A stretch of 64,000 nt of DNA from Sycon ciliatum. Lineage: Eukaryota > Porifera > Calcarea > Leucosolenida > Sycettidae. Positions within the stretch are counted from its first letter, which is position 1; each line of letters begins with the position of its first letter. Shown here piece by piece: positions 1 through 64,000 of the stretch. The translations under genes were made by a program, and so were the position numbers. Location: positions 23,367,576 through 23,431,575 of the forward strand of contig NC_088655.1 in the NCBI RefSeq assembly GCF_964019385.1. The letters run 5' to 3'. The notes beneath the pieces were generated by a model. It was given only the letters and a program-made list of their open reading frames with translations, did no database searches and had not been told where the DNA came from.

Positions 1-43
1 ACATTCTGAGCGTCGCGTATACGCGACGCTGGCGTACAAAGGG
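1..43. mobile_element. End of TTAA-type element with palindrome
   Basis: A perfect 20-bp palindrome (10-29) is followed by AAAGGG (38-43) and CTAA (44-47). Read on the other strand this is TTAG-CCCTTT followed by a palindrome, the terminal arrangement of the TTAA-flanked elements at 11,795, 42,403 and 59,992. The rest of the element lies outside the window, and its TTAA appears mutated to CTAA/TTAG. Confidence 0.5.
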
Positions 44-165
44 CTAAGGAGTAAGCGAACAATCAGATTTCTTGGTATCCACCTTTTTTCTCCTTTTTTC
101 TGGCTCATGTGTCTAGCTTTCAATCAAGTGTATCCATCTTTCTGCTTTCCTCTGTGCTTTTGCAG

Positions 166-492
166 AATGGCCGCAAGTCACTGAAGTGGGCTGTTTTGAA
201 ACTACATCACTTGCGATCTTTGACTCTTTGACCTCCGACAACTCTGTCTACGGGGCGACAGGGGGTGTGCATCCTGGCAGCTGCGCTTACAGCTGTGCGC
301 AAGAAAACATGCCCTTTTCCGGAGTTACTGGTGGAACAATGTGCTACTGTTTCGCAAGTCGAGATCAAATGACCGGTGCTTCCAACGCTACTGGATGTGA
401 TTCATGCCGTGGCTTTACGAGCTTTTCGCCTTCTGTGACCTGTGGTAGTAGTGCAAGCGACGATTATATTACCACTTACCAGATCACCAATG
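166..492 (+). CDS. WSC domain exon (WSC-1) of WSC/Ig/EGF gene
   Basis: This single exon encodes about 109 residues that form one complete WSC domain. The domain begins WPQVTEVGC and carries the usual cysteine pattern, including SCAYSC, MCYC and CDSC, ending near TYQITN. WSC domains are cysteine-rich extracellular modules thought to bind carbohydrate. The acceptor is the TTTTGCAG ending at 165 and the donor is GTAAGT at 493. Both introns are phase 1. It is the first visible exon of a gene whose 5' part lies left of the window, so no signal peptide can be judged. The next exon is the Ig domain at 2616; WSC followed by Ig is repeated three times here. Confidence 0.85.
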
Positions 493-668
493 GTAAGTAC
501 CAGTCACCTTTTCTGTGTTTGCATGTGATTTCTACACTGTGGCTGTGTGCAGTGTTTTACCCCCTTGTAGAGCCAGCCCATACCTGAATGGATCAATAAT
601 ACACTACACGATGTGTAATGTCCACAGACGGCATCGCAGTCAAATCACACTCAGAATAAATGAGCTAA

Positions 669-720
669 GGGGCCGTCCATAATTGTCAATCTTTTAAACG
701 AAACGAAAACTGTTTCGTTT
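669..720 (+). mobile_element. Harbinger-like MITE terminus, partial
   Basis: TAA followed by GGGGCCGTCC and an AAACGAAAC-rich start matches the terminus of the complete MITE at 51,721. No opposite end was found downstream, so this copy looks truncated or decayed. The end coordinate is approximate. Confidence 0.5.
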
Positions 721-1561
721 ATAGGTGGGTGGGTCGAGGACGAGCTCCGTTCTGAAAAGTCGATTGGTGAAAACCTATCCTTTCTGGCTGTCAATTTTTT
801 TATTTTTATTTTTTTTTTTACTGAATACCACAGTACCATCAGATGCTGCACAGCGGGGGCGGTGGCATATTGGATGGAAGTGGGGGCGGGGCAAAAGTAA
901 CTCCTCTGACCAAAGGTCTCGGAATCATCGTTACTCCTGTGCGCCGATACATAGGAGAAAAGAGACATTTGCATCCAAGAGGGAAGCACCGGCTTTGCAA
1001 ACGATAATGGGGAGAATTTGAGATTGAGATAGGACAAAACAATAGTAAAAGCAGTGAATATATTTTTTGGTCTGGGGATGGGGGGGGGGGGGGGGGGGGC
1101 GTTCCCTGAAAATAATCAATAATGCCAGAGAGCCCCTGATGACCAGGTTCACAAAAAAATATTTGAACACAGCTATCGTCAGGCTGGGTCGGTCCCGATG
1201 AATTAAAATTAATCTGTCAGTCACATGGGGTCTTCATGCATAACTGCCAGTTTCCGGGATCCAAATTGAGGCATTGTGGATCTTTTTACTCTCCTTTTAG
1301 ACTAATTCCTGTAAACAAGCCGTATTTGGGGTCTTGAGTGTGTGGTCGTGAGGGATCGAGGGAGCCTACAGACGGAGTTGGTAGTGCTCTAGGGTCCGAC
1401 CTAAAGTAGAAAGGAATTCGATTACAGGCATTTGTTCTCCGGATCTTCCATTCCCTGTCGGTGTGCTGCTGATGTCCGGTACACACCTGGCTGTGATCAA
1501 ATGCCCCAACAATTTTATGGGTTGCCGCTCTTGCTGTGTTGTGTTTCTCTGCACGCGAGTA

Positions 1562-1953
1562 CCGTACTCTCGTGATTAGTTCCCCTGCGGGCACTATCCA
1601 TTCACAGTCCGTCGCAGATGGGGCTCTATTCAAATCAGGGCAATATGCAAGAGAGGATACAATTCTTTTTATCAATGCTGGTACATTTACACACATCAGC
1701 ATAAAAAAAGAAGGCATAGAAAAACAGAGCCTAGAGATTTCTGTAAGTTTTGATGACTACAGAAACAGCAACAGGAACTGCGATTTTAATTCTGAAGCCA
1801 CCAATCCAATGTTATTTGGTAAAACAACACCAAACTTGCACGTATGCTTGGTCACATCCAGAGGGGGCACTATTCCAGAGAGGGCTATATTTTTCTTTGA
1901 CTCTTAGTCACAGGTGCACTATTCGAGAAAGGGTGCTAATCACGCGAGTGTGG
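1562..1953. mobile_element. TA-flanked MITE (CCGTACTC terminus)
   Basis: Inverted termini of about 20 bp (CCGTACTCTCGTGATTAG at the left; the reverse complement of CTAATCACGCGAGTGTGG at the right) are flanked by TA on both sides (1560-1561, 1954-1955). This fits a Tc1/mariner-superfamily non-autonomous element of about 390 bp. The interior repeats the phrase GAGGG-CTATTC also seen in the element near 5,027. No transposase is present. Confidence 0.65.
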
Positions 1954-2005
1954 TATGTGCGGAGCGGGATTTTTTTGTCATCCATCTACTCGTGACGGAT
2001 GACTA

Positions 2006-2348
2006 CCGTATTTTTCCGGTTGTAAGTCGACCTTTTGCGACTTAAAATAGAAGGAGAAAGGGCGGGGTTCGACTTACAACCGGGATTCGACTTATAGGCG
2101 GGAACTACCAGTATCTTACAGAAAAATGACCTGCACTGTATGCACGAGTGCACCATGTGTACACATTTTTGCCAGTTTATTGGCCTTTTTCAAGGATTGG
2201 GAAGTTGTACCCTCCAATAAGGAATGTTTACATGATTTTTTGATGTGTTAGTAGCAAGAGGTGGAAATCTTCAAAACTCAGAATTGAGACCTCCGGATTA
2301 GGGGGTTTGACCTATAACCGGGGTCGACTTACAACCGGTAAAATGCGG
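2006..2348. mobile_element. TA-flanked MITE (CCGTATTTTTCCGG terminus)
   Basis: Inverted repeats of about 27 bp pair the left end (CCGTATTTTTCCGGTTGTAA, then GTCGACC) with the right end (GGTCGACTTACAACCGGTAA, then AATGCGG). TA flanks both sides. The size is 343 bp and it is non-coding. A related half-element lies near 5,640-5,829. Confidence 0.8.
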
Positions 2349-2615
2349 TAGGTGGATGGCAGGGCAATTGAAATAACGGGGAAACTGCATGAGTCCCCTG
2401 CAGCATGAGGCATCCAGATTGTCAACGCAGCGCACCCCACACGGCACAGAGTGCTGCCTGTTCTGCGAAAGTAGCTAACCCATGTCCCGTGTGTGCATGC
2501 CGGCAGACACTAGCTAGCAGGTATCTTGTACAAGATCATGATATGGAGATCAGCAACCTTGCTATTGTGCGACACTTAACTTGATGTATTGCCCTTTCCT
2601 ATTATTTTCATACAG

Positions 2616-2933
2616 GCCCACCTGTTGGAGCTAAGATTACGTCCGCAGAGGACACTTTCGTGCGAAACAATGGTGAAACAGTGGAGCTGCTGTGTGAAAC
2701 GTCAACCGAAGTAAGCTCTGCAGCATGGTATTTCAATGGAAGCATCGTTCCGGTTGGTAACCGTTATGTGGTGGGTAATTTGTCAACTAATAGTATCACG
2801 CTGAGATTCACGGCCAGCAGTGCTACTCAAGGGAATTACACTTGTGTAATGTCAAATGTCAAGTATGTTCCCGCTGGCAACTATATGTCTTTGAGCAGCA
2901 ATGTCACGGTGATGGCTGGCGTGAGTGTAACAG
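2616..2933 (+). CDS. Ig-like domain exon (Ig-1)
   Basis: The exon encodes about 106 residues forming one Ig-like domain. It starts with the PP motif common to these Ig exons, then has the first cysteine in VELLCET, the core tryptophan in AAWYF, and the second cysteine in the GNYTCVMSN motif. Several N-x-S/T sites suggest glycosylation. The acceptor is TACAG ending at 2615 and the donor is GTAAGA at 2934, with phase 1 on both sides. An alternative GTGAGT 13 bases earlier would break the phase pattern and was not chosen. Confidence 0.85.
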
Positions 2934-4341
2934 GTAAGATTGCACGTGGTTGTCCGTGCTGTGATATGAGCTTATCTCCCTCTGTGTACGTGTGTGTACG
3001 TGTGTGTGTGTGTATGTGTGTGGGTGTGGGTGTGGATGTGGGTGGGTGGGTGGGTGGGGGGCGTGGATGTGTTCACGCGCATGCTTGTGTCTTCAAGAAT
3101 TTCGGTCCTTCCTTCCTTCAACCATCTGATTGGTTGCTCGTTTTGCTAAGTGGCTAACACTACACCACATTATTAGGAATGCGGCGAGCCACACGTTTAT
3201 GCCTATGGGAATTTGGAGAGGCTGAAGGCCACATCCACAAGCAGTGTGGGATGGGACCAGGCAAAATTGGCAGTGATTCTGAATAGAAATCCAGCAGCCA
3301 GGCTGCTCCTGAATCTGTCCAAAAAGGTCTGCCTGGCACCACGGCATCAGAACCAGACCAAAACAGCCTTTGAGCAGGACCAATATTCCAGCAGTTGTTT
3401 GCGCCTCAGTAACCCAGATATTGAAATCCAATGTGGTTCTTTTCTTTATATTGGAAGGGTGGCAATTGCCGTCCAAAGCCTGATTTGACTTGAATCTTTT
3501 CAAAACATTCCCGGTGAGGTCCACCAGACCCCCTGTAGTGTGCCCTTCGTCGACCTTGACCAATCAAAAGAGCTTCTGACGCTTGTGTGTACGCGCCAAA
3601 CTGACCACTGGTGCAGTTGGCCAATTGACTGTCCCGGCCTCCCTGGATACCAGTTGGCCAGGCCAGCACCTTGAGAATGCAACTGCACGATTTCTCAGTT
3701 TGTTTGCGTACATGCCTTAGATGGTGACCAGCTTGTGCTAGAGGGTCTCCTGCTTGTCACAGCCACTGGTGGAGTAGGCTGCTTAAAAAAAGCTAACCGT
3801 TTGAGGGCTGTCTGAGAAGTGTACGCGATATTTCCGAGGATGTGTATGCTTGCCAGCGCACCCATTGTCCTTAACTTGGCATCCTTTGTCCGATTATCAC
3901 AAAGAGCATGTTGAAAAGCTAAAAAAGTAGTTTCTTGAAGAAAGAAGTATCATTTGGCATAGCGAAATGCGAAACCACCAAATGCTGAAGAACAGAATTC
4001 AAATACACGCAGTTAGGAGAGTTTTTACTGTAATTTTCAAAGGCTTCGGCATCTGTGCTGCAACCCCGGAGGGGGTTTCCGGGAAACCTGGAAACACTGC
4101 AGGCTACGCGCCTGAGGTAGGCTTAAACCCTTTGTGTACCAGTCCCATCTCACATCATTGCACCGTAGCACGCTGTCTGGCGGCGTTCTTGCTCCAATCG
4201 ACTTGCGGTTTGTTGCGCTGGCCAGCTGAAGTCTGGGTTAATATCTGCCATGCCTGCAGGCAGCTCGTTGCACCAATCTGACGTTTCAATTCAATCATGC
4301 ATTGGCTTTGTCTGTATTTCGCTGGATTTATCGTCTTCCAG
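2934..4341 (+). other. Intron Ig-1 to WSC-2
   Basis: A GT/GGGT-rich microsatellite occupies roughly 2985-3062. A possible decayed terminus of the CCCTTTGTGTAC type lies near 4126. The rest (about 3,080-4,100) shows only short shadow ORFs with no recognisable domain. Confidence 0.6.
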
Positions 4342-4653
4342 ATTGGCCTGCTGTAACATCATATGGTTGCATCCTCTCTACCCCGGAAATCTCCGATTTA
4401 CCCTTGCACAGTAATTACAGCGGCTTGCAAACAGCCCACCCCGGTCAGTGTGCCTTCACCTGTGCTCGTAATGGAACTGTTTTCGCTCTCATCAGTGGAA
4501 CCAAGTGCACTTGCATCGATGCTCTACCTAGTACAGTACTGCTTGGCGCTGGCCAAACTTGCGGTGAACCTTGTACGGGGTACTCCGCTGATCCTATCCG
4601 AGGCTATGCTTGCGGTAATGGATCAGTATTTGCTGCTTACAGCATTCGAAACG
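4342..4653 (+). CDS. WSC domain exon (WSC-2)
   Basis: The exon encodes about 104 residues forming a full WSC domain. It begins WPAVTSYGC, closely matching the start of WSC-1, and contains QCAFTC, KCTCID, CGEPC and YACGNGS with a final AAYSIRN. The acceptor is CTTCCAG ending at 4341 and the donor is GTGAGT at 4654. Both boundaries are phase 1. It is followed after 2.9 kb by Ig-2, the second WSC+Ig pair. The domain is intronless, unlike WSC-4 and WSC-5. Confidence 0.85.
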
Positions 4654-4729
4654 GTGAGTCACGTGGTGTGCAATGACCCATGATGTTTACCTTTAAATGA
4701 AGTCTTGCTCGTGAATCATAGGAGGGACT

Positions 4730-4732
<3 letters not shown>

Positions 4733-4796
<64 letters not shown>
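4733..4796. repeat. (GT)n microsatellite
   Basis: An almost uninterrupted GT tract of about 64 bp lies 80 bp downstream of the WSC-2 donor site. Confidence 0.95.
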
Positions 4797-4798
<2 letters not shown>

Positions 4799-5026
4799 TG
4801 GCATTTTGCGAAGCAGTTTCTGTGTGGTTAGCCTGTCTCAGCGGAATGCAACAATTGTGGGGAACGAACATCACAGTAATTTGATGTATCATTGAGCATC
4901 GTAGCCGAAAAGGCGCGCGGTTTGTGGGAATTGCCAGCCCCTGGAAACAGCCACATGCAAAAGGTCGGTGTTGAACAATTTTTTTGATGTCCCAGAGTGA
5001 TGGATGCCCACTTGTCTGAGGAAGAT

Positions 5027-5452
5027 ACCGTATAGGTGGGAATAGAAGCCCCAGGGCACTACTTTTCCAGAAGACGCCCAGAGGGGGCTCTATTCGAGAG
5101 GGGCTTTGTTTTTTCAATAGAAACATCAATTTTTCACACCTTTCAAGATGATCGTTTCTGGCGCACGCGCAGTGTGTTCCCATTTTTGCATGTCTCTACG
5201 TTGACCCCAGAGGGCCAGAGCGATCCCGTACCTCCAATGTGGATCTTGTGATCCGCAAAGCACACTGTGTTGATCGTGCACACCGTACATGGTTCATGTA
5301 CTGCACTACAACGTACGGACTGTGGGCGCTCGATTAGAGCCCTGGGCTTTTATTCGAGATGGATCTGCATTACTGAGAATGCCTCTGAGGGACGGGCTCT
5401 ATTCGAGAGGGGGCTCTATCCAAAGGGGGGTCTTGAATTCGCGTGCGTACGG
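5027..5452. mobile_element. TA-flanked MITE-like element, tentative
   Basis: The segment runs from TA-CCGTATAGG to GCGTACGG-TA. The obvious inverted terminus is only about 5 bp, but the interior phrase CAGAGGGGGCTCTATTCGAG (twice, with variation) is shared with the MITE at 1562-1953. It is non-coding. Confidence 0.4.
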
Positions 5453-5639
5453 TAGTACACGTAGGCGCATTGGCATTGGGCGTACTTCCGGTTGCGTTTC
5501 ATTTGCAAAGTTGAACTCTGGTCGATTCCAAACGGAGTCAAAGCTCCACACAGGTTGGAAAAGCGTGGATGTTCACAGGTATAAGTTTGACCGGGGTCTC
5601 TTGTGAGGAGACTACTAATATTTTCGCTAACAGAAGTGG

Positions 5640-5829
5640 CTTTTTTTTAGTCTTACGAGGCTCTGCTGCAAACGTGTTTTCGAGAGTAAAAGCCACCTGG
5701 GAGTATAAGCCGCACTCAGATTTTTGTCACAAACTACAGACATCTATTCTGTACATCACCATTCATTTGACGATCGTACTGATTGTGGCACTAGTATAAG
5801 CCGCACTGAATTCTTGGGGTAAATTGCGG
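5640..5829. mobile_element. Half of a MITE related to 2006-2348
   Basis: GTATAAGCCGCACT occurs twice (about 5,702 and 5,797), and the right end, read in reverse, begins CCGCAATTTACC, resembling the CCGCATTTTACC terminus of the element at 2,006-2,348. The left terminus is unclear. Confidence 0.4.
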
Positions 5830-5837
5830 GTGCTTAA

Positions 5838-6559
5838 CCCTTTCCATGCCAGCATGTTTTCCTGTGTTGGCCACGCATTGTTCAGGCGCTGAGCTCAACT
5901 GTTCAAAGCTGCACGCGCACCTCAGAACGAAATTTATTGCTATTTCACTATACCTTGATGGATTTTCACGATCCGTGGCTTGTTGGAAAGATCTGGACAA
6001 CAGGAAGCCATTTCAGGGACTCACAGCGCGACAGGCATACAAGGGCCACTTCCATCTCCTCTCAAAGTCCCCCTACCATGCCTGAAAATAAGAAAACGAC
6101 TGCCTCTCATGTTTTCTTTCGTCTTCTTACTCATTGTGAACTGATTTTCACGATTCAAACTGCGTTGGAAAGCTGAGATTCAGTTGCAGCTGACTGCGCA
6201 CGCGCTGTGTCTAGGGGAAATCCCCTAGCCCGCACGAAATCGCGAACAAAAAATTCGAATCGATCGCCAAAAATGAAATTTGCGCATTCTGGCCGTTCAA
6301 TTTATCGCCGCTCGGTCATACCTTGTCGTATCTCGAAGATTTATATCCCTAGAAAGCTGAGCTCAAGACCTTTCCAGCGGTGTCTCAACCTTAGCAGTCC
6401 GAGATATTTTGACGGAGTTACGACAGTTTGTACACTCGTCTATAGCGCGCGATACACATGTACTGTACAGTGTACATTGTACAGTCCAGGCAGAACGCGT
6501 CCGTGGCCAATCGGCTCATACTAAAAAAACCCGTATACGCGTCCATGGCATGGAAAGGG
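5838..6559. mobile_element. Non-autonomous TTAA element (piggyBac-like)
   Basis: TTAA (5834-5837) precedes CCCTTTCCATGCC, and its exact reverse complement GGCATGGAAAGGG is followed by TTAA (6560-6563). The 13-bp inverted repeats and TTAA duplication are hallmarks of piggyBac-type insertion. The 722-bp interior has no transposase. It contains GGAAAGCTGAG phrases shared with related elements at 19.0, 30.4 and 52.4 kb. Confidence 0.85.
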
Positions 6560-6727
6560 TTAAAGTGCGGTTTATACACTGGAAAATATTGCGAGTTGGC
6601 TCCGGATACGCAATTTAATCCCTGCCAGAAGTACACACGACAGCACAGCACACTAAAGCCTTGTTTTTTCGGGCGGTCCGGCACCCGGCACTGCCTGTGG
6701 CCTTTGAATGTCCGTAAACCTGGCCTT

Positions 6728-6738
6728 TCCCATAGAAA
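6728..6738. repeat. Target-site duplication of SINE (left)
   Basis: TCCCATAGAAA is repeated exactly at 7065-7075 on the other side of the SINE. Confidence 0.75.
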
Positions 6739-7064
6739 AAAAAAAAAAAAAAGTTCACGGTTCGCGTGAGACTCGGCCAAAGGCCCAGTTTTCCGCATCC
6801 GCAGGAACGCCACCACCCTCTTGGATCAAGGCGCAGATGCAGCTCCTAAGCGGTGGGAGGTGAGTAGATCAGACCCACCACAAAGTGGTCAAAGACCGAA
6901 ATCCCATTCACTGCATCCATGTTTCCCTCGTGCCAGGCCACGAGTTCCCAATTAACTGTGGGTCGCAGCACGGCTGGAAAAAATCCTTCCGCTTCCAAGC
7001 AGGACTTGAACCTGGTACCCTCTGTTTCTCAATCATGGTCTTAGACCATCCCACTATGCCTGCC
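6739..7064 (-). mobile_element. tRNA-derived SINE, full length
   Basis: Read on the minus strand, the element begins with a tRNA-like head of about 65 bp: an A-box-like TAGTGGGATGG (about 7046-7056) and a B-box GGTTCAAGTCC (7002-7012). A body of about 240 bp follows, with homologues at 28.5 kb, 7.9 kb and 62.7 kb. An exact 11-bp target-site duplication flanks it. SINEs are transcribed by RNA polymerase III and move using LINE enzymes. The head is not counted as a functional tRNA gene because the cloverleaf is incomplete. Confidence 0.75.
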
Positions 7065-7094
7065 TCCCATAGAAACATAATACATAATGTGATT

Positions 7095-7450
7095 TAGAGT
7101 TGTTGTTGTTTCAAATCTTTATTCTCACGATAGCCAGTGGACAATAAGAGATAATAGTGTAAGAGAGGAGAAAGAGTGAGGAAGAATTGGGTGGGGTGAG
7201 CCTAGGGATTAATGACCACTTAAGTGTACGGGCTAGGGTGGTCGCTACCCGAGCATACAGAGTTGTGCAACAGCAGGGATATCTGGGATTTGAAGAGAGT
7301 ACGAGAAGGGATTTCGCGAAGCTGGGTGGGCAAGCAATTACAGTAATGAAGGGCCTTGTACAGGGGAGAATGGAGGCAGCGATCAGTCCGCAAAGTTGGC
7401 AAGTGCCAAGTACGAGAGCGACGTAAATTACTGACATTTTATGAAACACT
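7095..7450 (-). mobile_element. 3' end of a non-LTR retrotransposon (LINE)
   Basis: On the minus strand, a stretch ending near 7220 reads SPLYKALHYCNCLPTQLREI followed by S-x4-FKSQISLLL. This matches the C-terminal motif of many LINE reverse-transcriptase proteins (aromatic, N-x-LP, R, then FK and leucines). A short untranslated tail with a CAACAACAA run follows at about 7,100. Only the extreme 3' end is present, so it is a dead-on-arrival fragment. Confidence 0.55.
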
Positions 7451-7581
7451 ACTAGCGTTCTTGAATAAATTCAAAACCGGCGGCATCAAAGCCGACTCTT
7501 CCCACCTGCTGTCCTTTGTTGCCAATCTTCTGGCATGTGTTCATGTGTGCGTGCATGTGGTGCGTGTCTTCAATCTTGTAG

Positions 7582-7899
7582 GACCTCCATTGGATGCTAT
7601 GATCACTGTACCATCTGGCTATCTGCTTCGCAATGCTGGAGAGAATGTCAGCTTGACTTGCTCCATTGCGAATTACAGCGTAGCCACGTCTGTTGAATGG
7701 ACTCTTGATGGTGTGGCTATTTCGACCCCATCAGTGGATGTGTTCGACAACTCCACATCATCTACGTTGACGGTGACAGCTTCAAGCATGACTATGGGCA
7801 AATACACGTGTACATTCAGCAATGATAACTTTACTCCGCAGGGTGACTATGTTGAATTGTCCAACAGTGCCGTGGCCAACGTTACTCTTAGCGTCCAAG
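7582..7899 (+). CDS. Ig-like domain exon (Ig-2)
   Basis: The exon encodes about 106 residues forming an Ig-like domain. It starts PPLDAMITV, has the first cysteine in VSLTCSI, the core tryptophan in VEWTLDG, and the second cysteine in the MGKYTCTFSN motif, and ends LSVQ. The GDYVELSN stretch parallels GNYMSLSS in Ig-1 and GNYSDLPN in Ig-3, marking these three as one subfamily. The acceptor is CTTGTAG ending at 7581 and the donor is GTGAGA at 7900. Both introns are phase 1. Confidence 0.87.
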
Positions 7900-7914
7900 G
7901 TGAGAGATCACAAT

Positions 7915-8004
7915 ACTGTTTATCACCAATGGATGCAATGAGTGGGATTTTCGGTCTTTGACCACTTTGTAGTGGGTCTGATCTACTCACCGCCCATCTG
8001 CACC
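7915..8004 (+). mobile_element. SINE body fragment
   Basis: The segment matches, in plus orientation, the inner body of the SINE at 6739-7064 (GGATGCAATGAGTGGGATTT, then the ACTTTGTAGTGGGTCTGATC phrase). It stops at CTGCACC exactly where TTAACCCTTTGTGTAC begins, so a TTAA-type element probably inserted into it. Confidence 0.6.
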
Positions 8005-8060
8005 TTAACCCTTTGTGTACTACAAATTTCGATCCCAAGGAATCGAAACTTCGAGGCCGT
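8005..8060. mobile_element. Terminus of a TTAA-type element
   Basis: TTAA (8005-8008) followed by CCCTTTGTGTAC has the same layout as the complete TTAA elements. No matching opposite end was found, so the extent is unknown; the end coordinate is arbitrary. Confidence 0.4.
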
Positions 8061-9226
8061 TTTTTTCTTGTCCATCTAAATGTCCAAAGAGTACAGACTG
8101 ATCCACGTCAAGATAGAGTAGATTACGGATGTTTCCAAGAACACTTCGAATTCCACCAAGACTTGCCACGGGCTTGCTGTGTCACGGAAGGCACACTGAA
8201 GAATAAAAACAATTGGTGGACAAGCCAGTAGCTAGCTACTCTCATTGTAAAGCTTTCTTTCTGGCATTTTAATGTGTGTGTGCCCTCTCTTGCAAGTGTA
8301 ACCAGTTTCTGTCAGTTCCTGAGCACTTCTGGATACTGGGCTATTGTTCCTGGGCTACTTTGCTTTGTGATTTCTTCTGCCTTCCTGTCATTCTATTTCT
8401 TTTCCCCTTTTCTTCTTTCCATCCATATGCGCCTTCATGTGGATGGGCCCAGTTCCCTTTTAATGTGCGAAGTTAGATACATACAAACACACAAAATAAA
8501 ACCTTTTTTTAGAGAATGAGTGGTGCATCTCACAATTATGGTTGACAAGGATAGAAATTAATTTCTACAAAACTTTTCCAGACGAAAACAGCATTGTCAG
8601 TGGATAAAGAATATCGTACGTATTTCTATCTTTGTTAACCATATGTACCACTTTTTGTCCAAAAAAAGGATTTGCTACACTGAAGATTGTCAATCGAGTG
8701 CTCCAGCCCCATTTACAGTTTGGTGTGAAGCAGCACACTGGTAACGTATCCGCATGTAGTGCACTTTACCACGTTCTGGCCAGAGGAACAGCGCGCCTTT
8801 CTAGGCCGACTGCACCAGCATACTAGTACGCTGGGCAACGGACTGAATCAAACATTTTCTCAGCACCCATATCGGATTTTGCACGGGTTCCCCGGGCAAC
8901 CCGGCACCCGCCCTATGTGCGCTCTGATAGGCACACGCGTCGTGGATGTCGGAAGGTATTTTGGGTGGTACGGTCAGCCACCTGAAGTACCAATTACTCG
9001 TGGGTTTGAGGTGGCTCCTCTGAAAATGTTTGAAATTTTGAGCCCAGATCAGTGCTGTATATTCATTTCCAGGGTACCGGGGAAAAAGATTAGTACACTG
9101 AATACTGTAGTGTCCATAGCATGTCTAACACCGCTGCGTGTACAGAAATACCAGGGAAGCTACGTGCTTGGAGAACATGGCCCTATTTCATGGCATGCGT
9201 TCCTGTGCAATGTGTGTTGTGCTTAG

Positions 9227-9574
9227 AATACCCAAGCGCTCGCTACGAAGAATGTGTGCCTGTCGCGAGTGCAGCAGCGAACTTGAGCACGGTGATGGGT
9301 GTGTATGATAGCACCATGACACAGATACCAGGCAAGTGCGCCTACGAATGTGCTCGGCAGCGACAGCCTTACGCGTGGCTTTCACCAAGCACGTGTCAGT
9401 GTTCAGAAACCCCACCAGCACCAACGCCAGCACCGACAATGATGACGGCAGCAACAACAGCAACGATGTCGACAGCAGGAACATGTGGAGATATTTGCAA
9501 TGGCTATGCAGGCAGGACTACGCCATACAACTGTGGAAGTTCTTCACAATATGCAGTTTACCAGATAGCAAACA
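9227..9574 (+). CDS. WSC domain exon (WSC-3) with Thr/Pro-rich insert
   Basis: The exon encodes about 116 residues. The WSC domain starts YPSARYEEC, then KCAYEC and TCQCSE, and ends CGDICNGY ... YNCGSSSQYAVYQIAN. Between the CQC motif and CGDIC lies a low-complexity Thr/Ala/Pro insert of about 25 residues (starting TPPAPTPAPT), making it longer than WSC-1 and WSC-2. Such inserts are commonly O-glycosylated; that is inference here. The acceptor is GCTTAG ending at 9226 and the donor is GTAAGT at 9575, with phase 1 on both sides. Confidence 0.83.
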
Positions 9575-10093
9575 GTAAGTTCTACAGGCATGGGCATCTA
9601 GATGAAATGCCATAGGAGATTGAAGAAGGGAGGCACAGATACTATGTACATGTAGTACTTTGAGAAGAAGGGAACGAAAACGTTCCATACATATGATACA
9701 TTTTCTAATTGGCTGGTGGTGCGTTCTTGCGTAGATGCGTGCGTAGATTAAACATGTTTTGTAATATGTTCAGCCTCCGTCCTAGTTTCAGGTTATGTGA
9801 TATTGAACATGTTTTAATGGTTATCCATCGCAGAGTCCTGGATATTTGATAACTGTATTTTATATCTCTGGATCTTAGTGGGTGAGGTAGAGGGGGTGGC
9901 GGGGGTTGAGGGGGGGGGGGGGAGGGGGGAAGGGGGGGGGGGGTGCACACACGCATGGGTGCATTGGTTTGTGCTATGGTGTGTGTACGCGCATGTGCAC
10001 ACACTTGTGTGTTTTGATAGGCATTCATCTCTGTCCCTGTGTATGTGTATGTGTGTGTGTGCCTTGTCTGTGGTTTTACGCTTGCAAACGTAG
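9575..10093 (+). other. Intron WSC-3 to Ig-3
   Basis: This short intron holds a GGAACGAAAACGTTCC hairpin near 9670 (also near 31,480), a G-rich stretch at 9,903-9,943 with runs of 12-13 G, and GT-rich sequence up to the acceptor. No gene is seen. Confidence 0.6.
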
Positions 10094-10393
10094 CTCCGCC
10101 ACTGTCGGTCTCGATTCTCCCATCCACTGCGATTATCGCGGTTAAAGGCAATGCCGTCGAAGTGTCCTGTTCTGCTAATGCCGGTAGTCGGGTTACTGCA
10201 ATAGACATTCTGAAGGGTGGCACCATCCTGGCGACGTCAATGAGAACTAGAGTCAATCTCACACTCTCACCTGTCGACTCTATTAATGCTGGTCCATACA
10301 TCTGTATAGCAAGAAATGATAACTTCAATCCAACAGGAAACTACAGCGATCTGCCCAACAACGTTAATGCAACTTTCACTCTCACCGTTCAAG
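10094..10393 (+). CDS. Ig-like domain exon (Ig-3)
   Basis: The exon encodes 100 residues of an Ig-like domain starting PPLSVSIL. The two core cysteines are present in VEVSCSAN and AGPYICIARN. The expected core tryptophan is replaced in the segment TAIDILKGG, which is unusual for an Ig fold. It ends FTLTVQ. The acceptor is AACGTAG ending at 10,093 and the donor is GTCGGT at 10,394, weaker than the other donors of the gene. Both boundaries are phase 1. It completes the third WSC+Ig pair. Confidence 0.8.
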
Positions 10394-10563
10394 GTCGGTC
10401 TCTGTTTGATCATTCAAGAAGGGATGTGCTGGTTGTATTGTGTTGTGCCCTTTCATCGTATGTCGATGTTTCTTTTTGTGGTGTGCAGTTAGATGCGGCT
10501 CAAAATGGACATTTTGTGTCCGAGAAACGTGTGCAAGACACATGCTGGGCAAGGAACCTGCTA

Positions 10564-10861
10564 CAGTCGACTCCCGGTATAACGAACACCATGATGCAGG
10601 AGAATTAGTTCTGTATAGCCAAAGTTCGTTATAACAGAAACGCACGCGCACTATACAAGTAGCAAGTCATGACCGACATGTGCCCCATGCCAGTATGACT
10701 GCACTTGGTTTACATTCAGCCCTACAATATTTGTTTCGTTATAAACGAACACTGTTCACGATGAAGGGTCAATTTTGTTGTGTTCCAAACAGGGACATGG
10801 ACAATGGTTCGCTAATCACAAAATTGGCTATATGCGAGTTCGTTATAAGTGGAGTCGACTG
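10564..10861. mobile_element. pogo/Tigger-like MITE
   Basis: Inverted termini begin CAGTCGACTCCCGGTATAAC and end in the reverse complement of a similar sequence (GTTATAAGTGGAGTCGACTG), with GTTCGTTATAA repeated inside. TA dinucleotides flank both sides. CAGT...ACTG ends and TA duplication are typical of the pogo group. The size is 298 bp and it is non-coding. Confidence 0.8.
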
Positions 10862-11548
10862 TACCGTTCAGTGTATCATTGTGCCGTAAAAATTAATGTT
10901 TAATGATAGCTTGCATGCCGTCCATCCGGTATGCTCAGACCGGTAGCAACCAAGAACTTGCTCCAGAAAAGTGCTTTCGGTTAAGAATTGTCCCAACAAA
11001 TTGTTTAGATTAGGTCTTTATAAGGCATAGTAATGGTGAAAATGCAAGACTATGTCCAGTGCATTGCATAGTTATGTGTAATTGGATCGATTGAATTGTC
11101 AAACGCTTCGGCCGGACCGCTAGCAACTATGTCCAAGGTGAATTTGGAGAAAGATTCATCTCAACTTTTCTACATGGTTGTTATGCGATTTCACTACACT
11201 CATATCTCGGTTATCCGAACCCCAAAGTTACGGGCACGTTGGTGTACGGGGGGGGGGGGGGGGGGGTTCAGTGGAGATAAGACTACTCTTTTGTCACTTG
11301 TTGTGGAAATAGTGCTGCCACATGCCGTATCTATGGTCTTTCCCCATCAAAATGTATGTAATTGGCAGTTGCGCATATGTCAATATTACGGGCAGTACCC
11401 GATCCCCGATCCCGGACCGTCTGGATAAACGTGGTATGAGTGTATCGCAGACATATTCAGCATGCAGGAACAACTTTATGGTGTGATGGTCGTGGGTTTG
11501 AATTATTTGACAAGCGCAGTCAATAGGACAAGCCGAGATTTGTGTATA

Positions 11549-11737
11549 CAGTAAAACCTGTGACTAACGACCACCCCTTGGGGCCAGAGAAAGCGGTCTT
11601 TAGTGGCAGGTGGTCCTTGGTTAGAGGGTTGCACAGCACAACCACATATGAATGGGAGACCGTCCGTGCCTGGTGAAGTGGTCTTTAGTAGCAGGTTGGT
11701 CGCTCGTCACAGTGGTCTTTAGTTACAGGTTTCACTG
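11549..11737. mobile_element. TA-flanked MITE (CAGTAAAACCTGT family)
   Basis: The left end CAGTAAAACCTGTGACTAAC pairs with the right end TTAGTTACAGGTTTCACTG as inverted repeats, flanked by TA. The interior repeats GCGGTCTTTAG phrases. Partial relatives occur near 31,207 and 56,850. Confidence 0.75.
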
Positions 11738-11807
11738 TACAGTAAAACCTGTTTTTAGCGACCACCCCACGGTGCAAGCACAAGAGGTCATTAACCCTTT
11801 CAGCACG

Positions 11808-11870
11808 CATCACGTATATGTACGTGATGGTACATGTAACTGGCCCACGGATCACGTATATATACGTGAT
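11808..11870. repeat. Subterminal palindrome pair of piggyBac
   Basis: CATCACGTA-TATG-TACGTGATG (11,808-11,829) and ATCACGTATATATACGTGAT (11,851-11,870) share the ATCACGTA half-site. Their position next to the terminus suggests protein-binding sites; this is inference. Confidence 0.7.
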
Positions 11871-12071
11871 GCGTACAGTGAAAATGAACGTACTCTCGAG
11901 ACATCCGTGGTCGACGGATCTTATCCCTACGTGGACCAGTGACGTGCTGGATGAACGTCGACAGTTCTACGATAGTACTGACGGGCGCACGCGCATGTGC
12001 GGCTATGTACGCCTACATAGATGTCGCGTGCGAAATTATTTGAACAATAGAAATTTTGACAATTTGCTGTC

Positions 12072-12393
12072 ATGGCGCGGCGTCGATATGGTGCAGACGA
12101 TCTCGATCATGTCCTCGACCTTGTCGTACTCGACCCTGACAGTGATGTCGAGCCGACATTGTCTGAAGACGACATCGTTCTGTCGGAGGAAGATGGAGAT
12201 CTGCCTGAAAATCGCGCAGGGTCGCCAGGCGATAGTGAAAATGAATTGGACGACGACGATGTCGTAGGAGACGCCGCGGATGACGATGTAGGTAGCGCCA
12301 GCAGCGACAGTGACGGTGAGAACGAGGGGATATCTGCTAAAACGCATGTGGAAGCAGTCGAAGCACTGGCTGAGGGCGACGATGGAAGTGAAG
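12072..12393 (+). CDS. piggyBac transposase, exon 1
   Basis: The exon begins at ATG with MARRRYGADDLDHV and encodes 107 residues plus one base. This N-terminal part is strongly acidic (repeated DSD, SEDD, EED, DDDD stretches), as is usual for piggyBac transposases, and precedes the catalytic region. It ends at GTCAGT (12,394), phase 1. Joining to 12,714 restores a glycine codon and an open frame into the catalytic exon. Reading on without splicing would end after 31 further codons, at 12,488, and would lack all catalytic residues. Confidence 0.8.
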
Positions 12394-12713
12394 GTCAGTG
12401 TGCGTATGGATCTGAAAATAGTACTCATAATTTCAAATTTTCAAATAATTGTACTAAAAATCTTGTCACTCAGCTGATCGCTCAATGATCATGCACGGAC
12501 ATTTTTCCTCATTCACAATGCATGTAAATGTGTATTGTGTTGCAAATGCTTATCGTTGTGAGTTCCAAATTTGAATTATATTTTTAGTATTCATACACAT
12601 GTACAACTCAATCAGCGGACAGAATTGTACAATGCAAATTATTATAATTATTAGCATTTGTGTGTGACACTGGGAACATCATAGGATTTGTCATGGATAT
12701 TTTGTTACTGCAG

Positions 12714-14227
12714 GTATCTGGGTGAAACAGAATGTGGAACCTAATGTGCCGCCATTTACTGGCCAGCCAGGGATCAAGATGCCTCTCCCGGACGATCCAA
12801 CTCCACTGGACTATGTCAAGCTGTTCTTCACTGCACAATTCTGGGTGATGCTAGTGACGGAGACAAACCGGTTTGCAAGAGCATACATCGACGCTAACGC
12901 TGAAACACTGGCCCGGCGCAGCCTCGCCCGCTCGTGGACACCCGTTACCGTAGCCGAAATGAAAGTGTTCCTGGGCTTGTTCTTGAACATGGGCCTTGTT
13001 CCTAAGCCCGAGCTTGACCACTATTGGAGCACAGATCCCATCATCGCCACACCGTTCTACAGCCGCACGATGCCGCGCGAGCGCTTCACCTCTATCATGA
13101 ACTTTCTGCACTTCATGGACAACGCTGAAGAAGATCCCAACGATAAGCTCTCCAAGATACGGCCTCTTCTGACGTTGCTTCAGGAGCGATTCATGAGCGT
13201 TTACACTCCCAACGAGTACATTTCAATTGACGAGGAACTGGTGGCGTTCAAGGGAAGGATATCATTCCGCCAGTATATTCCGTCGAAGCGAGCACGCTTC
13301 GGGATGAAAATCTATGCGCTCTGCGAAGACAGCGGTTACCTCTTCAATCTGATTGTCTACGTCGGGAAGGACAACGAAACCTTCTGCCCTGAGAAGGTCA
13401 AGGAGCTCGGCGTGTCCGGTGCGGTAGTGCACAAGCTCGTTGAGCCGCTTCTCGGGAAGGGGTATAAGCTGTACGTGGACAACTGGTACACGAGTATCCC
13501 GATAGCCACCTACCTCAAGGGCAACGCAACGGGAGTGTGCGGTACCATTCGCAAGAACCGGATCGGACTACCGAAGCGTATAGCAAATTTCAAGGGGCTA
13601 AAGAAAGGCCACTTTCTGTACCGGAGCGGTGGTGGCATGATGTTTATAAAGTTGCAGGACACGAAGGAGGTGCATTTTCTGTCCACGATGCACAAGGCAA
13701 ACGTAGAGCCAACTGGCAAGCGAGATCGGCAGCGCCGCCCAGTCCGCAAGCTTCGTCTTGTACAGGACTACAACAAGAAGATGGGTGGAGTTGACAAAAA
13801 TGATGAGATGCTGTCGTTCTACACCGCTGCACGCAAGTCCCGGAAGTGGTACAAGAAGCTCGCCGTGCATCTGATTGAGCAAGCACTCCTGAACGCGTAT
13901 ATCCTGCACAGGAAGTCAAACCGCATGACGCACTTCGACTTTGTGAAGCGCGCCCTGAAAGCCCTCATCGCCGAAGGCAAGGCGGAGATGGTAGCTCACG
14001 CGGAAGCAGCTGCTGCAGCAACTGGTGGAGCCACAGGCACGAAGCGCATGGACAGCCACTTCCTCCGCTACATCCCGGCAACCGAGAAAAAGGCTAATCC
14101 GCAGAAACAGTGTGTTGTCTGCTACGGCAAGGGTAACCGGAAGGATGTCCGCACCATGTGCGCTGATTGCCTCGGGAATCCTGGGTACTGCATTCCGTGT
14201 TTCGAGGAGTCTCACCGAGGGAAATAG
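12714..14227 (+). CDS. piggyBac transposase, exon 2 (catalytic)
   Basis: The exon follows a TACTGCAG acceptor (12,713) and adds 503 residues, for a spliced protein of about 611. PiggyBac transposases cut and paste DNA at TTAA without leaving footprints. The DDD catalytic residues can be placed in SIDEELVAFKGR (D at about 280), LYVDNWYTS (D at about 363) and GGVDKNDEM (D at about 468 and 471). The C-terminus has the cysteine-rich DNA-binding domain (CVVCYGKG ... MCADC ... YCIPCFEESH). The frame is intact through the stop after HRGK. The gene lies in the host gene's sense orientation within an intron. Confidence 0.93.
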
Positions 14228-15013
14228 AGCTGTACTCGCTTGTGTCAGGGGTGTTCAGGTCTGGGCACCGCTTGAGGATCGTGGCAGGCTTTATGTAGTT
14301 GCTAGCTACCTGCTAGTTCACTGTAGTGGTATTGCAGCGCTCAGCTACTTTGTGTGAGCTGCATTCAATAATTTGTATGAGCTACATTCTATAATTTGTG
14401 TGTGTGTGTGTGGGCGCGCACTCGCGCGCGCCCTCGGGTGCGCTTTCATGCATGTGTCCAATAGAGTACATGAGTGTACGGGTGAATGTGAGTGCGAGAA
14501 TTGCATGGCTGGATAGGTCTGTATAGGTGTGAATATGTGCATGCCTCTGCCGGTGTCTGTTCGGCAAGAACCTGTTGCCTAGCCATTCGTAATGCATTCA
14601 GTGTTTCGAGGAGTCTTACCGAGGGAAATAGAGCTGTACTCGCTCGTGTCAGGGGTGTTCAGGTCTGGTCACCGCTTGAGGATCGTGGCAGGCTTTATGT
14701 AGTTGCTAAGCTACCTGCTAGTTCACTGTAGTGGTATTGCAGCGCTCAGCTACTTTGTGTGAGCTGCATTCAATAATTTATGTGAGCTACATTCTATAAT
14801 TTGTGTGTGTGTGTGTGGAGGGGGGGGGGGGGGGCGCACGCGCGCGCGCGTGCGCACGGGTGCGCTTTCATACATGTGTCCAATAGAGTACATGAGTGTA
14901 CGGGTGAATGTGAATGCGAGAATTGCATGGCTGGATAGATCTGTATGGTTGTGAATATGTGCATGTCTCTGCCGGTGTCTGTTCGGCAAGAACCTGTTGC
15001 CTAGCTATTCGTA
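14197..15013 (+). repeat. Tandem 404-bp duplication inside piggyBac
   Basis: The sequence starting GTGTTTCGAGGAGTCT at 14,197, which holds the last codons of the transposase, recurs at 14,601 with few differences. Both copies continue through GGCACCGCTTGAGG-type sequence, a GT/GC microsatellite and CCGGTGTCTGTTCGGCAAG. The second copy duplicates the terminal codons but is not translated. Confidence 0.85.
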
Positions 15014-16975
15014 TGCACATTGAATAGTTCCTGACGCCCCTCAGCTGGTTTCAGCAAACATGACCATATTTGGTCATCATCTACTCAAGAACAAAACCGT
15101 AATTATGTCAAACCTAGTTCTTACCATCATATCCACCTGGCCATTCTAGTATAAATGAGCTGCATGCTCTGGTACGTTCAACCCGTGTTTATGCGAAAAT
15201 TCATCAAAAATACGTATATTTTGTACTCGTTTTACTGGCTTCTATTGACCAAATATGGAATTTTGTGTTTGGAATTGTTCTCACTGAAACCTATGCATTC
15301 CGCAGAAAAAATTGTGAGTGAATAGGACTACTTTTGGAAAATCACGAAAATCACTGGTTTTGGCTCCGCGGGTCAGTTACACACCCTGGCCGTGCTGAAA
15401 GGGTTAAGGCCAGGTGGTCTTTGGAACCAGGTCCCATACGGGTGTAGAGCATAAAATACTTTCTGTAGGCAAAGCACACCTCGCTCCAGTGCATGCAGCG
15501 CATCCTGCACTGTCACTTGTCACTTCTGTTGACTACATGCACATGCAGCGCGCACTTCGACCCTGTTGCTGTCAAACCTGACAGCCAAGATGGCACTTGG
15601 TACACAAAAAAAGTCGGTCGCTGGTCGTGCAAGACAGGTGGTCGCTGTATCCAGTGCAGTTTCTGTGTAGAACAGTCCGTGCATGGAAAAAAAAGCGGTC
15701 GTATAAAGCAGGTGGTCGGTAAACCCAGAGGTTTAACTGTACTTTGTTCATGTAGTATAAAATGGTGGAGACAATGTGCAATGGAACGATGAAAGTACGA
15801 AGAAAGAGTGTAGAGAACAATAACACTGTTTTTTCCTACTTTCCTCGTTTTCTTGCATATTGTCTCCACCATTTTACACTGCATGAATAAAGAATACCGC
15901 GAGCTCCCACGTAGGGAGCAACACACCCTTGAATAGTACACGTTAATGTTGATTCAGCTTGTCCTAATTATACGGTAATCTGTTTTTCCCTCCTCGCCTC
16001 GCATACCGCATTGCTTGCATACAACAACAGTACTTCTCAGCCATGCATAGAGATACCCCCCCCCCCCCCCCCTCTCCAGCATCAAAACACCCAATAAAGG
16101 CCAGCCAATGAGCAGATACGATAGTATCAGTTCCCTTATAGCCGACCAGTATTGGGCCACTTTGAGTGCGGCAGACATGTTTACTGTACTTTAACTATGA
16201 ACATTTAGATGTATTTGCTATAAATTAATCCTTGGTTCTCCATTCGAGTCTATCCATGCACACTTAATGAGCCATCCTTATCTATACCTCGAAACGATCG
16301 TCGTACAAAACTGCTGCTTTTTACTGCTGCTTGTTGTCCATATAAGTTGTCATTGTCGAAGTACAGTACTGTTTTACTGCGGCGTTTGATTTTGCATGAT
16401 TCTTTGTCTTTAGAGCCACGCAATTTGTGTGGTATGTTGCCTTGCATCCTTGAATTGTGGTTTGGCCGTATTGTCCAGTGGTCTTGCCAGTATCGTCGTC
16501 GACATACATGTATATCCGTCAATGTCTTTCACAGCTGAGACTTTCAGCTTGTGCCTGTCTTGGTGGCGCTCGCCTTCCCCCCCCCCCCCCCCTACTTTAT
16601 TAGTAGAACTTAGAAGTAAGAACCAGGTTTTGGCTAGGCTGTCGGAGTGCGCATCCAAGACGTGCTTGAGCTGATTGGCATTTGTTGTAGAACGTCAATA
16701 CCGTGTGTCAGTGTCGTGCAATGCTGTAATTAGTGCATGGGCTGATTGTCAACTACCTGGTGGTGTTAGTGGACATTTTAGTGTAACTTTTAGTTCCTTG
16801 GTCCTTTTCTTTGCTATAAATTTATCCTTGGCTCTCCATCCAAGTCCATCCTTGAGTATTCTGGTGTACGCCCAATAAAATGTGAGAGGAAATTGTCATG
16901 CCTTAATCTAAAAGTCTATGGCGAGGGAATGATCGCTGTGTTTCTTTCTTCTTTTCTTTGTCTGTGACTCTGTAG

Positions 16976-17260
16976 TTCCGCCCACTGCCACAATCTCAGC
17001 CAATCCTAATACTATCAGGCCAACACAATACAGTAACATAATTTTGACCTGCAGTGCGTCAGGAGGAGGTACTGCTTCAACGTATACATATTCCTGGTCG
17101 GGCCCAGGCATCACGGCGAGTATTGCCACACCTTCACTATCGTTGACGAATCTGAGTTACACAGGAGTGGCTGCAATGTACACATGCACAGTAACCGATG
17201 ACACGATTGTAGACAAGACACAACAAAATGCTACGGCTACCTACACGTTCACTGTACAAG
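16976..17260 (+). CDS. Ig-like domain exon (Ig-4, module A copy 1)
   Basis: The exon encodes 95 residues of an Ig-like domain beginning PPTATISANP. Core residues are C in ILTCSAS, W in YSWSGPG and C in AMYTCTVTDD, ending YTFTVQ. The acceptor is CTGTAG ending at 16,975 and the donor is GTGAGA at 17,261, both phase 1. It is the first exon of a six-domain module (Ig, EGF-Ca, EGF, WSC, Ig, Ig) that is repeated from 35,373. The paralogous exon there has the same length, and the intron bases before the acceptor (GTGACTCTG) are also conserved. Confidence 0.88.
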
Positions 17261-18196
17261 GTGAGAGCATTGTTTTACTTCTTTCATCATGACTATTGTA
17301 GTGACTACACAGTCACCAGCACACTCAGCCCATTACCACTAGCATGTCTGGTTTAGACAAAGAACTATGAAACTAAAGATGAAAGCCAAGAAATCAATAT
17401 AATGATATGCCAGAGACGCAAAATGACTAGGCCATTCGGGGCTCCAGGTAGGCCCAGTTAGGGGCACCCGGTCACGCACTCTGGATGTGTGGGTAACCCC
17501 ATACGCGTAATGTGTATACTCTTCGATGAAGCGCCGTGCTGGCTGGCCACGATTGTGACGAATTGGTCGGTCTGGCTCGGCTGCATTTGGCTGGACATTA
17601 CACATAATTATGGTCATCAGTGTCGACCAGTGGTGCTGACGGTTGCTGGATCAAATGGTGACGATTCCTTTGAAGCGTTGCTCCAGAAGACCCGGTGCAG
17701 GCATAAGGCAGCAATCTCTCCTCCTCTTCTCCTCCATGCGCACTCAAGTACCCATAGCCCTTTTGGTTGTTTGGGATTTTGTGTGTGTGCAATGGCTACT
17801 GAGAGTAGCAACGTGTCAGCTGAGAGCGCATGGCGGAGAAGAGGAGGAGAGATTCTTGCATTCTTTCATGATACGCACATCTTGTTTCAACTATAATAAT
17901 TATTATACTTTTTGAGACGAAAAGTATTATCGCCAGGAAAAAGCCGTCTTATGTTACACTTTGTGGAACATTCACCACAATGCACTGGACGATCGAATTG
18001 ATCTAGGAAAAATAAATGAGGCAGGGTGCAACAATGACAGGGAACACGGCGTTTGATTATACGCATTTGTATCGGTCTTTTCTAGATGTTTGTAGGAACA
18101 TTCACCCTTTGGTTCGCGCTGTACAAGTGTTGATGGCATCCTGCCGATGACTTCAAACAGCCGTAACTCAATCTAATAATAATTATTATTACACTA

Positions 18197-18678
18197 CAGT
18201 CAGACCTCGCTTATCCGATCCTCGTTTATCCGGATCCCTCGCCGTCCGGAAGAAACTCGCTGGTTACCGATGTGCAGCAAATGTAATGCATACAACATAA
18301 CCGGACCTCGCGATCCGCATACCGGTGCATGATTTTGTGTACAAACTGGTTAAAATGTGCACAAAAAGCTTCATCGTATCCGGTTGCATATGGATTGCAG
18401 TAGCTAGAATCAGGAAGTTGTACAGGCAAATGAGGTCCTTGACCTGCTGGGTGCCTGTGGACAGCACTCAGTTGCATGCACTTGTCATTTTTCTCGGTTG
18501 TTTTACATACTGTGCACGCTAGTTGTACTGCATAGGACCCGTCTACATGTATGTACGATGTCACTGCTTTTGACATGCCACATGCATATACAGTATGTGT
18601 GTTCAGTTATCCGGTTCCCTCGCCTATCCGGATATTTTTGTGGAAAACAGATGTGTGCGGTTAAGCGAGGTCTGACTG
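18197..18678. mobile_element. pogo-like MITE
   Basis: CAGTCAGACCTCGCTTATCC at the left pairs with GGTTAAGCGAGGTCTGACTG at the right, with TA on both flanks. Further copies of the TATCCGG phrase lie inside near both ends. It is 482 bp and non-coding. Confidence 0.85.
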
Positions 18679-18912
18679 TATCATGAAAATCAAAGTATGT
18701 GGGTTGTAGCGGAAATCCTTATCTTTCCGTTGATGAAATCCTTTTCACAATAACTCCAAAGGTTGTCGAGATATTACACTCGAAAATTCGCTGACAGCAC
18801 TTTTCTTACTCCGAGCACATTTTCCGGTATGAAACAGGAAATTCCTCTTGTTCCCAAGTACAAGTCATCAAAATATAACTCTATTGTTTTTGGATGGTGA
18901 GCCAATTAAATT

Positions 18913-19033
18913 ATAGTGAAAAAGGAGAAGGACAAAATGTTACGAGTTATGACTAACTGTCCAACAATAAGATCTGGTTACGTTGGTGGGCAGTTAGTCT
19001 TAACTCGTAACATTTTATCCTTCTCCTTTCTCT
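18913..19033. repeat. Palindromic repeat (AACTCGTAACATTTT family)
   Basis: The left arm (GGAGAAGGACAAAATGTTAC, then GAGTTATGACTAACTG) is the inverted complement of the right arm (CAGTTAGTCTTAACTCGTAA ... TCCTTCTCC) around a loop of about 30 bp. A fragment of the same right arm lies near 20,137-20,168 and a related palindrome at 31,957-32,045. Confidence 0.7.
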
Positions 19034-19240
19034 ATTGTCTTTCTTCGATTGCAAGAATTGAGGGCCCATTGGAAAGCTGAGAGGACAAGCATTCCAACAA
19101 TGTGTCGTTTGATATTGCGCAAGGAAGAATCAATGAGCACTGAAGAGTGAAATACGGACATGATGAATTTTTTTACAATGCGTGATGGAGCACGGCGATG
19201 GATGCGCGATGAGCACGGCGATCGTGGACTTCCCCGATGA
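19020..19240 (-). mobile_element. Diverged interior of a TTAA-family element
   Basis: Read in reverse, the segment matches the inner part of the TTAA element at 30,400-31,057: GATTCTTCCTTGCGCAATATC, CAAACGACACATTGTTGGAA and CTCAGCTTTCCAATGGGCCC correspond to phrases at 30,875-30,945. Termini were not recognised. Confidence 0.5.
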
Positions 19241-20219
19241 ATCATGGTTGCCTTCGCGCATGGGAAACGGATACAAATTGACCCGCTTGACTTTGAATCA
19301 TCGTTCTATGTTGAGTAAATTTTCAGAACCAATGTAATTTGGTGATGTGGCTACAGAACCTGGCTCAGACGCAATAGGGCGGCTCTCAAAAGGAATGAAA
19401 GCAATTCTGTAGCTCATGTTAGGTATATAGTGGCAATATTCGGAGAGAGGAGATCTATAGCTTTCCAAAGAGACCCAAGACGAAGAAAGCTGTAGTTTTC
19501 ATATTATTTTCACTCACCAAAGGCTGAATTTCTTCATTTGGTCTCATCGATGAGCTACAAATCTCCTTTCTCGCAATTATGCAACTAGATGCCCAACAGG
19601 AGCAACAGAATTGCTTTTATTCCATTTGAGAGCTGCCCTATTGCTGCCCTCTTGTGCCTCAATGAGATGCTGTACCCACATTGACAATTTTCTTCGGTTA
19701 AAGAGTGTGGAACTCCTCTTGGGTTGGCCGACGGCGGATTTTTTCGTTGACGTCACCTTTTCTGGAGATCAGGAATCGTACCGTACGAGGCATAACCTGC
19801 GAGTGTATGGCCGCGTGAACTCGGCAGGGTTCACTTAACTTGCAATGCAAGTACAGTAAAATGCTACACAAGGGAGAATATGATAAGAAATAAAATGTTT
19901 TGAAGGCGGCAAACACGAACTCGCGAAGAAAGTCGTCTTCAAGCACATGCTTCATGCGTGCTTTCTTCTGTATGCGGCATAGGTTCAGGAAATGGTGATG
20001 TCAACAAAAAATCTGCCGTGCACCTTACCATTACTGTCCACCAATTTAACCAGATCATATGCAGTGGGGTAGTGCGACAACATGGCACAGAACTGACAAG
20101 CAGACCGTATATGATCTGGTTACAGTGGGGGACTGTTAGTCATAACTCGTAACATTTTAGTCCTCCCTTTTATCCGCGATTATATTGGCTCAACATGTGA
20201 GTTGAATTAATAATAATTA

Positions 20220-20543
20220 CCGTATGTCCGCACCTTTAAAGCCATGGCGGTATCGTTATTGGATTATAAAGCCAGTCTCAGTTATAAAGCCATGGGCTTC
20301 ATAAAATTAATGAAATGACGTTGAAGTACGCTTTGTAAAATGAAGGAGTAAATACTATGCTAACAAACATACAGCCCAGCAGGAAGGGTGAACAAGTGGA
20401 TTTAGATTGAAATTTCTGTGTGGTTTTTGACTTTTATGGCATGCCATAGTGGGTGAGTCATTTTGCTTATAAAATATCTAGGAAAGCGAAAAGCAGCGGT
20501 GTTTCGAATATAAGGTAATGGCTTTAAAGGCGCCGACATACGG
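20220..20543. mobile_element. TA-flanked MITE (CCGTATGTCCG family), copy 1
   Basis: The left end CCGTATGTCCGCACCTTTAA and right end TTTAAAGGCGCCGACATACGG are inverted repeats flanked by TA. It is 324 bp and non-coding. A second copy lies at 34,105-34,408 in opposite orientation. Confidence 0.85.
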
Positions 20544-21152
20544 TATTATTATCATTGCCTATCCTTGTTGGTATCAGGGTAATGAACAAATCAGATTCGG
20601 TAGCTTTCACTCAGTCCTTCCAAAGCGGGAGTAATGGAAGAAAAAAGAAGCAGGAAAAAGGTCCTCTTTTCTTCTTATAAATTATTCCTTGGCTCTCCAC
20701 CCGAGTCTAACCATAGAAAAGTACACATTGATCCTCGGTACAAAACAACCCAAACACACTGTATTCAGAAATGGTCCATAATTGTTGAATACACGAACCC
20801 CGCCCGGTAGACTGTCTCGCAGGTATGGATTGCAAGCTCTTTTGTGGTGCATGTTTCCAATGCTGTTAGAAGAGTTACGGTCTGACGGGCAAGTGGGTCC
20901 CTTTTCCGTCCATGCCAGTATGCTGTTCCAGTGCGTACGTCCAAGCCTGCCGCAGCCTCCAGGAACTATGCCTACTTCATCACTCGCTGTCCAGTGCAAG
21001 AGTGCAAACAAGCAAACAAAAGTCCCTTTTGGTGCCACCACAACCTGGTGTGCACTTGCTTGAGCATATCACCGGCATGTGCACTTCTAGGCATTCATGC
21101 CATAATGCTTTGTGTTGCGCCTGTCTTTGTGCATATTTACCACCCTGTGAAG

Positions 21153-21299
21153 ATGTGAACGAGTGCACGCTATCATCTGCTGACGGGAATGTTCACAATT
21201 GCAATGACAACGCAACATGTACTAACACTGCCGGCGCACACACCTGTGCATGCAACGCAGGCTACACGGGCACTGGCGTTGACGCAGATGGCTGCACAA
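21153..21299 (+). CDS. Calcium-binding EGF-like exon (EGF-Ca-1)
   Basis: The exon encodes 49 residues of a cbEGF domain. The start DVNEC is completed by the last base of the preceding exon (codon G|AT), and the six cysteines occur in NEC, HNC, ATC, HTC, CAC and DGC, with the N-x-N-T-x-G-A-H-T-C region typical of the hydroxylation/calcium-binding consensus. The acceptor is TGTGAAG ending at 21,152, preceded by a poor pyrimidine tract, and the donor is GTAAGT at 21,300. Both introns are phase 1. The paralogue is at 38,139. Confidence 0.87.
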
Positions 21300-21966
21300 G
21301 TAAGTAGCCACGCCCTATTCGTGTATAGTGACAGATGGTTCGCACACGCGCGTACGAGCACACCCCCCCCCCCCCCCACACACACACACAGAACAAGAGC
21401 TGTATCAGGGTTCTAGCCAAAGGGGTGTAGAGGGGCGCAGCGCCCCCCCCCCCCCCTACTCTGTTTGAGCACCCCCCTGTGAAAAGCGCCCGCCCCCTAC
21501 TCATTTTCCGATTTTCGTGTTTTTCATGCAATTCAACGAAAATGCAGCCGAACGTCACTATTAGATGGTTTATAAAGGCACATTTGTCTGGGGCTGAGTC
21601 GGGGATTCGGCCCATACGTTGCATTTGGCGTGGCAAGACAGTATTGGAAAGTGGAAAAATGGGATTTATGGTAACTGTTTCCCATGCCCCCCCCCCCCCC
21701 CCCGCCCCCCCCCCCCCTACTATTTTACCTGGCTAGAACCCTGTGCATGATCCCTCGAATTTTCCTGGTTTCGTCTCCCTGTATTTTCTGTTTCTTTATT
21801 GTCCTGAATGGCACGAGCGAAGTTTGCAAACCCACTTACATTGCGAAGGGGCTAATAATAAAATATAATAATACCTGTACTTGGATTATGGAGTGGATGG
21901 TGGCTGCCCAGCTTGTGCTGAAAGTATGCTGTAAATATATATTCACCAAATCAGTGTGCGTACATT

Positions 21967-24816
21967 TGAGCCAGCACAAGCGAAAAGGGACCTTATCCGT
22001 TTTTTGGGCATTTTGAGTTAGCAACGGATTCTTGTAGCCAGACAACGTATGAATCAGGTAAAAAAAACCGAATGAAAATCCATCAACATATAGCAAAGTT
22101 ACGGACGTTTAAATCAACACTGTTTTCACCAAAACATCGCACATATTCACGAATAATCTTTGAAATGCGTAAATTGCAATAATTTGGCCATACAAGCCTT
22201 ACAGAAGCCTTCGAGTCACCAGCAGAAGGGCTGGAGGATACAGTATACACACACTACTAGGCAGTTGGCATAAGTTTCACTGTGATGGAATTTATAGTGC
22301 CAAACGTGACGTCTGATGGGCCATCACGTCCTTCCGTACCACGCAGGCACGCCGCATTTTAGATACAAGAATAATAGAATGTTCTGAGGCATGTAGCTTT
22401 GACACAGCACCAGACTGTAGCAATTATCAGGCTCAAAACGTGTGTTGCACTACGCAAGTTTGTCATTCCTCCGGCACAGGCGGACACAGCTCATCCTTGT
22501 AAGGGTCTGCCACAAACGGGCGGATATCCTTGAACAGGTACTTCTGGCGTTCTTGTGACAGACCTGCTGGGGGCAACACTTGGGGAAGGCCTGCTGCCCT
22601 CACCTGCTCAGGTGTGGTCTTCAACAGCTGCACCTTGGTTTCCATCCCATCCACAAGCTCCATCACTGCCACTGCTCCAGGTTCGTCGGATGAGAACCGG
22701 AAATGATGCTGCTGGCTGATGTTGGGGACTTTTTTGAAGAGCCGGGCGAGGTACGTATCCCACTCAAACCAGGTCACATTGCCAGGGATCCGTCGATGGA
22801 TGTTGGAGGTAGCGCTGGAGTCAACCACATCTGCTAACTGCTGCATGCTGAACACGTCAGAGCGACGGTATTTCCTCTTAACCAAGCCAAACATACCGTC
22901 GACTAGGCATCTGGTATGGCCGGTTATCATAAACGACAATGTTATACTTCTGTGCAAATTCACAATGCAACGCCATGCAAGGTAAGCTATAACAGACTTA
23001 TTTTTGTTTTGTCCTGCGCAATTGTCTGCATGTAGGTAGCAGTCATACTCATCAGCAACAGAAGTGGAAAAATAGTCGTGCAACAAAGAAATTACAGTGT
23101 TCGGATTGTGGCTCTTCTTGCCGTCAGGACCGATGGTTTCTGCCTCGTCAATAATGTAGTTCACCTGTTGGCCAACGCCTTCATTACATACACCAAACAA
23201 GTGGACTTTCCGAGGCACTTTGAAGTAAAGTGGTCCTACCTGTCTGGCCGTATACGGCAAGCTGACGCTCTGAGCAAAGTCAAACGTGTAGTGGGACTTT
23301 GTTAACGGCGGGCGATCAGCAGGAGACATGGCTGAAACTTGCTGAAGCTCAGCGGCAGCATCTGTAGTTCTCTGCCGGTAGCTTTCTCTCTCCCTCTGGG
23401 CCCTATGAACATGGTCAGTCAGCTGAGTGCATGCGGTCGTCTTCTGCTCCTCACTCCCAGCCGCCATCACGTTGCGCCGCAGGTCCTCGCACACAGGGCA
23501 AACATCCATGCGAGCCGTCATGAACTTAATATGCGGTAATGTCTGGTGCCAGATTGAGCGGAACGTCGACAAAGATACAGACTTCTTACCCTCCTTGTGG
23601 CAGCAGTCGCAGAAGTCTCCATGCACGGACTTGTACGTTTGCGACGCTGGAAGGAAGATAGGTGGCGTGTCGTCTCTGCCACGGAGCGGCGCAGGATGTG
23701 GAATTCCAAACACTTCCGCGTGCCCAGTGATGTATTCCACGCAGTACTTCACAACAGCAAACTCCAGGGCATTGTGTGGCCGTTTGCCTGTGTTGCCGTG
23801 CACTAGTGGCACAAGCCCATTCTTCTCCAGGTGGCTTCTGTACCGTTTCAGCCTCTTGCTAGACAGTGCGTACACGTGACGGAACGCACCCACACAAACA
23901 GTCAGTCCTTGGAATTTGTAGGTAAAACGCTCCCTCTTGCGCTTCTCTCCACTCTCAAAAACTGTTTCAGGATGACTCAAAGCTTCAAGAAGGCCCAGGA
24001 CCACCAGCTCACTCTCGTGCGACTCCATTTCTCTCATGTTGAGGATCGACGTCTCGATGTCAGCTGGGTCAAATTGCTGCAAGCAATTTTTTGAACATCC
24101 GCAGTTCTCTTTTTGACGAACAGTGTCATCCTCCTCTGCCGGCGCAACGGTCGCTGCACAAGCTGCTGCGGAGCTAGCCTGCGGAGGTTTGGGCTCTGCC
24201 TTTCCGACATACAGCTCTGCTGCTGCATCGACATCCACTCGCTGCTCAAGAAAGTGTTCACCATCGTCATCGTCATCGCCATCGCCATCATCGTCGCCGT
24301 CGTCAGATTGAACCGAAACATCACTGGCGTCCGACTCGTCTTCCTCACCAAAAACTTCAGCCTCATCCTCTTCCAGGAGAGATTTCAGCGCTTCGTTGAC
24401 AGTGAAACATTTACGATGGCTCATAGTGAAGAGCTACGCCGACCCAAGGACTTAGCAGAAAGCGAAGACGGCAAGACAACTGCGCTGAAACTGTGAAAGC
24501 AACTTTTTGTCTTTCCGCTCGCGCGTGCGATTCTATTCAGCGTAGGTGTCGACGTGTCACGGTCGATCGATTTTGATCGCCGATCGGTGGTACGTGGGTC
24601 GATTTAGCCAGGGTTTTCTTCTACAGGAGCTGTAGGATACTGGCTCTCCAATAGAAAGAATGACTGAGCTCCAAAGAAGTCGCGTATCGCCAAAAAACGA
24701 ACAGTTTCAAGTTCGATCCGAACGTGACAGCTGAGAATCAGCTGATTCACTTCAAGTGCGGTTTTCTCAAAATCACGTGCAGCAGGATAAGGTCCCTTTT
24801 CGCTTGCGCCGGCTCA
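21967..24816 (-). mobile_element. DNA transposon with DUF7869-like gene
   Basis: Inverted repeats of about 33 bp (TGAGCCAGCACAAGCGAAAA, then GGGACCTTATCC, at 21,967-21,999; near-identical in reverse at 24,784-24,816, 31 of 33 matching) bracket a single 653-codon minus-strand gene. No clear target-site duplication is visible. The paralogous intron in module copy 2 (about 40,770-40,870) has no such insertion. The layout supports an autonomous element. Confidence 0.75.
22463..24424 (-). CDS. DUF7869-like putative transposase, 653 aa
   Basis: The uninterrupted 653-residue frame starts MSHRKCFTVNEALKSLL. Residues about 18-57 are very acidic. A CGCSKNC cysteine cluster lies at about 108-114, and further Cys pairs are in FCDCCHKEG (about 271-279) and VCPVCEDL (about 308-315). 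The C-terminal half has an RNase H-like pattern: YTFDFAQ (D about 382), LHADNCAGQNKN (D about 467) and TGHTRCLVDGMFGLVKR (D about 509). The DNCAGQNKN and GHT-x-D-x-FG motifs recur in multicopy animal proteins labelled DUF7869/integrase-like. Transposase function is inferred from these motifs and the inverted repeats. Confidence 0.75.
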   Translation of the reverse strand: MSHRKCFTVNEALKSLLEEDEAEVFGEEDESDASDVSVQSDDGDDDGDGDDDDDGEHFLEQRVDVDAAAELYVGKAEPKPPQASSAAACAATVAPAEEDDTVRQKENCGCSKNCLQQFDPADIETSILNMREMESHESELVVLGLLEALSHPETVFESGEKRKRERFTYKFQGLTVCVGAFRHVYALSSKRLKRYRSHLEKNGLVPLVHGNTGKRPHNALEFAVVKYCVEYITGHAEVFGIPHPAPLRGRDDTPPIFLPASQTYKSVHGDFCDCCHKEGKKSVSLSTFRSIWHQTLPHIKFMTARMDVCPVCEDLRRNVMAAGSEEQKTTACTQLTDHVHRAQRERESYRQRTTDAAAELQQVSAMSPADRPPLTKSHYTFDFAQSVSLPYTARQVGPLYFKVPRKVHLFGVCNEGVGQQVNYIIDEAETIGPDGKKSHNPNTVISLLHDYFSTSVADEYDCYLHADNCAGQNKNKSVIAYLAWRCIVNLHRSITLSFMITGHTRCLVDGMFGLVKRKYRRSDVFSMQQLADVVDSSATSNIHRRIPGNVTWFEWDTYLARLFKKVPNISQQHHFRFSSDEPGAVAVMELVDGMETKVQLLKTTPEQVRAAGLPQVLPPAGLSQERQKYLFKDIRPFVADPYKDELCPPVPEE

Positions 24817-25053
24817 TTTAATCCTATCTAAGCAGCTCGCTCGGCGATTCCCGAAACGTGGCAACGATGTCCAAACCCGGCTGGTTCTCATTGCATTGCC
24901 CCCCCCCCCCCCTGGTACAGGTTGATTGCCTTTAAATTGATATATGTGATGTACTGCTACAGAGGTATCCTAGTGGAAAAGATCTCATTATTTTGCCTGT
25001 AAAGGTAGTAGAAATGATATGCTGCTGTGTTGCTTTGTCTGTTCTTGCCTTAG

Positions 25054-25152
25054 CTGTTTGCTTCGAAAACGGTTGTCTGAATTCGGGTAGTTGTGCTGCC
25101 CCGGATGTATGCTTCTGTCACAACCGCTACTCTGGGAAAACCTGCGAGAACT
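25054..25152 (+). CDS. EGF-like exon (EGF-1)
   Basis: The 99-bp exon encodes 33 residues forming one EGF-like domain: VCFENGCLNSGSC, then VCFCHNRYSGKTCEN, with six cysteines in EGF spacing. It lacks the D-x-N/D-E motif, so it is not a calcium-binding type. The acceptor is CTTGCCTTAG ending at 25,053 and the donor is GTAAGT at 25,153, with phase 1 on both sides. The paralogue at 41,012 differs at only a few residues (D for E, V for A, I for T). Confidence 0.87.
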
Positions 25153-25249
25153 GTAAGTAGCAAAAAAGCTGTAACATGACTTGTTATCAATGCATGTGAG
25201 AGAATGGCTATGTTCCGAAAGTTAAAGAAGAGGGAGATGAATGCATGGA

Positions 25250-25370
<121 letters not shown>

Positions 25371-25521
25371 AGATAGATAGGAGGGGAGGGATGGGGAATT
25401 GGAGGGGAGGGGGGGGGGGGAGAGGGGGAGTGTGAGAGCCAGGGGGAAGGAGAGGAAGAGGTAATAGAAAGGTGTGACAGGGTTTATATTTTGTTTTGTT
25501 TGATGTGCTCCATATGCTTAG

Positions 25522-25688
25522 TGTACCCCGCCGTAACCCAGGAGAGATGTGCATCAGGTCCTGCTACCGCACTAACAGCTGAAATGAACTTTCCTCTAGT
25601 CGGTTCACCTACTGTAGACCCTGGTTATTGTGCTTACCTGTGCTACGGGGAAAATATGACATATTCCGCGATCAACTACGACACACAG
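25522..25688 (+). CDS. WSC domain exon, first half (WSC-4a)
   Basis: The exon encodes the N-terminal half of a WSC domain, starting YPAVTQERC and running through [11 protein letters not shown] to YDTQ. The acceptor is ATGCTTAG ending at 25,521 (phase 1) and the donor is GTATGA at 25,689 (phase 0). The phase-0 intron inside the domain is shared with WSC-5 but absent from WSC-1 to WSC-3. Downstream intron sequence (TATGCCTGCACCATTTTGAT) is conserved in the paralogous intron and is tandemly doubled here. Confidence 0.85.
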
Positions 25689-28154
25689 GTATGATCTATG
25701 CCTGCACCATTTTGATGACCTATGCCTGCACCATTTTGATGACCATGCACTGCACGACATGCATGTGAGTGTGTGTGGGATTGTGTGATTGAGGTTAGAG
25801 CTATACAATAGCTGGATTTAACCTTTCGCCGGCTTGTCGATCTCACGAACCTGTTAACGAGGTGTTGGCGCAAGCTCCGTCATCACCATCAAGCGAATCG
25901 TCGCCAGGTTGAAACGAAGTTTCGAGTTCTGGGAGAAGTGACGCGCCAGCATCCACCAAAATACAGATATTAGAGTGGGTAGAAATCTCAACAGGAGAAC
26001 TACATGCGGCGCTCAAGAAGTCAAAGGGAACGTTCGAACATCAATTCACTCGGCACAGTCTTCCAAGATACTAGTGAACGGGTGAACTCACTTGATCGGG
26101 AAAAGAAAATATTTTGCGGAAGGACTTTTTCGACAGTACGCATCACTGGCACTATGGTATGGTATTTTTATTTGAATTCACCAATCGAACAGGCATGTCT
26201 GCCTGCTTGCCGGGATGGCCAGAGCCAACCACGGCTCCTACTAATTGATGAATAAAAAGAAAACTTCTTTCTATACTACAGTAGGTTTGAAACGTCATAC
26301 AGTTCGGTTCTTGATCGAAACCTTATGAATCGCCCTGTATAGTACTTGGCTCAACTGTATTTTGTTATACATTTGGAACTCATACTCAATAGATAACCTA
26401 TGGATACAGGCCAACCCTCCCGGGTTCCCCAGGAAAATCCCGGGAAATCAACTATACTCCCTGGATCCTGTAGATTTCAAGCAAACTTCCGGAAATGTCA
26501 CATGTTTGTCTGATATAGAATGTTCCTGAAAACTCCGTGGACTCGCCTCGAATGTTCCGGTTTTTTCAAAAATATGTACGGTGCGCACTTGCACTGCGAA
26601 CTGTGCACGGCACTTTGTAGACCTGACCAGCCTAGCCTGCAAAATCTGCACTGACGGGCGCGCTAGGCAGGCGCCACCTGATCGAACTGCAGTGCAGGGT
26701 CGAACGCCGTTGTACGCAGATTTGCAGAGTCTATGCCGTCGAACTTCTTCTTTTACGGGAAGAGCTCTTTTCCACTTGTTTTCGTGCCATCCAGGGATTT
26801 TGCATGTATTGTCAAAGGATTGAGATTTTGGTGGTTGGTCAGTATGCTTATGGATAATGGATAACCACAAATCTACTTGCACGATGTTCAGTATGCTCAG
26901 TTATTACTCCCCTGGGAATCGAGTTTCGAATTATCAGTGTTACAAACCACAAGTCCTCAAGTGTGTGTTTGGGTAATATGTGTGGGTATGTGTGTGTGTG
27001 GGGGCGTAGGTGTGGGTATGTGTGTATATATGTATGTACACGTACGTACGTACGTATGTATGTGTGCGCGCGCGCGCGCGTGGCTTCGATACCTCACTCT
27101 TCTCTTCTCTTCCTGTCGGTGTCTCCCGCTTCTGGGCCGGCATGGCCCATGCTTCATGCATGCTTGTTCATGTTGTTGTGATATGTAAGCACATGTATGT
27201 CTCTACTGTGTTCTGCCGCTACTCGGGCTTTGGCCATGACCACGATTATTCTCCTCATTTTCTACTTTATCCATTCTTTTCTCTTTTTGCTAAGAGCTTT
27301 CTTCTCGCCAGTGACCACGATATATCTTTTCCTTTTTCTTCTTTTTCTCCTTTCTTTCTTTTTTCTTTCTTTCTTTCTTTCTTTTTCTTTTGCTGAGAGC
27401 TTTCTTTTCCCATATTTTCTTTTCACCTGTGTGTCCTTTCCAAGTTTTCCCATGCCTGTGTTACTTGGATCACATTCGCTTCCTTGTCATTGGACATGTT
27501 CAGTCCGTTCGGTTTGCGAATTCAAATAAACACAACCAACCAACCGCTGGAACGAGTTGTTGTACGACGGTGAGAAGCCCTTCGGTGGGGAGAATGTTAC
27601 AAGCACAAGTCCTCAAGTGTGAAAGGCCTTCTCGCTTATGACATTGTATTCGTTGCAATGTTGTATCTCGACTCTGCCGTACTGCTGATGTTTACTGCAT
27701 GGCATACGCTATATGCGCTATGTGTGATTTACTGTATACGCTGTCATGTTATGTTATATATGTGTATGCTTTTCTGATATACGCTGCCCTTTGCATGCTA
27801 TTAATAGCGGGTGGTCTTCGACTTTAGTTACTATATTCGATCAAGTGAAATGTACCGTTAAAGAGTCAACAGTTGTCCTCGTGCCGTGTGGTCGTTCGTT
27901 CCTGGCACTGCAGAGGGTTCACAACAATCAGTAGTATACTGTACCCGCCTGTCTGTTTGCTTGTCAGTCAATATCTATGTGTCTGTGTGAGCGTGGGTGT
28001 TGATTTCTGCCTGCCTGACTCTTTGACTGTGTGCCACCCCCCCCCCCCCCCCCACCCGATAGACTACCTGCCCCTTTTTTTCTGATTGAGGAATCTAAAG
28101 ACTAATTTGATGTGCTCATCTGTTTTCACTTTTGCTTGTGTTCTTGCATCATAG
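25689..28154 (+). other. Intron within WSC-4
   Basis: This 2.5-kb phase-0 intron begins with a short tandem duplication (about 25,692-25,743). It contains GT/GC-rich sequence (26,957-27,085), pyrimidine-rich sequence (about 27,240-27,420), a 17-C run (28,027-28,043) and a repeat of about 25 bp (near 26,939 and 27,594; CACAAGTCCTCAAGTGTG). No gene is recognised; 25,800-26,880 has only shadow ORFs. Confidence 0.6.
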
Positions 28155-28305
28155 GCAAACTGCTATTGTGGCAACACCCTCGACTTCGCAGGAGCGGCCA
28201 CAACTGATACTATGTGCGGGAACAAATGCGAAGGATATGAAACGCGGACAGAAAACTATTATTGTGGTGCAGTGATGAAATATGCTGTGTACTCATTGAA
28301 TCCAC
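28155..28305 (+). CDS. WSC domain exon, second half (WSC-4b)
   Basis: The exon encodes the C-terminal half of the WSC domain: ANCYCGNTLDF, MCGNKCEGYET, NYYCGAVMKYAVYSLNP. The acceptor is GCATCATAG ending at 28,154 (phase 0) and the donor is GTAAGA at 28,306 (phase 1). Together 4a and 4b give 106 residues with the same cysteine layout as WSC-1. The paralogous half at 43,361 is one codon shorter. Confidence 0.85.
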
Positions 28306-30040
28306 GTAAGAACACTTGTGCGAATTCAGTTAGAGATGTTGTTTTTAGATCAATTTTTCTTTCCTGACAATATCTAAACTCACTGTGTTTTTTTAGGAGA
28401 TCTCTCATGTAATGAATACATAGATCGAATTTCGCATTGTTTCCACACACCCATGGGCGTAGGTCAGAAATTCATTTTCTTGAAAGCATCCACCGCTATC
28501 TCTATAGGTTTACGAGCAAATCCAAACAATCCAAAAAACTCACGGTTCGTTTGAGAATCGGCTGTAGGCCGAGTTTTCGGCATCCGCTGGAACACCACCA
28601 CCCTTCAGGGATCAAGGTGCAGATGCAGCTCCTAAAGCGGTGGGAGGTGAGTAGATCAGCTCACCAGCAAGTGGTCATAGACCGAAAATCCCATTCACTG
28701 CATCCATGTTTCCCTCGTGCCAGGCCACGAGTTTCCAATTGACTGTCAAATCCAACAATCCAAAAGGAGGATGTAACATCCAAATCGCAGAAGAGTAAAG
28801 ACACACCATCGCCACCATTGGGTTGTGTATTGCATTACTGAACTGATTTTAATCATCAAACCTTGTGAAAATTGTTAATGAAAGCTGTCAATCAATAACT
28901 CTTTTATATTTTCCTTACTGCCAGCAACATGAGGTTCTTCCAGGTATATCACGGTAACCTTGTGTCCTGCATCTGGAGCTTCCTATATTCGAACGAGAAT
29001 GTACATGGCGAGTGCAGAATAAACCTCAGTATTCGTTTGTTTTGAGCACAGGGCTGAACACCTGAAGTGGCAGAGCGTTTTACACAACAATACGAACAAC
29101 TAACTCGTCGTGGCACACTCTTCAAAAGCATTGCAACTATTGTAATACCTAGCTGAATTCTCGATGTGAATGCTCCAATGCGTCATCAATCACTCATCAT
29201 GTACACCAGAGAAATGGTGGTAAAATATCCCTGGCGAAAATGGTAGTAAACATGACTGGCCGCATAGCCCTTTACAAGCTCCAAAATGCTCCGTCCCTCA
29301 CGACCGTCATTCGTTTGTGCATTGCGTCTAGTCAATGCATGGCTGGTGTTGTCAACTTAGCTGGCTGGTGCCTCATTTTGCGCCGGTAGCAAAGGCGATA
29401 TAACGCACCGACGACTGTGCTCAGATTGCGACATTCGTTTCGTCCCTCCTGGACTCGTCAGGCTTTCTTGGATGTCTTCAAATGGAGCTTGGTGTATTAG
29501 AATAATCTGAAGACTTTGTGAGTGCATGCCGACTTTACCCCGGCTGAGCAACAGCCTGAATGTCGAACTATTTTGCTTTCCGCTGAGCTGCAAGCACATG
29601 TTCATTGATCTTGGCTGTGTGCGGACACGCATCGTGCACATCACGCTGGTACAGCAATGGCTGGTCGGCTTCTGGGCACTTCTGCCAGCCACGCGGTCTT
29701 TCCAGCTGTTTCTCATTTTCGCACTTCGGTGTCATGCGCTGGGGTTGTGTTCCGGTGACATTCTGTCAAGAAACGTTCATGCTTCGCCGATTTTTCGAAA
29801 GCACTCCACGCTTTTGGAGGTTCAAAAGCCTCTCAGAACAATGGATGACACCACTGTTACCCTATGTAGGGGATAGGTCACTGAGAGGTTTGTCGAATGC
29901 CGGCAGAAAGATCATGAAAAGAACACAAAAAAAGCAACGAAGTATTGCTTAGCGGAGGAAGTATAAGGTATTGTAAACTTTCCTTCTTCAGTTTATTAAT
30001 ATTGTTCTCTGCTCACTGTCCGTTGTCTTATTTCCCTCAG
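28306..30040 (+). other. Intron WSC-4 to Ig-5
   Basis: This holds a truncated SINE (28,541-28,746). From 28,770 to 30,000 I see no recognisable gene or element, though a minus-strand frame at 29,357-29,716 and a plus-strand frame at 29,605-29,952 are open by chance. Confidence 0.6.
28541..28746 (-). mobile_element. Truncated SINE with target-site duplication
   Basis: The segment matches the body of the SINE at 6,739-7,064 in the same orientation but lacks the tRNA-like head. It is flanked by a near-perfect duplication of about 19 bp (CAAATCCAAACAATCCAAAA at the left, CAAATCCAACAATCCAAAA at the right), as expected for a 5'-truncated target-primed insertion. Confidence 0.75.
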
Positions 30041-30340
30041 TACCTCCCCTTCAAGTTATGGTGACTGCGACTAGTCCGACCGCTAATTCCATGGGAAGAT
30101 TTGTTGACGGCAGTATTGTTACATTGACTTGCAATACAGCCGCCCCTGATGCGGCATTTACCTATGCCTGGGAGCGGAATTCGGTCTCAGTCCCAGGAAC
30201 GGCAAACACATATGTGCTTACCATCAGCAACATCAATGATGGTATCTACACATGCAACGTAACCAACCCTACTGTTGTATCTGCTGGTAATTACACTCTC
30301 CTCAATAGCAGATCTGGACAAGTCAGCCTTACTCACCAAA
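30041..30340 (+). CDS. Ig-like domain exon (Ig-5, module B copy 1)
   Basis: The exon encodes 100 residues of an Ig-like domain: PPLQVMVTATSP at the start, C in VTLTCNTA, W in YAWERNS, C in DGIYTCNVTN, ending VSLTHQ. The acceptor is TTTCCCTCAG ending at 30,040 and the donor is GTAAGT at 30,341, both phase 1. The paralogue at 48,850 is nearly identical, and the match extends more than 40 bases into both flanking introns, marking a relatively recent duplication. Confidence 0.88.
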
Positions 30341-30399
30341 GTAAGTAAATCAAATGCCACATGGATTACTTTTTTTGTTCACACTCTGTTCTGTGTTAA

Positions 30400-31057
30400 C
30401 CCTTTGAGGACTACCACGAAATACCTGGAGTCCTGCAGGGCAGTGCAAAGGCGCACAACAGCCCCAGTACGTCCTAGTATGCGTTTGAAAATTATCTAAT
30501 TTCACTCCCCAGCTTTGGGATTTCTTCAACTTGGTGTCTTTGGTCTCCTCTGTTCAATTATCACCACTAGATAAATAGTAGGAGCAAAAGAATCGCCTTC
30601 ATGCCTTCTGAAAGGTGCCCTTGTGTGCCTGGGCAAGATACTGCAACCACAGCCACAAATTTCATTTGTTCTGAAGTTTTACTCAACGTACAGTGGTGAT
30701 TCCAAGTCCTGCAGATTTCTGAAGATCAAGTGATTCACTTGGTCACACTACGCATGTGCCATTAAACCATGAGTCACAGGGAAAGTCCCTGTTTGAGCAC
30801 TGCCGCTCGCCACACGCGGAGTTTGAACACAAATTCAAGCGCATCCGTTTTGTTCCCTTTTCGGTGCTCAGTGATTTTTCATTGCGCCGTATCAAACGGC
30901 ACACCGTTGGAAAACTTGTTCTATCAGCTTTCCAACGAGCCCTCACACTTGGCAATCGAAGAAAGTACAATAGAGTTAGCGGTTCGACAGTAATCTATAT
31001 GCGCTGCATCAACTGCAAATTTGGAAACAAGTATTCTCGTCCTTCGTCCTCAAAGGG
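30400..31057. mobile_element. Non-autonomous TTAA element
   Basis: TTAA (30,396-30,399) then CCCTTTGAGGAC at the left; GTCCTCAAAGGG then TTAA (31,058-31,061) at the right, a perfect 12-bp inverted repeat. The paralogous intron at 49,200-49,220 reads TCTGTGTTAGCAGCT where this copy has TCTGTGTTAA[element]TTAACAGCT, so it preserves the pre-insertion site (with TTAG). The 658-bp interior has no gene. Confidence 0.9.
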
Positions 31058-31206
31058 TTAACAGCTATGGTAGTACAATGGCCTGCCTTTGGTTATCATT
31101 TAAATAGAGAAGAAATAAGGAAGCATTCGATGACCAGTCGTGTTTTCCCCAGATCATGCCACATTTCCCCAATAAATGTTCACATCTCCGTTACTATTAC
31201 CTCTCC

Positions 31207-31285
31207 AATAGTAGTACAATAAAACCTGTAACTACCGACCACTCCTTGGGGCCACAAAAAGCGGTCTTTAGTGCAGGTGATCTTT
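31207..31285. mobile_element. Partial CAGTAAAACCTGT-family MITE
   Basis: AATAAAACCTGTAACTACCG, then CCACTCCTTGGGGCCACAAA and GCGGTCTTTAG match the left half of the MITE at 11,549. The right half is missing or unrecognisable. Confidence 0.5.
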
Positions 31286-31956
31286 CACTGGCTAATCGTG
31301 CTGTAAACATTTTACTGTTGGAAAGTAGTGCGTAAGGAGATTGACTTGTTCAGCTGAATTTTGTTTTTTCCACACGTATAGCGTAAGGTTCTCGATTATT
31401 CTATGATTATACTGTAGCTCTATAAGTTGGTGTATTTGACATTTTTCCATTATTCCCTGTATTTACCCATGATGAGAAGGGAACGAAAACGTTCGGTTAC
31501 TAAATTGGCTTACTTGATTGTGTGGATTGCGTCGGTGCCGACACCTTTTGTTTCAAAATAATGAGAATTGCACCTCTTACAGGGGAAGTTCACCCTAAAA
31601 TAAAAACTTCAAAAATGCACTGATTCCAATGGTGAAGGTCCCAGGTTGATCGGAGCAGCCGTTCCCGAGTTATACCAGTTTGAAGTTGGCACTAAATTTG
31701 GTGACATCATGATGACGTCATTAGCTTGCCCAGACTAGGCCAGATTTATGACATCAGAGAGATAGACTTTGTATGGGAGTAGATGGGGAAATTTCAGTAT
31801 TTTGGCTCTCCATTGTCCCAAAGAAGTCGGATCTTTTTCAAACTTCGGTATAGGACACGTGGCACCCTACCGGTATCCCGACTGGAAAACATTCTAGTGT
31901 GAAATTCATTGTTGCAGAGAAACAAGAAACTCGGGTATTGAGCCAATAATAAAAGG

Positions 31957-32045
31957 AGAAAGGGAAAAGGACATATGGAAACGAGTTAAGAGTATAGTAT
32001 CTAGTTACAGTGGTGGAGAGTTACTCTTAACTCGTTTCCATAGAA
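31957..32045. repeat. Palindromic repeat (AACGAGTTAAGAGTA)
   Basis: GGAAACGAGTTAAGAGTA is followed after about 30 bp by the complementary TACTCTTAACTCGTTTCC. It resembles the palindrome at 18,913-19,033 in layout, including an upstream GGAGAAAGG phrase. Confidence 0.65.
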
Positions 32046-33225
32046 ACAAGAAAGAAATTTGTTTTTCCCCATCTATCGTAGGAAAGCAGGATTCATATTC
32101 TGGAGAGTCGACAGTCGTCGCAGAGCAACGGTGTCGACGCTACAAACAAAGCAAAGCGAACATGTTTTTCATTTTTCGTCCACCAGGTGCAATGGGAAGA
32201 AAAGCACTGTGCTCCCTGCTATTTTTTAGTTCAGAACTTGACAGAGCAGGGCAATGGCACCGAGGAGCAAGAAGAGTGGAAAATGAATAGCAATAGCAGC
32301 TAGCTTTTGAAATTCGCACCATCTCTGAAACGCCTGTCTGCATGCGAACAGGTCGGCAAGATGTCAAAACTCCAAAACGCAGAGATGTCGAAATCGTCAC
32401 TTCGCGCAACAGAGCAAGATGAACAAGTTCAAAATAGAAGTCATTCAGCCACTGCAGAGCCCAGACCTCAACGTGGATGATCTCACCTATTCCAGCAGCC
32501 TCGACGATGTGTCCTTGGTCGCAAAGGAGAAGGCGAGTTCTGGTCGTGGTAGTCGGGAAGCGCTGGTATAACTATGATATCCTTCGGAGGGAATTTGATA
32601 TGTTTCGCATTGCCTGTGTTTGTTGTTCCGGGTCATCCTCGAGCGAGAGCGGAGGCAGTAATGAGTACCAGCGCTGCAGCGCTACCATGGTCTCCCCCGA
32701 GATGTTGGAGAAGGCATTCTGGTAACAATGAAGGTGATGAGGGACGCGGAGAAGCTTATCCGTGACATACGACATCGCGTCGATCGACCTGCCACTTGGA
32801 ACGGTTTCAACGGTGACGAGTCGAGCGATGGCGACCCAGACTTTACTCTCACTAATCGATCCTGTCGATATTGTAGATTTTGTTTCCGCAGGGAGTACAT
32901 ATACAGTCATGGTCAAAGATATCTGACAGACAAGTCAAACTTAGCTCCCCGTTTTCTTTTCTATACATCATTCACCGCCCCATCCCAGGGCCGCAGTAGC
33001 ACCATGAGCATTGGCGCTGTATGCGGCACGCGCGTCAAATTCTTTGGCCACGACCTTCGACGTATAACGTAAAGGTAAGGCCAGACCAAGGTGAACAAAT
33101 GCATGGCAATGGTTGGAAATGCCGATTGATTGGTGCTGATTTGTCATTGTTGTTCTCATTCTGTCTCCTATGGTATGTAGTGATTTCATCACAATCTCTC
33201 CCTGTGAAATTGTTTCCACTTGCAG

Positions 33226-33525
33226 CTCCTCCTACAGTCTCCATTACGATTTCCACTAGTACATATGTGACTGGCCAGACAGCAACCTTTACCTGCATAG
33301 CAGCGGGTGATACACCAGTTACGTTCAATTGGTATCAAGGAACCACTATGGTCAATTTTAACAGCCGTATCACGACCATGGCGGGTGGTAATGAAAGCAA
33401 GCTGACGATCAGCAACTTGGTTAAAGGCGATGCTGGAAACTATTCCTGCACAGCAACAAACAACTTGATAGTTGTTAGCAGCTTGCAAACTTCTAAAGCA
33501 CAACATACTGCAATTGTTGTCCAAG
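33226..33525 (+). CDS. Ig-like domain exon (Ig-6, module C copy 1)
   Basis: The exon encodes 100 residues of an I-set-like domain: PPTVSITIST, C in ATFTCIAAG, W in FNWYQG, KLTISNLVKGDAGNYSC with the second cysteine, ending AIVVQ. The D-A-G-N-Y-x-C tyrosine corner is canonical. The acceptor is CACTTGCAG ending at 33,225 and the donor is GTGAGT at 33,526, both phase 1. It ends module copy 1. The related Ig-9 (53,057) is more diverged than the B or EGF pairs. Confidence 0.9.
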
Positions 33526-33549
33526 GTGAGTGAAACCTGCAATTCATTC

Positions 33550-34012
<463 letters not shown>

Positions 34013-34104
34013 GCTTTGTTGCAACTCTAAGTTACTTGTTAAATCATCGTTTTTGGGCAACTGACGGCTGCGAAATAAGCATCCTGAACATAAGAAGGAG
34101 CAAG

Positions 34105-34408
34105 GTGAGCGCCTTTAAAGCCATGGCCTTATATTCGAAACACCGCTGCTTTCCTAGATATTTGAGATGCAAAATGACTCACCCACTACGCCATGCCGTT
34201 AAAGTCAAAGTCCACACAGAAATTTCAATCTAAATCTACTTGTTCACCCTTCCTGCTGGGCTGTAAGTTTGTTAGCATAGCGCTTATTCCTTCATTTTTG
34301 CAAGACATACTTCAAATGTCATCTCATTTATGAAGCCCATGGTTTTATAACTGAGACTGGCTTTACAATCGAATATACCGCCATGGCTTTAAAGGTGCGG
34401 ACATACGG
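34105..34408. mobile_element. CCGTATGTCCG MITE, copy 2 (inverted)
   Basis: The segment is the reverse complement of the MITE at 20,220-20,543, from GCGCCTTTAAAGCCATGGCC to AAAGGTGCGGACATACGG plus TA. About 10 bp are missing at the left terminus. Confidence 0.8.
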
Positions 34409-34500
34409 TAATTGAATGAATCAGGTGCAAGCGAGAGGTGAAAATCGAAGTCCAGAAATACACCGAAAATTTCTTATTTTACAGTGCTTCGGCACATATT

Positions 34501-34538
34501 AGCGCATGTGCTTATGTCCGGACATAAGCACATGCGCT
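34501..34538. repeat. 38-bp perfect palindrome
   Basis: AGCGCATGTGCTTATGTCC is followed directly by its exact reverse complement with no spacer. Related CACATGCGCTTATA sequence recurs at about 34,693-34,706. Confidence 0.9.
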
Positions 34539-35372
34539 TATACCGTGTGCACTATTGGTAAAGCACTCGGGAGCTGAACATACTGCTGAGCATGATACAC
34601 CGTTGTTTAGGACACAGAGAAACCGTTAGGTGCTTCTACCCGAACATGTTCACACAGCAAAAAATTCTATTTGTAACAATTGTCACTTATACGCACATGC
34701 GCTTATATGTGGGGAAGTAGGGTATGCTGTTTGGTATGTGCGTGCGCTTGTGTCCATGTGCGTGTGAAACATCTTTTTTTTCTAATTTTGTGTGTGACTT
34801 TGACGAAAGCCGGTTGAAAGTGTAAAAGAAACGCATAGGCATGCTTTTTAAGAGAGCCTGTCGAGAGCATGCCAATTTCAAGGTTCCCTTCAGAATATTT
34901 TCCGAGGGCTCTGCACAGTCAATCTACACCCCAAAGGAAACTTACCAGCAAATTTTGGGCGAAATTGGGGAGATCGACTTGCGCAAATTTTCTGGTTCTC
35001 TCAGACATGCTCTCTTAAGGGCTTTCCAGAACGTGATGCGCAAACTAACCCTTGGTGGATGATGCCGGCAGAAATTTATTGCAGAATTTGCTAAGTTTTC
35101 TGGTATTCTTCATGCATGTTTGGTACGTGGATAAAGAAATGGAGCACAAGTCACCGCTATAAGGTTTTTATCGTTCTGCTCATTTCACTCATTCTCGAGC
35201 AGAATCTACCAATTTTCCGAGCCATATCCACCAAGTCCTGGCGTGAGCAGTTGTATTCGTTGCTAGGCATGAGCTGGGTACTAGTATACAGATTCCTCGA
35301 GTCCAGCGTTTACCGTTTGTTCATAACTGACAGATCCTGTTCGCATTATCTTCATTGTGTGTGACTCTGCAG

Positions 35373-35657
35373 TTCCGCCCACTGCCACAATCTCAGCCGC
35401 TCCTAGTACTATAACGCCAGCACAATATAGTGACATAACTTTGACTTGCAATGTGGCAGGAGACATGCCTCCAACTTTGACATATTCCTGGTCGAGCGCA
35501 CTAACACTCCCAGCCGTTACAAATACCCCAACTCTATCATTGATGAATTTGGCCTACACAGGAGCGGATGCAGCATACACCTGTACAGTAACCAATGGTC
35601 TGATTGTAGACGCGACAAAACGAGTCGCTACAGCTACCTACACGATCAGGGTACAAG
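35373..35657 (+). CDS. Ig-like domain exon (Ig-7, module A copy 2)
   Basis: The exon encodes 95 residues: PPTATISAAP, C in ITLTCNVAG, W in YSWSSAL, C in AAYTCTVTNG, ending YTIRVQ. It is the same length as Ig-4 and clearly its paralogue, with the acceptor context GTGACTCTGCAG matching GTGACTCTGTAG. The donor is GTGAGA at 35,658. Phase 1 on both sides. It opens the second six-domain module. Confidence 0.88.
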
Positions 35658-38138
35658 GTGAGAGAACTCTTACTTACTTTGTCATGCACACTTTCAACTG
35701 GGCAATTCTTAGGCAGGGACAATTGCTGGAGAAGTGCAGTTGATAAAAATGGGAGACAGAACTATTATCACCAGAAAAATATATTTCTTGTAGAACCTCT
35801 AGGAATGACTCAACAAACCTGCCTAGTTCTTACTTGAGAATATGTGATTATTCAGCTCTCCAAACTGCGTTTTTGGATGTTCAGAGAGTGGTCATTATTA
35901 AAGGGGAAGTCCGGTGAATTTTTTTAATTTCAGGGTCCGTAGAGTTCGGGGCGCTGAGTCGAATGGTTTTTGTCCGAGGAGGTTGCGGTCTACGGTTCGT
36001 GGGTACGCCCGATCGAACATGTGCAAATTTGAGCGCCCATCACCCAGATCCAGGTGATGACGTCACAGCGTGCAGCTAGGTGGCCACACCATCTATTTGT
36101 GCACAAAATGGCCAATTCGGAGAGCGCGTTGGATTCAGAAACCGTTTGTTGCAGCTTCTTCGGACCAAGAGCAGTCGACTCAGCGTTACAAACACTACGT
36201 ACCCTGTGATTCTCAGCTCGGCAAACCGTGAGATCCCGTACTTTTTTTCCGTTTCCACGCTGGCCTCTTGTAGACTCCACTCTAGCCCTGCGCTGCTTGC
36301 ATGCTACAATGTAGCTGTAGTCAACAGACTCATCACACACGGAACATGACTACTCCCGCACTGCCGCGCTGGGGTAGTTCTACAAGACTCGAGTCACAAG
36401 ACTCAAGAGACTAGTCAAGACATGGACTCGTCATGTCCAGTGTACTACTCTCGTATCAGTCGTATTTACACTCATGTAGTCAGGGAACGTGCGTTTCTCC
36501 TTGCCGGTGCCGGTGGTTGTGCTTTTAGAAAGACAATTTTAGTTCTGCGCATGGAATATTCCAGCCTCATTTATGCCACAACGATGAGTCCACAACCTTG
36601 ACAAGTAACAAAACAGCGAAGAGCTCCTGGACCTAAACCTTTCAGATCCTGTATTGTTGCGAGCCTTGAATCGAAGAGTCGTGCCCGTGGTTCAAAGAGC
36701 CTGCACTGTTCTCCAATGAGCAGTCCGAAATATGCCAAAATCACATCAAACTATCACCATGTGGCAGGCCACTGGAGTCCAAGTTACATCTTCGGGGTCG
36801 CTTGCACCACCTACTATCTGTCGCCAAATTATTTGAAATAGCACTGACACTATTGCTTTCACGCACTGCTTTTGACTCCTTTTGACCTAGCTGCACGCTA
36901 TGACGTTGCAGAGGGTGTGGCGCGGCCGCATCACGTCATGGCGGAGCCCCGAAACTCAGTTTTTCAAACGGAAATATTTCAAGAACGCTTTGGAGACACG
37001 TGGGACCAACACCATTCGACTCAGTGCCCGAAACTCTGCGGACCCTGAAATTAAAAAATTTCACCGGACTTCTTCCCCCTTTAATTAATTCTAAGTTACT
37101 TGCGTGCAGTCAGGTTGGCGGGCTGTTTATCAGTATTCCAATTTGCACCCGAACTACAGAGTTTGCACTCTGCCTCTGGGTGCATGGATTGTAAGTTCGT
37201 TGGAACTCTCTTCCTATAGGTGCGCTGCATGTACTAAGGTTACTATCAGCAATTGGAGGTATGCATCTCAGATGGCCGTCACCTTTTTGCGGGGCAACTT
37301 ACCCCATACTTGGCAGGTACAACCCGTTATAGTACATTTCTGAGTATGACCTCACAAAGTTCATGACCTTTTATGCAGAGTTGGTATCAAGATGTGTACG
37401 GTTGTAGTGGACTTGCCCCGCAAAACCTAATGGCGGGAAATTGATGCATACGTCCCATTGCAGAAGTGTGCTGGGCGTCTTGGCCAGTCTTAGTTTCTGT
37501 GCAGGCTTGCATTGCGCTGCTGGCACCTGAACTTCAGGTACTTTCTCTCCTGCTATGCCACCGCCATCATGCAAGTAATGTTCCTGCTAGATCGTTCAGT
37601 GTTTGTCAATGTCGGCAAGTGGCAGAGTTGTGTCCGCTAACAGTACCGGCGCTTAGCACCTTGCGTACCTGCACCACATCTCAACTAGGTCACCTAGCAT
37701 GTACCTAGTAGCAGGGTTGGAATGTGATTGCCCAGTGTGTCATCAATTCTAGGAACTGGCCCCTGGCCGGTGAGAAGGCATCCTTGCCTGTAAATCTGAT
37801 GAAGTAAAATAAAACAACAACAACAACAACCATGCTGCATCCGCTGTGATAGCTGGCGGCCACGGAGGCTTACTCCACCCAAGACAATTACTAATGCAGT
37901 ACTATGGTGGGGTGTATAGCTGAGAAGAGACTAGACTGTGTGTAACAGTGGGCTATTCGAGGGCACAGATCATGCAATGTAGCCGTGCAGTGCTATCTGT
38001 GCAGTGTCGTGTATTTGGTGGCCCGGAAGAATCACAAACCGTCTTGCTGTCACTGCCTTGTCATGCCATTGATGGCATTGTATAACCGGTGTGCTCTGTT
38101 TTGTTCCTGCCTTTGTGCATATTTACTACCTTGTGAAG
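35658..38138 (+). other. Intron Ig-7 to EGF-Ca-2
   Basis: The main content is a TTAA element of 1.18 kb (35,902-37,080). A (CAA)n stretch after GATGAAGTAAAATAAAA near 37,796-37,832 may be the 3' tail of a non-LTR retroelement. Otherwise no gene is seen. Confidence 0.6.
35902..37080. mobile_element. TTAA-flanked element (AGGGGAAGTCCGG type)
   Basis: The left end AGGGGAAGTCCGGTGAATTT, then TTTTAATTTCAGGGTCCG, is mirrored at the right by CGGACCCTGAAATTAAAAAA, then TTTCACCGGACTTCTTCCCCCT. TTAA flanks both sides (35,898-35,901; 37,081-37,084). TTAA duplication is known for piggyBac and Kolobok; the terminus differs from the CCCTTT group. No transposase is present in the 1.18-kb interior. Confidence 0.8.
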
Positions 38139-38285
38139 ATGTGAACGAGTGCATGCTACCATCTACTGACCCGAATGTTCACACTTGCAATGACAACGCA
38201 ACATGTACTAACACTAACGGCGCACACACCTGTGCATGCAACGCAGGCTACACGGGCACTGGCGTCGGCGCAACTGGCTGCACAA
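38139..38285 (+). CDS. Calcium-binding EGF-like exon (EGF-Ca-2)
   Basis: The exon encodes 49 residues: DVNEC (D completed across the junction), HTC, ATC, HTC, CAC and TGC supply six cysteines. It is almost identical to EGF-Ca-1, differing mainly in the loop after DVNEC and near the C-terminus. The acceptor is TGTGAAG ending at 38,138 and the donor is GTAAGT at 38,286, both phase 1. The first 40-50 intron bases on both sides are also conserved with copy 1. Confidence 0.88.
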
Positions 38286-39473
38286 GTAAGTAGTAACGCC
38301 CTACTCGTATCTGGTAACAGACGGTTCGCACACACACACGCACGCACGCACAAATACGCACACCGGCACACACACACGTGCGTGCGCACGGGCACACATG
38401 AACCAGGTCATATGTGGGCCAGCACCAGCTAAAACATGTGTTAGAGTGAACATTTTCAATTTTTGTTTTCTTCCAGATAATATTTTTTGGGGACCTAACG
38501 TGACCTCTTGAAGGTGGTACGGGGCACCAAAGTAGTCTAAAAGTGCCCCAAACACCGCATTCAAAATAGAAAATTGCAGTTTTTGCACAGTCTGATACAC
38601 AGACAAACTTAGTGGATTTTGTGGAGGAGCACAATACAAAGGAACTAAAGATGATGACACAGACTTGAGCATGTCAACGACATCAGTTCTAAGTCATGGA
38701 CCAAGTTCTTTCTGGAACGCACCACGATGATCTGGGCGGCGTTGCACTTGCATACTCTTTCGATTCTGGCAGTGACACTTTTGATCGTCGCCTGCGCCTC
38801 CGAGACTGCGTCGGACGACTCATGAGAGCTGAACGGCACGTAACGTCGTAAGGCAGTTCGTCGCCTAATGTATTCGCCAACAACTTGTGCCTCTTCCCGA
38901 CTCGGGACGACAGGGGCGATTCAGCTTCGCTGTCGACATCAACATCGCTGAGATTCCAACAAATATTAATTGTCATGGTCACTCTGCAGACCGGCCGCCA
39001 CGGACTTGCTGACAAATGACCAAACTCGCGCCATGCACAGCGATCGTCTGGCCCTGCAAGCTGCTCTAGTGTCACTAGATACGAACATTGTCAATCTTTG
39101 CTCGCCAGCTACTTGAACTAGACCGCCAAGCAAGTGTTTGAACAACATTTGAGAAGATATGAATGAAGCGCAGCGTGAATGTGCTCAACAGAACATTTTC
39201 ATTCCGTTGTTTCTCAACTTTTTTTTACGAAACCCCAAAGACATGTTTAAGCTGATCTCGGCCCATGTAACTTTGGCTACATGGGCAGTTGCATCGGCGT
39301 AGACGGCTGGACCAGAAAGCAGCAATGCCCTATTGAAAACCATTCCACTCCACATCATTAATTCTTTCAAGCAGTCATGCTAACATTGTGCCCAATGGTG
39401 GCCTGAACTAGCTTATATTGAAAAATACGCAAGTTAATATGCAGTTGGTTAGAATCAGTGGAACTGCCCTGAA

Positions 39474-39552
39474 GAAGGACAATCCTTCGGTGGCCAATCC
39501 AATTAAAATAAAGAAGGACAATCCTTCGGTGCGCAATCCAATTAATATAACA
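39474..39552. repeat. Two tandem hairpin units
   Basis: GAAGGACAATCCTTCGGT followed by CAATCCAATTAA occurs twice, about 38 bp apart. Each unit contains a GAAGGA-CAA-TCCTTC hairpin, a design seen at the ends of some Penelope-like and LINE elements; the assignment is tentative. Confidence 0.5.
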
Positions 39553-39820
39553 AAATGAGTACAACTAAAGCCCCACACCTTGCAAAACCTTTAACAGCTA
39601 CTGGATGATGGCATACCGAGGTGGAACGCCATTGGTTTATACATCATAGATTTGCTGGAGTTAGGTGTCAAGTCATTGAATGTAACCCTGCCAAAATGCT
39701 ACTTTAGAAACCCGCAACGTGTATTTAAAAACAAAAATGGTGTCACCATTTATTGCAAGTGGTATAGTTATTGATATGAATGTTCAAAATCAGCTAAACA
39801 ACAACTAGTTAATGCAACCA

Positions 39821-40427
39821 CAGTCGTGGCAAGCGAAATCAGACGCTTGCCAAAGTCGCCATAGGGGACTTTGCCCGCACCTTTGAACCTTTCTTGTGAA
39901 CCTTGACTGCGATGAGTACTAGTTCTGTGATGTTCGGAAGGACATATTGGATCGCTTGTAATTTTCGTATTTTGTGCACTATTGCTATGCACTTCACGGG
40001 TGTGATATTTATTTTGAGATGCAAGTACGATACGGTGCTCGTTATGCGTGTTTGTCTGATACCGCGATATAAATTAGTTGCATACTATACCTTACTAAAG
40101 TTACTATAAGTCACTCACTTGGTTCCTTGCATTCTCGCTCTCCGCAGCAACTCCCCTGCGTTCTATGTTTTTTCTACGTTGCACACTGACCGTCTCTCTG
40201 ACGGGGTTTGCTGTCACCCTAACGCTGGGTGCAAGCACCCTCCGACAGACTAAACCAATTCGCTTCATCTCCAGAATAGTCTGTGGTCTACCCAACGTTG
40301 ATCCGTTGCGGGACCTCAAATAGCCGCAATAGTCATGAGACAGATACAAGTTGTATGTAACACATGTACCACATTTGAAAGGCTGTAGTCCCTTATGCTA
40401 AGTGCTGGATTTCGCTTGCCAAGACTG
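39821..40427. mobile_element. MITE (CAGTCGTGGCAAGCGAAATC family), copy 1
   Basis: The left end CAGTCGTGGCAAGCGAAATC and right end GGATTTCGCTTGCCAAGACTG are inverted repeats. The right flank is TA; the left flank is CA, presumably a mutated TA. It is 607 bp, non-coding, and homologous to 54,484-54,996. Confidence 0.7.
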
Positions 40428-41011
40428 TATATTGGCATCACAAGGCACTCACAAATACACCACTTTCAATAAGTCATTGTTTAGCCATTCATTTGTTTTA
40501 ACACGCATACGGTCCACTGCATAACATGGGATTAGCCGATAATTGAGGGTACTGGATGTACAAACCCATGACACAGTGCGTACTCTCTCACTCATGCTCC
40601 GCTCATGCTTTAGGGCCCCGGCTATTATAGAGTGCCGCAATCTCTTGGCTTGAGAATTTCACCGGGTCAAGCTTGACTGACATTGGATAATAGAAATCAG
40701 CCAATGGTGTGAAGGGAGGCTTGTAGTGCCGTTGTTAACGTTCCCTTACCATGTCCGTTTGGATTGTGGCATGGATGGTGGCTGCCCAACTTATGGACAA
40801 GTGGTCTGGTCATGGGTATTTGACTAGAAATGAACCTGTCTCGTTCTCATTCCAGTGGTCCCCTGGTGTAGGTGGATTGCCTTGATATAATCATGTTAAT
40901 GTACCGCTACGGAGCCATCCTAGTGGAAGAGCTCCCATTCATTGGCCTGTTAAAAGGTAGTAGCTACTAGCATGATATTCTACTGTGTTGCTTTGTCTGT
41001 TTCTGCCTTAG

Positions 41012-41110
41012 CTGTTTGCTTCGATAACGGTTGTCTAAATTCGGGTAGTTGTGTTGCCCCGGATGTATGCTTCTGTCACAACCGCTACTCCGGAAAAATC
41101 TGCGAGAACT
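41012..41110 (+). CDS. EGF-like exon (EGF-2)
   Basis: The 99-bp exon encodes 33 residues, VCFDNGCLNSGSC then VCFCHNRYSGKICEN, with six cysteines in EGF spacing. It differs from EGF-1 at about three residues. The acceptor is CTGCCTTAG ending at 41,011 and the donor is GTAAGT at 41,111. Both sides are phase 1. About 50 bases of downstream intron (GCTGTAACATGACTTGTTAT) are conserved with copy 1. Confidence 0.88.
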
Positions 41111-41728
<618 letters not shown>

Positions 41729-41895
41729 TGTACCCCGCTGTAACCAGTGAGGGATGTGCATCAGGTGCTAGTTCCGCGCTAACAGCTGAAATGAATTTTC
41801 CTCTAGTTGGTTCACCTACTGTAGACCCTGGTTATTGTGCTTACCTGTGCTACGGGAAAAATATGATATATTCCGCAATCAACAACGACGCAAAG
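41729..41895 (+). CDS. WSC domain exon, first half (WSC-5a)
   Basis: The exon encodes YPAVTSEGC through [11 protein letters not shown] to NNDAK, the N-terminal half of a WSC domain and paralogue of WSC-4a. The acceptor is ATTTCAAG ending at 41,728 (phase 1) and the donor is GTATGG at 41,896 (phase 0). The acceptor changes from the CTTAG of copy 1 to CAAG, yet the upstream sequence (GTGCTTCATAT) is still alignable. Confidence 0.85.
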
Positions 41896-43360
41896 GTATG
41901 GTCTATGCCGGCACCATTTTGATGACCATGCACTGCACGACATCCATGTGTGTGTGTGGGGGGGGGGGGGGGGGATTGTGTGAATGAGATTAGAGCTGTA
42001 CAAGAGCTAGTTCACCTTGCGTGCGATTTGGGTCAACTTGTGCAGACGGCAATGGGTAGCAGTTGGTTCTTACCTGGCACTAGTATTTCGGATCTGTTTG
42101 AGATGGTACATCACAAACAAAATGAAACTGTACGAATTGAACTCAGCATTGTGCACGGGCGGTATTTTTGTTGCTTACTTGGTGATTGCCTCAAATTGAT
42201 TTTGATGTAATTGGTTGACATGGAAATGAAGAGATCTCCATTTACTCACCTAATGCAGATTTCTGAAAGTCATTAATATTATTTGGCTTGACTGCTGTTT
42301 GTTTCCTGTTACGTCGCATTCCCTGTTGTCTGGGGATTGTGTAATCAGATTGTCGCCTGTGTTTTCCAAAATTCCAACCACCGTCATTTCCAAATTCTTT
42401 AACCCCTTTAGCGCGAGCGTCGTACTAGTACGACGCACATGAGTTGCATGCCCCACGGCCGTCGTACTAGTACGACGCGCGCTGTACACTGTGCAGTGAA
42501 CCTGCATCTCATAGTCGTGGGGTCCGTGTTGAGTCCATAGTGACTTGTTCAAACTATCGTAACTCACTCAATACTTGGTCGATTCTCACAATCGAAACAT
42601 GTATCTGCAAGAGAAAACTCTCAGCTGGCGATAGAAACAATCGCCGAAGCAATGCGACCACCGGTTGTTGAGATATGCGACTCGACACGGCAAATTTCAA
42701 CTCGATTTTTTTGCGCAGTCTGCAGAACGCGTATTTTCCATCATGGATCATTTGTGCGCTACCTGCTGCCATGGAAACAAGATTCAAATGATGGTAGTGG
42801 ATCCCGTGAGTCCTCACAAAAAATTTGAGCTTGATACGAGCAAGGAGACCGAAATGGCAGCTGAATATTTGAGCTTGGTTAGTCTTGGCCGTGCTCAAGT
42901 CTGTCGAGCGCGTGGATGAAGTTTGCCAGACTGTAGCACGGGGTTTTGGTTTCGCTCCGAGCTAGGTTTGACACCAGTTTGTCACTCGTCTCAAGACCTT
43001 TCCAGGAAGCTCAAGATCGTGGAATTCGTCCAAGGGAAGGTAAAGTTATCGATCCTTGAGCAGCTAGTACTTTCATGGGAATATGCGACTTTTACAGGTG
43101 TTGTCGCGTGGGGCGCGCTCAGGTAGCGTCGTGCTAAAGAGGTTAAGCACAGATATATTTTAGCTGGCCACGGCCCATAAAGAATACATTTTTGCCTTTG
43201 TCTGCGTATCTGCCTCTTTGTTTGCCTGTCAGTGGGTCTCTGTGTGTCTGTCTGTGCCCCCCCCCCCTCCCTCGTAACTCTACATCTCGCTCTTCTTCAG
43301 GTTTAGGCATTTCGAGACTAATTTGCTGTAATCACGTTTGCTTGTGTTCTTGCATTATAG
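41896..43360 (+). other. Intron within WSC-5
   Basis: The phase-0 intron starts with 60 bases conserved with WSC-4, then a 17-G run (41,958-41,974), and contains a TTAA element (42,403-43,142). The last 60 bases again match the paralogous intron. Confidence 0.75.
42403..43142. mobile_element. Non-autonomous TTAA element with two palindromes
   Basis: TTAA (42,399-42,402) then CCCCTTTAGCGCGAGCGTCG at the left; the right end reads, in reverse, CCTCTTTAGCACGACGCTAC before TTAA (43,143-43,146). A perfect 20-bp palindrome GCGTCGTACTAGTACGACGC (42,417-42,436) recurs as an 18-bp core at 42,460-42,477. The inner phrase TTTCCAGGAAGC is shared with the elements near 50,230 and 60,490. It has no transposase. 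Confidence 0.85.
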
Positions 43361-43508
43361 ACAAACTGCTATTGTGGCAGCACCATGGGCTTCGCTGGGA
43401 TGGTAACACCTACTACGTGCGGAGGAAAATGCAACGGATATGGAACACGGACCGAAGAATACTATTGTGGTACTGCTACCGATTATGCGGTATACTCATT
43501 GAATCCAC
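43361..43508 (+). CDS. WSC domain exon, second half (WSC-5b)
   Basis: The exon encodes TNCYCGSTMGF, TCGGKCNGYGT and YYCGTATDYAVYSLNP. The acceptor is GCATTATAG ending at 43,360 (phase 0) and the donor is GTAAGA at 43,509 (phase 1). It is one codon shorter than WSC-4b, with several substitutions, but keeps all cysteines. Confidence 0.85.
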
Positions 43509-45399
43509 GTAAGAGCACTTGTGCGAACTCAATTGAAAATGTTGCCGTGTTTAAATCCTTTTCGCTTTGCTGAAATATCTAAAACCGCTGGGCAGTTGAG
43601 CGTCCGGGCATAGGCTGCTTCTGAAACTGGCTCCACAGACACAGGTTGAGGGTAAACGAGCCGACCGCTAGCCATAGCGCAATGCCAAACCATCACGGAA
43701 CTCGCTTTTGGACAGCACAAATCCACGACGAGATAGAGGACGACATGTAAGCCAGCTGTAGGTGCCAGGTTCCCTTGCCAACTGGATAGTGTGCTGTATC
43801 ACAATTCCCTGCGTCCAAGCCCTCGTCTCCTTTAGACAATTTCTGCAATATTGGGCTTCATGGAAAGCTCGTCGCAAGAGAAACACTCTAGGCCAACATT
43901 TGCTACCAAGAGAGTCAAAACACCATAAAAGTCTGTAAATAGGTACAATCAACGTCGCTAATAAAGACTGTGGATATATCGGCAATTCGTGAACAACGAA
44001 AGAATTTTCATGCCCAGAGCAAAGTCCCATCTAACTGGATAAGTTTGACTTCGGATATAACGACTATCTGAGTAACGACATTTCGCGAATAGCGACATGA
44101 TGTTAAGGAGGCTCCCACCTAAAGAAGTAAAAATAAAAGGTCCATGGACACCCTGTTTTTTATGCATAGAATGGTGGAGTGATGTCTCTTCTTCAATTTG
44201 GTATAGTTTTTAGGTAGGGTCACCAGGCATATAAGAGGTATTCTGGTGTATTTAGTGAGTGTACAATTTCTTGATTTTCGGTAAAAAATGGTAAAAAAAG
44301 TTGGTTTTTGACCCAAAGAAGCCTCCTGGAAGGAGGATACTAAGCATTTTCTTCATCATATGTTTAAGAACCACATTTGGAGGTATCTTGGCTACACAAG
44401 ATAGACTGCGTCTTGGTTTTGCCCTTGGCGAGCCACTTTTTCGAAATTACGGGTACCGAAATTTCCATCGGGTGCTGAATTGTGAAATGGTTCAGCCTGC
44501 AACATTTTGTCCATGGACATATTGATTTTTGTGGCTTTCTGTGATCCTTGAGCCCCAAGGAAACCGATAATGGACAGTTTTGATGGTGTCACCAGGCACT
44601 TTAGGCCCCTACCAAACAATATAGGTATCAAAATATGGTATTTTTAGGCCAATTCTGAAAATAGCATTTTTAGAAAATCTGACCATTCTTGCCTTCTTGA
44701 CTAAATATCACTACCAATGACATGGTAGTATGGTAATATTATTTTAGAAGAAGTTATTTTCATGCTGCAACCTCCTTTGGACATACCAGACATTCTGTGC
44801 TTTGAAAGGTACATGTATAATTACATGTACATGTATGTCTTGTAGCCTTCAGTCCTAGCACATTGATATACGAGTAGTGTACATGTACATGTAAGGCAGC
44901 GAGGTTTCATAACAACCTCGACCATGAAACTGGCACATGAATAATGTGAAAGCAGGCATTCAAAATAAGGCACACTAAACACTCACACGCGTGCGCACGC
45001 ACATAAACACCCACCCACATGCACGCACTCTCATGCACGCATCATTGTAACACTACTAGTCCATAGTAGGACTTAGTGTAAATAAAAGCCTGAAGACCAG
45101 CCACTGCACTGGGCGTGCATTTGCTGGTTGTCACTTGCGTTGATAGCAGCAGACTCCAGAAAAACATCGCATGAAGGGCAATATGCATCTACACACGCTG
45201 GCGTGCACATATACGATATACATGTAATGTACTGTCATGCTCTCTCGGCAATTCTTTTTGTGTCTCAAATACGGTTCACAAATGCGCATTCACATGCAAC
45301 TCCTGTACTGTAAAGCCATTACCACACTGTCCTTGCGGACATCAGAGAGGCATACAGAACCAGCACCGTGAGCCCCCCCCCCCCCCTTCCACACCTAGC

Positions 45400-45825
45400 T
45401 TTGCACACGCGCGCACACATGCACGTGCATACACACATACATGTACACAGACATTTGCATGCACATGCACACAGTGCACTCGTGGGGACATGTGCATAAC
45501 CCAGATCAACATTGCGTGCGAACCCACACATGCGGGCACGAGCACACGCGCACACACACACACACGTGCGTACACACACACTCGTACACCTGGCCAACGC
45601 TGAAGCGAGGATAGCGAACAAACTACGTTAGACATAGCAACTTGTGCTCGGATTACACCTTTCAACAGCTTGCACACACACACGCGCATGTGCGCGCGTA
45701 CACACACACACTCGTGCGCGCGCGCGCGCGCGAGTACACACACACATGCGTGCGTACACACACACACATGCGCGCGTACACACACACACATGCGCGCGTA
45801 CACACACACACACAAACGCATGTAC
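45400..45825. repeat. Alternating CA/CG purine-pyrimidine region
   Basis: Two blocks (45,403-45,590 and 45,672-45,825) of CA, TG and CG dinucleotides, including an uninterrupted run of CG around 45,716-45,732, are separated by about 80 bp. Long ORFs of alternating Cys/Val or His/Thr on both strands are artefacts of this composition. Confidence 0.9.
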
Positions 45826-46829
45826 TTGCGCATAGAAAAGGATTCAAAATAATCAACCACAGGCATTTACCCAATACACACCTGAGTGTGCACATCTTAG
45901 TTGTGGCATCCCCATTTTTACAAAAGCAGGATTTAGAAGTTCGTCCCTGGTTCAGAACACAAGCTTCTGGCCAGCGTTTTCCTTACACCATCAGTGCAGT
46001 ACAGTGGTTGACACGAACCTCATTCCTACAGGGACAGTAGCCCAAGTAAGTTCAGCAGCTCTGAGATGCGTCGTCCACTGAGCTCAGGATACTCTAGGAT
46101 CCAGAGAAACAGTTTCAAACGGCACTCGTGCGACTGGAGCTGCAAGTGGGTCCACTTACCAGCGAGTGGGCAGCCACTTCACGCTCCACAGGTAGTCCAT
46201 GCTAAATTCCAGTGCCAGTACTAGTATCACTACGTTCGACATCGATGTCTTCACTGACTTCAGCCTGCTTTTCTCACCCTTCTTCGTCAGTAATTTATTA
46301 TTTTTATTATTTTGTTCTTCGTGGCCACATCGTACCGCTTCAACAAAGCTTTCACAAAAAATCAAGCAGCGTAGGAACTGCCTTTGTTTAGCATTAGCCA
46401 TGGCCAGTGATTCTTTCCAGCGTAGAAACAGCCACGGCTACAGAAACACTGCAACGAGTAGAACTATATCCTGGAACAACTGCGAGCACAGAGAAATCAA
46501 AAAACTTCTTTCTGAACAACAGCTTGTTTCCGCATGGAACACAACATTTTTCGAATCTCGCGGCAAAAAACAGATTTCGGAGGTGCCCTTTTTACACTGC
46601 GCTGCGCAACTGTTCGGAGCCTCCTTAAGTGCCCCGAGGTCAAAATTGACTGCTCGTGTAACGACTTTCTGGGCTTGTGACAGCTATTTCAAGTACCTGC
46701 CATGCAGAACTACCAGAACCCATGGCGATGGATAAAGGCAGACATGCATGATTGTACAGTAAACATCATACACAAAAGTGGTGTACTCGATATCAGCACG
46801 AAAAGGTGCACGTGTCAGCAATACAATAA

Positions 46830-47075
46830 AGCAGCGCAGCAGCATACACCACGGGTCAGCAGCATGTACGACGCAGAGACACAAGCGCAGCAGCATGGTA
46901 CGACAAAGAGACACAAGCGCAGCAGCATGTACGACAAAGAGACACAAGCGCAGCAGCAGGTACGACAAAGAGACACAAGCGCAGCAGCATGTACGACAAA
47001 GAGACACAAACGCAGCAGCATGTACGACAAAGAGACACAAGCGCAGCAGCATGTACAACAAAGATCTACACGCGC
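46830..47075 (-). repeat. 31-bp minisatellite, locus 1
   Basis: Units of exactly 31 bp (AGCAGCATGTACGACAAAGA, then GACACAAGCGC) repeat about seven times; unit starts at 46,921, 46,952, 46,983, 47,014 and 47,045 are clear. The opposite strand matches the loci at 49.4 and 57.6 kb. Confidence 0.9.
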
Positions 47076-48849
47076 AGCCGTACATGTCCCAGTAGATGGC
47101 CCCAAAAGGCATAATTACTTAAATTCATTTCCCTTACATGTTGACTTTATAGTTCCTTTCAATTGCAACATGACAATAAAGTACACATTGACATAGAGCA
47201 TGAAAAGGGCTTCATTTTGATATGCATGTCATACTATACAAAATATGGGCTCGCATACATTCAAATGGGACTTCGGGTATAAGGACACTTCGCGAATAAG
47301 GACACTTTTCTGATGCCCCACCGAGTGTCGTTATTCGCAAAGTTGGCTGTACGTACTTACTTTCGACTTTAGTGGTCACGCCCGTACCAGCTTCGGGCAC
47401 GAGCTACAACAGCTTTCAAACCTGACTTGTTTACAGTAGAGAATTCATATTTCATGTAGATTTACATGCTAAGCATTGCTTGTGCAAACCGTACCGGTAC
47501 TAGTAATTATTTCGGGAAGTACGTTTATCGGGCTCGACTTGATTTCAGACAAAAAGAATGAAGGGGTATTTATTTCGGGTGTCCAATAAGAACTCAGATG
47601 GTGAGCCATGGAAACATTTTGTAACATGGAAAAAAGAGGAACGTGGTATGCCTCAGTACTCCTTGTCGGTTTTGTGCTAGATTCTGCACGTCTGACTATT
47701 CGAAATCTGGTTTAGTTGGTGATCTCGATCGCATAACTTGTGCCCACACTTTTTTCCATGTTACAATTATCTATTTCGGGCAGGTACTTATGTACGGATT
47801 TTTACGGTATTTCGCAAAAGTCATCAGTCTCCACCCGAGCTTCCAGCGACTGCACACATCTTTCTTAGCCTGTTCAGCATCACGCACTACCTCTGATATC
47901 CATTTCTCCTTCGCCATCCGCACAGCCCTTGCAACTGCACGCTGTGGCTGGCAAAAGTCTTACTCCTAATCTAGGCGATTCACACGACAGACGCACTTGA
48001 ACGTTTTACGGCGAGCGATCCACGCGAAACAGGACAGTGTGGGCTCACACACCTACACTCGACAACAGGCACGTTGTCATTTTTGGATGGTTTACCCTCC
48101 AGTTGCCATGGGTAGTTCAATTTTTTTTACGAAGAAACTAGAAATTTGCGTGTGTAGATTTTCTCGACTCGAGATTAGTTTCTCTCCACGTGTAGTTTGG
48201 ACAAAACAACAGCAAAGAATGATGTGTCTGTCTCCTAATTTTTCTTGGTGCTTTCACAGGGTGTACAACCACCTAGTGGATGCAGAGCCCAGGCATTGCC
48301 AAAGAGTGGACCCGCACTTCAAATAAGCGCAAAGAAAATGACGATATCCTTTTTACTCCACATCACATTCTTGTCCGCCGACTTGAGCATCTCTGGAAAT
48401 GAGAAACTTCTTTTCCGCATGATTGAGAACGCACTTTTTGCCATCTTCTATTTTTCGGCAATGCAACCATTGCAAAACAAGGCAAGGCATGTCGGAAACA
48501 CTGCACAATACGGAGACAGTAGCAGAGTGAAAAGAGCTGTGCATAGAATCGAGTCCTGTTTCAATCAAAAACCAGGTCTCAATTTGTTCATCTGCACGCC
48601 ACAATTATCGTGCCTTAGGCCCCTCAGCTTGCTTGTACCTTTTAGACACAGTTGTCCACAATCTCATTTACAGGTGACATACCATAGCAACAGGTCCTGT
48701 ACATGTGGATTTGTCTGTCATGTCAATTACGTACTAGGTTATTTAAACCTTTCTTTCTTTAATTGATTTATCCTTCTTCAATTCATTTATCCGTCTTCAA
48801 TTCATTTATCTTGTTCTCTGCTCGCTGTCCGTTGTCTTATTTCCCTCAG

Positions 48850-49149
48850 TACCTCCCCTTCAAGTTATGGTGACTGCGACTAGTCCGACTGCTAATTCCT
48901 TGGGAACATTTGTTGACGGCAGTAGTGTTACATTGACTTGCAATACAGACGCCACTGATGCGGCATTTACCTATGCCTGGCAACGGAATTCAGTCTCAGT
49001 CACAGGATCGGCAAACACATATGTGTTTACCATCGGCAACACGAATGATGGCACCTATACATGCACGGTCACCAATCCTAATGTTGTATCCGCTGGTAAT
49101 TACACTCTCCTCAATAGCAGGTCGGGACAAGTTACTGTAACTCACCAAA
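48850..49149 (+). CDS. Ig-like domain exon (Ig-8, module B copy 2)
   Basis: The exon encodes 100 residues: PPLQVMVTATSP, C in VTLTCNTD, W in YAWQRNS, C in DGTYTCTVTN, ending VTVTHQ. It is nearly identical to Ig-5 and shares its flanking intron sequence on both sides. The acceptor is TTTCCCTCAG ending at 48,849 and the donor is GTAAGT at 49,150, both phase 1. Inverted copies of the 31-bp minisatellite lie on either side of it. Confidence 0.9.
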
Positions 49150-49363
49150 GTAAGTAAATCAAATGCCACATAGGGCAATTCGTTTAGATGTGTACCCAGT
49201 TCTGTGTTAGCAGCTTTGGTGGTGCTGTAAGTAATCACTTAAAAATGGGAACACATGCCTTTGGTGATCAGTTACGTCTTCCTCAGAATATATTTTGAGC
49301 TTATGCTGACCTTTCATACAAAATTCCAGTCAACTGCCCAATCATGCAGGTGGTTTATATTGG

Positions 49364-49550
49364 GTGTTGTACATGTGGCTGCGCTTGTTTATCTTCGTTG
49401 TACATGTGGTTGCCCGTGTAGCTCTTTGTTGTACATGTGGCTGCTTTTGTGTCTCTTTGTTGTACATGATGCTGAGTCGTGGTACATGCTGCTGCGCTGT
49501 TTTTGACCCCTGCGTACATGCGGCTGCACCGTCTTCTGTCCCCGTTGTGT
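49364..49550 (+). repeat. 31-bp minisatellite, locus 2
   Basis: Imperfect units of TGTACATGTGGCTGC...TCTTTGT with a spacing near 31 bp match the reverse complement of locus 1. The array ends with CGGCTGCACCGTCTTCTGTC, a phrase also found at the end of locus 3. Confidence 0.8.
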
Positions 49551-50099
49551 ATACACTTGCTCGTCTTGTCGCCGTTGTACGCCTTCACTATAATATAATA
49601 TTCTGTTGTCTTGTCTCAGTGTCAGTCGTCCGTCGTTCGTTGCCAGAGTTAGTTCTTCATTATGAGTTCTCCAGTCGCCTACTGAAGCAAAGTAGAAGAA
49701 AAAGCTCTCTAACAATTAGTACTGGTCCTTTGTTGTGTGGCGTGGCGAGGAGCGCAGAGGCAGTTCTTTCACGGTTCTCAAACCCGTGACGACATTGGGT
49801 GTATAAACCCCATATATTCCCAGTATAAACCTCATATATACCACCACAATATAAACTTCTTTTCAGAGATTGGAGGAAACTATCTTCAAAGTGCTATCAA
49901 AGTGCTATCAAATCACCGAGAAACAACAGAAGCAGAAAGTCTCGAAAGTCGAATCGTCGTCCCGTAGGCGCTCAATAGCCGCGTGCCCAGATTTGAATGA
50001 TGGATTTCCCCATCCTCCATTCTGGGCATGCAGTGATTTGGAAACACGTTCAAAATGGCGAAAAGGCTTGTGGCAGTTTGTGAAAAAATGTTGAAGTTG

Positions 50100-50359
50100 T
50101 TACGAGCAAGGAGAGCGACATGGCTGGTACAAGACGACTTCTGTCGGAATATGGGCATTGCAACTATTACGCTGGGTTATAGTGCTGGCGTTTTGACCTT
50201 AGTGGTGGCATGTGTGTTCCTCTTGCGACGAGCTTTCCAGGAAGCCCAAGATTGAAAAAATCGTCAAAAGGAGGCCAAAGTTATGACGCGGAGAATTATG
50301 GAATTTGAGTTGAGTCGATATAAAATTCAGTCTGCGTACATTTTTCTGTACATAAAGGG
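50100..50359. mobile_element. Right end of a TTAA element
   Basis: CTGTACATAAAGGG ending at 50,359 is followed by TTAA (50,360-50,363). The preceding sequence includes GAGCTTTCCAGGAAGCCCAAG, shared in part with the TTAA elements at 42,403 and 59,992. The matching left end was not found; the start is approximate. Confidence 0.5.
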
Positions 50360-51720
50360 TTAACAACGAGAATTTCAACTTGATTTAGGCGCTCCGCAAC
50401 TGGTAAAAGTACATTCTGACATCTGGAAATCCTCGTAGGGCCTTTCTGATTTTAGTACAGCTCCGCTAAAGCGAAACACTCAACGATGAGAAACTAGTGA
50501 CGCGACGGCAACAGAGGTAGACGAACTGAAATGCCCTTGATCAACTCGAGTCGGGGCGCAAGAGTGCTACCGCTAGTGACATCTGAATTTTTCCAGTCTC
50601 CCACCCTGGACTCCGTGCTGAACACCAAAAGCCCTAAACCCTTTTGATGGGACAAGAGCTGAACATCGATTGATGAGCTACGAACTCTCCGTGTTCGATG
50701 CTGGAATCATGGCTCACTGATGCGCATGCTGCCAGTTTCCCACAGAGCTCAAAGAGGTGCAGCAGAACAATGATGGACTACCTCTAATTCGTGTACAAGA
50801 TGAAGTGCGTGGTGTTGAATGTCGTGTCTGTTTCATATTCCCTGTGGTATGGACAGACTGGGACTCCAGGTGTAGTTGTAGCCACCCTCCCTCCTGTTGT
50901 GCACTTCTGTCGATTTTCAGCCGACTTGGGATGGAGTTCAAACAGTTTCCATTGGTCTGCAATGATGAGGATCAAGGCAATCCATCTCCTACGCCAGAGG
51001 TTGCCCGATAGTTGATTTACAACAAAAACTGGATGGCTGATTTATTAAACTGCCTTTTGTACCAAATAGTATTCCTATGTGGAAAACGCTGTGATAAATT
51101 GTCGTATTTCTCCTGATACTGGGCAATTTCTCATGCGCCATGCAACCATGAATCACAGGGGGAAGTCCCAGTTTGGTGCATCTGCTCACTGTTTACGCCA
51201 CGCAGGCAATATGTAAAAAAGCACACCCGTATTCATGTTTCACTCTTTGGCGCCCAGTGATTCTTCATCACGCTATAATCAAACGACACGTTGGGTAGAA
51301 TGGCCGCATAGTATATCTTACTAATTGCGATTTTACACTTTATGTATATTGGCAAGAGTACATCACGCCCAAGAGTGTGCAAATCCAGCCATGGGATCTG
51401 CGGCGGCAGAACTTCACATCCCATGCCGAACCTGTACACATTAGTTGCCCCCTGAGCATGATAGATCTTTAGGTACAACTCTCTTGTGGTGACTTTGCAC
51501 TGTTTGCCAGCGTACCCTTTTGAACCATGTCACATGATCTGAAGTTCTGCCATCGCAGCACTGTATAGAGGTTGTGCTGACAGTTGCACACTTTTGGGGG
51601 TTATGTACTCTTGATATTGGGAATCAAAAACAAGCATCAGCCTGATAACAATGGATCCACTGAGAATAAAATTTAAAGTAGGGTGTGGAAAAGCAGAGAT
51701 AAGAAAATGAAAGAAAGTAA

Positions 51721-51979
51721 GGGGCCGTCCGCAAATATCGAACTTTTTTCACCAAACGAATTATTTTAGTTTAGACCCAACCCCTCCCTCCCTCCCCCTC
51801 AGAACGTAAAAATTGTTGACATACACATGCATATACAACAAAACCCGCAAGTGTGTAACTGCTCCTATGGCCATGTACATGTATCGAACTTTTCTGAAAC
51901 GAAATTGGTCAACCCCCTCCCACCCCATAACGAAATTATTTCGTTTCGTGAAAAAAGTTCGATAATTGTGGACGACCCC
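51721..51979. mobile_element. PIF/Harbinger-like MITE
   Basis: GGGGCCGTCCGCAAATATCG, then AACTTTTTTCAC at the left pairs with GTGAAAAAAGTTCGATAATT, then GTGGACGACCCC at the right. TAA flanks both sides (51,718-51,720; 51,980-51,982), a 3-bp TWA duplication as in Harbinger elements. It is 259 bp and non-coding. Confidence 0.8.
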
Positions 51980-53056
51980 TAAGTGAAGCGATAAATAGAA
52001 GAATTAATGCTGACATAATACCATGAATCAATCACAAGAGGATCATAGGATCACATCGATTGTTTTATTTATCGCGTTGATAAAACTCTTTTCTCCGAAA
52101 TGCCTATTTGCAAGAAAGTGAAGGTTGGTTTTTAACGAATAGATATCAATCCAGTGTGCTATTTAAGCCCTACGTAGCTGATAATGCGCACTGCAAGGAT
52201 TGGAATTTTAAATCTGAATCCTGTATCAACACTTTGCTTCTGTTGTTAATTTGTTCCACTTAATGGCTCCAGCACGTGTTGGGCGCTTAGCAGAACGAGC
52301 AGTACCAGCAGGTGGGACAACAAGCAAGTTTCTTTGGCCTCAACTAGTGCGGGTTGATGGCATGACAGCAACAAAGAAAAAAGTCGGAAATGGCTTGTTC
52401 TCTAAGCTTTCTAATGAGCCATCGTTCTTGGCAATCGAAACAATTATTGAAGCACTTTAGGGTCCTGGTCAGCCGTGTCGAGACACGACCCACACTATAC
52501 GCTTTTGGAGAACAAACCACAGTGAACATATATGCCGCATTTACTGCTAGTTGATGTGAGACACAAAGTAGTCGTTGAAGTGCAATTTTGTGGTATATTA
52601 GCATTTGAATTCTTAGCGCAGTCTGAGCGCATTCGGGTCCTCGATGTCGCAATGTTTTTTGCAGATGGAGCTGCCTCCATGCTGGCCTGTCCCGAGTTGT
52701 CTCCAGCAGCCGGTGAAGGTCCCGCATGGTCTCCGGCTGTCCATTTCCCCTTGACTTCAAGTCCGGTGACATGGTATACTGGAGCGTTATTCAGGGCCTT
52801 CCTCACCATTTGCCGCTCTCATCTAATATTCTGCTATCGCCCACTGTGCGGGTACCTCAGTTGGCAATCTCAGCCCATGGCCAAAGACACACCATCGTAT
52901 CGAAGAAAAGACAATGAAAATACGACATTTTGAACATCGATGTATATACGCTGCCTCACTTGTTTGCCGTGACAGTAAAAAGAGGGGATGCTGAGGACCT
53001 GGCCACAAACTTACTCCATTCAAGTTACTATTTGATGTTTTTTTTCTCGTCTGCAG

Positions 53057-53356
53057 CCCCTCCAGTGGCAACTATCATGGCTAACGCATCAACTCAGGTT
53101 ATAGGTGAAAAAGCAACCTTCACTTGTTCCGCAACGGGTGACATGCCGTACGTGTTCCGGTGGTATAAAGAAGCTGCGGAAATAACCGGAGATACACGTA
53201 TTACTATATCTTCAAGTACTACTACTAGCATACTCACCATCACGAACTTGGTAAAAGGTGATGGTGCAACGTATGGCTGCGATGTAACAAACATGGGTAT
53301 TGTTGACGCGACGCAGAGAACTTCCTCCATTTCAACATCCATCTTCATGGTGCAAG
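53057..53356 (+). CDS. Ig-like domain exon (Ig-9, module C copy 2)
   Basis: The exon encodes 100 residues: PPVATIMANA, C in ATFTCSATG, W in FRWYKEA, ILTITNLVKGDGATYGCDVTN with the second cysteine, ending IFMVQ. It is most similar to Ig-6 but clearly diverged, and its intron flanks are less conserved than those of Ig-8. The acceptor is GTCTGCAG ending at 53,056 and the donor is GTGAGT at 53,357, both phase 1. It closes module copy 2. Confidence 0.9.
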
Positions 53357-53392
53357 GTGAGTCGGTCGTCCATCTTCCAAGAAAAAACAGTC

Positions 53393-53399
<7 letters not shown>

Positions 53400-53482
<83 letters not shown>

Positions 53483-53560
53483 GCTTCATTTTTTGAAAAT
53501 ATTCCCAAGGAGGGCCCCCGGAACCCCCCCCCCCCCCTAGAAAGGCACCGGCGCATGCGC

Positions 53561-53640
<80 letters not shown>

Positions 53641-53646
53641 CTATCA
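53400..53646. repeat. (CT)n and (TATC)n tracts
   Basis: CT repeats at 53,400-53,478 and 53,563-53,622, the latter running into (TATC)n, start 43 bp after the Ig-9 donor. A 14-C run lies between them (53,524-53,537). The transcript strand is pyrimidine-rich, complementary to the (GA)n tract after Ig-6. Confidence 0.95.
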
Positions 53647-53651
53647 ATTTA

Positions 53652-54070
53652 GGGCATGTTTGATTGGTAAGGATAGGGATCCAGATCTCAGATCCGTCGG
53701 ATCCTTCAGAGTCAACTGAAGACTTTATTTTGGACCTTGATTGTTGCCATGTTGACGAAGTAATAAAATGGCGCTCACAAGTTACCCTAAAGGGTGAAAG
53801 TCATACTCATCGCGTGCGTCGTACAAAGAGTCAACAAGCTCTATCTCGATCCACTTGTGCGTACCACAATGTGTACAAAAATGATTTTTACCCGCCATAT
53901 ACGCACAAATATCACATTTGGATCCATTGGATCCGGTCAACCCTGCTCCCCGAGGTGGGTTGACCGGATCCAAATCCAAAGGATCCGGATCCGGATTCGA
54001 CTATTCGATAGGGCGCGAGTCCATTGGATCCGGTGGGTCGGGATCCCGATCCTACCAATCGAAAATGCCC
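53652..54070. mobile_element. Harbinger-like MITE (GGGCATGTTTGATTGG)
   Basis: GGGCATGTTTGATTGGTAAG, then GATAGGGATCC at the left pairs with GGATCCCGATCCTACCAATC, then GAAAATGCCC at the right. TTA flanks both sides (53,649-53,651; 54,071-54,073). Confidence 0.8.
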
Positions 54071-54073
54071 TTA

Positions 54074-54472
54074 GGGCCGGGTTCCACAGCGGCTCCGCTG
54101 CTCCGCGGCACTTGGCTGCATGCAGCGGAGCAGCACAGTTCCACTGACACTTGCGGTACCGCGGTCGTGCTCCACAATTTTTGATGACGTTTTACCTGCC
54201 TGCCGCGCCTGGGCGAAATTAAAATAATCCTCATGTTCTGGCCTGCGCAAAGAATTAAAATTTGAATTTAAAATGTTTGCAAACAAAACAATGCAAAGTA
54301 CGGGAAACAGGTAGAGCTGCGACCGCGGCTCGCAGTTTTTGATCAAGAATCGTAGCGAAAGCTCGCGGTGAGGCGCGGCCTTGCTGCTCCAGTTCAAGCC
54401 GCGGTCACTATGGCAATGATGACGTTTCAAGCCGCAAAAGACGAGCCGCGGAGCCGCAGTGGAGCCCGGCCC
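54074..54472. mobile_element. Harbinger-like MITE (GGGCCGGGTTCCAC)
   Basis: GGGCCGGGTTCCACAGCGGC at the left pairs with GCCGCAGTGGAGCCCGGCCC at the right. The left TTA (54,071-54,073) is shared with the preceding MITE and the right TTA is 54,473-54,475. The interior is GC-rich with GCCGCGGAGC-type inverted phrases. Confidence 0.8.
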
Positions 54473-54483
54473 TTAGCTATCTA

Positions 54484-54996
54484 CAGTCGTGGCAATCGAA
54501 ATCCGACACATGCCATAGGGGACAGCGCCACAAATGGACATCAATGATGTAATCAGCTGTACCTAATTTGTACCCTTAGCCGTACGCACCCCGAACAGGT
54601 CGAAAGGTCCCAGAGTTGATACACACAGATCACAGACATGGTACACATAAGGAGTATTGGCAAGAGTACATAACCCCCCAGAGTGCGCAACTGGGATGGG
54701 GTTGTGGGACCGCGTAATCCGTGATGTACGTCATTTTTTTGGTCGGACTTATGTACTCTTGGTATTGGTATATGTAGTGGATGTCCCCCCCCCCCCCCCT
54801 CCAGCTTGAGCTATCTCACCAGTCTCCATTTATTTTTGCCAGCACCTTTGAACCTTGACTGTGATGAGTACGAGTCCTGTCTTGAGACAGATAAAAGTTG
54901 TATGCAACACATGTACTACGTATGCAGGGCTGCAGGGTTTCACACTGTATGGTGTAGTCCCTTATGCCAAGTGTCGGATTTCGCTTGCAATGACTG
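54484..54996. mobile_element. MITE (CAGTCGTGGCAA family), copy 2
   Basis: CAGTCGTGGCAATCGAAATC at the left pairs with GGATTTCGCTTGCAATGACTG at the right, with TA on both flanks (54,482-54,483; 54,997-54,998). Homologous to 39,821-40,427. A cysteine-containing frame inside is an artefact of the element. Confidence 0.8.
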
Positions 54997-56848
54997 TACC
55001 TATCTCTCTCTTTCTCACTCACTCCCTCTCTCTCCAGGCCCGTGCAAAGTATGCGGGACCTGTTATGACATCCTTAAGCCACCTTTTGGGTCGATCTTCA
55101 AAAAGGAAAAAAGTGTGCCCGCTGGGTGTGTTATTGTGCCTACACATCATTTGACGGGCAGATAACAATGCTGTGACTATGGCATTATTATTGAAGCGAG
55201 AGAGTTCCTTTACCTGCAGTTCGAAATACCTTCTTCTCTCCTTCTCAGCGGAGAGTAGCTACAGAGATCAATCTCTGGTCCGCTCCTCGATTGGCGATGA
55301 CATTCAAGAAGTCCGCTTTGTCTTCAAAGTAGAGTTAAACGCACGAGTTCAAAAATATGATTGACGGCATTTTCTTCCAAACGATTGACTCGATCAAGAT
55401 CTCCATTGCCTGTCGTTCTCTCTCACGTTCGCAGCAGAGATTATCATCAACAACGCTGTCAAGTGTGGAAGACGTGAACATGTGCGTCCATGCTCCGTTT
55501 GCCCTGCTTCAGAACGAAGCACTGCTCCCTGCCTGGACTCAAGGACGTGGGGCTTCGCTTCTCATCCATGTGTGCACATCGCAGCGGGAGTCCATAACTC
55601 CTTATTGAAATCATTGCAGAACAGCAACAATACATTAACCCGTGCAATGTAGCTGAACATTGTGTCCTAAGAAGAGAAAAAAAAGACGAATTGTTTTGAC
55701 GAAAAATACCTGGAGGTACAAGGTTTGAATGGTATTTTGCTATGCGGTTCAGATGCAAAATATGTACATTTTCAGATTTGGAATGATTGGATCTGGTCCA
55801 TGCAGTATCTGTTATACTTCTATTGATACTCACAATATCGAGAGTTCCCAGATTGCCTAGAGTGCTCAACACCACAAGGATGGAGCATCAACACAAATGC
55901 AGAAGAGAACAGAGACAGCCGGCTAGGTCATTGTGTTGTGACGTTGCGTTTCATGCACATAGCAAAGCTAAGGCAATCCTCAGACAACTGATAACCTGTA
56001 CATCATCTGGGTCCAAATTTATACCCAGGCAGGTAGCTAAAACAGGGCGCGCAAAGGGAGTAAAGCACGAAAAAGCAGGTGGCATAGCGCGCAGAGGTGG
56101 CAAAAGCGCGACATTAGTGTGACATTTCAAGTGACAGGTTAGTTAAGGAGACATGGTGCGGATGGTGTCGGTTATTACATGGGAGGTGAAAAAAGGAAGG
56201 GGTGACATTCATTATATTGATATTCTATTATTGATATTATTTATTTTCAAGGATTCATCAGACGCAAATGGACGCCTATCAAAGGGAGTCTCCTGGGGGA
56301 ATGGAAGTGAAGGTGGCTGTTTTGAGAGAGGGAGGAATCGACATGACACGCTGAAGAATATAAAATAATACGAACAGGAACAGCAGAAGCTACTTGCAAA
56401 AACTCTGTATACCTTGCACTGAATACTTGTGGTGCAGATAGTGTCTGCACACAGCAACAGTAAATCGGCTAGCGGATGTCAGACAGCGGATTTCTTCTGG
56501 TAGCTTATTCCAGGCAACACTGATTATTTATAGGCTGTATGCAGTCTACAGTCCATTTCAAAACTATAGACGCGTACCTAGGCAAAAACCGTTATGCCAG
56601 CATCTATACCACATAAAATCTGTGATCACTTTGTGCATAACATTTTCCAAATTGGGCGTCTGTTATCCAATCGTTTAGAAACTATATGAGAGTAATTGTG
56701 GAGCGGACCTGAACAATATTCCGAAAACTATTCTCAAAAAGCTCCAGCCAAATTTGAAATATTTCAAAAACCCTACGCGTCTATAGTTTTGAAATGGACT
56801 GTAGGCATATCTTAATTTTATGCGTTATGCAGATGACACCCATGGAAA

Positions 56849-56925
56849 GTAAAACCTGTAGCTAACGACCACCCCCTGGGTCCAAAAACCGGTCTTCAGC
56901 GGCAGGTGGTATTTAGTTGGAGGTG
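56849..56925. mobile_element. Partial CAGTAAAACCTGT-family MITE
   Basis: GTAAAACCTGTAGCTAACGA, then CCACCCCCTGGGTCC and CGGTCTTCAGCGGCAGGTGG match the left half of the MITE at 11,549. The right end is absent. Confidence 0.55.
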
Positions 56926-57264
56926 TGGACCGCGTTGCCATAATTGTATGGATCCTATTATGAAAATTATGTATGCCAAAATACGGGTACTACAAAATTA
57001 CCCACCATATGCGCAGTGCCACTCTTATTACAGATCGTCCAAAATTTAGAGAGAGAAGAAAACATACGCTCTATTGCTGATATCAAAAACTTGGCTTGGC
57101 TCTGTGCTTCAAATTTGTTTGATAAAATCACTTCGTGTATCATCCAATGCGACAGTAGCCAAGCCATGCTGCAACCTACCCTAGCATGTTAGCTTGCTGT
57201 CACTGTTTGTGCGGCTGCCACCTCTACAACTACTGCTGTTGCTGTGACCTTTGGTGCTGCCCTG

Positions 57265-57377
<113 letters not shown>

Positions 57378-57424
57378 GGTGGTGGTTGCTGTTGCTGCTG
57401 TTTTTCCTTTATAAAATTGCATAG

Positions 57425-57586
57425 ATCCACCAAGCGCTACAATCGATAGTACGTATACCGTTGTGCAGGGTAAGCCGCTCACGGTAATGTGCACGGCGAC
57501 TGGTGATGCTACGATAACCTATACCTGGAAAGACAAAAATGATGCAGTTATATCGGCAAATACAGACTATGCCATCATGCCAGGCG
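57425..57586 (+). CDS. Ig-like domain exon, first half (Ig-10a)
   Basis: The exon encodes 54 residues: PPSATIDST, then GKPLTVMCTATG with the first cysteine and YTWKDKND with the core tryptophan, ending at YAIMPG. The acceptor is ATTGCATAG ending at 57,424 and the donor is GTGAGT at 57,587, both phase 1. It is the only Ig domain here interrupted by an intron. The second half lies 1.4 kb downstream. Confidence 0.82.
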
Positions 57587-58987
57587 GTGAGTACTTGTGT
57601 TGTATATGTGGCTGCGCTTGTAGCTCTTCGTTGTACATGCGGCTACGCGTGTAGCTCTTTGTCGCACATGCGGCTGCGTTCATGTCTCCTTCTCGTACCT
57701 GCTGCTGCGTTTGTGTCTCTTTGTCGTACATGCTGCTGACTCGTGGTACACGCTGCTCTGCTGTATTTGAATGCTTTGTACATGCTTTCTACATGCGGCT
57801 GCACCGTCTTCTGTCCCCTCCGTATGCACTCTTTCTTGTCTTGTCCCCGTTGTATTCGCCCGGTTGCAGTCTTGTCTCCGTCGTATTTGATCGTCTGCCG
57901 TTTTTGTCTCCCTTCCCGTTCGGGACACAAGAGAAGTTAAGAGAGGGGAGGGTACGAGGTTAGGAGAGATGCATGTTGCTCTTGTTGCTCATCATCATAT
58001 CGTGTAGAGACGCACTCGCAGTAACTCTCATTAGCAAGTACTCCGCACACAGCACTTACAATGCACCACAGCGAATCTAATGATGTAGCAAACGTGAATA
58101 TTACAAGGGGACTGGTGCTTGGAAATGAAATGATTTCTGAAAATACAAAAAGCAACAACAGAACTCAGTATTGGGAGACAACTGCAAACTGAAATCCATA
58201 GAAAATCCAGAACCCGCAAAGGAACCGGAGAAGGCAGGGTACGGTGATGCAGAGAAACCCAGATGACGTATGCGACTACGCACAAGTCATGGTGACCCGG
58301 GGCTTTGGCCAACAGGTGTGGGGACACTAGCCTGTGCAGCCAGCGCTGCATACAGATATGGTGGAAGCACAGCCATGCTCACGATAGGGCATGACATCTG
58401 CATCTTTCTTGAATAACACGTGTGAATATTATGAAGATAAAAAAGTTGCGACATGGCGATCGAAATTATTGCAAGACAATTGAAAACGCCCTGAGTCAGA
58501 GAAAGAAAATGTGTCTCCTTACCACGCATTCATTCATACTGCACCATATTTGCGGGCCCGTTTTCTTTTCCAGTAACTCAGTGCATTGACTGCAATATGT
58601 ACTATGTAGCACCTGGATAGAGCGGTTGTCTGTTGACAAACCTGTTTTTTTCTTATAGACAAGCCACACCATGTGCAAACTCACATTTATCTTATCGTTT
58701 CCAACGGTATTTACTCGCATACGATAAACTTGGACATACGCGTGCAACTGAGTTTTGAACTTGGCCGGCCTTTGTGCTCACGATTATTCTTTGCAAGTGA
58801 ACAAACGTGTCGGTGGCTGATGGCTCCTGGCCGAAAATTTAATTGAGATACTTATTGTAATTTGCAGCAAAGAGACCACTTGGGTTGAAGATGGTATGTT
58901 TAAGGTTTTCCAGGTAATGAAGTGGCTGCAGTGGAGCCTGCGCGCATTAATAAATTATGGTCGTGCCCATGTGTATTCCTATTGCAG
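57587..58987 (+). other. Intron within Ig-10
   Basis: The 31-bp minisatellite begins within about 10 bp of the donor and runs to about 57,805. The rest (57,960-58,980) contains no recognised feature. Confidence 0.65.
57597..57805 (+). repeat. 31-bp minisatellite, locus 3
   Basis: Imperfect units of about 31 bp (GCGGCTGCGTT...TCTCTTTGTCGTACATGC) match locus 2 in the same orientation. Both arrays end with ATGCGGCTGCACCGTCTTCT, showing that the array and its flank spread together. Confidence 0.8.
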
Positions 58988-59116
58988 GTGTCCTGACGAT
59001 AAACAGTGCAAATTACGGGCGAGATCACGGTACTTTGACGTGTGAAGCTTCTAACAACAATATTGTGACGGTGGATCGGCGAACAAGCACGGTAACAACT
59101 TCCATCAATGTGCTAG
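58988..59116 (+). CDS. Ig-like domain exon, second half (Ig-10b)
   Basis: The exon encodes 43 residues completing Ig-10: VLTINSANYGRDHGTLTCEASNN with the second cysteine, ending TTSINVL. The acceptor is CCTATTGCAG ending at 58,987 and the donor is GTATGT at 59,117. Joining to 57,586 makes a glycine codon and keeps the frame; both boundaries are phase 1. The usual Tyr before the second cysteine is replaced by Leu-Thr (TLTC). Confidence 0.8.
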
Positions 59117-61118
59117 GTATGTCTCATTAGAACCGGTTTTGATGATGATGCTGCCGCTAACACGCCAGTTCTGAACACATAGCAGGTATTACGACGTACG
59201 TTGACAAAGGTACATGCGAACAATGTTCTCCTTGGAAGGAGAGGATGCGATCAGCAAGATGTTAAGGGCACAAAAGTAGGGCTGAAACGAACACACTTTC
59301 TCAGAAATCAAATATTCTTGATGCTAACGAACGAATGAACAAATGTTCTTTTGAAGCAAACGTTACTTTTTACTGGGTGTTGTGTAACGTTTCGCAACAG
59401 CACGGCACCTCTGCATTGCACTGTGGCAAGTCCAAGGGGTTCGCTTCTTGTGGTCAGTCAAACCACGCTTTCATTGAGGTGTGGAGTGTACATACTCCAC
59501 ATATGTGAGTCTTGACATAAATTGCTGCATGCTGTATCTCCTGGTTGCATTGCTCTCCGGTATAGGTTAGCACATGTTGTCACCAAGGATGTGAACGCGA
59601 TGAAAGATCGGAAGTCCTGTGCGGGGCCTGATCTACCTGTATGTTCATACTCACACTGTGTAGACCACCTCGTATTATTTACTTGAAGGTATAGTTAAAC
59701 GACATGTAGCACCGAATAGTAGATCTTTTTGCAGTTCGAATATTCATCACTTCACCAATGTTTGTTCTTTAACGCTTAACGGTCAAATATTCCAATATTC
59801 GGTATATTGCCTTCAGCCCTACGCAAAAGCACTGAGGGCGCACGGAATCGAATCAAGAACAGGGTAAAACTATCGCATTCGTGAATGGTGTGTACGCGGA
59901 AAACAATGGTTGGTGGATATAATGTTCAACTCCAGTCGAAGATTACGGCCACAGATCATAAACAGTTTAGCATTGGACAGATGGCTGTTAACCCTTTAAG
60001 AGCCGCCCCATACTTGAATGCGTCGTAAACGACGCATTCAAATGCAAAACTTCAAAGGTCGTAACTCAGTCCAATCTCGCTCAAATCCAGTGATCGAAAT
60101 ATCCAGGGCGAAGAGAACACTCTCACCTGTCGGGAGAAACAATCCGCGAAGCGCTGCGAGCAACGATTCCCGAGATAAATCACTCGTAAGTTGAGCCGCG
60201 ATCGCGGCAATTTCAAAAGCGCGCAGTGCGACTTTAGTATTGAGAATTTTGAGACTTTTCGTCACGCTGGTTTACTCGAATTTGCATGGGTTTCACTGTT
60301 GATATTGTCAAGAGTACACAGCGAAAAAATTGGAACTCCACGATCGAGTAAAATGAAATATCTGGTGCGGGACGCAATTGGGCGCATTTGGGGCATTTTT
60401 CGTACTGTCGCTGCGATCTAGCGCTGGATAGACGGTGTGCTGGCTATCATGATCGACCTCATTCTCTTCCTCTCGCGGAGACCGTTCCAGGAAGCCCTAG
60501 ATTGTGAGGATTGAGTGAGTAGAACTGAAGCTATGATCCAAGGAACACGAAAAAATGCAGAATTTTGAAATTTTCCTGTGGCTCTTAAAGGGTTAATCAT
60601 GCAGTCAACTTAGGAAATAATCTTCTTTTGCCTTTCGGATGAAGCAAAATTCAAGAAAAAATAGTTTTGTGTATGAAATGGTACACGTAGTCCAGCATAT
60701 GGATGTCCTAACATTGCTTCTTGTTACTTCTTTTGCCAGACTCAGCATCTGCTTTATGAATTCCTTATTATTTTGAATGATTGGCTGAAACGTGATCTGA
60801 ACAAAACCTGAACATGAGGGCTAGCTGCGACCCTGCATACACCTTGCCCACTCCTCACCCCACCCCAGCATCTCACTTTCATTTTGTAACCAATCACCGC
60901 TGTGGAGTAGTTTGCTCAGGTAGGAATGACATGAGAAGCTACATGTACTTTTTCTTTTAAGGAAATGGTCCAACAAACCGTGGTATGCTACCGGCACCAG
61001 CCCCTTATTGCGCTTGCAACAAAAGTTTCAGTCCATTTATTCTCTTGCAATGTGGCTGCCGAAATCCAAATAGACTGCAGTGAATGCCATCTTTTGTTCT
61101 GTCTCATTCGGTTTGCAG
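59117..61118 (+). other. Intron Ig-10 to Ig-11
   Basis: This contains a TTAA element (59,992-60,592). Nothing is recognised at 59,120-59,985 or at 60,600-61,100. Confidence 0.6.
59992..60592. mobile_element. Non-autonomous TTAA element with palindrome
   Basis: TTAA (59,988-59,991) then CCCTTTAAGAGCC, matched by GGCTCTTAAAGGG then TTAA (60,593-60,596). A 28-bp imperfect palindrome (TTGAATGCGTCGT-AA-ACGACGCATTCAA) lies at 60,014-60,041. The inner phrase TTCCAGGAAGCCC is shared with related elements. It is 601 bp without a gene. Confidence 0.9.
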
Positions 61119-61412
61119 TACCAGTAACAATATCAAATGGCCCGCTTGTCTATGTGGAAGAGCATCAATTTGGCAGATCAATTTTATCTATGGTGATCGC
61201 TAGTCCAGTCAACCCAGACCCACCTGCACAGAATATTACCTGGCAGCACCCGGACAAACAGATACTTACAAATTCAAGTTCGCACTTTTTCCTCAACAAT
61301 CGGAGAACACTGGTGGTCGCTAATTCCCAACCCAGTGATGATGGCTTGTACATAGCTACTGTAGATAATGGCGTCGGAACTGCCACAATACAATTCAACC
61401 TCACTGTGTACA
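61119..61412 (+). CDS. Ig-like domain exon without cysteines (Ig-11)
   Basis: The exon encodes 98 residues beginning PVTISNGP. Ig-type features are NITWQHPD (core tryptophan) and the tyrosine-corner-like SDDGLYIATVDNGVG, ending FNLTVY. No cysteine is present, so the canonical disulphide is missing. The acceptor is GGTTTGCAG ending at 61,118 and the donor is GTAAGT at 61,413. Both sides are phase 1 and the frame is continuous from Ig-10b. It could be a degenerate Ig or an Ig-like beta-sandwich of another family. Confidence 0.75.
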
Positions 61413-61511
61413 GTAAGTAGTCACTGTGTCTTTCCCGCCTTAGGAAGATATGGGATCTATGTTTCTTCCTCTGTTTCTCTCTCTGTGTGTGTCTCTCTCT
61501 CTCTCTCTGTT

Positions 61512-61552
<41 letters not shown>

Positions 61553-61603
61553 TTCTTTCTTTCTCTCTCTCCCTCCATCTATCTATCTATGTATCTATCC
61601 TGT

Positions 61604-61640
61604 CTGATGAAGTGTTTTCACACGAAACTCGGAGTAAAAG
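61604..61640 (+). ncRNA. Hammerhead-ribozyme-like core, tentative
   Basis: CTGATGA (61,604-61,610), a small stem GTGT-TTTC-ACAC (61,612-61,623), GAAA (61,624-61,627) and then ACT-CGG-AGT-A follow the order of a type I hammerhead core. Stem I pairing is poor, so self-cleavage is doubtful. Hammerheads are known at the ends of Penelope-like retroelements. A degenerate copy lies at about 41,431-41,470. Confidence 0.35.
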
Positions 61641-61755
61641 CGGAAAGAGACTTGTTTGATTCATTGCTGTGTAATATTTGTATTACTGGCTCTGTCCATT
61701 GGACATTGAGCACTGTAAGCAGCCTAGGGACATTGGACAACTGTCTATCTATCTG

Positions 61756-61810
<55 letters not shown>

Positions 61811-62633
61811 GTTCTGACTTTCTCTCCATTTTCTCTAGGCCACCCAGAATAAATTCGTTGTTTCGGGTAACTTCACTCATCCGTACCAGGGTCGGTTGGG
61901 TTTTTTTTATTTTATTTTATATTTTTTTGTTTCTGCCATGGATGCATACATGTACTGTATGTACAGTGCCGGCAACTGAAATTCGACCCCTGAGCGGTGC
62001 GCTCACATCGCAAAGACCCAACACGGTATTGTAAAACTACGAAAATAATAGAGACCGCTAGAATGTGAACGCACCGCTGAGGGGTCGGATTTCAGTTGCC
62101 AGCACTGTAGAAGAGAACAACAAGGACAATCAAGGCTTGTTTGCTGCTACTTCAAGTTTCATGCTCTCGCAATCATCAGGCAACATCCTCCGGTGTACTG
62201 TATGTAGATTTTGCATATCGTATCTTCAAGCTTTTTTTCCGTCAAGCCAGTTGATCCGATCTGACCGTAGATGATCGAGCGCAGTCATTGCCCCTCAGGA
62301 CCAGATCTTGGCCTCGCTGGCAAACGAGTCTAACGAGCACCTCTCGCCGAATTTGCAGTCGCGTGAAAAATTACGGTCAGTCGGGTGACCCCAAACAACG
62401 AATTAATTCCGGGTGGCCCTGATTATGTACAATCTCTCTTGTGGTTAATACCTCCTCCCTCTACTTGTATGGGTGAGCACCTGGTCTAGGTGTTAACGTC
62501 CTTCATTCTGTGTGCGATGTAACCATGAGCGTCCAAGAAGGCATTGTGCATAGCATTCATAAGACAGAGATACAGGTATGGTGTGATAGACGTGAACCCA
62601 TTTTTTTTACAAAACAACCACAAACTATCACCA

Positions 62634-62870
62634 GGCAGGCACAGTCGGTTGGCCAAGTACCATGATCGAGACACGAGAGGTACCTGGTTTAAATCCTGCC
62701 TGGGAGCGGTTTTGCAAGTCGTACTGCTACCCACAGTCAAGTGAGAAGTTGTAGCCAGGGACAAGGGGTACATGGATCCAAGTAATGGGTGTTTTCGGCA
62801 TTTGTGCCTGTGCGGTGGTGAGACTTATCCCCTCGCCCCCACCATTAGGAGCTGCATACGATGATTGCAT
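62634..62870 (+). mobile_element. tRNA-derived SINE, plus strand
   Basis: The tRNA-like head has an A-box-like GTTGGCCAAG and a B-box GGTTTAAATCC (near 62,685). The body (ACCCACAGTCAAGTGAGAAG, TACATGGATCCAAGTAATGG, CCATTAGGAGCTGCAT) aligns with the SINE at 6,739-7,064. The 3' end is approximate. The open frame beginning at 62,785 is SINE body. Confidence 0.65.
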
Positions 62871-63466
62871 GGTTTACCGTGTGTTAGCGGTCGTCTTGAG
62901 GACCATGTTGGCCCTTCGCTCTACATCAGAGAGGCATAGAATTTATGGAGACAGCACAGGACCCTGGAACATGAAGCAAAATGGTTGTAGCTCCCTCGCT
63001 ACCAGTACCACTTTAGGCATGCTAGCATAAAGCATCAATGATTTGAATGCTTGAACTGAGTAGATGAATGCTGGTGTCGTGAGCTACATCAGTCCTTATC
63101 CAGTCTTTGCCACTGGAGCTAACCTGTGAATCAGTGCTTTGTGTATCTGGTGAACACCTGTGCGCCTCTAAACGAATTCACACGCTGTGGACGGTTTGCA
63201 GGTGTTTTACGAGAATACATTTACATGTGCTTCCTGCCAGGTGGTTAATACGTGGCATGCTTGAAATGGCAGGTGCAAATCAGCTGCAGCCACCGTGCAG
63301 GCATTGTTAGCAACTTCAGATATCCAATCTGTTGCGGTGAGCACGTATGGCCGCCATATAGTTGAGTCAGGAGATCCGGCTATGCAACCCCTTCGCAGGT
63401 ATATATTACATCCCAGTTTGCATAATTTCAGCACAGATTTGTAAACTTTGATACCCAAGAATCGAG

Positions 63467-63679
63467 AACCTCTGGTTGTCAGCTATCACCCTTTTCAACC
63501 CAAAATATCTCCGAATATGGTAATACTTGCCAGTGGAGCCTGTAGCAGGCCACACGGGAAAAAACAGTTCAATATCGTTGCTTGCGGGTCCAACGTTCGA
63601 GACGGCTTTCCACTGCCAGACGTTACGCTCGCTTCAAAGTACTTGATGCTCCATGATCTGCAGCTGTTAGAGTGGTTCG
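63467..63679 (+). CDS. Candidate phase-1 exon, doubtful
   Basis: The stretch reads PLVVSYHPFQPKISP ... FNIVACGSNVRDG and ends at a GTAAGC donor (63,680) in phase 1. A possible acceptor AG at 63,465-63,466 also gives phase 1, but its pyrimidine tract is poor. It has a faintly Ig-like start but no convincing core, and could be intronic. Confidence 0.2.
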
Positions 63680-64000
63680 GTAAGCACCTGGCACAGCAGT
63701 TCTGCATGCACATGTGTTCATGTAGGTTGCCTATGGCTGAGACACTTCTTAGCACTCCACATTTGCAGAACTGTGGGACATTTGCAGAACTGTGCTCTAA
63801 ACCGAAGTAGAAGTTTCGCTGTGAAAGCTGTTGTCCGGGTCTGGTGTTTGATGGTTTTAGCTTACCAAGAAATCCACCACTAGTCTTCTCAAGGCAGGAT
63901 TAATTTTCGGGTTAGATTTCTGGCGAAGACTTGAATGAATCTGTACCCTGCCTGGAGGAAGCAGTGATACTATGTTCACTTGGCCACTTCTCCGATCGAT

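Follow-up and report, generated by a model that had tools for sequence, protein, structure and literature searches.

In the calcareous sponge Sycon ciliatum a block of five domains and six exons (Ig, EGF-Ca, EGF, a WSC domain split over two exons, Ig) is present twice in tandem, introns included, within what is probably the N-terminal ectodomain portion of a large cell-surface receptor gene. We favour, at a probability of somewhat under 60%, a history in which the block was duplicated in tandem between older Ig exons and the copies then underwent patchy gene conversion. The window, the whole stretch of DNA analysed, is 64,000 nucleotides long (NC_088655.1, 23,367,576 to 23,431,575). Exon borders were placed at AG/GT sites, giving the following order:

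166 to 492, plus strand: WSC-1 exon, phase 1-1, 8 Cys
2616 to 2933, plus strand: Ig-1 exon, Pfam Ig_3
4342 to 4653, plus strand: WSC-2 exon
7582 to 7899, plus strand: Ig-2 exon
9227 to 9574, plus strand: WSC-3 exon, 8 Cys, with an insert rich in Ala/Thr/Pro
10094 to 10393, plus strand: Ig-3 exon
16976 to 17260, plus strand: Ig-4 exon (copy 1)
21153 to 21299, plus strand: EGF-Ca exon (copy 1)
25054 to 25152, plus strand: EGF exon (copy 1)
25522 to 25688, plus strand: WSC-4a half-exon (copy 1)
28155 to 28305, plus strand: WSC-4b half-exon (copy 1)
30041 to 30340, plus strand: Ig-5 exon (copy 1)
33226 to 33525, plus strand: Ig-6 exon, same position in the order as Ig-9
35373 to 35657, plus strand: Ig-7 exon (copy 2)
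38139 to 38285, plus strand: EGF-Ca exon (copy 2)
41012 to 41110, plus strand: EGF exon (copy 2)
41729 to 41895, plus strand: WSC-5a half-exon (copy 2)
43361 to 43508, plus strand: WSC-5b half-exon (copy 2)
48850 to 49149, plus strand: Ig-8 exon (copy 2)
53057 to 53356, plus strand: Ig-9 exon
57425 to 57586, plus strand: Ig-10 first half-exon
58988 to 59116, plus strand: Ig-10 second half-exon
61119 to 61412, plus strand: Ig-11 exon

Phase-1 introns lie at the domain borders of the 20 modelled window exons, so that blocks can double without loss of frame. Folds of the Ig and EGF types are common in adhesion, and the conserved cysteines of the WSC domain (PF01822) number eight; each of the five WSC domains has eight. 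WSC-2 scores 28.2 bits against Pfam WSC, over the cut-off, and is the sole WSC of the receptor gene among the matches listed in a whole-genome WSC search. The translated protein from WSC-1 to Ig-3 reaches 38.1 bits and contains three Pfam Ig_3 stretches, WSC-4 of copy 1 scores 23.1 bits (cut-off 27.8), and WSC-5 of copy 2 is absent from the Pfam WSC matches listed at E 0.01. The WSC domain is described as putatively carbohydrate-binding (PMC8211107).

Downstream of the window the same strand carries further Ig exons, together with four FN3 and two tyrosine phosphatase domains. On joined pieces, Pfam cut-offs are exceeded by fn3 (four stretches) and Y_phosphatase, and sampled downstream exons match Ig_3/I-set. 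Ig domains are followed by FN3 repeats, as in LAR-type (R2A) receptors, and then by two tandem PTP domains: D1, read in part only, carries the catalytic motifs WPD and HC(X5)R, the latter split by an intron, and D2 has WPE. By best-hit ranking, the closest solved-structure relatives of the phosphatase pieces are PTPRS, LAR and PTPRF (∼ 1e-107). Five WSC and four EGF-type domains stand on the N-terminal side and the gene is spread over ∼ 150 kb; it probably encodes a giant receptor protein tyrosine phosphatase of the LAR type, extended by WSC and EGF domains. We infer from strand, phase and domain order that the window exons and the FN3/PTP exons form a single gene. Two stretches beyond the window ends read N and may hold the gene start, the signal peptide, the membrane span and the missing part of D1. 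LAR/PTPRF, PTPRS and PTPRD share the succession of Ig, FN3 and two phosphatase domains, whereas the Sycon gene has more Ig domains in addition to its WSC and EGF-type domains; to our knowledge, LAR proteins have three Ig domains and no WSC or EGF. The literature searched yielded no phosphatase of the LAR type that also carries WSC and EGF domains, and the present combination, if confirmed by transcripts, would widen the known ectodomain range of these phosphatases.

The original prediction held that a six-domain module had been duplicated with its introns, exons Ig-4 to Ig-6 reappearing in order as Ig-7 to Ig-9 with lengths equal bar one codon in WSC-b. The series does recur, as seven exons with order and phase kept, and only WSC-b differs in length (151 bp in copy 1, 148 bp in copy 2). 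Nucleotide identity is 74.6% for Ig-4/7 (285 bp each), 91.7% for EGF-Ca (147 bp each), 93.8% for EGF (99 bp each), 89.1% for WSC-a (167 bp each), 74.1% for WSC-b, 89.6% for Ig-5/8 (300 bp each) and 52.5% for Ig-6/9 (300 bp each); the EGF and Ig-5/8 pairs are indeed closer than Ig-4/7 and Ig-6/9. Self-BLAST at E 1e-3 returned collinear matches for six of the seven exon pairs (WSC-a within the match at 25283-25828) and no DNA-level match for Ig-6/9. That a block of several domains was duplicated in tandem, introns included, is supported. Duplication of all six domains in one event is not supported for the sixth, Ig-6/9, the dS of which is saturated (see below).

Intron borders, also predicted to be alignable, align over ∼ 20 to 230 bp around six of the seven pairs, but the interiors hardly do: 8% of the shorter introns align at E 1e-3, or ∼ 10% when a low-complexity 233-bp block is included. 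Four insertions lie in these introns:

20215 to 20533, no strand assigned: short genome-wide repeat in the copy 1 Ig-4/EGF-Ca intron, own branch 0.060
22469 to 24433, minus strand: 655-aa open frame with Pfam DUF7869 in the copy 1 EGF-Ca/EGF intron
44103 to 46632, no strand assigned: 2.5 kb repeat in the copy 2 WSC-b/Ig-8 intron
50360 to 51118, no strand assigned: repeat in the Ig-8/Ig-9 intron

The DUF7869 frame, probably a transposon, has no counterpart in the EGF-Ca/EGF intron of copy 2, and the 20215-20533 repeat is missing from the Ig-4/EGF-Ca intron of that copy. Copies of the 2.5 kb repeat elsewhere in the genome are up to 98% identical to it. Among the matches listed from a search of 313 contigs (88 of 1261 first-look candidates scored), the module occurs at one locus only; the window's own exons account for the 14 strongest of the 85 matches listed, and the remainder score at most 40.5 bits. 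An assembly artefact, with two haplotypes or a misjoined repeat set in tandem, is extremely improbable: nothing in its favour was found, the exons diverge by 6-48%, the introns can hardly be aligned, the module was found at a single locus, and each copy carries its own insertions, among them the 2.5 kb element, which belongs to a genome-wide family.

In a per-exon dN/dS comparison, the check proposed with the prediction, silent divergence is uneven across the pairs. By maximum likelihood, dS lies at 0.02-0.19 in EGF-Ca, EGF, WSC-a and Ig-5/8 (0.19 for Ig-5/8, 0.13-0.30), 0.32 for Ig-4/7, 0.58 for WSC-b and 3.1 for Ig-6/9, a saturated value with an interval from 1.6 up to the grid top of 6. Equal dS over the seven pairs is rejected (LRT 83.9, 6 df, p = 6e-16; NG86 chi2 77.5), as it is when Ig-6/9 is left out (LRT 23.4, 5 df, p = 3e-4; NG86 p = 0.0013). 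One dS near 0.13 is compatible with the four inner pairs (p = 0.053 by likelihood, p = 0.165 by counts); a common dS is rejected for these together with Ig-4/7 (p = 0.004) and for Ig-6/9 and Ig-5/8, which lie ∼ 3 kb apart (p = 5e-11). The uniform silent divergence expected of a single recent tandem duplication is not seen across the unit.

The intron edges by themselves are uneven as well (12 edges, p = 0.011). In two contrasts chosen after looking at the data, the EGF edges have 0/57 mismatches on the 3′ side versus 20/139 on the 5′ side (p = 0.0011), and the Ig-5/8 edges have 6/82 versus 37/176 at WSC-b (p = 0.0066). At 867 sites, either four-fold or in intron edges and excluding those of Ig-6/9 (5000 permutations), mismatches are clustered (window variance p = 0.0002) and the longest run of matches is 58 (p = 0.005), the clustered identity at neutral sites that gene conversion predicts. 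The earlier suggestion of conversion or selection at the outer domains is therefore narrowed: the pattern requires patchy conversion or more than a single event, and protein-level selection alone is insufficient because the contrast also appears at synonymous sites and intron edges. As sole cause, protein selection is rejected for Ig-6/9, whose saturated silent sites show the same contrast, and is unlikely for WSC-b, where synonymous or intron-edge sites do so. Selection may have shaped the divergence of Ig-4/7, since its four-fold sites (8/36 changed) are not clearly different from those of the four inner pairs (15/110), its amino acids diverge ∼ 3 times as fast, and its omega is 1.02.

A younger duplication in the same gene (86.5-98.1 versus 99.5-109.1 kb in window coordinates, beyond the window end) served as a control. 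Its dS of 0.029 is well under its intron divergence of 0.112 (p = 2e-4), and synonymous sites are therefore no clean clock here. Exon dS unevenness is not significant (4 pairs, p = 0.12); intron blocks are uneven (10 blocks, p = 0.002, once blocks that lay in a minisatellite or departed from the main spacing had been dropped; one block of fewer than 51 sites did not enter the test). Given the dS/intron gap and these blocks, the unevenness of the module may in part be rate variation. Only 47% of the shorter introns align even in this younger pair, so that low alignability is by itself no proof of age. Low alignability was also dropped as proof of conversion, the younger duplication showing how fast introns decay.

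One duplication of a single age would fit both the omega of Ig-4/7 and the uneven blocks of the control if EGF and Ig-5/8 were strongly constrained, if selection at Ig-4/7 and Ig-6/9 were relaxed or diversifying, and if the mutation rate were uneven. We regard it as unlikely, however: a common dS is rejected, non-coding edges show contrasts similar to the exons, and an omega of 0.21 with saturated dS largely refutes it for Ig-6/9.

Ig-6 and Ig-9 have the same gap pattern relative to Ig-4/7 and the motif NLVKGD in common. Amino-acid identity of Ig-9 is 43% to Ig-6 versus 40-41% to Ig-4/7, tree support for the Ig-6/9 grouping is only 80/80, and the intron edges of the pair are at the level of random intron pairs. 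The two are partners by position, length and weak family resemblance only, and the pair looks far older than the others. Ig-9 was also considered as an Ig-6/Ig-7 hybrid, a reading that was set aside: its 70 informative sites divide 39 for Ig-6 to 31 for Ig-4/7 (23:12 and 16:19 in its first and second halves), with no sharp switch.

The whole six-domain module, Ig-6/9 included, may alternatively have been duplicated long ago and the other pairs homogenized by separate exon-centred conversions. Besides the features that Ig-6 and Ig-9 share, this history would account for intron homology being limited to the edges that flank the more similar exons. For the repeat at 50360-51118 the own branch is 0.124, versus 0.006-0.017 in eight other copies (taken from 39 listed), which suggests an older duplication; had it entered after the duplication, the latter would be at least 0.25 deep and older than the inner exons. 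This insertion lies downstream of Ig-8, however, and may fall outside the duplicated unit, its branch may include pre-insertion changes, and for the insertion that lies within the unit (20215-20533) the branch is just 0.060, which does not decide the age of the duplication. Several independent conversions would moreover be required, and Ig-9 is hardly nearer to Ig-6 than to Ig-4/7. We consider an old six-domain duplication possible but doubtful.

In the five-domain history that we prefer, the unit of Ig, EGF-Ca, EGF, two-exon WSC and Ig would have been duplicated with its introns by recombination in phase-1 introns, keeping the reading frame, and Ig-6 and Ig-9 would be older sister Ig exons. 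Most simply, the duplicated stretch would have extended into Ig-6 or beyond it, and one Ig exon would afterwards have been lost or fused. Later insertions, separate in each copy, would have overwritten much of the intron sequence, while short tracts centred on EGF-Ca, EGF/WSC-a and Ig-5/8, most likely through gene conversion, remained or became more similar between the copies than WSC-b and Ig-4/7. For the protein, a putative ligand-binding block would have been doubled ahead of the FN3 stalk and tandem phosphatase domains.

Symmetrical (phase 1-1) exon-shuffling modules and intragenic duplication in extracellular proteins were reportedly described by Patthy. The Sycon gene resembles these in its phase-1 domain borders and differs in that its unit comprises five domains of three folds, with parts of strongly different apparent age. 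CEACAM genes show partial escape from concerted evolution, with conversion in the leader exon and introns and the Ig exons spared (PMC7042247). They too are Ig-coding paralogs in which conversion touches some parts and spares the rest, but the exchange is between genes, whereas the more alike tracts of Sycon are exons within one gene. In Dscam, tandemly duplicated Ig exons inside one adhesion gene are mutually exclusive alternatives in which no sign of conversion was found (PMC3236188); the duplicated Sycon block, in contrast, spans five domains, and no hint of a splicing choice between its copies was seen. With two block duplications of different age, the Sycon gene allows exon, silent and intron divergence to be contrasted directly, and offers a test bed for modular receptor growth and for how conversion may keep domains alike.

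It seems improbable to us that the gene is a fast-growing recognition receptor, comparable to those of allorecognition or immunity, that expands by repeated block duplication and whose new Ig copies diversify by positive selection. On this point, the younger duplication has an omega of 2.9 over 206 codons in four exon pairs (p = 0.023, uncorrected), and the older block is homogenized only in its inner domains. Slow synonymous sites would explain the ratio equally well, since introns (0.112) have diverged more than amino-acid sites (0.065).

The same genome encodes a small WSC-Ig-Ig protein at C2:5086815-5091481 (Pfam WSC 32.5 bits, Ig_3 51.1 and 38.8 bits). No FN3 or phosphatase was noticed at this locus among open frames of at least 85 aa. 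Judged by eye, the protein has a signal peptide, one WSC, two Ig domains, one membrane span and a short tail, and its WSC followed by two Ig domains resembles the succession WSC-4, Ig-5 and Ig-6.

Within the window, seven exons occur twice in the same order, as copy 1 and copy 2 within a larger exon series.
Plus strand, AG/GT borders, first part: WSC-1, Ig-1, WSC-2, Ig-2, WSC-3, Ig-3
Plus strand, AG/GT borders, copy 1: Ig-4, EGF-Ca, EGF, WSC-4 (two exons), Ig-5, Ig-6
Plus strand, AG/GT borders, copy 2: Ig-7, EGF-Ca, EGF, WSC-5 (two exons), Ig-8, Ig-9
Plus strand, AG/GT borders, 3' of copy 2: Ig-10 (split), Ig-11

Introns are phase 1 at domain borders (20 modelled window exons) and phase 0 inside WSC-4 and WSC-5. 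Pfam recognises the Ig and EGF folds in both copies. WSC domains score above the Pfam cut-off upstream of the module and under it inside; all five have eight cysteines. This set of domains suggests an animal. The repeated exons measure 285, 147, 99, 167, 151/148, 300 and 300 bp, with nucleotide identities from Ig-4/7 to Ig-6/9 of 74.6, 91.7, 93.8, 89.1, 74.1, 89.6 and 52.5%. Two earlier observations held: equal lengths bar one codon in WSC-b, the second WSC half-exon, and closer EGF and Ig-5/8 pairs (93.8 and 89.6%) than Ig-4/7 and Ig-6/9 (74.6 and 52.5%). The introns, predicted to be duplicated too, are alignable at their edges, but homology is confined there: over six introns, 8% of the shorter partners' length lies in aligned blocks, or ∼ 10% if one low-complexity block is counted. 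A whole-genome protein search (538 Mb assembly, 313 contigs, the window lying on one of 28.4 Mb; 88 of 1261 candidates scored) found no module elsewhere.

The sixth pair departs from the original prediction of a six-domain duplication. Ig-9 has an amino-acid identity of 43% with Ig-6, 41% with Ig-7 and 40% with Ig-4, and the Ig-6/9 intron edges are no more similar than random; a tree of 14 Ig domains does group Ig-6 with Ig-9 (support 80/80). The simplest history would have the stretch from Ig-4 through Ig-5 duplicated in tandem between Ig exons that were already old, and one Ig exon then lost or fused. A six-domain event of old date, with all pairs but Ig-6/9 converted later, is a less probable alternative.

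In the per-exon dN/dS check proposed earlier, dS was uneven over the module: 0.40, 0.03, 0.17, 0.15, 0.58, 0.22 and 2.08 (NG86) or 0.32, 0.02, 0.17, 0.13, 0.58, 0.19 and 3.1 (pairwise codon model), from Ig-4/7 to Ig-6/9. A single dS is rejected for all seven pairs (p = 6e-16) and for six without Ig-6/9 (p = 3e-4); the inner four (EGF-Ca, EGF, WSC-a, Ig-5/8) are marginally compatible with one value (p = 0.053; by counts p = 0.165). Mismatches are clustered among 867 neutral sites (four-fold and intron-edge, Ig-6/9 excluded), and intron edges taken alone diverge unevenly (p = 0.011). The EGF-Ca pair (21153-21299 versus 38139-38285) shows 11 amino-acid-changing differences and one silent (omega LRT 3.79), and 15 of 95 of its intron-edge sites differ. 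Parts of the module differ in apparent age; rate variation counts against this, as do the four-fold sites of Ig-4/7, which alone give no clear separation. Further downstream in the gene, split Ig exons were duplicated in tandem more recently (86.5-98.1 versus 99.5-109.1 kb, window coordinates); this younger duplication has dN 0.065, dS 0.029 and intron divergence 0.112, with pooled omega 2.9 (p = 0.023, uncorrected). Its introns diverge unevenly (p = 0.002) and its synonymous divergence is far below that of the introns; rates are therefore not uniform in the gene. Unevenness of its exon dS is not significant (p = 0.12).

Copy 1 alone carries a DUF7869 frame and a short repeat that recurs across the genome, copy 2 alone a 2.5 kb element with copies elsewhere in the genome up to 98% identical; another repeat sits in the Ig-8/Ig-9 intron. 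Since the insertions differ between copies, a haplotype or assembly artefact behind the tandem copies appears very unlikely.

We read the flanks for 100 kb downstream and 40 kb upstream (some stretches are N).
Downstream of the window: further Ig exons
131.7-139.6 kb (window coordinates): four FN3 domains
147.5-152.4 kb (window coordinates): two phosphatase domains, as exons

When joined, the phosphatase pieces find their best matches in PTPRS, LAR and PTPRF (∼ 1e-107). The natural reading is that window and downstream FN3/phosphatase exons form one predicted LAR-type receptor, whose putative ligand-binding region the duplicated block may make longer and double. Searches of open-licence full-text papers turned up no title on a receptor tyrosine phosphatase with a WSC domain. 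An amphioxus LRR receptor (PMC8211107) and kremen 2 (PMC3927609) are described as carrying WSC domains. A second Sycon ciliatum locus (L053, C2:5083001-5093000) encodes a small protein in which Pfam detects WSC and two Ig domains, and inspection by eye suggests a signal peptide, a single membrane span and a short tail; the WSC-Ig pair is therefore reused in this genome.

Other repeats lie in the gene. The Ig-3/Ig-4 intron holds a long open transposase frame (12668-14224, 519 aa, PF13843 DDE_Tnp_1_7), of piggyBac type, followed by a direct repeat pair (14185-15017, ∼ 404 bp apart). A WSC-5a/5b intron repeat (42399-43146) is 97% identical to 93399-94144 and 85% to 87088-87668 in the same gene region. 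A 31-bp minisatellite family occupies three introns in both orientations (46857-47078, 49365-49579, 57598-57775), and a (CTG)45 array (57266-57400) ends 24 bp upstream of the Ig-10 exon.
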